Source: Rhizophagus irregularis (lineage: Eukaryota > Glomeromycota > Glomeromycetes > Glomerales > Glomeraceae). Taken from it: 64,000 nt of DNA. Both the position numbers and the translations under genes were made by a program. Positions 1 through 64,000 of this stretch are shown in pieces. The stretch's first letter is position 1. Each line of letters opens with the position of its first letter. Location of the stretch: NCBI RefSeq assembly GCF_026210795.1, contig NC_089442.1:4554501-4618500 (forward strand). Direction: 5' to 3'. The notes under the pieces are model-generated. The model made no database searches and was not told the origin of the DNA. It saw only the letters and a list, made by a program, of their open reading frames with translations.

Positions 1-1400
1 TAGCAAAGTAGAAAGCCAATCAACTCGTTATTATGAGACGATTCCAATAAGCTATAGCGCATCTTTTTATTTTGCTAGAAGTTTATGGTCAAGGTTTTCG
101 TTCCAATCCATCTGTCTATGTGACGGGGTCATTTCGCCAAGATCCTATTATTCCCAAGAGCAACCATATTACCTAAGCACTTAATTCCTCGTATAATCAG
201 CACCAAGTATAATATTATTGTTAAATCATTTAACGGATAATGGCTTCGATATGAGCGTATTTTCTGATCGAATAGACCATCTACTCATCCTTATATTCAT
301 TGCATGACACTGGTACTCAATTTATTTTACGACCTTTAGAGAGCACCTACTTTCATGGAGGACTTTCATCAACCATCTAATACCTTTCTATACCACCATT
401 TTAAAGATTTGCGTTTCACTCAAAGCTTACTATGGCAGGTAACCACCTATAAACAACAATAAATTCCAAAATTTTGAAATTTATTTATTTATATTGTGTA
501 ACTTATGTTTTAAAGTACTTTGTCAAAATATTAATTGCCGCATGAGCGGCAAAATTTTTTTTGCCATATTACATGGAATTCTTGTGGATTTCCATGGAAT
601 TTTTGTAAAATCCATAAAAATTACATGAAAACTAAATCGAAATTTTATATTTTTATTATTGCTACTTATTAAAATTATCCAACTTTAACCCATAATATTA
701 ATTAAAATTCTTATTAAATTCTATAAAATAATCTGATAGAAATGTTCAGTACATGTTGCTATATCATTTTATCGGTTTAGTTTTTTCTTTTTACTATTCA
801 ATTTACAATTTATAAAAATTTGAAGTTACTTAATATTAGTGTGGTTTATAGGTGACAGCCACCATACAGCTTGCAATTATCCAGCACCGATAATACAGTT
901 AAGTGGTATACTTTGTAGTGACTACTGCATGACCAGAGCACAGGCAGTATCAGGCCCCATCACCCCTAACGTAGTATTAATCATCAGGGATCATCAACTA
1001 GGATCTAAAGAGTAGGAAATCGAACCTCATAACCATACGTTATCTATCCCTGCGCACGAAGACTTTGGTTAGGCCTATCTAAGATCTAACAAAAAGTCAA
1101 ACTACTACAAAGACATTGCACCCTCAGCTTTATTATTTAGGATGACCATCTAGCCTCTAAGAACTTCAAGTGGTATCGTAAAGTGACTATCTGGACAGAA
1201 AGTCCTCCTAAAGTATAGTAGTGACCTCAAGAATAGAACTGCACATACGCCAATGGTCTCATAGGGAACATTAGAAGGACATCATGACCCTTAGTTGAAA
1301 TGTGTAGCCTAACTGTACACACTAATTCACCATGATGCAGTCCAACTACGTTAATCTCTATACCTTTACGCTATTAGTTGTAACATCTGCAGTAAAATTC
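1..1400. other. Gene-free repeat-derived region
   Basis: I see no supportable coding region here. Bases 25-75 resemble bases 1664-1705 (a shared run around ttatgagac, attccaa and gcgcatctttt-like sequence), so the first bases of the window belong to a repeat that also flanks the MITE at 1517-1637. The stretch 850-1330 is clearly less AT-rich than its surroundings, which suggests a decayed retroelement or another insertion. A sequence resembling a pol III B box (ggttcgattt, minus strand) lies near 1013-1025. No open frame survives to name the element. Confidence 0.4.
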
Positions 1401-1410
1401 TTTTTATTTT

Positions 1411-1498
1411 CGTAGTCATGAGAATCGAACCTGCAATTTCACTATACTCAGACTATATAGGGATACTGCCACCTTAACAACTACACTAGGGTGACTAC
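1411..1498 (-). tRNA. tRNA-like sequence or tRNA-derived SINE head, degenerate
   Basis: On the minus strand a perfect 7-bp acceptor stem (GTAGTCA with TGACTAC) closes an 88-nt sequence. It contains an A-box-like TAGTGTAGTTGT and a B-box-like GGTTCGATTCT, the two internal pol III promoter elements of tRNA genes. A 3-bp D stem (CCT/AGG) can form. The central part is too long for an ordinary 73-nt tRNA and offers only a CTATA/TATAG stem with a 9-nt loop. The T stem is mispaired. An intron-bearing pseudogene or a tRNA-derived retroposon fits better than a working tRNA, so I give no anticodon. Confidence 0.3.
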
Positions 1499-1516
1499 TA
1501 ACCCTTATAGCACATT

Positions 1517-1637
1517 TTTCTATAATCATTGGATGCTAAAATATTAAGTGAAATATCAAATGACGCAGTATTGCAAAATATAAAATGCTAATTTTTAACA
1601 TTTTGCTCAATATCTTAGCATCCAGTAATTATAGAAA
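1517..1637. mobile_element. MITE with about 29-bp terminal inverted repeats
   Basis: The left end begins TTTCTATAATCATTGGATGC. The right end, read on the other strand, is TTTCTATAATTACTGGATGC, and similarity continues for about 29 bases. The interior is also partly self-complementary around 1580-1610, so nearly the whole 121 bp could fold back. A further half-copy (attattggatgctgagaata) occurs near 1707-1726. There is no coding capacity. The superfamily is not identified, because no convincing target duplication is visible. Confidence 0.6.
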
Positions 1638-1789
1638 GATGATTTAATTACCATTTAATTTATCATTATGAGACAATTCCAACGAGTTATGGTGTATCTT
1701 TTCATGATTATTGGATGCTGAGAATATAGTATTCTGATACTGTGAATTATGCTATTGAAGAGTTGAAACCAATCCAAATTTAAAATCAA

Positions 1790-2770
1790 TCTGAGGTGTG
1801 AATCAGCAACATCAGATCAGAAAAAATTATTCAAATTTTCATTTATTGTTTCTTTAAAAGTTTTCCAAACTTCACTATCATATATATCAGTTAAGATATT
1901 AAAGTTGAACAATTTATCCAATACCTTAAAGAACTTTCAAAGTTAGGTTGACAATACATTGCTTTCAATTGTTACTTAATACTCACAAATGGAAATAATA
2001 ATTCAGGTTTGATTGAAATTTGATTATTTAACAATATTGTTTTCTATATCAAAGGTGTTTGGCATAACCTTAATCTTTGAGTTATCAAATTAGAAAATTC
2101 AAGAACATGAATAAGCTTCAAAAATTTTGTGATATTTGTCATCATTAAATGGTTTATTATCAAATGATTCATTTTTATAATTGATATTTGCATCTTCCTC
2201 CATAATATATTCAGAAAATTCAGAAAATTCAGAAGATTTATTATTTACTATATCTCCTAATTCAGCAATTATAACTGGTTAAACATATCTTCTTGATCAT
2301 TATCTACTAGGCAATTCAGCTTCTGGTTCTCTAATTTATGGTTTATCTGATATTAAGGTACTCTTGTATAGTTCATCACTAGGCAATTCAGCTTCTGATT
2401 CTTTCATTCATAGTTTATCTGATATTGAGACACTTTTGTATAGTTTATCACTAGGCAATTCAACTTCATCAGGTAGATGTACTTCTGTTTTTCTGAATCA
2501 TTATCTGATTAATTTCTTGGATAGTTTTTGTATAAGGATTTATTAATCATTTATTACATTCAGAACAATTATATATAACTAACCTTCCGCTGATACATAA
2601 TGATGTAAGATAAGATTGATTTGAAGATTCTTCGTCAAGTATATTTGACACTAAACTGGTTCTTTATATACGTGATATACATGATGAGAGTATGGCCTGC
2701 ATAAAATCTAGAAGCTGATTCTTTATTATCTTCATTAAGTATACTTGATAATGATTTTTTTCTCATCATT
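1790..2770 (-). pseudogene. Decayed protein-coding relic, possibly a Plavaka-like transposase
   Basis: On the minus strand, interrupted frames carry coding-like stretches such as FSEYIMEEDANINYKNESFD, KPFNDDKYHKIFEA and IYDSEVWKTFKE-like residues. Frameshifts and stops lie between them. The wording resembles the N-terminal part of the KDZ/Plavaka-type DNA transposases that I recall as common in Glomeromycotina, but this rests on recalled pattern only. An acidic 24-residue repeat (EAELPSDELYKS type) is encoded in the upstream half. No intact frame remains and no element ends were found. Confidence 0.35.
2295..2478. repeat. Imperfect tandem repeat, 72-bp period, about 2.5 copies
   Basis: The string aggcaattca recurs at 2309, 2381 and 2453, exactly 72 bases apart, embedded in longer similar units. 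Because 72 is a multiple of three and the minus-strand reading has the acidic sequence EAELPSDELYKS in successive units, this was probably a protein repeat before the host gene decayed. Confidence 0.7.
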
Positions 2771-2779
2771 TTTGTGAAC

Positions 2780-3480
2780 ATTTTTCAAAATAAAGTTAAT
2801 TGTTAATAATATACCTTTATATCAATGTACTTTATATCAATATAATTTGTATTAAAATACTTAAATTATAATAAATTTTATTAAAATCATCTACTGCGTC
2901 AAACCGTCGATATAATAAATTATATTAAATTTTATTAAAATCATCATGATGTTGATTTGCGTTTAAATTGTTTGATTAATAATATTAATAATAAAATAGA
3001 CTATTAATTAATTGATCAATATAATGGTAAAAGTTTCTTAAAGTTTAATTTAGACTATTAATTGATTAATTGATTAATCAGTATAATGGCAAAAGTTTCT
3101 TAAAGTTTGATTTTTAACTTTTTTTCACCAACCTTTTCTTTTTAGAGTTTTAATGTCTAATACTTTTTGCAACCAAAAAAAAATAATGAGCCAAAATAGA
3201 AAAAATAAAAATACTAACAAAGGTTTGACTAGTGATTGAAATAAACTGATTACTAATATCAATAAAAGTTTGTTCAATATCTAACAATCTGTTAAAAGAA
3301 CTGCTATGCATTATTTGTTTGGTGATGCAAAATAGAATTAAGTTCTGAAGTCTTTTTTTTATGATTTACTTATGAGTTCATAAGGCATATTGGAGTATCA
3401 AAATTAGTTTAAATTTCGCATTATGGGATGTATATAAAATAACGTGATAAAAAAAATTACAACTATATGGTATACTGAAT
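2780..3480. other. AT-rich spacer with an orphan kinase-upstream block
   Basis: No gene is visible. At 2990-3110 a segment of about 65 bp is duplicated (attgatcaatataatggtaaaag-like, twice). Bases 3303-3345 match the conserved block found upstream of kinases A and B (minus-strand GAACTTAATTCTATTTTGCATCACC-type sequence), but no kinase follows it. This suggests that another kinase copy once lay to the left and has been deleted. Confidence 0.4.
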
Positions 3481-3484
3481 TTCA

Positions 3485-4310
3485 CGATAAAGCGATTTTT
3501 TTTAAAATTTCATCTTTATATATGAACATATAAAAATCAGTATATAAAACTTATAAATTTTGGTATACTGATTTTTTCATTGAACCCCAATTCATTCTGA
3601 CTGTACAGTAATATTTTTTGAAACCCCTTTTACTTTAATTCAATTTCAGTAAATTCTTTTATTTATTAAGAATTTAAATTGAAAATTACATAAATACAAA
3701 AAATCTGATTTAAAAAATTATTAAATTAACATGATTATACATTATCAAAAACATTATCAAAACAAAATTGATAAATAAATATTTTACATACATACAATAC
3801 AATAATACATTTTATATATAAATTACATACATACATACATATAAATATATATACTATATATGTATTATATATACTAATAATACAATTAAATAAATAAATA
3901 AATAATCAATCCTTTGTTAACACTTTTTAAGACTAATAATAAATTAAGTATTTCGAACAATTTTTTTTAAAGATTTTCTTTTTTTCAACATTTTTCTTTG
4001 CACAAATCCTAAATACCATATCATAACCATTATAATGATTTAATTCTTTAAAAGCTTCATTTGACTTTTAAATTATATTCTTAAGAATATAAGAAGAAAC
4101 TGAATGATATAAATTTTTTGTAGCCTATTTTAAATTTCCAAATAAAGGATTCATAATCTACCTCCCATTCTCCAATTTATCCTCAAAGTGAATATCAGAT
4201 AATTGATTATTATCTAAGCATATTCTAATAATTGAACTTGGCATCATATTTATATTTTTTAATTCGTATATATTGATTGTTTTATTTTATTGTTATCTAG
4301 TATCATTTTT
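3485..4310 (-). pseudogene. Methyltransferase 3' fragment, copy 1
   Basis: Bases about 3948-4262 are a decayed copy of the last exon of the methyltransferase at 10942-12405, in the same orientation, with several small indels. Examples are the loss of most of the sequence encoding DKQCPIGEW and a shifted frame around the EEEYNLKV segment. The sequence on its 3' side (3485-3948) also matches the 3' flank of the intact gene. The first three exons are missing. At its 5' side the fragment joins the 3' region of kinase A near 4305. It is not expected to make protein. Confidence 0.75.
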
Positions 4311-4395
4311 GCCAATATCTTACATATAGCTAATCTTCAAATAATATAACAAAGAAAATAATGATAATAATATAACTAATAATAAAAAAAGCAAG

Positions 4396-4505
4396 TATGA
4401 AAACCCCGATTTCTCTACAGGTAAAAATCCTGAAACTCCATACTCATCACGTGACTCTGAATTCTGCATAACGCGGGCCATTTGTCGGGTGACCCTTTGG
4501 GATAT
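4396..4505 (-). repeat. Inserted repeat block replacing kinase tail exons, copy 1
   Basis: This block is less AT-rich than its surroundings. It lies between kinase tail exon 5 and the kinase 3' untranslated region and takes the place of tail exons 6 and 7. A second copy is at 8054-8172. Read on from exon 5 it encodes RVTRQMARVMQNSESRDEYG, then a GFLPVEKSGF segment. It is probably a dispersed repeat; a genome-wide search would test this. Confidence 0.55.
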
Positions 4506-4581
4506 TCTTTCTTTACCATTATTCTTATCTTCAATTAGCTTAATTTTTTTAATACTTTCGCCTAAAAAATATATATATATA

Positions 4582-4880
4582 CTAGCCGTTAACCCGTTGC
4601 TTTGCAACGGTATACATACATATAAAAAAAGCGTGACCTGCATGTAACAATTAATTCTGGCCGGAATTATGTGATCGGCGCAGAAATTTCCTTTTATGGA
4701 GTATTTGTGAAACCAAAATTCCCCTATTTTTGTGGGAAGCAAAATTTCCTTTTTGGAAGTTGGTGTAACGTCACGTGATAAAGTGCCCAATAGGAGCGAT
4801 GTTACGCAATTCAAATTTATTTATACAGGGTAGTCTAAACGTTACGGTTACACACAAAAACAATTATTATATAGTATAGA
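4582..4880 (-). mobile_element. Non-autonomous Helitron, 299 bp
   Basis: Read on the minus strand the element starts TCTATACTATATAATAATTG and ends with a perfect 7-bp hairpin (CCGTTGC-AAA-GCAACGG), nine bases, then CTAG. It is flanked by A on the 5' side and T on the 3' side, with no target duplication. TC start, 3' hairpin, CTRR end and A|T insertion are the diagnostic features of Helitrons. The paralogous site at 8230-8270 lacks the insert and has only an (AT)n run between the same flanks, so this is a real insertion. No Rep-helicase is encoded. Confidence 0.85.
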
Positions 4881-6041
4881 TATAGATATAGATATAGATA
4901 TAGATATATTTATTTAAATGAGTAAATATTGGCTTCTTCAACATGATAAAAATTTCTTTGCCGTACCATTGTCAAAGTTATTTTCAGATTGATTATTATC
5001 TTCAAATTTTTGGTCTTAAAAAAAAAAAAATTATAAAATTTGTTAATGATGATTCAAACGAAATAAAAAGTTTATAATCAAATAAACAAATAATTACTAT
5101 TAGAACTTCTTTGATGATCTGAATTCTGAAAATTGAATGAAAAGTTAAAATAATTTAAATTATATTATGAAAAAATACAATGTAAATTACAAATTATACA
5201 CCTTCTGAAGTAATAGATTACTTTTTAAACTTCTTGTAGAAGCTGCAGATTTTATCATATCGCTTAAATATCTACTCTTGTATACGGCACCTGGGTTATT
5301 GGTTGTTACAGGTCCAATATCTGATGATTTAATAATTTTAGTTTGATCCACATTTCCATTATAATTTATATCCCGAATTACTCTTTTTACTCAGCTGCTG
5401 TTGGTCTTATTTCCGGATCAGGATGCCGGCACTTTTTCATTAAATTAATAAAACCCCTAGGCGCATTTGTAATAATTGGTGGACGTAAACCATCACATAT
5501 TTCAATTATAAGTTCTGTATTATGATTTATTTCAAAAAGGTCTTCTTCCTACCACATAATCATTCCAAAACTATATATATATCTGATGCTTTGGTATACT
5601 TTTTTCCTTGTAAAACCTCCGGTGTAACATAAGGAATTATGCCATAAATGTTGTCTTCTTCATTATCATTGTTATCGTCATTTTCTGTTGCTGATTTACT
5701 TGTTCCTAAATCACATATTTTTGCTATATCATAAAAAATGTCTAAAAGTATATTTCCACTATGTAAATCTCGATGTATAATATTTACGTCATGAATTTTA
5801 GTGTCCTTTTATAATATCATGCAACATACGTATCTTATCATACCAACTAATATTATAAAAATCTTTAGTTATATAATGCGTCAAATCCGAATTATAATAT
5901 GGCATAACAAATATAAGATCTTGAGTGGATAGTAGGGTCTTGAGTAATACCATAATATACATTAACAAAATCAAACTTCGCATCAATAGATTTATTTTTT
6001 TCCCGATTTGAAGAATAATGATAAAACATCTTAAGCTGAAA

Positions 6042-6173
6042 CATATCGGCTGATTGGAAAAATCAAGCCAATTGATATTTAAGCTCAGTTGATGGGTTCA
6101 TTATATAACTGATGGGTTACTTATCGTCATTAGCATATAAAATTATGGGGGGCTTTTCTGATCAGCCGATATG
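6042..6173. mobile_element. MITE at the kinase A exon-2 acceptor
   Basis: A perfect 13-bp terminal inverted repeat (CATATCGGCTGAT) bounds 132 bp. Kinase B and the plus-strand kinases lack it at the same place, where the intron simply continues. It ends six bases from the splice junction and so separates the acceptor from its upstream polypyrimidine stretch. The target duplication is unclear. A sequence resembling its interior (atatttaagctcaactgatt) occurs at 27358-27377. Confidence 0.75.
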
Positions 6174-6837
6174 ATAAATAAAAATTATTGTCTCACATTT
6201 AAAGTTTATTGATAATTAATATGGAATATTTACCTCATTTAGCCCTTTAGAATTAATATTTTTAGAGTTGTTAAGCTTTTTAAGAGCAACTGTTATAGAT
6301 TTATTTTGGAGTGAATAACTTAAAGTCCCTTATATAAAATTTACAATCAATCCAAGTAGCTTTATAAATTTTACTAAAACCTTCTTCGCCAATAAGTTCT
6401 ATATTTTTGAATTTATCATAAGGAACAAATATCATTCTTCCATATTCATTACCATTAGTTAATGTATAACTAATAAAATCGTCAATAACTTTGTTTCCAC
6501 TAGGTATAAATAATTCTTTTGCTTCGTAACAAACGCCACACCAATCGTTGAATTTAAACTCTCTTTTTTTACACTTATTACAGAGCGGCAAAGTTAAAGG
6601 TCGTCAATCATAATTTCATTAATATTGTCAACAGATTTTTTTACGAATTTAAAAGTGTCGTAAAGATCCGTACAAATCTTTTTTCTTATTAAATTAATAT
6701 ATTGAGCGTGAAGTTTTTCAACCGAATTGTATTCAATTTATGATTTTATGTGATTGTATAGTATACAAATACGAATATAAAGCGCAGTAAAATTTGAAAA
6801 TTCTTTTCTTGATAGAATTTCTTGATTTTCATTAATT

Positions 6838-6873
6838 GTTTGGTGATACAACATAGAATTAAATTCTGGAAGG
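6838..6873 (-). promoter_or_regulatory. Conserved upstream block of kinase A
   Basis: On the minus strand this reads CCAGAATTTAATTCTATGTT then GTATCACC. It contains the palindrome GAATTTAATTC and lies about 250 bases before exon 1. The same block precedes kinases B (10083-10120), J (34807-34845) and K (42984-43015), and the relics at 31363-31392 and 33622-33660. Its position suggests a promoter or 5' transcript element, but no function is shown. Confidence 0.45.
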
Positions 6874-7006
6874 AAAAGAAATTCTTTACTTACGAATGTC
6901 ACAACGCAATTAATTAGTTAAAATTCCGCATCACGGGATGTACGTAAAGTAACGTGATAAAAGAATTACAACTATGCGGTATATCGAATTTCACGATAAA
7001 GCGATT

Positions 7007-7203
7007 TTTTGGTCCGACCGTGAGTCTCTGATTCACGCTCATGTTTCTTCGACAAAACTTTCTCACCAAGGTGGCATCGCCCAGTTCCGAAAGGGCTGAT
7101 CGCGATTTGGTCTTCAGTTGTTGGAATTGCTTTCGGTCTTAGCGTATAGGATCTTTGTAATTTTTACTGTAACTTTGTTCACTTTGAGAAATAAAAATAA
7201 AAA
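7007..7203 (+). mobile_element. Retroposed SINE-like element, copy 1
   Basis: A block of about 197 bp of higher GC ends in an A-rich tail (gagaaataaaaataaaa). It is flanked by a 14-bp direct repeat, acgataaagcgatt, at 6993-7006 and 7204-7217. The equivalent site at 3483-3500 has one copy of that sequence and no insert. Target duplication plus A-rich tail point to target-primed reverse transcription. No open frame or clear pol III boxes were seen, so it could be a SINE or a short LINE 3' end. Confidence 0.75.
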
Positions 7204-7217
7204 ACGATAAAGCGATT

Positions 7218-7970
7218 ATAAAAATCGTTATGTCAAACTTATAAATTTTGATATAACGATTTTTTTCATTAACCGAAAGGTTTGTTATATCGAGTTCTGA
7301 CTGTACAGTAGTATTTTGAAACCCCCTTTACTTCAGTAAATTCTTTTGTTTATTAAGAATTTAAATCGAAAATTATATAAATACAAAAAAAAATTCGATT
7401 TAAAAAATTATTAAATTAACATGATTATACATTATCAAAACGTTATCGAAAACAAAATTGACAAATAAGTACTTTACATACATACAATACAATAATACAT
7501 TTCATACATAAATTACATACAGACATACATATAAATATATATACTTACTATATATATATATTATATATACTAATAATACAATTAAATAAATATATTATAA
7601 TCAATCCTTCGTTAACGCTTTTTAGAATAATAATAAATTAAGTATTTCGAACAATTTTTTTTAAAGATTTTCTTTTTTCAACATTTTTCTTTGCACAAAT
7701 CCTAAATACCATATCATAACCATTATAATGATTCAATTCTTCAAAAGCTTTATTCGACTTTTAATTATATTCTTAAGAATATAAGAAGACACTAAATGAT
7801 ATAAATTTTTTGTAGCCTATTTAAAATTTCCAAATAAAGGATTCCTAATCTACCTCCCCATTCTCCAATTTATCCTCTAAAATGAATATCAGATATTATT
7901 ATCTAAACATATTCTAATAATTGAACTTGACATCATATTTATATCTTTTAATTCGTATATATTGATTACC
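7218..7970 (-). pseudogene. Methyltransferase 3' fragment, copy 2
   Basis: Bases about 7625-7950 are a second decayed copy of the last methyltransferase exon. They share with copy 1 the loss of the EDKQCPIGEW region and the shifted frame near the EEEYN segment, so copies 1 and 2 descend from one already damaged fragment. Near 7965 the fragment joins the kinase B 3' region at the same junction as in copy 1 and in the plus-strand copy behind kinase E. Confidence 0.75.
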
Positions 7971-8053
7971 AATATCTTACATATAGCTAATCTTCAAATA
8001 ATATAACAAAGAAAATAATAATAATAATATAACTAATAATAAAAAAAAACAAG

Positions 8054-8172
8054 TATGAAAACCCCGATTTCTCTACAGGTAAAAATCCTGAAACTCTAAT
8101 GCTGGTCATACTCATCACGTGACTCTGAATTCTGCATAACGCGGGCCATTTGACGGGTGACCCTTCGGGATA
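8054..8172 (-). repeat. Inserted repeat block in the kinase B tail, copy 2
   Basis: This is homologous to 4396-4505, with an extra ten bases that complete a DQH-stop ending. It supplies the C-terminus of kinase B after tail exon 5 and is followed by the ancestral kinase 3' untranslated sequence (tatattatttgaa... then gctatatgtaagatattgg). Confidence 0.55.
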
Positions 8173-9813
8173 TCCTTTCTTTACCATTATTCTTATCTTC
8201 AATTAGTTTAATTTTTTTAATACTTTCGCCTAAAATATATATATATATATATATATATATTTAAATGAGTAAATATTGGCTTCTTCATCATAATAAAAAT
8301 TTTCTTTACCGTACCATTGTCAAAGTTATTTTCAGATTGATTATTATCTTCAAATTTTCGGGATTTTCTTTTGTCTTTAAAAAAAAAATTATAAAATTTG
8401 TTAATGATGATTCAAACGAAATAAAAAGTTCATAATCAAATAAACAAATAATTACTATTAGAACTTCTTTGGTGATCTGAAAATTGAATGAAAAGTTAAA
8501 TTATATTATGAAAAAATACAATGTAAATTACAAATTATTTACCTTCTGAAGTAATAGATTTGCTTCTTAAACTTCTTGTGGAAGCTGCAGATTTTATCAT
8601 ATCACTTAAATATCTACTCTTATATATGGCACCTGGGTTATTGGTTGTTACAGGTCCAATATCTGATGATTTAATAATTTCAATTTGATTCACATTTCCA
8701 TTATAAATTATATCATGAATTACTTTTTTTACTTCAGCTGCGGTTGGTCTTATTTCCGGATCAGGATGCCAGCACTTTTTCATTAAATTAATAAAACCCC
8801 TAGGCGCATTTGTAATAATTGGTGGACGTAAACCATCACATATTTCAATTATAAGTTCTGTATTATGATTTCTATCCCAAAAAGGTTTTCTTCCTACCAT
8901 TACTTCCCACATAATCATTCCAAAACTATATATATCTGATGCTTTAGTATAATTTTTTCTTTGTAAAACCTCTGGCGCAACATAAGGAATTATGCCATAA
9001 ATGTCCTCTTCATTATCTGTTAATTCAATTGCTGATTTACTTGTTCCTAAATCACATATTTTAATTCCATTAATCGCTGTTAGAAGTATGTTTCCACTAT
9101 GTAAATCTCGATGTACAATATTTTCATCATGAATGTTGACAAGTCCATTTATAATGTCTTCCAAATAATCTATCTTCCAATTCCAACTATTAATATAAAA
9201 ACATTTAGTCATTTTATACGTCAAATCACATTTATAATATGGCATAATAAATATAAGATCTTGAGTAGTAGGATCTTGAGTAATACCATAATATATATTA
9301 ACGTATTTATCATATGATTTTTTCCTATTTGAAGAATAATGAAAAAATATTTTGAGCTGAAATAAAATTTTATTGGATTAGATTTTTTGTCTCAAATTTT
9401 AAAATCTATTAATGAATTCAACATAAAATATTTACCTCATTTAGCTCTTTAGAAGTAATATTTTTAGAATTTTTAAGCTTTTTAAGAGCAACTATTTCAG
9501 ACTCATCCTGTTGGGAATAATCTAGAACATCCCCCCACGAAATTTTAGAATCAATCCAAGTAGCTTTATAAATTCTACTAAAACCTCCTTCACCAATAAG
9601 TTCTATATTTTTGAAATTATCATAAGGAACAAACATCATTCTCCCATATTTAGTACTATTATCTAATGTATAATTAATAAAATCGTCAATAACTTTGTTT
9701 CCACTAGGTATAAATAATTCTTTTACTCTGTGACAAGCGTCACACGCATCGTTGGAATCAATTCTTGTTTTACACACAATACAAGGTGAAAAACTAGAAA
9801 GTTCGTCAGTCAT
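8096..9813 (-). CDS. Zinc-ribbon TKL protein kinase B with a repeat-derived C-terminus
   Basis: Predicted Ser/Thr-type kinase of the TKL group, probably soluble and signalling. Model exons are 9813-9436, 9356-8543, 8476-8456, 8374-8315 and 8229-8096, giving 468 aa in an open frame. The N-terminus has a Cys4 motif (CIVC, nine residues, CDAC), then IPSGNKVIDDFI. The kinase domain follows: GEGGFSRIY glycine loop, VALKK lysine, HRDLHSGN catalytic loop, CDLG metal site (DLG instead of DFG), APE, and SFGMIMWE in helix F. Intron 1 (79 nt, phase 0) splits helix C. The tail exons are joined in phase 1. The last exon runs without splicing into the inserted repeat block, so the protein ends in a basic RVTRQMARVM segment instead of the usual EYITREIGFDI tail. 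All catalytic residues look intact. Expression and the tail splicing are inferred. Confidence 0.75.
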
Positions 9814-10082
9814 GATTTCATTAATATTGTCGGAAGATTTTTTCAGTAAAAAATTTAAAGAGTCGTAAAGATCCTTACAAATCTTTTTTTTTCTTATTAA
9901 ATCAACAGTTTTTAATTTATTGAATGTGAAATTTTTCAGAATTCTGTATTCTTATATGCAAATTCCGATATATATTTTGATAAGCGATTGTATATACAAA
10001 TATGTACTTATGAAATATAGAGTTTTGAAAATTCTTTTCTCGATAGAATTTCTTAATTAGTAATGAAAAACCCAATTATTCA

Positions 10083-10120
10083 TTATTTGTTTGGTGATAC
10101 AGAATAGAATTAAGTTCTGG
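10083..10120 (-). promoter_or_regulatory. Conserved upstream block of kinase B
   Basis: On the minus strand it reads CCAGAACTTAATTCTATTCT then GTATCACC, about 280 bases upstream of the kinase B ATG. It corresponds to the block described at kinase A, and one half of the GAATTTAATTC palindrome is changed. Confidence 0.4.
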
Positions 10121-10278
10121 AAGGGAAAGAAATTCTTTTTTTTAATGATTTACTTATGAATGTCATAAGGCGTATCGGAGTATCAAAAGCGCAATTGAAT
10201 TAGTTAAAATTCCGCATCACGGGATATACGTAAAATAACGTGACGTCTATGTGGTTAACGAATTTCACGATAAAGCGA

Positions 10279-10477
10279 ATTTTTAATCGACCGTGAGTTT
10301 CTGAATTACGCTCGTGCTTCTTCGACAAAACTTTCTCACCAAGGTGGCATCGCCTCAGTTCCGAAAGGGCTGGTCGCGATTTGGTTTTCAGTTGTTGGAA
10401 TTGCTTTCGGTCTTAGCGTATAGGATCTTTGTAATTTTTACTGTAACTTTGTTTATCTTGAGAAATAAAAATAAAAA
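10279..10477 (+). mobile_element. Retroposed SINE-like element, copy 2
   Basis: Same element as at 7007-7203, also A-tailed and flanked by acgataaagcga (10267-10278 and 10478-10489). Copies 1 and 2 occupy homologous positions, so the insertion came before the duplication of this unit, while the unit at 3.5 kb represents the empty site. Confidence 0.75.
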
Positions 10478-10941
10478 ACGATAAAGCGATTTTTTTAAAA
10501 TTTCATCTTTATATATGAACATATAAAAATCGGTATATCAAACTTATAAATTTTGATATGACGATTTTTTTTCATTGAACCCAAATTCGCTCTGACTGTA
10601 CAGTAATATTCTTTGAAACCCCCCCCCCCTTTACTTTAATTCAATTTCAGTAAATTCTTTTATTTATTAAGAATTTAAATCGAAAATTACATAAATACAA
10701 AAAAAATTCGATTTAAAAAATTATTAAATTAACATGATTATACATTATCAAAAACGTTATCGAAAACAAAATTGATAAAATAAGTACTTTACATACATAC
10801 AATACAAATAATACATTTCATACATAAATTACATACATACATACATATAAATATATATACTATATATATATTATATATACTAATAATACAATTAAATAAA
10901 TAAATAAATAATCAAAATCCTTCGTTAACGCTAATAATAAA

Positions 10942-12405
10942 TTAAGTATTTCGAACAATTTTTTTTAAAGATTTTCTTTTTTCAACATTTTTCTTTGCAC
11001 AAATCCTAAATACCATATCATAACCATTATAATGATTTAATTCTTCAAAAGCTTCATCAACTTTTAAATTATATTCTTCTTCAGAATATAAAGTAGAAAC
11101 TGAATGATATAAATTTTTTGTAGCCCATTTTAAAATTTCCAAATAAAGAGTTCCTAATCTACCTCCCCATTCTCCAATAGGGCATTGTTTATCCTCGAAA
11201 TGAATATCAGATAATTGATTATTATCTTCTAAACATTTTCTAATAATTGAACTTGGCATCATATTTATATCATAATTTTTCATTAATTCGTCGAGAACTA
11301 AATACAAAAAAAAAAGAATAAGTAAATATGTATGTCTGAATGCGTAATACCGTATGACGCTACAATCGCTACATATAGTACCCCGGGTACCCCTGTGGGG
11401 GTGGGAAAGGGGTACTTTACAGGGAGTAACTTGGGGAGTACTACAAGGGGGAGTACTATATGCGACGCCGTACGCACTAGTATATACGCGCTGAACGGTA
11501 TATACGGTATAGAAATAATTGAAATAAATCTTACCTTCTTCTCTAAGTTGATTTGCTAAAGGACCACCATCAATTAATATAATATCAGAATCAAGTATTA
11601 ATATCCACCTACTAGATACTCTTATTATTTCTTGTAAACATTTATTATAATCTTTTTGACTTAAACAACCCTTCATATTCCTCATAAAAACTAGATCAAA
11701 TGTATTATCATCATAAGGAAGACCTTCCAAGATATTTCCTAAAGCAAAATCAACATTTGATTGTTTTAATTCAAGCGGAAAATTATCCACAATATCAAAA
11801 CCTGTGAAATGACAATTCGGATATTTTCTGGCCATATCCAAACTTTTTTTTTTAATGAAAAATAATTTAATTAATATGTGTTAAAGTTTTTTTTTAAAAA
11901 AAAATGTTTTTTTACGATATTTTGTTGATATTTTACCTCCAAATTCCGGTTCCACAACTAAAAAAAATGAGAAAAACTTTTTTTTTTAATACCCATAATT
12001 ATCCATGATAAGGGTAAAAATAAAAATAACTTACCCAATATCTAAAACTTTAGCATTTCTACTAAAAACTTCATCAACAGGTAAAAAAAAAGATTGACCT
12101 TCCCATAATTCTTTATTCCAAATATGGGTCAATTCTAATCTTTTTAATTCATCATTATCAGTTGGAAAAATGTCTTTAACATGATCTCTGTTAAAATATT
12201 TTCTACTACCAAAAGTTTTAATTAATTCGGTACAACGATCAAAACTATTAGTTGAATGAGAACTTATAGTACTTTCAGAAGAAATTCTTCTTTTTGAAGA
12301 AGGAATATTATTACTAAATCTATCATAACTATCATTAATAAGAAAATTATTATTATGAAATCTTTTACTTAAACGTCTCTTTGACGTTGAATTTGTAGCA
12401 CCCAT
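10942..12405 (-). CDS. Class I SAM-dependent methyltransferase
   Basis: Predicted methyltransferase of the Methyltransf_25/11 type; the substrate is unknown. Exons 12405-12035, 11957-11937, 11842-11535 and 11297-10942 give 351 aa. The N-terminus (MGATNSTSKRRLSKR) is Ser/Arg-rich and probably disordered. Motif I, VLDIGCGTGIW, at about residues 117-130 binds S-adenosylmethionine. It is followed by FTGFDIVDNFP (acidic loop after strand 2), FALGNILEGLPYDDNTFDLVF and a C-terminal helical cap. The Gly-rich loop GCGTG is encoded by a 21-nt microexon flanked by introns of 77 and 94 nt, which an ORF scan cannot see. Intron 3 holds a GC-rich foldback. The gene is the probable source of the three 3' fragments next to kinases A, B and E. 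Confidence 0.85.
11372..11462. mobile_element. GC-rich foldback element in a methyltransferase intron
   Basis: This 91-bp island is much richer in GC than its surroundings. It begins CATATAGTAC then CCC and ends GGGAGTACTATATG, which are inverted copies. Inside, GTACCCC/GGGGTAC and GGGGAGTACT motifs repeat. Less perfect inversion extends outward over tgcgta...gacgc and gcgacgccgtacgca. It lies wholly within intron 3. A small MITE or a replication-derived palindrome are both possible. Confidence 0.5.
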
Positions 12406-12419
12406 AATAAATATTGTTG

Positions 12420-13230
12420 GAATTTTTTTAAATATGAAAAATCAATCTTATTAATGAAAGAAATTTATCGTCAAAAAAAAAAAAAAAAAAAAATTTTTTT
12501 TAAGAAAGAAAGGGTTTTGAAAGTCGAGAAAAAGTTTAAAATTTTTTTTGATCCAAACTTAAACCAAAACCCTTTTAAATGGACCTTAGTATATATGTCA
12601 TTGAGTCATTTGGAGAACTCCTTAATCAGCAGACTTGCATATGATAAAAGAAAGGTTGCTCATGTGAAACCATGAAATGCTATGTGAGAATCACCTAATA
12701 TGGAGATAATTAACTAAAGCCGACATCTTCCGTGATTAAATAAATGAAAAATAAAAGATGTTTCTGGAATATCATATAATATATCATATTATCTAAAAGA
12801 GATCATCTTTAAATTGCTTATCAGGACTAGTTATGTTAATTTTAATGATAAGTGATATTTTAATATACATTTTATTCATTTTATTTTAAACTCTAAAAAA
12901 CATGTGCCTTTTCGTATCATTGCGAAAGGATTTACAATAAAATTATATAAAATTAATTAAAAAAAAGTTCTATACATATATATATAATATAATATTTAAT
13001 TTCTCATTTGTCAAAACAATTCAAACTAACTAAAATTAAATTTAAACTTTTACTTTTTTTTTACTTTAAAAGACTTTTAACATGGTATAATAGGTTTAAA
13101 TTCGGAAGTGGTTTGTGATGGTTTTTCCTAAATCTGACTGGAATTATACTTTATTAAGAAAATTATGATATAATAATGATATTTTATATGGTAGGAACGC
13201 CAAGCCCATTTAATAAATTTCCAAAAAAAG
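12420..13230. other. Intergenic, no gene seen
   Basis: This spacer lies between two genes on the same strand. It includes a long A run (12475-12493), and at 12560-12720 a slightly less AT-rich stretch with no conserved frame. Nothing else is supportable. Confidence 0.5.
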
Positions 13231-13234
13231 TAAA

Positions 13235-13570
13235 TCATTCAAAAGGGTTCGTTTTTCCATCTTGGTGATAAGCTTCACTATTACGTCGTCTTTCTTTTCC
13301 AATACCAAAAAAGTGTTTAAGGGATAATTTTATTTCAACAAATTTAGAAATTGTTTCTTCTATATAAGTGATTTTTTCATCATTTTTTGTGAAAAGAATA
13401 TTTTCAGTATCAGAAATTTCAACTCCTGAATCACGTAATGAAAAAGTTGAAATTTTTTTACGTATTTTTGATAAACGTTTAGATGAAACTTTTGTTGTTC
13501 CCATATTTTTTTTTTCTGAATATTCTTTAGAATGATATTGATTTATATATTTTTGAGACATTTGAGACAT
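13235..13570 (-). CDS. Small hypothetical protein, 111 aa
   Basis: A single open frame, MSQMSQKYINQYHSKEYSEK onward, with codon choice like the neighbouring genes (A/T-ending codons). It is Lys/Ser-rich at the N-terminus. An internal MGTTKVSSKRLSKIRKK stretch resembles the MGATNSTSKRRLSKR start of the methyltransferase upstream on the same strand, so the two may share an N-terminal sorting or regulatory segment. The middle is acidic (GVEISDTENI). No domain is recognised. The alternative start at the internal MGTT is plausible. There is no visible intron. Confidence 0.5.
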   Translation of the reverse strand: MSQMSQKYINQYHSKEYSEKKNMGTTKVSSKRLSKIRKKISTFSLRDSGVEISDTENILFTKNDEKITYIEETISKFVEIKLSLKHFFGIGKERRRNSEAYHQDGKTNPFE

Positions 13571-13574
13571 TTTT

Positions 13575-16500
13575 AAAAAATTTGGAATAATTTTAATTTT
13601 TTTTGGAAAATTTTGAAAAATTTTGAAAAATTTTGGAATTTTGGAATTTTGGGAATTTGGGAACTTGTTGGAAATAAATAATTTTTTTAAATTTTTTTTT
13701 TAAAAAAAAAAAAGAAGAAAATTTGGGAGATTTCTCGCTTGCATTTATAAATTTTTTTTAATCTTAATAATAATCTCAATTTGTAAATTATTTACCAAAT
13801 AAATTTTATTTACCAATTGAAATATTCAATATTTAAACAACAAAAAGTAAATGCAGTGACTATTTAATTTTGAATTACTATATATTAATTATATATTGTT
13901 TTGCATTTAATTCAAAATTAGCAATAGAATAGGGAAAATAAAGACCGTTAAATTTCCGTCCGTTTATTACTAAAAAAAAATATTTTTTTCGGAAGAAGTA
14001 CTCCGGAATTCTATAATACTTATGAAATAATGAAAAAAATATGCATTGTATGTAAATTTGTGAAACAATGAAATTCTTTCAAAGTTCAACCCTTGCAGAA
14101 TTTCACAATCCTTAAAAATAACATCACATAAACTCCCACAAGAATAATCTCAATTAAGACTTTAACAGGTTTTTTTTTTTTTTACTAAGATTTAAGAAAA
14201 TAGGAAATAAGGTTTTATTAATAAATTAAATTCCCATCAGGTAACATTACTCGCAGATCAACTAACATAGGGTAAAGTTTAATCAGTTTATGCGTATGCA
14301 ATATGGCTAAACATAATTAACGTAATGAACAAATTGTATCGTCGTATCGTCGTATCGTTATCGAGTTATCAACCATTTCATCTCTTTCCCGTTGGAAGAT
14401 CACATCATCGGTTTTATCAATTTTGCCACATCCTTTAAATGTTTCGGGAGAATTGTTATTAACTAATTCTGAATATAGGTTCTCCCGACGGAAAATTTGT
14501 TTTTAGTCGATAAATTTTCAGATCTTTTTTTTTTTTATTTTTTTCGATTTTATTTATTTATTTTATTTTATTTTATTTATTTTATTTATTTATTTTATTA
14601 TTAATTATTTTATTATTATTTTTTTATATTTATAAAGATAAACTTTAAAAATAACCATATTTAGATGATTTAGAATAGTAGGTATTATTATATAGTTTAA
14701 TTGTTTGAAACTCCATCGAAATTTCTTTTATCCATTTTTATCCAAAGAAAGAGAGAATAATAATACAAAAATAGATCAATAAAAAAAAAATAGCATACGA
14801 GTAAGTATTAACAATGAGCAAAATGCATTATTCGCCAAATGAATTGGTTCAATATAACTACGAGTATAGTGACACGACATTCATTTTTTTTCATTTTTTT
14901 TAACCGTGTGAAATTCATTAACTATTTTAAGAGTGACATGTTTCAAAAATATTTTTTTATGTTCTTAAAAGAGATGACAATATATATTAAATTCGATTTT
15001 TTTTTTCATTTTAATAATAAATGTCACAACTTTTTATGCAGGAATATTCTTTTTAAATAAATGATTTTTTTTTTGTGGTCATTATATTTGTGGTCATTAT
15101 AATAATCAAATGAATCTATATTTATTATTTAAATGACAATTTCGACATTGACATTTTCGAAAAAATAAAACGCCGAAAAAAAAAATTCTAATCTTATTAA
15201 ATGAATTTTTTTGATAAGATTTAAAATAGAATATTGTCGGGTATTCGGGTATGCCTCATTTAACATTATCTGTATGTTCCATTTTAACCCGTTTAATCTT
15301 TATAATAAAAACTTTTTTTTCATTTTAACCTTGAAAACTAACCATTTTTATTATTTTTTTTTTGAAAAAAAAATGTGAATATGTAGAATATGTATTATTA
15401 CAAATGGATTTGCGTCGTCGTTCTTTATAGATCAAAAATCATTGGTGAACCTTGAATTGGATTAATTTAAGTAGTTCAGTCCACCTGACAACTGACAAGT
15501 ATGTCAAGTATGTCGGAAACATGTTTATATGTTTATTCCTTTCATCTTCTGTCCGTCATCTTTGCCATGCCAAAGCGTTTCGTCAAAATCGTCATAACGA
15601 ATATATTTAAAGAAAAGTTCAAAAAATATTGGTACTGTATAATAAAAAATTAAGGATTCAAAAATACATTACTTATATACTTATATACATAGTAATGCGG
15701 TATTTACGTACACCTTGATTTTTTTAGAGTTGACGACAATAAACGTTAATAGTAAGAAATTATTTTAATATTTTATATATTTTTTAAATAAAAAAATAAA
15801 ACTGGAACTTAACTTATTTTAGTACTTTATAATTTATTTTCATAGACTTTTACTCGATACTCTCATACTCATGCTCGATCATTTCGATACTCATACTCGA
15901 TCATTTCGATACTCATACTCGATCAAAAGTCTCAATTGATCACATGTAATCGATCATATGCTTAATGCCATACAAACAAATAACGCAAATAACGCATCAA
16001 TCAATTAATAATTCATCAGTTCATCAGTTTAATTAATAATTCATGGCATTATTAATTATTAATTATTAATTTATTAGTTGTTATTTAGAAATTCTCAACG
16101 TTAATTTTTTTTTCTACTTTTCGAATCTTTGTCTCAAACTCAAAGATCTATTCCTACAAAATAATAGGTGATATTACTTAAAGATGTCTCTCTCCTTCAA
16201 AACTTTTCTTAAAATAATCGTAAAAAGAAACTTGAGAAAAAAAAAAAAGTTATTTGCAATTAATTAAAATTATTGTCGGGAAGATCACTTGAACATAAAC
16301 CAATCAAAAATTTATTTAATAATTTTAATAATTACATGCTTGTATTACCTATTACCTATTTATCGAGAAGAAGTTTTATTAGTTACATAAAATTGTATAT
16401 CTAGTAATGATTGTCTATCTAAGGAACTTTCTATCGGATTTCATATGATAGAATTACAAATGAAAAAACTCCGAGCTTTTTCTTAAAAGATTTAAGTCCA
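13575..16500. other. Long AT-rich intergenic stretch
   Basis: I see no gene. It contains a TTTAT/TTAT microsatellite-like block at about 14540-14630, short cgtatcgtcgtatcgt repeats at 14339-14360, and a minisatellite at 15852-15925. Poly-T and poly-A runs are frequent. The last 100 bases are the 5' region of kinase C. Confidence 0.5.
15852..15925. repeat. Minisatellite, 24-bp period, about three copies
   Basis: The unit ctcgatcatttcgatactca (plus tact) repeats from 15873 with only small changes. It lies in intergenic DNA. Confidence 0.75.
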
Positions 16501-16502
16501 TC

Positions 16503-18519
16503 ATGGAAAAATCAACTAATATTAAACATAAAATTGATTTTTTATTATCAAATGACGCTCTTTCAAGTAATCAAACACAAAAAACAATTAAAATAAAAAA
16601 GAAATATGACGTACTTTCTTCAAGTCACCAAATACAAAAAACTTTTAAAATAAAAAAGAAATGTAGTGAATGTAATAAAATAAGAACTCCTTCAGATGAA
16701 AATAATCAAATTTGTTATACTTGTAACAAAGCAAAAAAAAGAATTATACCAAGTGGAAATAAAGTTATTGATGATTTTATTAAATATACTCAAACTAATT
16801 GCGCTCAACGTATTGGAAGAATGATGTTTGTTCCTTATGAAAAATTTAGAAATATAAAACTTATTGGTGAAGGAGGTTTTAGTAAAATTTATAAAGCTAC
16901 TTGGATTGATTCTAAAATTTCTGAAGAGGGTATTCTAAATTATTATTTACAAAATGAATCTAAAACAGTTGCTCTTAAAAAGATTAACAACTCAAAAAAT
17001 ATTACTTCTAAGGAGTTAACTGAGGTAAATTTTTTATAATATATTAATTTTATTTTAAAATGCGTGACAAATAATTTAAACAATAATTTTTTTTTTTTAT
17101 TTCAGCTCAAATTGTTTTATCTTTATTCTTTAAATGTGACAAAACCTAATATTTACGGTTTTCATAATTATATTAATGTATATTATGGTCTTACTCAAGA
17201 TCCTTTAACTCAAGATCTTATATTTATTATGCCATATTATAATTCAGACTTGTCACATTATATAATTAAAGATTTTTTTAATATTAATTGGTATCATAAG
17301 TTAAATAGATTAAAAGAGATTATAAATAGTCTTAATGAAATTCATGAAGTAGATATTATTCATCGAGATTTACATAGTGGAAATATACTTATAGATGAGA
17401 ATATTTTGACTAAAAAGAATCTAGCAAAATTATGTGATATAGGAATAAGTAAATCAGCAACAGAACATGATCTTAGTAATGATAATGAAGAAAACAACAT
17501 TTATGGTATAATTCCTTATGTTGCACCAGAAGTTTTACGAGGAAAAAATTATACCAAAGCTTCAGATGTATATAGTTTTGGAATGATTATGTGGGAGTTA
17601 ATGGTAGGAAGAAGACCTTTTTGGGATAGAAATCATAATACAGAATTAATAATTGAAATAAGTGATGGTTTACGTCCACCGATTATTACAAATGCACCTA
17701 AAGGTTATATTGATTTAATGAAAGAATGTTGGCATTCTGATCCTAAAAAAAGACCAAAAACAGTTGAAATATTAAAAAAAATTGATGAAGTACTTGTTAA
17801 TGAACAGGAAAATAAGACTGAAATTATAGAATCATCAGATATTGGTCCCGTAACAACAAATAATCCTGATGCCATATATAAGAGTAGATATTTAAGTGGT
17901 ATGATAAAATCTGCTGCTTCTAAAAGAAGTTTAAAAAGTCAATCTATTACTTCAAAACTTGGTAAATATTTGTAATATTAATTACAGTATATTTTTATTG
18001 ATTATTATAACAATTATATTAATTTTACCTTTCGTTCAATTATTTAGATCAATTTGATCCTAACAGTAATTATTAGTTTTACTTGATATAACATTTTTAT
18101 TCGTTTTAATTATGTTGTTATTGTTATTATTAACGAATTATATTTTCTTTTTTTTTGAAGATAAAAGAAATTTTGACGACAATCAATTAAGTAGCTTTGA
18201 TAATTGCATGGTAAAATAATTACAAATTACATTTTGATAAAGAAACCACTATTTTATATTAAAAGATATTTTTTTTTTAGGAAAAAGTATTAAAAAGAAT
18301 AAAACTAAATGAAGACGAAAATAATGGTAAATTATAATTGTTTTTTTTTTTAATGCATACATCATAAATTGATACCATTATACATTTTGTTTTTTTTTTA
18401 TTTAGATTTATACGTTACGAAAAGAAATTGAATATAAATTTTTAATGATGATGATGGTTACCATATTTTATTATTTTTATTTAGATTACGTTACGAAAGA
18501 ATTTGAATATAAATTTTAA
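16503..18519 (+). CDS. Zinc-ribbon TKL protein kinase C
   Basis: This copy belongs to the second subfamily, starting MEKSTNIKHKIDFLLSND. Exons 16503-17024 and 17106-17961 carry the Cys4 motif (CSEC, twelve residues, CYTC), IPSGNKVIDDFI and the kinase domain, with VALKK, HRDLHSGN, CDIG, APE and SFGMIMWE. Tail exons 18048-18065, 18161-18210, 18281-18326 and 18485-18519 keep an open frame, for 508 aa in total. Tail exons 4 and 5 have compensating length changes: exon 4 ends in phase 0 and exon 5 is one base longer. Exon 6 is duplicated (18408-18475 and 18485-18519); only the second copy gives an open end, DYVTKEFEYKF. The metal-binding motif is DIG rather than DLG or DFG. A shorter version would stop at 17975 if the second intron is retained. 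Confidence 0.75.
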
Positions 18520-19680
18520 TGATGATGGTACGTAAATACGTAAATATAATATAAGGGGGCTGATTCTAAAAAAAATCAAAGGTAAGAGAATTTTTTTGGC
18601 TAAAATTTAAAAAAGTTATTGTATTTTATTTAATTTAGTCATATCAAAAGTATAACTATGTAATAAAAATATCAATTTTGAAAAAAAAAAAAATCTCAAA
18701 CCTTGATCTTCCTAGATCAGGCACTTTTTAATTATAAAATATTTTGTCTACAATCTAATTTTTTTAGAATATATTACTAGCGAAATTCATTTTGATATTA
18801 ATACTTTTTTGATGGTCGTATTTTAATTTTTTTTTTTTTACTGGTTATATGATTATAGAAGTTAATTATTTATTGGTATACAGTATATGTGAGAAATTGG
18901 CATCGTAAAATGTGTCAATAAAAAGAACAAATTATTGCAAAGAAGCGCCCTAGCAAAATAAGCGACCGAAGCAAACGGTAATTCCTTTTACAATACAGTT
19001 TATATACATACCTAACTGAGTTGAGTAAAGCGTGATTTAGCAAAAACTACGAACTACAAAAACTTTATATTTTTTTGTAGAGTACACATCTCGAATTTTT
19101 GAATACTCTAATAAACAATGAAGCTATTACCTATTGAACTACTTCGATCTGTGTTCATAAGATGTTTTGATTTTATACCAATTAATGAATCAGATGGCTA
19201 ATGACACGATCTAGTGGAATGTGCGTTCGTAAAGTGTCGAATGCGCTCTTTGTATTTTTCATTTGCCCAGAATGTCTCTTTTTACACCACGATACGTTAA
19301 CAAAAACACGAATAAAGAATTCAATTCATAAAATATAAGTAAAAATATGTTTTTATTGAATATGAATTTATTAAATCACAATGATATGTTAGTTTAAAAT
19401 GTAGATGAGAATAACTATTATTAAAAGTAAATTATTGAAGAATCACAATACAATAAAGTATTAACATAATAAAAAAAAAATTACATAAAAAAGAATCTAA
19501 GAATTGAATTTACACATAAGATCATTCTACTTAAATTTGTGAACAATTGGGCAAAATGATTATTATCGTGATTAGGAAAAAAGTACTAGATACAAATAAT
19601 AATTTTAAACCCAGGAATGTCTCAGTAGATTGAGAAGGGTTAATATTATAGTCAATGTAGACAAAGTCGTACTTATTATT
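18520..19680. other. Intergenic with kinase exon-7 relic and an F-box-like mini-frame
   Basis: An unused tail exon 7 (aatatattactagcgaaatt) lies near 18767. At 19118-19201 a 27-codon frame, MKLLPIELLRSVFIRCFDFI and seven more residues, looks like the start of an F-box (LPxELL...F), but it ends at once. The rest shows no gene. Confidence 0.3.
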
Positions 19681-19689
19681 TCATTACTA

Positions 19690-19960
19690 CTATAAAGAGT
19701 ATAGGGGATTATTATTATAAATATCTAGAAAAAGATCATCGAGCTCGATGTTTTAATTTCGCAAGACGGATTTTTCATAACTTTCAAGAATTTTTGATAA
19801 TCCGTTAATTTTATTTCATTATTTATTTTTTTTTCAAGATAAAGAGTATATGCATTATTATTATAAATATCTAGTAAAAGATTATCGAGCTCGATGTTTA
19901 ATTTGCGAAATTTGCGAAGGAATTTTTGATGATTTGTTACTTTCATTATTTTTTCTTACA
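19690..19960 (-). pseudogene. Tandemly duplicated coding-like fragment
   Basis: The frame at 19725-19946 encodes KVTNHQKFLRKFRKLNIELD then NLLLDIYNNNAYTLYL. The same pattern follows as KLTDYQKFLK, after which the frame shifts by one base, although DNA matching LDIYNNN continues. The period is about 150 bp. It is a duplicated piece of an unknown gene, with the second copy broken. I do not recognise the family. Confidence 0.3.
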
Positions 19961-20047
19961 AAAAAAAAATTGAAAAACGAATAAGTAGGGATTGATGAAC
20001 CAACACTCAAATTACTTTTAAAATGAAAATTACCCAATCAAAGGGGG

Positions 20048-20672
20048 AAATCTTAACACACTACCCTGTGATGCCTGTGATGATTTTGTCACATTATCAC
20101 GTGATGGCATGTCTGAAATGTGTGCCAGGTTGATGGCGCAGTGTGGCGCAGCGATTTTTTCCAAAAAAATTAAATTGCAATTTTTTTTTATTTAAAATAA
20201 AACCTTCAAATTCCTGCATTAGGTGTATTTTTGTCCGCTCTGCAAATTTACTTAGAGCATATACGGGTGGTTTAGAAGGCCATTTTCGAGTTATTTAACA
20301 AAAACTGTTCTTTCGACAAATCCAATTTTGGAAATGATCGGCAAAGACGATAAAATCGGTTGTTATATACTAAAGTCAAAATCTACTTCCAAAACCTCCT
20401 TCCATTTATAAGTGAATTTTGTAAAACAGATGAAAATACATCTAATGTGTAAATTTGAAAGTTTTAAATTAAAAGAAATCTTTAACTTAAATCTTTTTGA
20501 AATTACTGCGCCACACTGCGCCGTCAACCTGGCACACATTTCAGACGTGCCACGTGATGCCCTGTTTACGTTTTTTACGTTTTTTATTATGTTTCTGAGG
20601 ACTTTTTTTGCCTGATCTCTATTTGTCACCGCATTATATGTCACCTACGTGACAGGGTAGTGTGGTAATATT
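20048..20672. mobile_element. TIR element of about 0.6 kb with CACTA-like ends
   Basis: The left end, CACACTACCCTGTGATG, and the right end, read on the other strand CACACTACCCTGTCACG, are inverted copies. A second inverted block covers catgtctgaaatgtgtgcca with ggcgcagtgtggcgcag (20108-20155) against 20504-20560. Weaker inversion extends outward through ggggaa and ttaac. The central 20160-20500 region lacks a transposase. The small frames on both strands here are by-products of the inverted repeats. Ends beginning CACTA suggest the CACTA group, but no 2-3-bp target duplication is certain. Confidence 0.6.
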
Positions 20673-21329
20673 CCCCAATTGTTGGTGTTGCAAAAATTAC
20701 CTTCTTGACCCCTCCCCGTGTTATTTTTTTGACCCGCACATACTGTATTACATATAGGAGGGTCAAAAAAGGATGTCGTACAGCGATACAGGATCAAAGA
20801 TCTTTGTATCATAAATGGTCACATGACCTACGCGCTATCATACGTTCTGTACAAATTTTAATTAAAAAAAAACGATAATTTATTAATAATTCGCTAGTAG
20901 ATTGAATTTGGGTACACTACATAATTATGATTAAGTAAACTCTTTACAAATTGATAATATAATTATAATACAATAATTAATTTTTTCATTACCATACAAT
21001 AGAATATAGTAGTATTTGATAAAATTAGCATAATTATATAGTATCTACTAATAAACTATACTCTACGCTTCCTATAGGCTCAATTGTGAATGATTATACT
21101 CGAATCAAAGATGTAGTACTTTTTCTTTTAGTATCAAAATCAATGTACTATCGCGTAACAGCAGTAAAAAACATTAAACATATTTAAATGCAATTAATAA
21201 AACGGTTATCGTAGGTCGTTATCTAATCATTAAATTTCTTTATCAGCAGAAATTAAAAAGCTATTAATTATTAATAAACAAATTTAAAGTAACTATACGA
21301 ATGTTTAAAATTTTCTTTTTTAAATTTAA

Positions 21330-22140
21330 AGTCATCATGAAAGAATAACAAATATTAAATATAAAATTGACTTTTTATTATTTATATAATTTTCAGGTGT
21401 ATCAGGAATAGATAACGGAAAATTTTCAATATCGTTAACGATCAATAGCATCAAATGACGCACTCCAACATACACAACGACTAATCATACGCATTTTTTA
21501 TAACTTGTTATAAAGCAAAAAAGAAAAAGAAGAGAGAGAATAATAACAAGCGAAAATATAATTTTATTAATCAAGCATAAATACTCAAACTAATTATCCC
21601 AAAAAATGGTGTTTGTTCCTTATGAAAAATTCGAACTTTAAGAAGCAAATTTATTACTCCAGAACTTTGGTAAGTAATTTGTAATTTGATCATAATTTTT
21701 TCATAATATAGTATTGATGATTTTTTAATTCAATTATTAGACCTTCACCAAAGAAGTCCTAATAGCTTTATTAACTAATTAAATATACTATGAAAGTTTG
21801 AGCTTTATTTAGTAAATTATCCGTGACATAGCTCAAAAAATCAGAGCACAAATTTTAATTGGTGAAAAATCATGAATACCGTGACTTCAAATAAACAAAC
21901 TTTTTCTGGTTTTTCCATCATTCTTTTTAATCCCTTTTTTGTCTTTTCTACACCTGTTTCCAACATTTAAAAAAATACACAATAAAAACTGAAGACTAAG
22001 CTGATTGAAGACGAAAAATAATGGTAAAACAATAATTAATTTCTTTTTATTTACTAGATTACGCTACGAAAGAACTTGAACTTGATATCAATATAAATTC
22101 TAAACAATCTAACGATGGTGGAAAGCAATTATACTAGTCC
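21330..22140 (+). pseudogene. Kinase relic D with the kinase domain deleted
   Basis: The start resembles the MEKSTNIK subfamily (atcatgaaagaataacaaat). A damaged zinc-ribbon region and VFVPYEKFE follow, then the sequence jumps directly to the codons at the end of exon 2 (ctttaagaagc). The whole kinase domain from the glycine loop to the last helix is missing. Tail exons 3, 5 and 6 are recognisable near 21740, 21990 and 22060. The same deletion junction occurs in relic H at 31.9 kb. Confidence 0.7.
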
Positions 22141-22813
22141 GTTACTAATATAAAAAAAATTATGTAAAAATCATTATGCAATATATATTTTGCATTAAAA
22201 TAAAATTTTTTAGAAACATAATCAATTTTAGCGTGAGAGATCATAGAATGATCTTGTTAGTCTTTCTTAAAAAATAATGTGAACAGAGGGACCTTTAAAT
22301 ACAAAAAATTATACTTATATTTCTACGCACACACTGACAATTCGATTAAGCCAGTTTAGTAAACGTATCAGTTAATATCAGTCCAAAAATAACAATTAAA
22401 CTATCTATTTGCTTATTAATCATTAAGTAAATTATTTAGTTATATTACCAAGAGTGCGGGGCTCAGGGGATAACGTATGGTCAATATGTTCTGCATAATA
22501 ACACAGTTATTGGGAATTTCATCTAAACTGCTTCGTACATTTCAACCCCGGATGCGGATGACGTAAGCAAATCAACACGTAAAGAATTTCTTTTCCATCT
22601 TTTCCATTCTATTCTGTTTCACAAAACAAATAATTAGAAATATTTATGAGAAATCTATTAATTCTATTAAGAAAGAATTTTTAAATTTTACTGCACCCAA
22701 TATTCCACAAGTACATATTTGTATATACAATCGCTTATCAAATATATCGGAATTTGTATATAATTCGGCTGAACACTTATAAATTAAAAGTTATTAATTT
22801 AATAAGAAAAAAG

Positions 22814-24822
22814 ATGGATCTTTACGACACTTTAGATTTTTACCTAAAAAAATCTATTCGCATTCGCAATGTTAATAAAATTCTGATTGGAGAACCTTTA
22901 GGTTTCTTAGATTTTTACCTAAAAAAATCTATTCACATTCGCAATGTTAATAATATTCTGACTGACGAACCTTTAGGTTTGTCGTTCTGTATTGTGTGTA
23001 AAGTACTTGATTTCAACTGTCAGTGTGACGTTTATTATTACAGAGCAAAAGGATTATTTATACAGAGTGGAAACAAAGTTATTGACGATTTTATTAGCTA
23101 TACATTAACTAATAATACTAAAGAATATGGGAAAATGATGTTCATTCCTTATGATAAATTCAAAAATATAGAACTTATTGGTGAAGGAGGTTTTAGTAAA
23201 ATTTATAAGGCTACTTGGATTGATTGTAAACTTTATTGTTGGATTCTAAATAATTCCCTGCTAAATAATTCTGAAACAATTGCTCTTAAAAAGCTTAACA
23301 ATTCTAAAAATATTACTTCTAAAGAGCTAAATGAGGTAAATATTCCTTATTGATTTATTAATAAAGTTTAAAATGTGAGACGAATAATAATTTTTATTAA
23401 TTTCAGCTTAAGATATTTTACCATTATTCTTCGAATCGGAAAAGTGAATCTTTTTATAATTCGGTAAATGATTCTGTTAATGCATATTACGGTATTACTC
23501 AAGATCCTGTAACCCAAGATCTTATATTTATTATGCCATATTATAATTCGGATTTGACACATTATATAACTGAAAATTTTTACAGTATTGAATGGCGCCA
23601 TAAAATGATTTATTTGCAAAACGTCATAGATGGACTTGCTAAAGTTCATGATACAAATATTATACATAGAGATTTACATAGTGGAAATATACTTCTAAAT
23701 GGTCGATATGATGCAGCAAACATATGTGATTTAGGAGCAAGTAAATCAGCAACGGAAAATAACGATAATGATAATGAAGATAAAAACGTTTATGGCATAA
23801 TTCCTTATGTTGCACCAGAGGTTTTACAAGGAAAAAAATATACCAAAGCTTCAGATATATATAGTTTTGGAATGATTATGTGGGAGTTAATGGTAGGAAG
23901 AAGACCTTTTTGGGATAGAAATCATAATACAGAACTCATAATTGAAATATGTGATGGTTTACGTCCACCAATTGTTACAAATGCACCTGAAGGTTATATT
24001 GATTTAATGAAAGAATGTTGGCATTCTGATCCAAAAAAAAGACCAAAAGCAGTTGAATTATCGAATAAATTTGCGCAAATGCATCGTAATGTATGGATGA
24101 TTAAAATTATAAAATCATCAGATATTGGACCTGTAACAACAAATAATCCTAACGCCGTATATAAGAGTAGATATTTAAGTGATATGATAAAATCTGCATC
24201 TTCTACAAGAAGTTTAAGAAGCAAATCTATTACTTCAGAAGGTATTTAATTTGTAATTTTAAATGTATTTTTTCACAATGTAATTAAATTATTTTAATTA
24301 TTCTGGCCAATTTAATTTATACCAAAGAAATTCTACTGTAATAGTGATTGTTTGTTTTATTTAATATAAACTTTTTATTTCGTTTGAATTATTATTATTA
24401 AATTATATAATTTTTTTAAGATAAAAGAAAATTTGAAGATAATCAATCTGAAAATAACTTTGAAAATGGTACGGTAAAGAAAATTTTATCATTATGAAGA
24501 AATCAAATATTATTTATCTAAAAATTCTTTTTTTAGGTAAAAGTATTAAAAAGATTAAACTAATTAAATATGAAAATAATGGTAAAGAATAGTAACTTCT
24601 ATTATGCGTACTTTTTTTATAACTTATCTAATTAAAATTTACGGTATTTTTTATTTAGATTACGCTACAAGGGAACTTGAATTTGATATCGATTCCAAAC
24701 AACCTAATGATGATAGTAATAGTAAGTAAATACCGTATTAATAAATAATAATTAATTTACAATCTAATATATTTTACTTCTTTAAAGAATATATTACTAA
24801 AGAAATCGGATTTGATATTTAA
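22814..24822 (+). CDS. Zinc-ribbon TKL protein kinase E
   Basis: First-subfamily kinase. Exons 22814-23335 and 23407-24241 encode the N-terminus and an intact kinase domain (GEGGFSKIY, IALKK, HRDLHSGN, CDLG, APE, SFGMIMWE). The start at MDLYDTLDFYLKK is chosen because close relatives have the same sequence here. The N-terminus has an exact-length 25-residue tandem duplication (22832-22906 and 22907-22981). The second half of the Cys4 motif is damaged: CIVC is kept, but the partner reads CDVY. Tail exon 3 has lost its AG acceptor (ctg instead of cag near 24309). Skipping it to exons 24421-24468, 24537-24581, 24659-24721 and 24788-24822 stays in frame and gives 515 aa. Reading on instead stops at 24249. 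Confidence 0.75.
22832..22981 (+). repeat. In-frame 75-bp tandem duplication in kinase E
   Basis: Two adjacent 75-base copies encode LDFYLKKSIRIRNVNKIL and LDFYLKKSIHIRNVNNIL plus seven further residues each. The two DNA copies differ at few sites, so the duplication is recent. Confidence 0.9.
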
Positions 24823-24939
24823 TATGTTTTTTTGAATTACTATTATTATTATTACTTTGGTGTATTATTTGAATATTGACTATATGTAAGAAATTGGCAA
24901 AAATGATAGATAACAATAAAATAAACAATCAATATATAC

Positions 24940-25170
24940 GAATTAAAAGATATAAATATGATGCCAAGTTCAATTATTAGAAGATAATAGTAATCAATTA
25001 TCTGATATTCATTTCGAGGATAAAGAACGGGGAGGTAGATTAGGAACTCTTTATTTGGAAATTTTAAATGAGCTACAAAAAATTTATATCATTCAGTTTC
25101 TTCTTCATATCCTGAAGAATAGCGGATGAAGTTTTGAAGAATTAAATGACTTAAACGCCATATATGGGGT
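24940..25170 (+). pseudogene. Methyltransferase 3' fragment behind kinase E
   Basis: It corresponds to part of the last exon of the methyltransferase at 10.9-12.4 kb, but lies on the opposite strand. Matching pieces are DINMMPSSIIR, NQLSDIHFEDK and GGRLGTLYLEIL, then frameshifts. The junction to the kinase 3' flank (caatcaatatatacgaatta) is the same as in the copies next to kinases A and B. Confidence 0.75.
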
Positions 25171-25541
25171 TTTATTCAAAAACCTATCCAAATTCCAAAC
25201 ATAGCCATTGTCAATAACAATATTTAATGAAGCTGCAATTGTTTACTATCATTATCATGTGCATAAGAATCCGAAAAGGTAATTCTTAGCAGTAAAATTA
25301 TTTACTTTCGGATTGCATGGAATTTCGGAAAAATATGATTAATTTTATCGAGAAACGGTCATGTAATGTCTGTGTGACATAAAAACCAATATTACGCTCA
25401 GCCCTTTCAAAGAAGTAAACTTTTTCTTCTAACACTATTTTTTATCTGAGCCATATTATAACGTGTAAATGAAAATCACCAAAACTCGAAATACATCCGT
25501 TAAAACTGTTCAAACTCCTTTCTTTTGAAGGAAATAACTCT

Positions 25542-26026
25542 ATGGATTTAACTAACAAGAATCAGTCACAAGGTATTGAGAGATCAACACTTTTTTTGTG
25601 TTATTAAATACTGAAGCCATTACAATTAATTTTTAGAGGATGATTTGTCCTACTACTCACCTGACGACGATTTTAGTGACTCTGAAGAATCTAAAGCGTT
25701 AATGATTAAACATCACATTCGTATTGTATCTGACCGACTCTGATTCAGTAAGTTTCTTGGAGACTACCAGACTAACTGTTTACATTTCATTTCAAAATTA
25801 AGTTTCTCTCAAGAGAATGTACGAAGAAATACATGAATTTCCTGACCCCAAATACATGTTCGACCTCAAGACAAAAGGGCTCACTACTCCTGAAAAGTTT
25901 GTTGCATGGTGGAATGAGAGCCATCCAGATTTTCAAATCACCATTGATTCTATTAGGGAATGGAATTATCGCAAAGATGAAGATCCTTCCCGCTATAATC
26001 TCAACTGGGGCAAGTATGGAGATTGA
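25542..26026 (+). CDS. Small hypothetical protein, probably multi-exon
   Basis: The last exon (from 25814 or so) encodes MYEEIHEFPDPKYMFDLKTK followed by GLTTPEKFVAWWNESHPDF and a charged end with NWGKYGD. Upstream, ATGGATTTAACTAACAAG (25542) with a GT-AG intron at 25573-25636 gives an acidic stretch, EDDLSYYSPDDDFSDSEES. A second intron from 25731 to about 25813 would join them in frame, for a protein of about 110 aa. The exon content looks coding, but without it the upstream frame stops at 25743. No known domain is recognised. The splice model is inference. Confidence 0.4.
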
Positions 26027-26245
26027 GATTAGAGTATTGTTGTGAACAGATCAGATACCAGAGTTTAATCAAGCTTGTCTTATACCATTTTTTATACCAT
26101 TTTTATGAACCAACTTAAATCACAATTTTTTGTAATGAAGTACATATGAATATTGATTTCAACTTAATAAAGATACATATATATGAACATTAAATTTCAA
26201 ATTAATAATGAGCAAACAACAACTGAAATTATGGTCTAAAATTTA

Positions 26246-27139
26246 TTAATATATTGGTCTATAGTTACGATTGGAACGATCTTCATCAAGTAAAATATCT
26301 AATGGCCGACCATGTTGAGATCCCATTTGATGAGTAAAATAAGTTATGCCTTTTGCCTCTCTTCTAAGAAAATTTTGATATTCTTGTCTTTCAGCTGGTA
26401 CACTCTCATCAAAATTTTCTATTTGAAAAGCAGTTGTTAAACAATGTAATATGAAAATATTCAAAGATAAAGAAACCTTCAAGTTGAATTATTTGCACAT
26501 TGTTTGTAAGACCTATTCGTTTTCCAACTATACATAATCCTCCCCAGCACTTGAATATCGTCTCCCAGTTGTTTGATTTTTAATCATTCTCCACATTGAA
26601 TTAGGTTTGACCCATTGTCATATTCACAGAGGAATTGGCCAGTTGTTACCGCTCTATCCTGTAAAGCTTGAGTATTGTAGCCAAGAGCCTCAACTCTTCC
26701 AAGCATTTGGCGGTAATCATATTCACTTATTATTATCTCGCAGGTTCCTATAATAATTTAAAGGATAAATCATTTCTTTTAGGAAATAAAATACAAAGTA
26801 ACTTTGATACTGTACTTCCTCTAAAAGTTCGCGTCAACGAATTTTTCTGTATAAGAACCCAGCCATACCATACCCATACCCCAATGTGGTCAAAGTACCT
26901 CCAATTAATATTGAAGGCACCACAAATATCCAGTAAAAAGTACAACATATTGCCAAAAGAACTAAGGAAAAAACTAAGACGATAGGAAAAGATATAACCA
27001 GGGCAATACCAATCCAAACAATATTGGATACACCAAGATCACGAAAATCAAAACATAAAAAATCCACATATTTAAAAAAAATAAATGTTGATCGAACAAA
27101 AGACGACTGGTTCTTGAAAAAATAAGAATGTGGGCACAT
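26246..27139 (-). pseudogene. Hypothetical membrane or secreted gene, possibly broken
   Basis: Three coding-like blocks lie in order on the minus strand. Block 27139-26834 has two strong hydrophobic segments (VWIGIALVISFPIVLVFSLV and the following IFVVPSILIGG). Block about 26740-26600 encodes EYDYRQMLGRVEALGYNTQA. Block 26482-26246 encodes MKVSLSLNIFILHCLTTAFQ, a signal-peptide-like start, and then a charged 58-residue end. They could be one multi-exon gene, or two small genes with decay between them. Stops separate the blocks in the genomic reading and no full splice model was found. Confidence 0.35.
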
Positions 27140-27664
27140 GATTAATATTTTCTGTCATAATCATTTTTTTTTTTTTGACTCATGTAATAATAACATAACG
27201 CGGTTAAAGTACTGTACATTTAAAAAGCGTGTATACATCCTAATATCCGCGTGTACAGAAAAATAGACATGTCAGTTCAACTATGAGTTCGTGAAAATAT
27301 CCTGGTTGCTGATAAGTTCGTTTCTTGCATATGTGGAATGGAAAATTGGGGCAATTAATATTTAAGCTCAACTGATTGGTGTATAGTACGATTTTGTAAG
27401 TTAGTATGTTTGTGGAATTTTTACTTTGTATGTATGATTTTTATGGACATATACTTATCACTATATATATATAACTATATATATATATAATATATAAATA
27501 ATGAAGTTCTTCCCACAATTGTTTCAGTTTACACAAAATCCATGTAATTGTTGCAAAAAAATCCATATAATTATTAGTGATTTTTTTAAGGAAAATAATA
27601 AAAAAATCAATCCAACTACTTTTGATTTTGAGGAATTCCACGTAATTAGTTAAATCTTAATGTA

Positions 27665-27785
27665 CAGTGAGGGTGTACGATATTAACGTACGAACTGGCC
27701 GGAATTAACGTTAACGCTATCACGTGCAAGTGCATAACTCCTAAACTCGGGCCGGTTCGTACGTTAATATCGTACACCCTCACTG
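27665..27785. mobile_element. MITE, 121 bp, with 36-bp inverted repeats and TA duplication
   Basis: The left end CAGTGAGGGTGTACGATATT and the inverted right end match over 36 bases with one difference (GAACTGGCC versus GAACCGGCC). TA flanks both sides (27663-27664 and 27786-27787). CAGT ends with a TA target duplication fit the Tc1/mariner-pogo superfamily. The high identity of the arms suggests recent movement. It has no coding capacity. Confidence 0.9.
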
Positions 27786-27929
27786 TACGTTAAGGACGCC
27801 CATATAATAATTTATCAATTCGAGATTTATTTTTTTTTAAAAAAAAAAATTTCTTTTATAAACTTTTATAAATATTTTATTATATAAGTATAAATAAATT
27901 TCATGTTAATTACATGAGATTATCGAAGT

Positions 27930-28600
27930 TTTAGAATTGGCTAATTTAGTAAAGAAAAAGAATTGGGATTATACAAGTGCTTCAGACGTATATAGTTTTG
28001 GAATGATTATGTGGGAGGTAGTGACAGGAAGAAGACCTTTTGTGATAGAAATCATAATACAGAACTTATAGTTGAAATATGTGATGGATTACGACCACCA
28101 ATTATTAAAGATGCACCTGATGGTTATATTAACTTAATGAAAAAATGCTGGCATTCTGATCCAAAAAAGATGGTATATATTGGACCTATGTATAACAACA
28201 AATAATCCTGACGTCATATATAAGAGTAGATATTTGAATGGTATGATAAAATGTGCATCTACAAGAGGCTTAAGAAGCCAATCTATTTCTTCAGAGTTTG
28301 GGTAAATAGTTTACAATATTGATCTTCCTTAAATAATTTGATGTTTTAATTTCGTTCAATTATAAAGAAATTTTTATGGTTTTTAATTTTTAGGCAAAGA
28401 TTAAACTCATTGAAGAAAAAATGATGGTAAATAGTTACTTTGTTTTTTAAAAACCTACATTTTTTATGATTTGATTGGAAATTTTCTTTATTTATTAGAT
28501 TACTTTACAAAAGAACTTGAACTTGATATCGATAATTAATTATTATGATCTTATTATATTTTATATTTTTACTTTATATAGAATATATTACTAGAGAAAT
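27930..28600 (+). pseudogene. Kinase relic F, C-terminal half only
   Basis: It starts inside the C-lobe (YTSASDVYSFGMIMWEV). One base is lost in the PFWDRN motif (ccttttgtgatagaaat), so the frame shifts, and bases are missing after the RP.. segment. Tail exons 5 (near 28395), 6 (28500) and 7 (28582) are present with stops. The N-lobe and catalytic loop are absent. Confidence 0.85.
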
Positions 28601-28604
28601 CAAT

Positions 28605-29278
28605 ACTTTTTAAAGGTGTTTTGTACGTCATATTATTAAAATTTTTTTCTCTTTTTTTCTTTATAGAGGTTATAATGATTGGCATATGTGAGAAGTTGAT
28701 AAAATAAAAAATGTTGATAAGAATAATTTAATACAAAGCAGCTGTTTGCATCAAATCAATGTAATCAATCATGTAATAGTAAAGATTTTATAAAATAAGA
28801 AAGTACTAAATCAATTAAAAATTTGTGCTAAAATAATATTGTTCTAATATTGTATTTTTCGTGGGGGCTTATATTCTCCTTTCCAAATTAGTTACAGTAT
28901 ATGCTGTACCAGTGCTATACATCGAAAAATACAATGATATTTTAATCTATTGGGTATTGAGGACAATTTCGGTTATTGCACAGTAGATCAACCGTTTAAT
29001 AATGAGAAATATTAATAATTGTCAAATGCTTTATGGCTGCAATTAAGAAATTCTATCGAGAAAAGAATTCTCAAACTCTATATTTCATAAGTACGTATTT
29101 GTATATACAATCGCTTATCAAAATATATATCAGAATTTGCATATAAGAATACAGAATTCGGTTGAAAACTTCACGCTCAATAAATTAAGCTATTAATTTA
29201 ATAAGAAAAAAGATTTGTACGGATCTTTACGACTCTTTAAATTTTTTACTTAAAAAATCTGACGACAATATTAATGAA
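28605..29278. other. 5' flank of kinase G
   Basis: There is no gene. Bases 29095-29210 (tttgtatatacaatcgcttatc onward) closely match the 5' flanks of kinases E (22718-22810) and B (minus strand, about 9990-9860), so this is probably the shared promoter and 5' untranslated region of the first kinase subfamily. Confidence 0.45.
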
Positions 29279-31144
29279 ATGATGGCTAACAAATCTTTAA
29301 GTTCGCCGCTTTGTATTACGTGTAAAGCAAGAAAACTTAGGAGTAATTTGTGTTACGTTTGTAACAGAGCAAAAGAATTATTTATACCTAGTGGAAACAA
29401 AGTTATTGACGATTTTATTAGTTATACATTGACCAATAGTACTAAAAAATATGGGAATATGATATTTGTTCCATATGATAATTTCAAAAATATAGAATTT
29501 ATTGGTGAAGGAGGGTTTAGTAAAATTTATAAAGCTACTTGGATTGATTGTAAAATTTCTAATGATACTCTAAATTATTCCCTACGAAATAAATTTGAAA
29601 CAGTTGCTCTTAAAAAGCTTAACAATTCTAAAAATATTACTTCTAAAGAGCTAAATGAGGTAAATATTTCATGTTAAATTCATTAATAGTCTTAATAGAC
29701 TTCAAATTTGATACAAAAAATTTAATCCAATAAATTTTTATTTCAGCTCAAGGTGTTTTATCATTATTCTTTAAATAGGAAAAATTCATATGATAGTTAC
29801 GTTAATGTATATTATGGTATTACTCAAGATCCTACTACTCAAGATCTTATATTTATTATGCCATATTATGATTCAGATTTAACGTATTGTATAACTAAAT
29901 ATTTTTTTAAGATTAATTGGCATGGTAAGATGTCTTATTTGCAAAGCATTATAAGTGGACTTGTCAACATTCATGATGCAAATATTATACATCGAGATTT
30001 ACATAGTGGAAATATACTTGTAGATAATATACATGTAAAAATATGTGATTTAGGAACAAGTAAATCAGCAACAGAAAATGACGATAATAACAACATTTAT
30101 GGCATAATTCCTTATGTTGCACCAGAGGTTTTACAAGAAAAAAATTATACTAAAGCATCAGATATTTACAGTTTTGGAATGATCATGTGGGAGTTAATGA
30201 CAGGAAGAAGACCTTTTTGGGATAGAAATCATAATATAGAATTAATAATTGAAATATGTGATGGTTTACGTCCACCAACTATTACAAATGCACCTAAGGA
30301 TTTTATTAATTTAATGAAAAAGTGCTGGCATCCTGATCCAGAAATAAGACCAACAGCAGTTGAAGTATCAAAAGTAATTCATGATATACGTTATAATGGG
30401 AATGCGCTTCAAACTAAAATTATAAAATCATCAGATGTTGGACCTGCAACAATCCATAACCCAGGTGCCATATATAAGAGTAGATATTTAAGTAATATGA
30501 TAAAATCTGCAGCTACTACAAGAAGTTTAAGAAGCCAATCTATTACCTCGAAAGGTAAATAATTAGTAATTTACATTGTATTTTTTCATAATATCATTTT
30601 AACTTTTCGTTCAATTTTCAGACCAATTAAATTTTTACCAAAGAAATTCTAATAGTAATTGTTTGTTTATTTGACTATAAACTTTTATTTCGTTTGAATC
30701 ATCATTAACAAATTTTATAATTTTTTTTAAGACAAAAGAAAATTTGAAGATAATAATCAATCTGAAAATAACTTTGACGATGGTACGGTAAAGAAAATTT
30801 TTATCATGAATAAGAAGTCAATATTTACTCATTTAAAAATACTATATATATTTTTTAGGCGATAGTATTAAAAAGACCAAACTAACTGAAGATGAAAATA
30901 ATGGTAAAGAATAGTAAAATTTTATCATGCATACATTTTAACTTAATTAAAATTTACGGTATTTTTTCACTTAGATTACGTTACAAAAGAAATTAAATTT
31001 GATATCGATACAAATTCTAAACAACCTAATGATGAGAGTAAGTAAATATTGTATATAATAAATAATAATAATTAATTTACAACCTTCTAATATTTTTACT
31101 TCTTTATAGAATATATTACTAGAGAAATTGGGTTTGATATTTAA
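29279..31144 (+). CDS. Zinc-ribbon TKL protein kinase G, complete seven-exon model
   Basis: Best complete member of the family. Exons 29279-29659, 29747-30554, 30622-30654, 30732-30782, 30859-30903, 30975-31037 and 31110-31144 sum to 471 codons plus stop, with GT-AG borders throughout. The order is: Cys4 motif (CITC, ten residues, CYVC), IPSGNKVIDDFI, kinase N-lobe (GEGGFSKIY, VALKK), phase-0 intron in helix C, HRDLHSGN, CDLG, APE, SFGMIMWE, then CWHPDPEIRP. All tail introns are phase 1. The tail is charged and Asn-rich, and ends with two related motifs, DYVTKEIKFDI (exon 6) and YITREIGFDI (exon 7). No membrane segment is present. Predicted role: cytoplasmic signalling kinase; substrate unknown. 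Confidence 0.85.
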
Positions 31145-31602
31145 TTTACTTCGTGCTTATGTTTTTTTTATTAGTTATATTATTATTAGCAGTTATTTTT
31201 TTTCCTTTATATATTATTTGAATATTTGGCTATATCTGATATGTAAGAATTTGGCAAAATAATAGAAATAAACCAATCAATATATACGTGTAAATACTAA
31301 ACCAATCAAAAACTTGCATTACGTGTTTGATTATTCTTTAAAATAATAATTTTCTCTTCTAGAATTTAATTCAACGCTGTATCACCAGACCCGACAAATA
31401 ATGAAATACAATGAAATTTGGAGTTTTCAAATGCTTTATGACTGGATATCCAGTTATTATTCTTAAAAGAAAATTTGCTTAAAGATATTAATTTTAATAA
31501 TGAAATAGTATTTATATGAGTGTCTATAAATAAGCTAAAATTCTATCTGCTATTCTTTTTTTTTTAAAAAAAACTTAAAATATAAAACTTAAAAATATAA
31601 TC

Positions 31603-32036
31603 ATGGAAAAATCAACAAACATTAAACGTAAAACCGACTTCTTATTATCAAACGACACACTTTTAAGTCAATCAACACGAAACAAAGTTGAATTAAAATA
31701 CAAAAAAAAAGAAATGTAGTGAATGAAATAAAAAGAGAAGAACTTCAAACGAAAGTCATCAGATTTGTCATGTTTGTTACAAAGAAAAAAATGCTTACAT
31801 CGAGTGGAAACAAAGTTATTGACGATTTTATTATACTCAAATTAATCATGCTAAAAATAATGGGAAAATGGTGGTTGTTCCTTATGAAAAATTCGAAAAT
31901 GTAGAACTTTAAGAAGCCAATCTATTATTCCCAGACCCCTATTTTTCATTTAGCTTACGTTACAAGAGAACTTGAATTTGATATCGATATAAATTCTAAT
32001 GATATATTACTAGAGAATTCAATTTTGATATTTAAT
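31603..32036 (+). pseudogene. Kinase relic H with the kinase domain deleted
   Basis: It begins MEKSTNIKRKTDFLLSND-like and then shifts frame before the Cys4 motif. SGNKVIDDFI is recognisable, and after VPYEKFENVEL the sequence jumps to the last codons of exon 2 (ctttaagaagccaatc), exactly as in relic D. Pieces of tail exons 6 and 7 follow directly at 31950-32035. The kinase domain is missing. Confidence 0.75.
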
Positions 32037-32249
32037 ACTTTTTATGCAAATAATTATTCTGCAACATGGGTTTTGTCATGAGTTATAAAATAAGTAATAT
32101 AAATATGTCCCCAATACCTTAGTCAATGAAATTTTTTTTTTTTTCAATTTTTAACCTTTTTTTCGACTTGGATTATTGGATACCGGAAAGTAAAAAAAAT
32201 TGGTTCAGTTTTTTCTATATTAACGGACATTAATAACTGTTCATTTTTC

Positions 32250-32655
32250 TTCTTTTTTTTTAGGCGTCTCTCTGGAGTCTGCCTTCTCTCTGTCTTCCCT
32301 CTCTTTTCTTTAGGTCTTCTTTGTTTTTCAATAAAATAGTCTTAAACCCGGTTGAATAATTCTTCGATATATCTTCACCTGATAGGTCTTCTCTTTTCTT
32401 TAGGTTTTCTTTTTATTAGGTCTTCTCTTCGGTTCCCTTTTTTATATCTTCTTTTAGGTACGTAGGTTGTGTATGGGTGGCATTTTCCCTCTTTCCTTTT
32501 CTATTCCTCGCTCTTTCCACTACTTTCTCTTTCCCTTATTCCATCGCCCCACTCCCCCTCCATTCCCTCTCCCTTTCCCTTCTCTCATTCTTCCCTTTTC
32601 CTTTTCCAATTTCCTCGCTCTTTCCTTTACCCTCTTTCGCTTTTCCCCCTGATCA
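32250..32655 (+). repeat. Polypyrimidine tract
   Basis: This is a strand-asymmetric T/C-rich stretch of about 400 bases, densest at 32480-32650 (ttccctctttcctttt style). It ends cctgatcaatgttg. A shorter relative at 41465-41580 ends cctgaccaatgttg, and both are followed by taacaattgtaataactagc and a kinase tail relic. The three overlapping plus-strand frames here are low-complexity artefacts. Confidence 0.7.
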
Positions 32656-32739
32656 ATGTTGTTTAACAATTGTAATAACTAGCTAAAACTAGAATAATAA
32701 ATGTTAAAACAATTTTAATATTTTGTTTCAATTAACATC

Positions 32740-33345
32740 GTTAGATATTATCGGACCTGTAACAACAAATAATCCTGACGCCGTATATAAAAGTATTTGA
32801 GTGGTTTGATAAAATCTGCAGCTTTTACAAGAAGTTTCAGAACTTGATTAATAGTTTGTCATATAAATTATATGTTTTTTTGATCATTATAATCATTTTA
32901 ACTTGCGTTCAATTAATTAGATCAATTTGATTTTTGCTAAAAAATTCTTAATAGTATAACATTTTTATTTCATTTAAATTATTGTTATTAACGAATTAAA
33001 TTTATTTTTAAAATAAAAGAAAGTTTGTCGATAATCAATTAAATAGCTTTGATAATGGTATTGGTAAAATAAATTTCATTATGATAAAGAAATCACTATT
33101 CATTAATATAAAAATATGACGAAAATGATGATAAATCACAATTCATGCATACCTTTTTTTTTATAAATTGATTTTTAATATACCGTATGCACTTTTTTAT
33201 TTAGATTACGTTACGATAAATTCTAAACAACCTAACGATGATGATAAGTATATCTATAATATCTATAATATTAAATCTGCAACTACTGCTGTAGCTCTAT
33301 AGAATATATTACTAGCGAAATTTATTTTGATGTTAATCCTTTTTG
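32740..33345 (+). pseudogene. Kinase tail relic I1
   Basis: It starts in the last third of exon 2 (IIGPVTTNNPDAVYKS-like) with internal losses. Recognisable tail exons 3 (32930), 4 (33015), 6 (33205) and 7 (33301) follow. No kinase domain remains. Confidence 0.75.
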
Positions 33346-33359
33346 ATTGTATTTTAAAT

Positions 33360-35066
33360 ATCGTAATCTGTACTGTACAGTATAATTATATAAGTTATAA
33401 TTTTTCTTTATATATTACTATATTTGTATTGGTAACTACCGTTCAGTCAGCCCTCGACAATCGACATAACAGAACTTCGAAATAAAATTTCCGCGACTAT
33501 TAGTTACACGTGACATTTAACCAATCAGATACGTAGATTATTCCTCGTTATAACGAATCAGCCAATTGACTGTGATGTCAATAAAGGTACAAAAAAAAAA
33601 TAAAAAAAAAGTTTTTTTCTTCCAGAATTTCCGGAATGTAATTCTATGCCGTATCACATGAGAAATTTAGAGTTTTGGTTGCAATTTAGAAATCTGTCGA
33701 GGAAAAATTTCGATTAATTCCGGTTATTTACAACTATTTATCGATATCCAAACATTATTAACATCATTATTAAAAAGAATTTTTATCGGGTAATTGCAAT
33801 TTGTATAGGATACCCTAAAAAATTTTTTCAATTTAAAGTTCATGAAAAAATCGACAAATATTAAAAGTAATAACGCACTTTCAAAGTCAACCAACAATTG
33901 AACTATAGCGCAACACATTGAAATTATTTTGCATGTCCTATATGTCCTATATACTGCATGTATTATTTCATCAGAAAATCATTAAAAAAAAAATTCGCTC
34001 ATATTTGTATTATACTGTAAACTCTTATTGTGTGGTTCAACGGTAAAAATTCTTGTGTATCTATATATTGAAGAGTGTTCAAACTGTGAAGACTTGAAAT
34101 CATCAGCAAACCTCAGTTCAAAAGAAACAGAATGACACAACATCGTTTGAAGATTTGGATTTTGATATTATACGATGGTGAATTGGATAGTTAAGCGAAA
34201 TTTATTATGTTATTTACTTTATTTAACGTGTAACATTGCTTTAAATACCTCGTGTATGACACAAATTAACTAAATAATTGATTAAGATACAAGCCTAATT
34301 CTACTAAATTAAGATGTATATTATATTTGAGTCTTTTAGTCTTTTAACATGGAAGGGGAAGGTAGTTTCTATAAGGTATTTTTTTTACCGATATAATAAT
34401 TAATTCGTAATAATTATATGTTATAATATTCCTCTAATTATTTTAATATTTGTTAGAGCTAAAATAAAAAAAATTTGCTCAATGAATTAATCGAATATTC
34501 GATGATAGATCCGGTTTTTTAGGCGTTTTATAATATAGCTTAACGTTAATAGAAAAGTTCTGAACATTAATTTTCAAAGTTTCATCTCTAGATTCGTGAT
34601 GTCGGATTTCTACAAAATAAAGACAGCGTTAACATTAAGAACGATTTTCATCCTATCAAGATTCTAGATATTTATTAATTGTTAAACTTGAGGAAAAGAT
34701 CACGTAATAAAATAATAGAAGTTTAACGAAAAATTTTGTTATCAAGAAAATCGGTTTTGTTATTTTGGTCATAAAAACAATCAAATTTAACACAAAAAAA
34801 GAAATTTCTTTTTCTTCCGGAATTTAATTCCATGTCGTACGTATCACTGACAACAGATAATAAGAGATTCGAATTTTATTGGTACATATGTGCATCTAAT
34901 GATTGCTTAAGGAAATTTTCTATCGGAAATTGCATATAATAGGGTACAGAATTTGATTTGAAAAAAAAACTTTAGATTTAATAAATTGATAAGAGATAAA
35001 GGTATTTAAATGGATTTATGGATTTACAATGCTCAATAATTTTTTAAATGAATTGTCGTAATAATA
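33360..35066. other. Intergenic and 5' flank of kinase J, with an inverted block
   Basis: No gene is visible. Bases 33620-33860 resemble the kinase 5' flank and a stub of a second-subfamily start (catgaaaaaatcgacaaata), so another kinase was lost here. Bases about 34225-34700 are similar, in inverted orientation, to about 42600-42960 in front of kinase K. The conserved upstream palindrome block (ccggaatttaattccatgtc) is at 34807-34830. Confidence 0.45.
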
Positions 35067-37041
35067 ATGGAAAAATCAACAGATATTAGACATAAAATAG
35101 ATTTTTTATTATTAAATGATACACAACTAACACAAAATAAATATGAAAAAAAGAAATGTAATGAATGTAATAAAGCAAGAACACTTTCACGCATAAATCA
35201 TCAAATTTGTCATATTTGTTACATAGCAAAAAGAAGAATTATACCAAGTGGAAATAAAGTTATTGATGATTTTATCAGATATACTCAAACTAATTATGTT
35301 AAAGATAACGGGAAAATGATATTTGTTCCTTATGAAAAATTCGAAAATATAGAATTTATTGGTGAAGGAGGTTTTAGTAAAATTTATAAAGCTACTTGGA
35401 TTGATTGTAAAATTTCTGATAAGGGCACTCTAGATTATTTCCTACATAATGAGTCTAAAACAGTTGCTCTCAAAAAGCTTAAAAACTCTAAAAACATTAC
35501 TTCAAAAGAGTTAAATGAGGTAAATATTCCATATAAATTTTATTAATAAACTTTAAATATACTTTAGGTTAAATCATAAACAAATAAATTTTTTATTTCA
35601 GCTTAAGATGTTTTATCATTATTCTTTAAATGGAAATAATTTAATTTACGATAGTTATTCGGGTCTTGTTAACGTATATTATGGTATTACTCAAGATCCT
35701 ATTACCCAAGATTTTATATTTATTATGCCATATTATAATTCGGATTTGACACATTATATAACTAAAGACTTTTATAATATTAGTTGGTATGATAAGATAC
35801 GTACGTTGCATGATATTATAAAAGGACTTAATAAAATTCATGACGTAAATATTATACATCGAGATTTACATAGTGGAAATATTCTTTTAAATGGTCATAG
35901 AGCAAAAATATGTGATTTAGGAACATGTAAATCGACAACTGAATTAACAGATAATGAAGAAGAGATTTATGGCATAATTCCTTATGTTGCGCCAGAGGTT
36001 TTACAAGGAAAAAAATATACCAAAGCTTCAGATATATATAGTTTTGGAATGATCATGTGGGAGTTAATGGTAGGAAGAAGACCTTTTTGGGATAGAAATC
36101 ATAACACAGAACTTATAATTGAAATATGTGATGGTTTACGTCCACCAATTATTACAAATGCACCTAAAGGTTATATTGATTTGATGAAAGAATGTTGGCA
36201 TTCTGATCCTAAAAAAAGACCAACAGCAGTTGAAATATTAAAAAAAACTGAGGAAGTACTTGTTAATGAACAGGAATATAAGACTGAAATTATAGAATCA
36301 TCAGATATTGGACCCGTAACAAGAAATAATCCTGATGCCATATTTAAGAGTAGATATTTAAGTGGTATGATAAAATCTGCAGCTTCTACAAGAAGTTTAA
36401 AAAGCCAATCTATTACTTCAAAACTTGGTAAATATTTTGTGATATTAATTGTAATTTTTTATAATATAATTTAATAATTTAATTTTCGGTCATAATTATT
36501 ATTTAGACCAATTTGACAACTACCGGAGAAACTTTAATGGTAATAATTTTTTAATATTTGATATAATTTATTTAATTATATAATTCTTAACGAATTTTAT
36601 AATTTTTTTAAGTCAAAAGAAAGTTTAACGATAACCAACTTGACAATAGTTTTGACAACGGTAAGATAATAAAATTTTATAATATATTAAATTTTAGAAA
36701 CCAATTATTTATTTAAAATCTAAGATATCTATTTAGACAAAAATATTAAAAAGATTAAAATAATCAAAGATGAAAGTATTGGTAAATTCTTTTTCGTCGT
36801 TTGTATACATTTTTTATAAATTGATTAAATTTTGACTATTCTTTTTTATTTAGATTACATTACAAAAGAACTTGAATTTGATATCGTTACAAATTCTAAC
36901 CAATCTAACGATGATGGTAAGTAAAAATTATAAATTTATAATAAATAACAACTAATATCAGATATGTACTTATAATCTAACATATTATACTTTTTCAATT
37001 ATGTAGAATATATTACTATCGAAATTGATTTTGATATTTAA
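35067..37041 (+). CDS. Zinc-ribbon TKL protein kinase J, complete seven-exon model
   Basis: Second-subfamily kinase starting MEKSTDIRHKIDFLLLND. Exons 35067-35519, 35602-36427, 36507-36539, 36613-36660, 36737-36781, 36854-36916 and 37007-37041 give 500 aa in one open frame. It has the Cys4 motif (CNEC, twelve residues, CHIC), IPSGNKVIDDFI, GEGGFSKIY, VALKK, HRDLHSGN, CDLG (followed by TCKS where relatives have TSKS), APE, SFGMIMWE and CWHSDPKKRP. The tail ends DYITKELEFDI-like (exon 6) and YITIEIDFDI (exon 7). All tail introns are phase 1. A reading that ignores the tail introns would stop at 36474. Confidence 0.85.
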
Positions 37042-37419
37042 AGGTGCAAGTATGGACTATGAAAGATTGTTTCTGTCATTCACATGATACTGCTATAAAA
37101 CCAACAATCAACCAATCAGAACGCAAATTTTAGTTATATTTTTTGCTTTCGATTCCCACTTCCTGGTTATTATAAGAAATTACAATAATAAAAATAGATG
37201 TCGAAAATTACTAAATAATATTTGGTATGCCTTATTTATAACGTACGGGAAAACTTTTCACTATTTATTTTTGAAAGATTTTGAGTAATTTCATATTTTC
37301 TTACGACATTAGATAGTTTAAGTCATAAATTTATTTTCAAAACACAATTTTCATACATATAATCTTTTATCGTACACTAATAACATATACTGTATGCGTT
37401 TTCAATGAATATTACTTGC

Positions 37420-37810
37420 GATATAAACCAATTAAAATTCGCATTATGTGTTTGAACTCTGAAATGATTAAAAAAAATTTCTTCTCGTCCAGACGAACAG
37501 GCTTCATACCTCAAAATTACTCTCGACGCACGCTGTTCTAGGCTCAAAAGATGGACAGTTCCGCTTATAGGTCTTATTGAAAACACACTTTCTGATCTGG
37601 TACTATTAACACATCTAACAATACCCCCCAGGTCAGGTTTGGTATGTCTTTACTTTCAGAGCTTTTCAGCAGAGGCTGTTCTATACAATGCAGCGTACCT
37701 CTAGAACCCGTAGTAGGAAGTGTTACTAAGATTTCATAATCGGTTTCATATTGAGTTGGATCACCTGTCCACTCACGTTTGAAAAATATAACATCATTAT
37801 TTATCATCTG
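37420..37810 (-). pseudogene. Unknown gene fragment with a frameshift
   Basis: The minus strand encodes MINNDVIFFKREWTGDPTQY followed by an ETDYEILVTLPTTGSRG-like stretch to 37574. The neighbouring frame then continues the coding character as IRPISGTVHLLSLEQRASRV and ILRYEACSSGREE. The two overlap at 37574-37586, consistent with one recent frameshift. Composition is less AT-rich than the surroundings. I do not recognise the family. Confidence 0.4.
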
Positions 37811-38039
37811 ATGAAAGTCACGTGCGTTCCGTTCGGAACACTACCAATCTGTGGTTAATGTCCGCTATTTTGTTTATTATTATACAAAAACAAGCCCTAT
37901 GTGGGCGCTTTATTAATAGAATATTAATTTTCCGAAGGTTAAGCTCATCATAGAAGAATTCGGCGGAATACAATTTAAGGTTCATACAAATTGAATGTTA
38001 AAAAAATAACTATCTAACGTTGAACTTTCAACTTTAGTG

Positions 38040-40270
38040 GTGAATCCCAGTCATTATCTTCATCTAAATAATAATCAGCCACTTTCTTTAGTAACGCTTG
38101 ATATTTTTATTTATATCTAGAATAAATGACTACAAAGAATAAAGATCAATAGTTAGCAGAGTACACTAATACTAATACTTAACAGATAATAGGAAAATAA
38201 TTACCTGATGATAACATCTTTGCCGCTACTTTCGTCAGTTTAGGCAATGCTGTTATTTCTTCCGGTATAACGAATTCCATGATTGAAAAAACTATTGGCC
38301 ACATATTTGCTGGCCAATTATCTCAGTATTTGCTCCTATAATATGACAGGTCAAGGCTTTAGCAAATATAGCAAATAATAGCAAATAATAATAGATAAAA
38401 ATTTTAGTTCACCATTAAATTGAACATAAAGAACAGTCATCGGCGATATCTTTCCTAAAAGTTTGTTTCTGATTGGTAAAAGATTCATTCAACATCCAAC
38501 CAAATTTGTACGACAGATCGGATGATGGATGAGGCGAATGATAATAATTATAAGTAATATTTTATATATAACAGATAATGATAAAAAATAATTATATATT
38601 TATATTGATATTATTTGTATAATTATGAGTGGACACCATTAGTATACACATGAGAATGATGGCCTGATGTAATTTTGACAAATCATCTTCAATATGGGCG
38701 TTGTTGCTGTTTCTATGTAAATGAATTAAAACTGTCGACTGAAGGAAAGAATTCCATCGTATTTTTTTCTTCGTGTTCTTCGGTCAAGACATTTTTGGGC
38801 ACAACTTTGCACTTCACCTCTTATGATGACTAAACTATTGGGAAAGGGTATCTTTTAAATTAACCATTAAATCAATTTTACGTTTGAAAAAAGAAAGGAA
38901 AGATGTAAGAAATATTATTGTAGAATGAATAAATCCATAAAGAAAATTAAGAAAATGAAGAAAATCAAAAAAAAAAGAATTGATAATAATTTATATTTAA
39001 AATATGAAACAAGCGAATAAGGAAGATACCAATCATTATCTTTCGTGAATTATTCTTTGATTACTTACTACATTAAATTTTTTCAAGGTTTTTGCAAACA
39101 TCTTCAGATATGTCTTTCTTAGGTTTATATCTCTGTATTTTTTCTTTGAAGTACATCATTATCGATTCACCTAGATCTTCTAAAATAACACCATCATTAA
39201 CAATCGAGTTGTGTTTTCGTTTTCAGTCTCGTTTTTGATATTTTTTTGTATAAATTCTGAAGGATTCAATATTGTCGATTATGGCATTGAACTTCCACGG
39301 TGCCTAATCCAAGTCCATTTCATAAATATCGACTAAGGTCTGAGGACGTTTAAAAATATTCTGCTTAAGCGATAGTGGCGTTGCAGGGACATTACCAGGT
39401 AATGGTGTTGTGAGAGAAGTACCAGATAGTGGTATAATTGTTCCCTCTTCATAATTTCCCACGATCAAAAGTTGCACTCTAAGAAATAATTAAATTAACT
39501 TTTGAAAAAAATGTTTGAAAAAAAGGTAAAGCTGTACAATAACTGTTTATTGTCTTTAACCTCATTTAAACTAGATACAACAACTGGAGTTGTATCTTCA
39601 TTTAATTTGTCTGGATGATCACACAATACACGCATGTTAGTAAATGACTTGCTAATCAAAAAATAATTTAAAGTCTCATAATCTCACCTGTTCGGTTGGC
39701 GATACTGATGGTGATTATTCGTCACTATTCAAATTACGAGATGACTTTGTGACCTTTGTTTCGTCACAGGACGAAGACAGGCTATAAACATAATCAAGGT
39801 CATCAGGGTCATCGTCATTATTGTCATTAACGAATTCCAGATCAGAACAATCTTCTTCGGTTTCATATATCTCTTTTGGCATTTAATAATTTCATTATCT
39901 CCTTCATCACCGTGATCTTGATTAGTCCGGAGATCTGAGATCTAGATGTTGAGAAGAAAAAGTGAATTTACTACGCATGATGTGAAACACGACGGAAACC
40001 TACCTTACTTTCCGGTGCACTCGCTTGTTGGGATCTGGTGTGCGTAAATTAGGATTTGATTCATAAATTCTTTAGAATCTTTCATGTGGTCTTGGATGGT
40101 GGGAAAAAAAAAATTTAATACATAAAAACATTTATAATATAAACTTAACTTTTTACTTACGTGATTGCGCTTTATTTCATATTCCTTTACAAATGACCTT
40201 AATTTACCGGGTAAAAACACTCTTGCAACTTTTGCATCCCTAATGGAATCATCTATTACGTCGTTAATGT
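38040..40270 (-). pseudogene. Multi-exon hypothetical gene, decayed
   Basis: In order on the minus strand, coding-like blocks with plausible splice borders appear: VARVFLPGKLRSFVKEYEIK (to 40160), DHMKDSKEFMNQILIYAHQI (about 40090-40010), an acidic EEDCSDLEFVNDNNDDD block (39880-39720), a block with SLTTPLPGNVPATPLSLKQN (39480-39300), then NAIIDNIESFRIYTKKYQ and HNSIVNDGVILEDLGES (39290-39070), and a last block MEFVIPEEITALPKLTKVAA (38280-38205) with YQALLKKVADYYLDEDNDW (38120-38030). Stops such as the one after EMDLD interrupt the longest block. No family is recognised. Decay is likelier than missed introns, but not certain. Confidence 0.45.
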
Positions 40271-40379
40271 ATCCTAATTAATTTGCAAATAAGTAAGTTC
40301 CCTATGTATATAAACAAGTTTTCTCCCTCTTTTGTTAAAAAGAAAATAGATATTAGTATTAGATCGAATTAATACTTTT

Positions 40380-41130
40380 TTAATTATCTTATGCATTTAG
40401 ACGGATCATAACACAGCACGAAGCCTGACAACCAGTTAGGACGAACCCAGCTTGTTGCGTTATGACAACTAACATATAGTATATTCAAGGGCGCCGAGGG
40501 AAGACGAACTCCACTCTCACTCGCCAGAACGAATCCAGCTGGTTACTCGGGGATTGTCAATATGTCACGATGTGTCCTAAGACCGGAACATATTCTAGCT
40601 CTTGAACCCAGCTATTAATTGCAGTATTGCACATCTCATACACTTAACTTCCGAAGAGACATGATTCAGAAAAAATGGTCAACGCGTTCTTATTCCTTAT
40701 CTTTCTCATACGTAAAATTTTCGGTTCTCTATACTGGAGAAACTTTAGTAATGACTAAGTCGTATTATTTTCGAAGAAATTTTTCACTTGTAACAGTATT
40801 GGCAATTTATCCATTATTGTCCTTTGGTGGTTTTTTCGGTTTCTTTCAGTATTTTTTGACTACTGTATCACTGTATCACTATAATCCAGATTTATTTATA
40901 CACTGAACCACGTGATAAATGATGTCACCGATATTGTGATTTGATCACGTAAATCATACACGAGTAAAGCCCGAAAGCGAAACTTTAATTATTTCACTGC
41001 GCCTATTATACGCGTGATGATCAAGGATTTTCTCGGCGAAGATCAAAATGCCGATATATAACAAGAAGAGTAATGTGTCCAGTTTATTTTGGAACATCTA
41101 TAGAGGCGGGAAAATCGATTAACATGACAT
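40380..41130. other. Less AT-rich intergenic stretch, unidentified repeat
   Basis: The decamer gaacccagct or a close form occurs at 40443, 40526 and 40603. A 95-codon plus-strand frame (40619-40906) has one hydrophobic segment but no start context, homology or codon pattern that I can support. The region is probably an old insertion. Confidence 0.35.
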
Positions 41131-41464
41131 GTTTAGAGAAACTAGCCGAGCAATAAACCAACTTACTTTATTATTACTTACGAGTTGTTAATATCAATGA
41201 TTTTAATAATGGTAAGAGCTTGATTAGTTTGAATTTTTTTTGCTTTACTTGCAAGGAGTATAAAAAGGATTCACTAACAGAGACATCACCTTTTTATATA
41301 ATTTCCAGTATCAATTTTGGAATACGCTTTTGGGCAACACGAAAATCGATCGATCACTTCATAAAAGAATTTAACGCTATCCGTATGTAAAGATCATCAA
41401 GGGTCCTTTTTTCAATTGAGAATATGCGAAAACAAATTATTTTGCGCAATTACTTATTCCCGTG

Positions 41465-41600
41465 ATACGTGTGACGACTACCCTTCCCTTTCCTTCCTTT
41501 CCTTACTCTCTCGCTCTTTCCCCTTTTCCCTCTTTCGCTTTTTCTTCCCTTTCCCTCCCTGACCAATGTTGCTGCACCTCAACGTTGGTGACAAGTTTTT
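41465..41600 (+). repeat. Polypyrimidine tract, second copy
   Basis: A T/C-rich run (ccctttccttcctttcctta) ends cctgaccaatgttg, homologous to the end of the tract at 32480-32655. Downstream, taacaattgtaataactagc at 41830 again precedes a kinase tail relic. Confidence 0.65.
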
Positions 41601-41859
41601 TAAAGACTTGGCTAAGTCAGCAACAAATATTAACGATTTGTCCACTTTTATTAAATATATATATAACTGTAAATTAAAATAAAATTTTTTTATTTAATTT
41701 CTAATTTATAATTAATATTTTGATTATTCAATTTAAAATTTTCGCAAATGTATTATTGTCAAATGAGACAAATGCATATTGTATACAAAAGTTAATTTCA
41801 ACTTAGGTCATTTAAACTTTATTATAGCTTTTAACAATTGTAATAACTAGCTAAAACTA

Positions 41860-42330
41860 GAATAATACTGGCGCCGTATATAAAAGTAGTAGATATTTGA
41901 GTGGTTTAATAAAATCTCATATAAGTTATATGTTTTTTGATCATTATAATCATTTTTAAATTTAAATTTATTTTAAATCAATTAAATAGCTTTGAATGGT
42001 AAAATAAAATTTCATTGTGATAAAGAAATCACTATTTATTAATATAAAAATATTTTTTTAGGCAAAAATATTAAAGAATAAACTAAATGAAGACGAAAAT
42101 GATGGTAAATTACAACTGTTTTTTTTATGCATATATTGGCTTCCTTTATAAATTGGTAAAATTTTATATACTGTATACATTTTTTTTTATTTAGATTACG
42201 TTAATAATAATGGTATGATACGTAGATATATAATAATTAACAATATTTAATACAATCTAATATTTTTTTTTACTTCTTTAACTTTATAGAATATAGTACT
42301 AGCGAAATTCATTTTGATATTTAAATGTCG
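41860..42330 (+). pseudogene. Kinase tail relic I2
   Basis: Short remnants of the exon 2 end (GAVYKSRYLSGLIKS-like) are followed by parts of tail exons 4 (41965), 5 (42060), 6 (42196) and 7 (42292). It shares its left context with relic I1, so one is a copy of the other or both come from one duplicated ancestor. Confidence 0.7.
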
Positions 42331-42983
42331 TATTTATTACATAATTATAAAAGTTATTTTTCATTGGTATATTTATTGAATATTTATATGCAAGAAATTG
42401 ACAAAATTAATATCGAATCAAAAAAATTTGCATTACGCGTTCGAAATAAAAAGTAATATCAAAACAAAAAAAGTTTTGTTCCATAATTTAATTCTATACT
42501 TTATCACAATGGGAAATTTAGATTTTCAAATGTTTGTGGCTGCAATTTAGAAATCTATCAAGGAAAGATCGATAATCTTAAGGAAATTTCGATCGGAAAG
42601 ACGGAATAGAATCTTAATTTTTCCTCAAAATACCTAGAATATAAGAAAATCTTGGTAAAGTTTTTTCGTTCTTAACGTTAACGTCGTCTTATTTTATAGG
42701 CATTTGAATTATGAGTCTGGAGATAAAACTTTGGAAATTAATGTTCGAAACTTTTTCTATTACGTGAAACTATATTAAAAAACCGGTAACTTTATTATAA
42801 TTATAACATATAATTATTTTAAAAAAAATACCTTAAAGAAACTATAGCAACTATCTTTCATATAATATGCAGCTTATAAAAAATCTTAATCCTGGTATAA
42901 TTGAATTAAAGACTTGTATCCCATATTATTAAATCGATTATTTGATTAAATAAAGTGAATAAGGATTAATAAAACAATAAAGA

Positions 42984-43015
42984 ATTTCAGAATTTAATTC
43001 TATGTTGTATCACCC
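42984..43015 (+). promoter_or_regulatory. Conserved upstream block of kinase K
   Basis: Reads cagaatttaattctatgttg then tatcac, about 270 bases upstream of the start codon. It has the same GAATTTAATTC palindrome and the same following TATCAC as the other kinases. Confidence 0.45.
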
Positions 43016-43261
43016 GAAAGATAATAAGAAATACAAAGAAATTTAGGCTACTCAAATGGTGTAACTATAATCAGAAAATCTATCAAGAAGAGAGATTCGC
43101 ATTCTATAGTGACATTTTATGATTACTTAAGGAAATTTCTATCGGAAATTGCATATAATAGAATAAGAATTTGATTGAAAAAAAACTCCGGGTTTAATAA
43201 ATTGAAGGTATTTAAATGGACATTTACAACGCTCAAAATTTTTAAAAGAATTGACGTAATA

Positions 43262-45073
43262 ATGGAAAAAAAATACGTGAAATGTAGAGAATGTAATAAA
43301 ATAAGAACTTCTTCATATGAAAATCATCAAATTTGTCATATTTGTTACATAGCAAAAAGAAGAATTATACCAAGTGGAAATAAAGTTATTGATGATTTTA
43401 TCATATATACTCAAACTAATAATGAACAAGATAATGGGAAAATGATATTTGTTCCTTATGAAAATTTCAATAATATTGAACATATCGGTGAAGGAGGTTT
43501 TAGTAAAATTTATAAAGCTACTTGGATTGATTGTAAAATTTCTGATGAGGGTACTTTAGATTATACCCTACTTAATAAGTCTAAAACAGTTGCTCTTAAA
43601 AAGCTTAATGATTCTAAAGATATTACTTCAAAAGAATTAAACGAGGTAAATATTTCCATATTAATTTTATTAAATTCAAGACATATAATTTCAACTAATA
43701 AATTTTATTCAGCTCAAGATGTTTTATCATTATTCTTTAAATGGAGATAATTTAATTTACGATAGTCATTCAAGTCATGTTAACGTATATTATGGCATTA
43801 CTCAAGATCGTATTACTCAAGATCTTATTTTTATTATGCCATATTATAATTCGGATTTGACGCATTATATAATTAAAGATTTTTTTAACATTCATTGGAG
43901 TTTTAAGTTAACTATTTTAAAAAACATTATAGACGGACTTGCAGATATTCATGGTGTGAATATTATACATCGAGATTTACATAGTGGAAATATTCTTTTC
44001 AGTGATCTTAAGGCAAGACTATGTGATTTAGGAACAAGTAAATCAGCAACTGAATCAACAGATAATGAAGAAGAGATTTATGGCATAATTCCTTATGTTG
44101 CACCAGAGGTTTTACAAGGAAAAAAGTATACCAAAGCTTCAGATATATATAGTTTTGGAATGATTATGTGGGAGGTAATGGTAGGAAGAAGACCTTTTTG
44201 GGATAGAAATCATAATACAGAACTTATAATTGAAATATGTGATGGTTTACGTCCACCAATTATTACAAATGCACCCGGAGGTTATATTGATTTAATGAAA
44301 AAATGCTGGCATTCTGATCCAGTAAAGAGACCAATAGCAGATGAAATATTAAAAGAAATTACGGAAATATATCATTATGGTCATAAACCTATAATTATAA
44401 AATCATCAGATATTGGGCCTGTGACAACAAATAATCCTAAAGCCATATATAAGAGTAGATATTTAAGTGACATGATAAAATCTGCAGCTTCTACAATAAG
44501 TTTAAGAATCCAATCCGTTACTTCAGAACTTGGTAAATAACTTGAAATTTTAATTGTACATTTTTCATAATTTTTAACTTAGTTCAAATTATTTAATGGT
44601 AATAATTTTTATGTTTGGTATAATTTATTTGATTATATAATTCTTAACGAACCTTAAGTCAAAAGAAAGTTTAATGATAACCAACTTGATAATAGTATTG
44701 ATAATAGGTTTGATAATGGTATGATAATAAATTTTATATATTGTATATTGAATTTTAGAAACCAATTATTTATTAATCAAAGATATCTATTTAGGCAAAA
44801 ATATTAAAAGGATTAAAATAATCAAAGATGAAAGTATTGGTAATTACTTTTTTATTATGCATGCATTTTTTATAAAATGATTAAATTTTGATTCTTCTTA
44901 TTTAGATTACATCACAACAGAACTTGAATTTGATATCGATACAAAATCTGACCAATCTAACGATGGTAAGTAAAAATTATAAATAACAACCAATATATAA
45001 TTTATAATCTAACATATTTTACATTTTCAACTTTATAGAATATATTACTAACGAAATCGATTTTGATATTTAA
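43262..45073 (+). CDS. Zinc-ribbon TKL protein kinase K
   Basis: Second-subfamily kinase with a shortened N-terminus. The start at MEKKYVKCREC is placed by comparison with kinase J; an upstream in-frame ATG at 43175 would add 29 residues of AT-rich, unlikely sequence. Exons 43262-43645 and 43713-44532 encode the Cys4 motif (CREC, twelve residues, CHIC), IPSGNKVIDDFI and an intact kinase domain (GEGGFSKIY, VALKK, HRDLHSGN, CDLG, APE, SFGMIMWE). Tail exon 3 is mostly deleted and would give an early stop. Skipping it joins exon 4 (from about 44659) in frame, then exons 5, 6 and 7, ending YITNEIDFDI at 45073. Which tail is used cannot be seen from DNA. Confidence 0.75.
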
Positions 45074-45074
45074 T

Positions 45075-47290
45075 ACTTTTTGAAGGAAAGATTATTATTC
45101 CTTATTTAGATATTAATTTTTACACCAGTAATGAAAAACGAGAATAATTAGAAAACGAACAAATAATTATTTTTCCGAACATAATATTTGAATACATTGC
45201 AGTAAATATTTATAATTTTAAAGTATTATTTTATTGGTTCGATAAACCACGTGTTTGACAATGATGTCAAAACCAGGTGAACGATTAATAGGCGTAAATA
45301 GGTTACACGGCAAAGTTTGCTACGCAAATTTTGCCGAGCAATATTGAAAATAATTTCAAATAATCTTATATGTGATGAAACCTATATATATATATATATA
45401 TAAACGAGGAATAAATAATTCATTTAAATTTGTTTAATTTTCGTTTTGTAATAATTTTTTTCGTAAATCCGGAATAATCTGAATCTGATAAATCGAATAT
45501 TCTCATATTTCAATCTTTGTTTTAGTAATTACCTACATTTAAAGAAACTAAATATATTTAAAGTATTTTAAACGGATGTAATCAATCTATTACGTTATTT
45601 CGCATAATGATATACCAAAGTTCAATTTCAGGCAGTTCTTTCAAAAATTAGTCTTTGTTCGAACAATTTGGATAATTTACGGTATATGATATTCTAAATA
45701 TGATCACAATATCACAGGATAATGAATTTCTTAATTAATATATCATATATTACTAAAAAAAAGAAACTATCAATTAAATTAGCTAGAACAAAGTAAAACT
45801 TGCATTGTCACCATAATTACAAAATTAATTAATTTAATTATGAATTACAGTAATTACAGTAATTACAGTAATTATAGTAATTATAGTAATTATAGTAATT
45901 ATAGTAATTATAGTAATTATAGTAATTATAGTAATTATAGTAATTACATTATGGAATTTCCCCGAGTTAGAACAAAGTTTCATATTATATTTATGCAATT
46001 TATTCCAAAACTTACCAATTTACCAATAGAGACATTTAACTGATATTGTTTACGTTTCGGATAAATTATAAAAAAATTCCGAGTCCTTTTAATGAATATT
46101 TACCGAGCTGAAAATACTGGTTCCAAATTATGTTTAAATAAACCGGTTAAATATATTTTATTTAAAGTAAGTTTACAAAAAAAAAATAATTTGTAAATAT
46201 TTATTATTTTCGAGATACGATAAATAAGCAAAAATTATTAGTGTTCACGATGTAAATTATATGCCATGTGAGTGGGTCACGAGAGTTAATTTTTTTGACA
46301 AATTAATGCATTGTTAGGTCATTTCTAAATATTAATTGTTTTGTGTCACTTTTATAAGTTAATTGGATTTTCCGTTATTCACTAAATTAATTCCTCGTGT
46401 AACGTTAAACATATAATTAATTTAAATTAAATATTTCATAAGAAAATATTCTTTTTTTAAAAAAATATTGTTTCGAATAATTATACAAAGATATCAATTC
46501 ACACTATAAACAGTTTATAAACAGTGTATTAATATTTGCCTGAAATTGATATTATAAACAAGGAGTTCTAATAATATAAGAAATATACGTATCGTTGTTT
46601 CTATGATATAACATTTCTCCGGATTTCTTTTTTTAAAAATTTAATTTTTTTGGGCATAATTATTAAAAAAATTATTTAATATAAAATAAACTTTTAATAT
46701 AAAATTATTTTTGAGATCATCATCAATAGAAGATCGTCATTTCCAATAAAAAAATCCGATCATCAGTTGATTTATTTTTTTTACCATAAAAAGGATTATC
46801 TTTATTAAACATAAAGACGCCTATTAGCCTATTTGTCATAAAATTGTAATTATGCAGTTTGTAGTAACAAAAATAATAAGCCCAACTTTATCTTAGAAAT
46901 TACATCATTTTTAGGTTTACAAAATCAAAAACCAAACATACGCACATTTCCGATGACCCTATTACAATTAAAAATCCCGATTACTAAAAATTTACCGATT
47001 AGTTATAAATATAAATAAATTATTTGATGTTTTTTTTATGATTATTTAGAATTGTGAGACAATATATATATATATAAAACGTTTTATTATACAAGACACA
47101 AGACATTTTGTTTTTTTTTTGATCCTTTACTTTCCTATCTCCTAACTAGCAAAATATTTGCAAAATAAAAAAATATATAGATATATATAGATAATATTTA
47201 TTTTATTTATTTTTCATTTTTTTCATTTCAAAATAAAAAAAAATAGATTTTTTTTTCTTTCTCAAATTTTTTCATATTCATAAAAAAAAA
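45075..47290. other. Intergenic with microsatellites
   Basis: I see no gene. Contents are a (TA)n run at 45386-45402, the 9-bp minisatellite at 45841-45951, and AT-rich sequence with long A and T runs. The last 150 bases are the 5' region of the arrestin gene. Confidence 0.5.
45841..45951. repeat. Minisatellite, 9-bp unit, about 12 copies
   Basis: The unit agtaattay is repeated head to tail. It happens to read as Ser-Asn-Tyr repeats in one frame with an ATG in front (67 codons), but the rest of that frame has no coding character, so I treat it as a simple repeat. Confidence 0.85.
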
Positions 47291-47291
47291 A

Positions 47292-48787
47292 ATGGCATCC
47301 TCCTCATCATCCTCCTCAATATCCACCTCAATATCCACCTCAATATTATCCTCCTCAATATTATCCTCAACGGAAAGTTCCTTACCTCATAAACACCATC
47401 ATACTCACGATAATGAAAAAGCAAAATATTATTTATCAAAATTTCGAAATATAATTTTACAATCTTCTTCAAATTTACAAATCAGATTAATAGAACCTAT
47501 ATTATATTTTCAAGGAAATCCAGAAGAATCTTTGGGTTGTTTTATGAGAGGTGAATTAATAATGAATTTATCTAAACCAACTAAAATTAAACGAATTGAA
47601 ATGAAATTTATTGGACGAATGAAAACTTATTGGCCTCAATGTAAATCTTACTATGGTAATTATCAATAATTATAATTATGTATTATAAAATCCCTTTAAT
47701 AATAAAATTTCTCTAATATCTTTCCTTTAACATAAAATTATTTCTCTTTCCATTTAAAGGTTCTCATAAAAATCGTAATGAACTTTGTGAAGAATGTGAA
47801 TTAATAAACCATAATTGGACTTTTCTTCCCTCACCAACTGCAAATTCTCTATTACACCCCTCTTCTTCATTACAAGATAATAATTATCTATTACCAGCAG
47901 GAATTTATACTTACCCTTTTGAATTGTTTCTTCCTGGTACTTTACCTGAAACTATTCAAGCTCAACTTGGTAATGTTAGTTATAAACTTCAAGCTACAGT
48001 TATCAAAGCGAAACTTTCTCCTAATCTACATACGTCTCATCATGTGACAATCATTCGTGATTTATCCGAAGAATCAAATTCTCAAGGAATTGCAATTTCA
48101 AGAGATTGGCTTGGTTTAATAAATTTTGAAATTACAATACCTAATAAAGCTTATTCAATAGGAGATTCTATTAATATTGATTTTAAAACAATTCCACAAG
48201 TTAAAAGAGTACAAGTCATTGGATTACGAATAGAATTAAACGAACAATCTATTTATAGATCACGTGGTCAAAAAAATATTGAATCAAAAATCCTTTCAGT
48301 TTATCGTATAAATAATAATAATAATAATTCAAATTCTGATAAAGATAATAATGAAATTATATTAGATGATATTTTTTATCATAAAAATTTCATTTTTCCT
48401 TTACCTAAATGTTCAAATTATATACATATTTCTTGTACTTGGCCATCAATAACTATATCACATAGTTTAAAATTTCATATAAATGTTAAAGTACCTATAA
48501 AATCAAAAATGACTGGAAATTTTACCAACAAATTTAAGAAAGAAGTTATTGAAATTGATGTACCAATCACTCTTTTATCTTGTAGATGCGCTGATAATTT
48601 ACCTCAATATGATGAAAGTTGGTCTAATCTTAATCAAGATTATTCTCATAATTTAAATGATTTACCTCCCGCTTATGAAACTTCAATCGCTGATAAAAGG
48701 CGAACAACTAATCTTAGTGTTATTAATGAAAGTATTATTAATACCTCAATCAATAATAGTATTCAACGTCATTCTTTTCATCAATAA
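47292..48787 (+). CDS. Alpha-arrestin-like protein (ART/arrestin domain-containing)
   Basis: Two exons, 47292-47655 and 47760-48787, with one phase-1 intron, give 463 aa. A Ser-rich low-complexity start and a His cluster (HKHHHTH) precede the arrestin N-domain (LIEPILYFQGNPEESLGCFM and RGELIMNLSKP). The family signature LPAGIYTYPFELFLPGTLPE then GNVSYKLQATVIKAKL follows, and the arrestin C-domain begins near DWLGLINFEITIPNKAYSIG. The C-terminus holds LPQYDES and LPPAYETS (about residues 400 and 425), PY-type motifs that in this family recruit Rsp5/Nedd4 WW domains. Likely role: an adaptor that directs ubiquitination and endocytosis of plasma-membrane transporters. It appears complete. Confidence 0.9.
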
Positions 48788-48869
48788 AAAAAATTGTATA
48801 TAAATTATTATTTTTTATTTTAAAAAAATTAAATAAATTTGTTTTTTGTGAAAGTAAAAGAAATAAAAG

Positions 48870-49245
48870 ATGTAAATAATAAAAGAGAAAAGTGCACCCA
48901 ATACATTAAAAGAACAAAGAGATAACGAAGTGCTTCACTTTAAGGTAAGGTAAAAGTAAAGTAAAGAAATATGTAAATAATAAAAGAGAAAAGTGCACCC
49001 AATAAATTAAAAGAACAAAGAGATAACGAAGTGCTTCACTTTAAGGTAAGGTAAAAGTAAAGTAAAGAAATATGTAAATAATAAAAGAGAAAAGTGCACC
49101 AATAAATTAAAAGAACAAAGAGATAACGAAGCGCTTCACTTTAAGGTAAAAGTAAAGAAATATGTAAATAATAAAAGAGAAAAGTGCACCCAATAAATTA
49201 AAAGAACAAAGAGATAACGAAGCGCTTCACTTTAAAGTAAGCAAT
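48870..49245. repeat. Minisatellite, about 101-bp period, four copies
   Basis: atgtaaataataaaagagaa recurs at 48870, 48971, 49072 and 49162. The first two spacings are exactly 101 bases. The last is 90 because of a deletion in the aaggtaaggtaaaagtaaag part. It lies immediately 3' of the arrestin gene. Confidence 0.9.
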
Positions 49246-49430
49246 TGATTATGAGAATTAAAAGGCTGTAATAAATTATGAGGAAATAAAAGGTATTGAA
49301 GTGCCATATTAGAAGTCCAATAAAAATATAAATAAACTTCTAAAGGAAATTTCCCACATCAACACTCCAAAGCTTTAACCCTTCAGAAATGTTGATGTGA
49401 GACATAACCTATATTTCAACCCCGCCCAAA

Positions 49431-49546
49431 TTTCCCACATAATCATTCCAATACTTAAAATTCAACTCCACCTTAATTTCCCACATAATCATTCCAATCA
49501 ATAAAAACTTCAACTTCCTCCTAATTTCCCACATAATCATTCCAAT
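49431..49546 (-). repeat. Three spaced copies of a kinase-like 22-mer
   Basis: tttcccacataatcattcca then at occurs at 49431, 49477 and 49525. Read on the minus strand it contains ggaatgattatgtggga, which is the coding sequence of GMIMW(E) in the kinase family of this window. The spacers differ. Confidence 0.6.
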
Positions 49547-50347
49547 CTTTGGATTAAACAATATCTGAATCTAAAAGAAAAATTTCATGTTAATAAATAT
49601 GGAATAACATTTTTTTCTTTTCCTTTAGCGTCTAATCTAATAGAAATCACATAGGTATGTTAGCATTACTTGTATCCTAAAAGATTTGAACATGTTACTG
49701 GAACATATTTTCGATCTTTTAATCCAAGTTTGGAGAAGTTGTCATATCAGATACAAGAATTTTCACACATATCATAAAAGACTAGTACTAATCTCATTTT
49801 ATTTTTTAGGTATTTTTATAAACTCATACTCTTAGACTATCGGTAATAAATTAATAAATTATAAAGCGTTTACTTACTGATCTATGGCAGCTCGCCGATA
49901 ATATTCTAACCATTTTAAAATCTATTTGCATAATTTAGGAAAGAAACTAATTTTGTTAATAAAATTTTAAGTTACTTTAATGTTAGGTATTTAATAAGCG
50001 TGAATGTAAATGCGATAGAATATTTTTTAATGTTGGTCCAATATAAATTTTTTTAAGGATGTGTATAGTGTTAAGAGTTAGGAGAGTGAGGAAATTTTTT
50101 GAAATAGTTTAAAAAAAAAAAAATCTTTTTTTATATGCAACTAATTCCGAAAGGTTCCAAAAAAAGATGAATAAAAAACGTGTGACAAATCTTTGTTATA
50201 CAGACATCACGTGTGTCACGTGTGTCACATGTGTAAATGTGTAATACTTTTTGGGGAATCTTAACCTGTTCCTAGGGGTATACGTTACTTATCCTGTTCC
50301 CCCTTACGTCACACACTGATTTTATTTGTTTATCGTTTACGCTTCAA

Positions 50348-52789
50348 TAGGGATGTTAACGGTTCGGTCCATCCGGTTTTCGGTCCAAAAACTGGTGGTT
50401 TGAGTACAAAACCGAACCGTTATAGGTTTAGAACCAGAGTTTGAACCGAAGTTTGGACTGAAGTTTAGACCGAAGTTTAGACCGGATATTTATAGTATTT
50501 TATACAAAATTGTGTAATGCAGATCATGAATTTAAATATATCGTATATCGTCAAAAAATTTTTTATTATAAGAAAAAAAATTACCAACAAAATTTCACAT
50601 AATGTAAAAAAAAGGAAAAAAAAAGACATATTGCAAGTATTGATTCAATTTTCCATTCTTTCTTTTTCTGATATCCAATTTTTCATGCATATAATTGCCC
50701 TTGCCGTTTCAGGATCTAACCTATTTCTAGTTTTTGAAATAGTTAATCCCGAAATTGAAAATGCCCTTTCTGATGGAACCGACGTTGCTTGGATTGTTAA
50801 ATAATCCTTAGCTATTTGAGATAGTACTGGGTAATCCTTTTCATAAGTTTTCCACCAAATTAAAGAACCTGTATTACTATCTACTGGAGAATTTAAGTAT
50901 CGATCTAATTCATCATGCGATACTTCTTGACGAATATTATTTGGATTAAGTAAATTAAGAAAATAATCACGAGATGATCGTGCTGGTGCTGATGGTATGG
51001 TTTGATTATTTAAGGGTAAATATGACAAATATAATTCTTGTAATTTACTAATAATTTCAGTTATATCATTATGACTAAATAATGTGGTTTTGTAGCGTGG
51101 ATCTAATATTGAAGAAGTAATGGAAGATTGATTCAAATATTTGTCCCAATAGGCTTTCAATTTATTACAAATTGCTGATGCTATTGCCTTTTGTGTATGG
51201 TGATTTCCTCTTTGATAATGATCCAATTTTTTAAACATTCCATTAAAAACCAATCTTATATCACCTTGTGTAGGATTTTTTGATGATGATAATAAATTGG
51301 TTGCTTCATACATAGGTTCTAATACCTTTGCTAATTCCTGTAAAAAAAAATAATAATTAATAAATATATAATTATAAAATAAAATAAATAATAATTTATA
51401 AAATAAAAAATACCTTAATATGTCGCCATTCAGATATTGTTGGAAATAAATCTCCAAGTTCTTCAACATTTGTTGTTGCAAGTAATTCTGAAACACCCTG
51501 CATTAAGATTTGTCTATTAATCATAAAATATGTGGAATTCCAGCGAATGTCTATATCTAAAATTGGTTTAAGAAATTTAACTTTTTTAAGGGTACAAATT
51601 TCTGATAATTTATCCAAAAATAATGGTGAATTCTTGATTTTAACAACAAATTGACGAAGTTTTTTGATTTCATTTCCAACATGACTCATTCCTGCTTTTA
51701 CTGCTAAATTTATAATATGTGCAGCACATCTGTAATGAGTAAAAGCCATATTATTAAACTCCTGATCTAATTCAGTTGCTAGTTGATTACCACATGCTAT
51801 CATGTTGCTTCCATTGTCTGTAGTTAATGCAAGAATATTATTACTGATACTAAACTCTTCAAGAATTTGTAAAAGCTTGCTAGTAATTAACCCAGCTGTA
51901 TGAGAACCATTTACAGGAATTAAATCAAGTAAGAGATTTTTTAATTCCCAATTGTTGTTAATATAATGCATTGTTACTCCAAGATAACAATCTTTTGAGA
52001 TTTCTGAAGTCCAAATATCAGTAGTAAGAGAGATTTTTGAGTTAATTTGTGAGACTTCATTAATTAACACATTTTTTCTCATTTTATAATTTTCTATGAA
52101 TTTTTCCTTTAAGGTTTGTCTGCAAGGTAAAATATAGTGGGGATTCAATTTATTAATTAATAATTTGAATTCAGGATTTTCAACAATGGTAAAAGGTTGC
52201 AAATCAGTTGCAACAAAATCAACCAAAGAATCTGTGATAGGTTTAGATTTTGATGGAGAGTAAGGTTTAAAACGTAAAGTAGTTTGGCGGGTTTCAGGTT
52301 TTTTATAATGTGATGGATGTTTTTTAGTTAAATGACGTCGAAGTGTAGATGTTGGATTACCAGGTGAATAAAGTTTTGCACACAAAATACACTTATAGTT
52401 TGTAATTAACCAACTTTCCTCATCTTGAATTTTTTGAAAAAACTCCCAAACATCTGCTGACAATTTCTTATTTATAATTCTTTCATCATCAGATGCTAAG
52501 GAATCATCTGATAAATTATTATCGTCATTTTCAAAAACTCCCGACATAGTTGTAATAATGCAAGGTGATATAAAAAAATGTAAGAATGTAAAATCCGTTA
52601 TTCTTTTATTGTAAAAAGTTACGCGTGCAGATACACGTAACCGTTAATTGAACCGATCTAAAACCGGTTCACTAAACCGGTTTCTATCGGTTCGGTCTCG
52701 GTTTGGTTTGACGTTTGAACTGAACTGAAACCGGTCCTATGATCAAACTGCGGTTCGAACCATCCAATCATAAACTGTTAACATCCCTA
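50348..52789 (-). mobile_element. Complete hAT transposon, 2442 bp
   Basis: Both ends are TAGGGATGTTAAC (13 bp, perfect), with subterminal ggttcggtccatccgg-like repeats on each side (aaccggt and gaaccg motifs). An 8-bp target duplication, cgcttcaa, flanks it at 50340-50347 and 52790-52797; eight bases is the hAT hallmark. It encodes one transposase on the minus strand with an open frame. Perfect ends, perfect duplication and an open frame suggest that it moved recently and may still be active. Confidence 0.95.
50645..52547 (-). CDS. hAT family transposase, BED zinc finger type
   Basis: Exons 52547-51414 and 51337-50645 with a 76-nt phase-0 intron give 608 aa. The N-terminus is acidic. The BED-type finger CILCAKLY...RRHLTKKH (C-x2-C-x15-H-x4-H, about residues 54-78) would bind the subterminal repeats. 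The RNase H-like fold has LTTDIWTS (first Asp), LTTDNGSNM (second Asp), and RCAAHIINL of the hAT insertion domain. The C-terminal dimerisation region has WWKTYEKDYPVLSQIAKDYL, then ATSVPSERAFSISGLTISKT and RNRLDP, which includes the catalytic Glu in SER. Length and motif order fit hAT transposases of the Ac/Tam3 type. No stop or frameshift is seen. Confidence 0.95.
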
Positions 52790-53717
52790 CGCTTCAACAA
52801 TAAACTGTATACACACTCTCTTTCTTTTTCTTTCACTTTTTCTCATTTCTATGAAATCGTTTTACAGGAATAAAGGTATGAAGTTATATAATTAATTTAA
52901 AATTTTATAAAATTACTTGAGGTTTATAAGAGTTTTTATAGTAAAAATTACAGTGCGCGCTTGTTTTTTAACTTTATTAATATAATTACAACAGCTTATC
53001 CAAAGTAAACGCGTTCTTAAGAGTTAAATAAAGTTGTTCTGCAGAGATGGGACTATTAAGTATCAAGTTAAGTGTGAATATTTATGAAATTATATTTATT
53101 TTTTTTTATTTTTTTGTTATATTTTATACAGATACTTCGTCGCGTAATTTAAACATTATGACCAAATATAACTAATTTTGAATAAGTATAACTGTTTAAT
53201 GAATATAAAAATATTTAAATATTAATTTTCGTTATTGTCTGAGTTAGTATTCATAGATTTTGTAATAAAATTTAGTAATTTACTGTGTATATACAAGTTT
53301 TATGAAAAATTTGTGTTCGTTTATTAAAGTTTAATAAAATACAAAATAAAATTATTAAACTGAAAAAACTGAATAAAATATATTGAGTGTTATAAAAATT
53401 TTTTCCTTCTTGTTATATGTGTAATTAAATTTTTTTTGCTCTTGTTTTTTTTCGTTCTTGTTTTTTTTCGCGAAATAAGATATTTTCTAAGATAAAGTTA
53501 CACGAAATTTGTGGCTACAATTTGAGCCAATCATATTTAAGAAAAAGGGGGAACAGAATAATATCGTATACCCGGAGTACAGGTTAAGGATCCCCATACT
53601 TTTTATCTTGATAATAAAAAAAGATAATCAAATTCAAAAAAAAAGGCTGAAAATTGTTTATTATTTTCGTCAATTGACTTAAATTTACTTGGCAAATACA
53701 TTTTTTACGAACGGAAA

Positions 53718-56223
53718 ATGTCCGGAATCAGCCTGTCGAGCGAGTATGCAATTACTGCAATAAAAGCTATTGAGAAAAAATCAGAAGAATTGAGGACTCT
53801 TAGTTTACAGGTACACTTTAGGTACATTATAAATGTAAATAAAATTTTGTTTAATTAGTCGAGGTTAAAAAAATGTTTGTATAAATATTAGATCCATGAA
53901 AAACCAGAATTAGGTTAGTTTATGATGTTATACAGTCGACTCTCTATAAATGCACCACTTGTAAGTGCATTCCCCTTCTAAATGCACTCAGTCCCCAGTA
54001 TATATGACCTCTAATTATTTATTCTCTATAATTGCACACTTTTTTCCGGTCCCAAGGAGGACACACCTAAAGAGAATTGACTGTAATTACAATACAATAA
54101 TACTTTTATCTGATGCTTTCATAAAATTTATCATATTGCATATATTCAATATATAGGTGGAGAAGAAATATTTGCTCATAATTTATTAGTGACATATCTT
54201 GAAGATCAAGGTAAATTTTTAGTTTGAGAAAAATAAGTATTTAATTGCAAAATTTTTTGATAATAATATTATTCGTTCCTAATTAAAGGATTTGATGTAA
54301 CACCCAGTGCATACGGCATTAAAACAGCGTTTGTAGCAGAATTTTCATCTAAAGGTGGTGAAGGAAAAGTTGTTTCATTTAATTCCGAGTAAGTAAACGA
54401 ACCTATGGTCAATTTAATTTGTATTGGAACGGATCATAATTTCTCTCTTTTAACAGATATGATGCTCTTCCAGGAATTGGTCACGCTTGTGGTCATAGTG
54501 AGTTATTATATTTCTAAATCACAATAACAATAACAATAATATAATAAATTTCTTAATAATTATCAAATAAATCTAAATAAGTTATTTATAATCAAAATTT
54601 TTTTTACATTTAGATCTGATTGCAATTGGTGGAATTGCTGCTGCAATTGCGATAAAAGCTGTATTTGAAAAACATGAAATTCCTGGAAAAGTAAAATTAT
54701 TTGGTACCCCTGATGAAGGTTGATATCAAGATAATTATTATTGTTACCTCTAAGTGCATCCCTCTTTGGATCATAGTAGGGATGGGGGCTGGTTCTGAAC
54801 CGATACTATTGAGCGAACCGACTTGAGCCGGTTAAAATTGGATGAGCCGGTTCCAGTTTACGATTTGGTCAGTTTGATCTAGAACCGAGTCAGTTCATAT
54901 CAAAAAATTTATTAAAACCAGTGAACCGAAAGTACCGAACCGAACAGGAACAAACCGACTCGACCGCTTAACTACGAACTTTTCCCATCTCTAGATCATA
55001 TTAGTGTGTGCACTTAGAGGGTGTATTAATGTAATTCTTTCTTTTTTTTATTTACGAATTTTTTTTATATGTTTCAGAAACAGGGGGAGGCAAAGTTAAT
55101 TTGATCAAAGCTGGTGCTTATGACGATGTTGATATCTCTTTAATGGCCCATCCCACGTAAAGTTATTAATTAATTGATTATTTCTTTGAAATAAATGAAA
55201 TAAAATTATTCATATATTATCTTTATTTTTATAAAGTTCTTACGATGGAAGTTTCTTTCGCTTTTTAGCTATTGAATATTGTGAGGTTGAATATTTTGGA
55301 AGAAATGCGCATGCAGCTGGAATACCTTGGGAAGGAATTAACGCATTGGATGCCATGTTTTTGGCTTATAATAGTATCGGATTATTAAGACAACAGATTT
55401 TACCTACGGATAGGTAGAATTCAGTTCATTAACTCATGGGATTAATTGTAACTTATAATCTGATTTTTTTTTTTTATTAATTCTAAAAACCTTTATAGAA
55501 TTCACGGAATCATAAGTGATGGTGGTAAATCGCCAAATGGTATATATATTTTTTATTGTTATATTATATTGTACAATTTTTTGACGTATCAATTAATTTC
55601 TGTATAATAATTAGTTATTCCCGATTATACATCCGGGAAATTTTATATTCGTGGAAGAACAATTGAAAATCTACGCGCTTTGAAGCCACGTGTTTATAAA
55701 TGTTTTGAAGCGGCTGCTGAAGCAACTGGATGTACAAAGGCAAATGGAGCCAAAGATCTTAAAATCACTCGGAAAGACGAAGTTTTCGGTTAGTCTTATT
55801 TAGTTTATTTATCGGCTAAATCGAATATTTTTAATCTGAAAATTTGATTTTCTCTCTTTTTAAGACGTGAACACAAATGTTCCTTTAGGTGAAAGATATG
55901 AGGAACATCTTAAAAAATTCGGTATAAAATTTTTATCGAAAAGCGAACAAGAAAAAGTATCAAGAGGTTCAACTGATCAGGGAAATGTGACTTACGTAGT
56001 TCCCGGTATCCATGCATTATATGATATAAAACCTCCAGGAGGAATTGCAAATCATACGCCTGAATTCGCAGAAGCTTCTAAAACTGAAATTGCACATAAA
56101 GCTACTTTAACAGCCTCAAAGGGAATTGCGTTAACTGGTTTAGACTTTTTGATTGATGATGAATTTTCTCAACAAGTTAGATATTCTTTTAAGGGTGGGC
56201 TTCATTGGAAAGATTCGATGTGA
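53718..56223 (+). CDS. M20 family metallopeptidase, PM20D2-like (amidohydrolase)
   Basis: Eleven exons: 53718-53810, 53892-53913, 54157-54210, 54289-54388, 54457-54497, 54614-54718, 55078-55156, 55237-55413, 55499-55539, 55615-55788 and 55865-56223. All have GT-AG borders and sum to 414 codons plus stop. Motifs in order are [25 protein letters not shown] (metal-binding His), TPDEETGGGK (metal and catalytic acids), MAHP (metal His), [20 protein letters not shown] (dimerisation lid) and the [13 protein letters not shown] end. This fits zinc dipeptidases of the ACY1L2/PM20D2 group, which cleave dipeptides with a C-terminal basic residue; the substrate here is inferred. There is no signal peptide, so it is cytosolic. 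Exon 2 is only 22 nt. Introns 2 and 6 hold MITEs. Confidence 0.9.
53933..54083. mobile_element. Pogo-like MITE in peptidase intron 2
   Basis: It starts CAGTCGACTCTCTATAAATG and ends, inverted, CAGTCAATTCTCTTTAGG, flanked by TA on each side (53931-53932 and 54084-54085). It has 151 bp and no transposase. CAGTC ends plus TA target sites point to pogo/Tigger elements. It lies 20 bases behind the 22-nt exon. Confidence 0.8.
54748..55035. mobile_element. Palindromic MITE split by a later insertion
   Basis: cctctaagtgcatcc at 54748 and its inverted partner gtgcacttagaggg at 55009 flank the hAT-type MITE. Without that insert they would form a short palindromic element of about 60-70 bp, bounded by ta. 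Its sequence is related to the tgcac-rich ends of the pogo-like MITE at 53933-54083. Confidence 0.45.
54777..54993. mobile_element. Non-autonomous hAT MITE in peptidase intron 6
   Basis: Ends TAGGGATGGG and, inverted, TAGAGATGGG, followed on both sides by ggttc or gttc. The flanks gatcatag (54769-54776) and gatcatat (54994-55001) form an 8-bp target duplication with one difference. The interior is full of aaccgg/gaaccg motifs like the subterminal region of the complete hAT at 50348-52789, so that transposase may have mobilised it. 217 bp. Confidence 0.8.
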
Positions 56224-56229
56224 ATTTTA

Positions 56230-56420
56230 AATTTTAGGTAGAATCTTGTACTGTATAGTATAGGTATTTATTGTATATTAGGTATTTATTGTATTTAGGT
56301 ATTTATTGTATTAGGTATTTATTGTATTAGGTATTTATTTATTGTAGTATATATTTATTGTATTATATATTTATTCTATTATATATTTATTGTATTATTT
56401 ATTTATTGTATTATTTTATT
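56230..56420. repeat. Minisatellite, ggtatttattgtatta unit
   Basis: The 14-17-bp unit tatttattgtatta repeats about ten times directly after the peptidase stop codon, with drifting copies towards the right. Confidence 0.8.
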
Positions 56421-56454
56421 TGTATAATGACGTTGATTTTGAATTTGATGGGTT

Positions 56455-56612
56455 TTCGAATTTGATGGATTGGGTTCAAGCACGTCTCAATCATCTCATC
56501 AAATGGTTCGAATTCAATGGATTGAGTTCAAGTCCGTCTCATTAAATAGTTTGGCGCACAACCGGTCGAATTTGGTGTGCCGGGTTCAAGTCTGTCTCAT
56601 CAAATGGCTTTC
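56455..56612. repeat. Tandem repeat, about 55-bp period, three copies
   Basis: cgaatttgatggattgggtt (then caagcacgtctc) starts near 56457. Diverged copies start near 56508 and 56567, each ending gtctcatcaaatgg or a close form. Composition is less AT-rich than the surroundings. Confidence 0.75.
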
Positions 56613-56619
56613 TAAATAA

Positions 56620-58250
56620 AAAAATCATCTATTTATAAGATGCCCTTGATGATGGAAATTGTTTTTATCATAATTTTTGGTATTATAAATACTATTATTT
56701 AATAATTTAATGAAATATGTAATATAGTAATTATATTAAATATTCAACACATCGTATCCATAGGCTTAGAAAAAGATTTGGAGAAAAAAGGTTTAGGAAA
56801 AAAGGTTTAGGGAGAAGATTTAGAAAAGGGGTGAAAAAAGATTTAGATAAAAGAATGGAGAAAGATTTAGATAAAAGTTTAGGTAAAGATTTAGAAAACC
56901 TCTGTACACTTAGCAAAGGGTAAGAAAAAACATTTAGAAAAAAGTTTATAGTTTAAAAAGTCATTAAATCCATGGTGTATACGATGAATAAAGATATTGG
57001 TAAATAATTTAGTTATTCTCAAATCTCAATATCTAAGGATTAACAAGTATGTGACTAATATTTTCCAATTACTCCAGTTTAGTCTATAGGTTACTATGAT
57101 TTTTGCAGAAAAACATGTAGGAGAATGAATACAAATCAAGAATTTTGTAATAATACTTCAAAGGTTACTATGATTTTTGCAGAAAAACATGTAGGAGAAT
57201 GAATACAAATAAAGAATTTTGCTACAATATTTAATAAAAAGATGTTAAATTTGTAAATCAGTTAAATATTTTAGTAAACAATAATTATTAATTCTAAACT
57301 TTCTGCAATATCTAAACTTTCTATAATATATATATTCCAATATTTATTAATTCTAAAATATATATATTTCAATATTTATTAATTCTAAACCATATATATA
57401 TTCCAATATTTATTAATTCTAAATCTTTCTGTAATATATAATATATATTCCAATATTTATTAATTCTAAAACTTTCTGTAATATATACAGTATACTCCAA
57501 TATTAAATAACGCGAACCAGATTTTAAATGATAATTTTTCTCCTCCCAACGACTGTAATTACAGTTGTGTATATTACCCAATAAAATAATACATGGATCG
57601 TTACCAAATAATATAATTCAAATTCTGGATTTAAATTATAATTCTGGACATGAGATACAAATTACAGTATAAAAAATTTGTGTGTATCGTATTAAAGAGA
57701 AAAAGGCTAAAAGTTTGAGAAGTTTGAGAAGTTCGAGAAGCGTGAAAGTGAGAATAAAATTATTATAAATTCGAGTGTGAAAGCGAGAATAAAATTATTA
57801 TAAATTCGAGTGTGAAAGTGAGAATAAAATTATTATAATAAAATAATTTTTAAAAAAATTTATTTTAAATAAATCGTTCTTGACCAATTTTAATATTAAA
57901 ATCTACATCGCAACTATCGCAACTATCGAGAAAAAATATTATTACTGAAAATAAATTGAATAAATTACATATCCACTTTATAATATTAGATGTTGTAGTA
58001 ACTTCGATTTTTTTTTTAAAAAAAAAAAAAAAATTCGTTCCTTTAATTTCGAACAAAAAAAAAGGGGTAAAAAAAAATTCAGTATCAAACGAAAAAAAAA
58101 AAGGTAAATTGACAAAAATCACAAAAAACCCTGAACCTGACGGATAAAAAAAAATTATACCAATCAACAACAAAAAGAAATCAGGATTGAATTTTTCTAA
58201 AATTTCAAAGAAAAAATAGTAAAAATATGACGTGTAACAAAAATAAGTTA
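56620..58250. repeat. Gene-free region with several short tandem repeats
   Basis: A purine-rich gatttagaaaa repeat lies at 56760-56930. A 74-bp direct repeat starts ggttactatgatttttgcag at 57089 and 57163. Units of ccaatatttattaattctaa with ttctgtaatatat recur at 57334-57500. A 35-bp unit, gtgagaataaaattattata, occurs three times at 57748-57840. The frames on both strands here are low-complexity by-products. No gene is supported. Confidence 0.75.
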
Positions 58251-58330
58251 TGTAATGGACCAGGATAAGAGTTCCCGGACGCCGGGATTTGGGTTAAGTT
58301 TTCCCATTTAGTATAGTGTCAAAAAAACAC
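58250..58330. repeat. Isolated end of the dispersed inverted-repeat family
   Basis: Read on the minus strand, gggaaaacttaaccc, ccggcgtccggga and cttatcctgg align with the left arm at 50250-50310 (ggggaatcttaacc, then cttatcctgttcc). A further stretch at 58770-58805 (ttttgcaacaccaac) matches 20683-20700 in inverted orientation. Both are fragments of one repeat family. Confidence 0.45.
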
Positions 58331-61300
58331 GTACAAATTAACAACAAAATAAAAAGGATACTTATTTATTTGTTATTAAAAATTAATGGTTTTATAGAAT
58401 GAAACCATAATATAAACGCCCACGCCCATTATTCAAACCATTATTTGGATCATATAAACTTAAAAATATATACTAAAAAAAATTTTTACAATCAGTAAAG
58501 TTTATTAAACGGATTTTCCGAAAAAAATATTTTTTTTTTAAAAAAGGTAAACGTAATACCATGTTATCGGATCTTTTTTCCGAATATTATTCTTCGGATC
58601 TGACGTGATAATCTTTTAAGGAAAAAAAAAAAATAATAATAAAATAATAATTTGACATGTTTATGTTTAGTTGTGGCTGACGGTTGATCTCGATCGAGAA
58701 TATCTTTGACTTCTCACTCGTGTTACTATCTTGTATGAATGCGTGTCAAAGAAAGTAAGGTGATACAAGTCAGGAAGATAACTTTTGCAACACCAACGGG
58801 TTTTTTTTTCTAATCTATGTCCGAGTTTAACCGAAGTAAATGTAGATCATGATTTCAAATTTTTTTTTAAATAACTCAATAATTAAGTTATGAGATCTCA
58901 GGAGATAATTTGGAACGAATCATAAAAAAAAAGAATTTTTTTAAAACGGTTCGGTAAAAATCGGCTTTTTTTCCCGAAACCCCAAAAAGTTCTTCAACAT
59001 CCCCAACTTATTTCCCCTTATTTCATGAATGAAAAAAAATTCTTAACGCCTAACCATCTAAATATTATAATTATTATACTCAGTAACAAATATTTGTTCA
59101 CGTGTTTCGCGTATTTCATGTAATAGTTAAATTAAAAACGTGTCATTTAATTATTGTTAATCGTATAATAAAAAGGCAAGGTTCCCTCATACAATATTTT
59201 AACATGTACAGACAGTACAGTATATACTGTATATATATATAATCAATGCATATGATAAACGGCGGGTAATGTCAGTTTAATAAAATATTATTATAATTGT
59301 TTCAATTACAGTAATTAATGAATTTGTTAATTTGTTTGATTACTAAAAAAAAAAGAAAAACAAACAAAAAAAAATAATAAAAAAAATAAATAAATAAACA
59401 TGGTGTAAAATTAAAAAAGTTCACCTTTTATAAAAATTATAAGTTAATTTTTGGATTAGACCAAGTAATCCCATTTGTCCCATTTTATTTACTTACACAT
59501 TTAGAAAATATTCATATTCGGGAATATTTTCTGAATTATCTGATTGTAAATCATCACTATAAAAAGAAGTTCCCATCCTCATATATTAATAGAAAGTTTT
59601 TGCTTTACTGTACATTGTTTGTCGGGTAATCGATACCATTTGTTACCTACCCTTTTATATGATAAATTTGGGTAAAGAATAATATAAGGTTTAATTAAAT
59701 TATATATATATATATATAATGATTTTTTTTCTTATCAATCAAAGATATCTTTATTTATATAAATGTATGTGTAATTCTGGAATAAAAATTTTGAGCATTC
59801 AATGGTTTACCATTTTTTTCAAAAAATAATTAATTATATACAAGGATTTTCAATATTAATTAGAACCCCTCAAAAACCCCAGGGACTTCCCCAGAAATCA
59901 CGATTTATGGGGGTAACTGGTTTACCTGGTTTACGTAAAGAAAAAATTTTAAATTAAATTAATTTCGGAAAATATAATTGTAAGATGAAGAGGGGGGGGT
60001 TCAATTTGGTGATACAACTTAATGCTTGCTTTTACTTGGCACTACATTAGATCAACATACAATTGTCCTAAAATATTACAAAGTTGATTTTTAGTGTTCT
60101 TTCAAATCCGTTTAATTTTGTTACAATAAACATTAACCCTGACACTAAAATAAATACAATCGGTCCATTCTTGAAGTCATCGAGAAAAAAAATGTTGAGT
60201 TACATATTTGTGTACTATGCAATGGATAAAAATCAACAATACAATAAATTGATTAACACGTAAAAATTTCTGATTGAAAAAAAAACCTTGTGAAACCAAA
60301 AAAATCGCTTTTTTCCGTAATAGAAATGTTAACCATTTGATTTTCAGTTTCAATCGCAATCTGCAATATAAATACTTGTAATAAGATAACTGTGAAAACC
60401 TGTGACTGGCTGCAATCGAGTTACGCCACTGTGTCCATACCAGGATTCATTTTGATTTTTTTACACATGCTATATATAATTAACTATATGCATTATACAT
60501 ACATATATACATATATAGTTATATACATATATACATCATACATATTATACGTGTATTATAACAAAATTTTAATAAATGGTCGAACAAAAACTATTGATAG
60601 AATTATACTTTTTTTTTTTTATTATGAATTATACTTTATAAGATTATTATTTATTTATTTTTTTCTATGAACTACATTTTTTTATCCGTTTCATTTCGAT
60701 AAAATTGGTACAAAATACCACGTGAAACAAGGATACTATAACAAATAATATTTGGCGCGGGCAACGTATTACACGTAAAATATAAATGGGCTTGAATGAA
60801 TATGATTTATGTAAAAAAAAATGGGAGATTTTTGTGGATTTATTTATTTATTTTTTACTAATAAAAAAATCAGAAAAATTCCGAATCTGTAATATTGATT
60901 AGGTAAAAAAAAAAATAATAAATATGGATTAATAAAGTTTTTTACTTTTTAAAGAGAACTAAACATTTAGATTCTTTATAACAATAATAGAGTCTGTGCA
61001 TTTTTTTAAGCCATTTTACCTTATCAAGTGATTATTTTTATAATAAAAAAAAAAAAGACATTTCACAAAAAAAATCAGGAGATGATCTATTCAACGATCT
61101 ATTGTAAGCTGTTTTCACATGTCCACCTTATATAATTTCGATTTTTCGATTTTATAGTTAAAAAATTATACCAAATTAAACTACTAATTATACTATCGAT
61201 TTTCGTCATCTGTTATGACATCACTGAACTTTTTTTTGTAAATCACAAAAAATCACAGAAAGATAATATGTATATTTTTTTTCTCACACAATCTAGAAAA

Positions 61301-62600
61301 ACTAGACAATTTACTTGTTTAAAATTGAAAATCTTTTCTTGATTTATAGATTTTTTTAAAAAAAATAAAAAAATGTATTTCATTTTTGGCCATGGGATGG
61401 GATTGATTAAACTAAAAAGTATTCTCATTTGGAACGGGTAATGGACGATGAACTAAAAAAACTACGTAAATCAGGAAATTTGGCGTTAATGCTTTTAATT
61501 AAAAGTTTAATTAAATTTGTGATCCATAATTTTAAATCTGATTATTTTTATAAACTAAATCGACTTTTTTTTTCCCCAAAAAGATTTAATTAATTTATCA
61601 TTTTTTTTTTTTTAAAAAAAAAAAAAAAAATTTTATTAAAAAATCCTTTTATTATTTCCAAAAATTTATTTTTAAAAAAATATTTTGATTAGATAATTTA
61701 TGTATTACTAAAATAATATTAATCACATTACACAAACTTAATAATATTGATTATTATTCGTGATTATATAAATTACACAAACAAATCAACACGGGCCATA
61801 ACTATTTACTCGATGTGGTTCTAAAAAAATTTTTCTTAACAATGTAAAATTATTAAAATTATTATTCAATTTATGACTCAGCTAAGTCACACGATATTTT
61901 TTTTTATTTTTGGCGTGGAAAAATAAATGAGAATATTCTTTGTCTAAATTCGGAAAATGAGGTCCCCTCAATTTCTCTTCATAAAATGAAAAACTTTATT
62001 TAATGCAATCGAAAGATTTCAATAAATCTTTCTAAAAATAAAATGGATGCATGCATATATATTCAGGCCCTGTATGTGTAACCCTGTATAGGTATATATA
62101 TAATAACCTTGGAAACTCGGGGAAGGAGTCACGATATATATCGTATGAGGGAGGTACCCATAACAAATTTTCCATATTTTTATTTAAATAAACAATAATA
62201 ACAATAAACATTTCTGATAAATTCAAATTTTTTTTTTCTTTTTGTGATTTCTTTGTATTTTGTGTAAATGACATGACTGTTTTTGTTTTGGTGGTTTTTT
62301 TTTTTTACGAAAATAAATTTTCCGCTTTTTTTTTTTCGAATGAAACTGCTACAGCAGGAAAAAAAAAAATAAATTGTTAATATATATAATTATTATAATA
62401 TTTTATTTATTTATATTTATATATTTTATTTAAATATGCATATATTTTATACAATAAATAGCATATATTTAGAAATTAAATTATTACATATTTGGTTTAT
62501 TAAAAACTTTTCATAATTTAATTCCAACTCTTGTTGATCTTTTTTTGGTTACTCTATTAAAATTTTCGTATAAATATTTGACAAAAAATACAATGTTGAA
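58330..62600. other. Long AT-rich gene desert
   Basis: There are only short, low-complexity frames on either strand. It contains long A and T runs, (TA)n tracts (59700-59720) and a catatata-type repeat at 60490-60550. I see no RNA gene, no conserved motif and no transposon ends in this stretch. Confidence 0.5.
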
Positions 62601-62608
62601 TGCTCTAG

Positions 62609-63228
62609 GTTTCTTCTCCTTGGTTATTTAGATCTTGGCAATTCATTCCCTATTCAAAAGGTTTCGTTAAACTTGTAAGTTCAAAAAATTTCCAAATGTT
62701 TAAAAATGTTTATCAAAACGAACCATAATTTTTCTTTTTCTTTTTCTTTTTCTTCTTTTTAGTTTGAATTAAGACCTACTCACCTAAATGAATCTAATAA
62801 TCAACAACGTTCTTCATTGGAAGGAAGCTTTAATCCTTCCCCCTCCTTATTAAAGAGTAAGTATGTATTCTCATAATTACATTAATTAATATGTTATAAT
62901 TTATAATTAACATGATAAATTAATTTTATGTATGGATTAAGTTTATGGAAGAAAATACATTACGTATGTAAGTATTTCTCGATTTTTTTTTTATAAACGA
63001 ACGACTTTTCCTCTTTTCCTCCTCGAGATTTTAATCGTTCGTTTGACTTGAAAAATGTGATTCTTTTAACGTGATATCGATCAATCCGCAAGATGTACAT
63101 TTTTGAATATGTATATGATCTGCGTCTCACAATTACTAAATTTATTCATCTTTTTTTTTACAGTTATTTCTCGTTATAGTAATGATCCTTATTCGTTAGG
63201 GTCGATCGTTTTTTTTTTTATCGTTTGA
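62609..63228 (+). CDS. Partial gene, three 3' exons, unrecognised
   Basis: Exons 62609-62674, 62763-62856 and 63164-63228 have GT-AG borders and consistent phases. They encode VSSPWLFRSWQFIPYSKGF, then VKLFELRPTHLNESNNQQRS and SLEGSFNPSPSLLK, and a hydrophobic end before a stop (SRYSNDPYSLGSIVFFFIV). No ATG in frame was found before 62609, where an acceptor (gctctag) precedes the coding sequence, so a 5' exon must lie upstream or the copy is truncated. Codon character contrasts clearly with the surroundings. The last exon is the least certain. I do not recognise the family. Confidence 0.4.
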
Positions 63229-63229
63229 T

Positions 63230-64000
63230 CGAAATTAAGCTTGACTTCCGTTTTATTTTTTACTCGTTTATATCGTTTATTTTTCCCGATTTTATATATA
63301 TGTATGTAAAAAATTTTTTTCCAATATGTTATAATTCTCGAGAATTTATTTTGGAAATATGATTATGTTATATATGACATTTCTTATCACTAAAACGCTG
63401 AGAGAGAAAATAAATAAAAATACAATTAAATTTTATGTTGATTAAAAAAAAATTGAATTTCATCTGACGTAATTTTAAACTGTTCGTGTCACGACAATTA
63501 ATATCAATTAAACTTTAAACAATGAATATTTTATTTTTTGGGGTAAAAAATTTTGTTATTATTAGATTTTCAAAAGGAATAATTTAAAATAAAAAATAAT
63601 ATAAAAAAAGTTATTATACACAAAAAAAAGATCATAAAAAAATTATCAAATTATCAAAAAGATTGTAAATCACACGATATTTTCAGATTCATTTTCTTGC
63701 CAATTTTGGTTTAATTCTAAAAACATGAAATCCTGCAAAAATTGATGGCGCAGTTCATTTTTATTTTTCATTTGAATTTCGCGTGGCTATGGAAATTTTT
63801 TCAAAGTTTAATGTATATATTCATATGCTTTACATACTTTTTTTTTGTTTGCGCCTAAATTTATAGAAATTATGTAAACTAATTGTATACGGGAATTTAC
63901 ATTATTATAATAAAATTTTATTTATAGTTTTTTATTTGTATTATTATTTTTTTAAAATATATATATATATATATATCTCACTTTTTACCCATTTGGATGA
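63230..64000. other. Intergenic to the window end
   Basis: AT-rich with poly-T and (TA)n tracts. No gene or element is visible up to the edge of the window. Confidence 0.5.

Follow-up and report, generated by a model that had tools for sequence, protein, structure and literature searches.

Tandem duplication and decay in an array of TKL-type kinase genes in Rhizophagus irregularis

Introduction

How does a compact row of intact and broken copies of one kinase gene arise in the genome of the root-symbiotic fungus Rhizophagus irregularis, and is the cysteine-rich segment that precedes each kinase domain a peculiarity of that row? Both questions are raised by a locus on contig C14 (NC_089442.1) of R. 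irregularis DAOM197198, where the entire stretch analyzed here, referred to as the window, covers 64,000 nucleotides (4554501-4618500). The DAOM197198 assembly GCA_026210795.1 (Manley et al. 2023) consists of 32 scaffolds and 146,773,001 bases and contains 2,533 kinase genes (PMC10234402). The PF07714 kinase is the most frequent motif among the expanded genes of R. irregularis (PMC6123716), and its expanded families form occasional tandem arrays and strain-specific accessory sets, with Mutator-like elements lying near them (PMC8647823). In other words, the literature already documents for this species an expanded kinase complement, tandem arrays and copies specific to particular strains. Set within that background, the array in the window is very probably a single block within a local tandem cluster; its TKL-type subfamily, which numbers at least 108 and falls within the published expansion of ~2,500 kinases, multiplies by tandem duplication, with later decay of many copies, and the intact copies are most likely working kinases.

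Results

Between 4.9 and 44.5 kb of the window, we observed a tandem row of six apparently working copies of one kinase gene and approximately six dead ones; most of the intact copies lie ~6-8 kb apart with a relic nearby. In DNA alignments the window copies are 70-86% identical and have flanks in common, and the E-values of their matches, ranging from 0 to ~1e-20, indicate that this resemblance is not due to chance. Translation of the window confirmed a two-exon design, with both exons open, for each of the six genes originally predicted to retain open catalytic domains. These are B on the minus strand (8535..9813; exon 1 9813-9436, exon 2 9356-8535, with a 79-bp GT-AG intron and complete catalytic motifs) and, on the plus strand, C (16503..17975; exons 16503-17024 and 17106-17975; MEKSTNIK type), E (22814..24249; exons 22814-23335 and 23407-24249), G (29279..30562; exons 29279-29659 and 29747-30562), J (35067..36474; exons 35067-35519 and 35602-36474) and K (43262..44540; exons 43262-43645 and 43713-44540).

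The introns of the six genes measure 67-87 bp, read GTAAAT...TTCAG and lie in phase 0, such that exon 1 ends with KELNE (ELTE in C) directly before GTAAAT and exon 2 starts with LKxFYHYS directly after TTCAG. Exon 1 contains a four-cysteine (Cys4) motif, IPSGNKVIDDFI, an MxFVPYxxFxNIE line and the glycine loop through VALKKL, and its boundary falls exactly on the alphaC glutamate. The remaining kinase part is encoded by exon 2, together with a conserved tail, SSDIGPVTTNNPxAIYKSRYLS. All six copies retain GEGGFS, the VALK-type lysine, the alphaC glutamate, HRDLHSGN, DLG (the DIG variant in C) and APE, which agrees with the expectation that HRDLHSGN and DLG/DIG would be common to the copies; the predicted Cys4 motif is broken in one of them, E, by degradation of the second CxxC to CDVY. 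Gene E also contains, at window positions 22814-23000, an N-terminal stretch of ~33 residues (LDFYLKKSIxIRNVNxILxxEPLG) that is duplicated in tandem. With respect to kinase class, exon 2 matches Pfam PF07714 with 127.1 bits in C and 123.5 bits in B against a cut-off of 23.1, and a Pfam scan of the B, C and G exons returned no non-kinase domain above cut-off. In a PDB search, Eph (TK) and TAK1/RIPK (TKL) structures scored similarly, so that assignment to a kinase group is not sharp.

The relics were confirmed by tblastn and DNA alignment. Relic A (~4888-7126, minus strand), which is disrupted by several frameshifts and in-frame stops and has taken up a 132-bp element, is a tandem duplicate of the B unit; the A unit (~3484-7945) and the B unit (~7217-11271) are tandem units of ~3.7 kb each, flanks included. 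Window segments 3484-4581, 7217-8249 and 10478-11271 are duplicated along with these kinase units, and the third of them overlaps a methyltransferase gene region at 10945-12441. The other relics lie on the plus strand: D (21250..22209) is a decayed exon 1 fused to the 3′ end, with an internal deletion; F (27946..28641) is the frameshifted 3′ part of exon 2 plus flank; H (31338..32059) preserves the 5′ flank, a decayed exon 1 and the 3′ flank, the kinase exon having been deleted; and I (32667..33346) is the 3′ end of exon 2 plus flank. Counted with a weak remnant just upstream of K (41855..42324, plus strand), which is the 3′ flank of a lost copy and best matches C (E = 5e-44), protein and DNA comparison bears out the predicted number of about six relics.

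The 132-bp element of relic A (6042..6173, minus strand) is MITE-like, has terminal inverted repeats CATATCGGCTGAT...ATCAGCCGATATG and sits in the intron, adjoining the 3′ splice site. Genome-wide, at least 40 copies that are 95-98% identical were found on many chromosomes, so the element has been active recently. Elsewhere in the window, an arrestin-domain gene flanks the array at 47-49 kb, two open frames resembling a hAT-type transposase with a BED-like zinc finger were noted by inspection just past the array (50648-52643, minus strand), and an imperfect palindrome of ~460 bp at 20096-20558, 69% identical to its own reverse complement, is possibly a degraded inverted-repeat element.

Genome searches were made against one R. 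irregularis genome (146,748,485 bases, 32 contigs). With exon 2 of J as query, 108 matches were found at 57-100% identity and the next at no more than 49%, a drop that delimits a subfamily of no fewer than 108 genes: 34 lie on C3, 27 on C17 and 14 on C14, and the remainder are dispersed. The C14 cluster consists of two blocks within 4.560-4.799 Mb, one being the window array with six copies and the other, at 4.755-4.799 Mb, holding eight. In a tree that included, as the outgroup, nine members located elsewhere in the genome, the 14 sampled C14 copies form a single clade with support of 100/100, so the cluster expanded locally. Nested within it is a clade of B, E and G (99/95); the tree is star-like. 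In the outgroup the Cys spacer is of the longer kind and the start, MNQLTNHKHKIDFL, resembles MEKSTNIKHKIDFL; considered alongside the nesting of B, E and G, this indicates that one N-terminal type is ancestral and the other derived. Both of the types originally described were seen, but not as parallel types, since the short-spacer FIPSGNK clade of B, E and G lies within the MEKSTNIK x12 type.

Decay is evident in the second block as well, where a TGA stop takes the place of the first Cys in L020, L023 is frameshifted in the Cys region, the kinase exon of L021 contains stops, and one extra relic lies at 4.7835 Mb. Taken together, the local clade, the mixture of intact and decayed copies, and the tandem duplicates uphold the proposal of a TKL-type kinase array turning over by birth and death. 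With a dS of at least 0.17 between them, none of the window copies is very recent. Family members also disperse between chromosomes, and have done so recently, as judged from the near identity of L025 (C3:4430101) and L026 (C24:1104788) despite their location on different chromosomes. In terms of copying mode, the duplication of flanks together with genes is accounted for by plain tandem duplication. A retrocopying origin was ruled out, as the intron and flanks are retained.

Selection was assessed by pairwise counting (NG86), which is crude in AT-rich DNA. Over 13 C14 copies, dN/dS was 0.61 (0.50-0.71), with values of 0.42 (0.26-0.62) for the linker and N-lobe, 0.63 (0.50-0.77) for exon 2, and 1.08 (0.60-1.78, a wide interval) for the Cys4 stretch, the motif being broken in E, L020 and L023. 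The kinase part is thus moderately constrained, and the Cys stretch overall is not demonstrably so. For B-G the ratio was 0.87 (0.63-1.21), indistinguishable from 1. Both this value and the overall 0.61 are high for a kinase, so constraint may be relaxed in part of the array.

The Cys4-containing front of these genes extends far beyond C14. Exon 1 of B gave at least 151 matches genome-wide, and a rough first look yielded ~4,000 candidates. In 14 further loci that we read, Cys4, SGNxxID, W(I/V)PYxxF and the glycine loop follow in unchanged order and the exon ends at the alphaC glutamate, although a full Cys4 before the last lobe is absent in two (L039 and L042). Sel1 repeats are fused ahead of the module in four of the 14 (L043, L044, L047 and L048), with Sel1-repeat protein open frames of ~440 to 1,750 codons preceding the Cys4-SGN-kinase module. 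In L040, L041 and L051 (C12, C19), repeated CxxC...CxxC units precede the usual Cys4-SGN module, in frames of up to ~840 codons. A query from a distant member on C2 gave at least 150 matches on most chromosomes (150 of 150 scored), the weakest among the matches listed having E = 2e-28, and nearly all span the full query including the Cys motif. The original prediction had singled out the coupling of Cys4 to kinase as the noteworthy feature of the array, and this claim is not supported, given that Cys4, SGNxxID and the N-lobe exon with an identical splice site recur genome-wide. Within this genome the N-terminal region is an ordinary one: most of the distant and Sel1-fused kinases that we read share it, which, along with the matches on most chromosomes, identifies it as the usual N-terminal part of kinases in the R. 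irregularis TKL expansion.

The same exon also occurs in serial form. In L055 (C14:4775511-4780898, minus strand; block 2), eight exons each terminate at the alphaC glutamate, and seven of them start with alphaC-beta4-beta5, followed by Cys4, SGNxxID and beta1-beta3; one C-lobe exon comes after all of these. A genome query with one such exon gave at least 150 matches, 143 of which extend into the alphaC-beta4-beta5 part, so poly-N-lobe exons number at least 143, in ~83 clusters of up to eight units. Across the six loci that were read (L055 and L059-L063), the Cys4 motif is present in 36 of 37 units, and dN/dS among units is 0.40-0.75, with an upper bound below 1 in five of the six. In the four genes seen with a C-lobe (C14, C5, C15 and C6), an intact glycine loop (GKGGFA) occurs only in the last unit, the earlier units having KDEFSTIYS or similar instead; the C24 locus has GKGG in two units and may be two genes. 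From their sequences, the poly-N-lobe genes look like a kinase class with many pseudo-N-lobes, and because their exons are in phase 0 at both ends, use as alternative exons is possible. We found no description in the open-access literature of poly-N-lobe kinases, nor of a zinc-ribbon kinase in Rhizophagus.

Discussion

Our observations show growth of the array by tandem duplication, in which a segment containing the gene, its intron and its flanks is copied, and many copies then decay by frameshift, deletion or insertion of a small element. The alternative that the array is mostly neutral churn, with copies appearing and decaying without function, draws on the death of about half of the copies, on the overall dN/dS of 0.6 and on the B-G value close to 1. 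We regard it as unlikely, since six complete two-exon frames retain all catalytic motifs and both the linker plus N-lobe and exon 2 have intervals below 1. Frequent gene conversion, which would keep copies alike or mosaic in place of independent birth and death, might be read from the star-like, poorly resolved tree and from one long run of shared silent sites between E and L012, the best result of a converted-tract test (p = 0.010). That run was judged before correction for 78 pairs; none of the 78 was significant afterward, and the copies diverge by 14-30% in DNA, which renders this explanation distinctly improbable.

The same divergence is not expected of falsely duplicated contigs, and hence an assembly artefact, which the repetitive region in a repeat-rich genome might otherwise bring to mind, can be set aside with near certainty. 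There is also very little to recommend the idea that the array itself innovated by coupling the Cys4 segment to a kinase. In its favor, no Pfam family covers the Cys4/SGNxxID segment above cut-off, no relatives were found in viral contigs, and in prokaryote contigs the only match was a 25-residue stretch of glycine loop in an archaeal MAG that does not reach the Cys4/SGN segment. Nonetheless, the segment, usually with four Cys and the identical splice site, precedes distant and Sel1-fused kinases, and on most chromosomes the distant query gave at least 150 matches, 150 of 150 scored and nearly all of them full-length.

Returning to duplication and decay as the preferred explanation, retention of every catalytic residue together with moderate purifying selection suggests that the intact copies most likely act as intracellular kinases, and they could serve in diversified signalling or recognition. 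The Cys4 and SGNxxID segment probably serves as a metal-binding cap through which the kinase would be regulated or paired: its two-CxxC motif would bind metal, and the segment would either cap the N-lobe or provide a pairing surface. AlphaFold gave exon 1 a mean pLDDT of 43 from six sequences only. More tentatively, and as a reading of gene structures that we put somewhat below even chances, the Cys4-SGN-N-lobe exon may represent a regulatory module, so far undescribed, in the kinases of arbuscular mycorrhizal fungi. It would duplicate as a symmetric phase-0 unit and, besides single-lobe arrays, would have given rise to kinases in which as many as eight N-lobes accompany one C-lobe, the extra lobes not binding ATP and acting as pairing or decoy parts.

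The locus thus displays, at the level of single bases, the growth and decay of a single branch within the kinase expansion of R. irregularis. The wider gain is an expansion-wide N-terminal module outside Pfam, of which some relatives carry as many as eight repeats; this offers a concrete handle on possible roles of thousands of R. irregularis kinases.

With respect to known systems, animal TKL kinases (structures of RIPK1/RIPK4, MLK and TAK1) have a kinase fold that is alike by sequence (E ~1e-26), with MLK4 closest to the array genes in the glycine-loop region, but none matches their Cys4/SGN part. Plant tandem kinase proteins of the kinase-pseudokinase kind, such as Yr15 and Pm24, resemble only the poly-N-lobe relatives, in that degenerate and intact kinase parts are paired; they repeat whole kinase domains (PMC6170490, PMC6997164), whereas the poly-N-lobe genes repeat only the N-lobe and Cys4 module. 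The closest likeness is within R. irregularis itself, whose TKL/PF07714 kinases, Sel1 fusions included, share with the array the kinase domain, the Cys4 and SGNxxID front and the intron position. As in the array, these expanded kinases occur as tandem and dispersed copies and show no difference in kind; the B/E/G sub-clade differs from them in its shortened Cys spacer and altered start.
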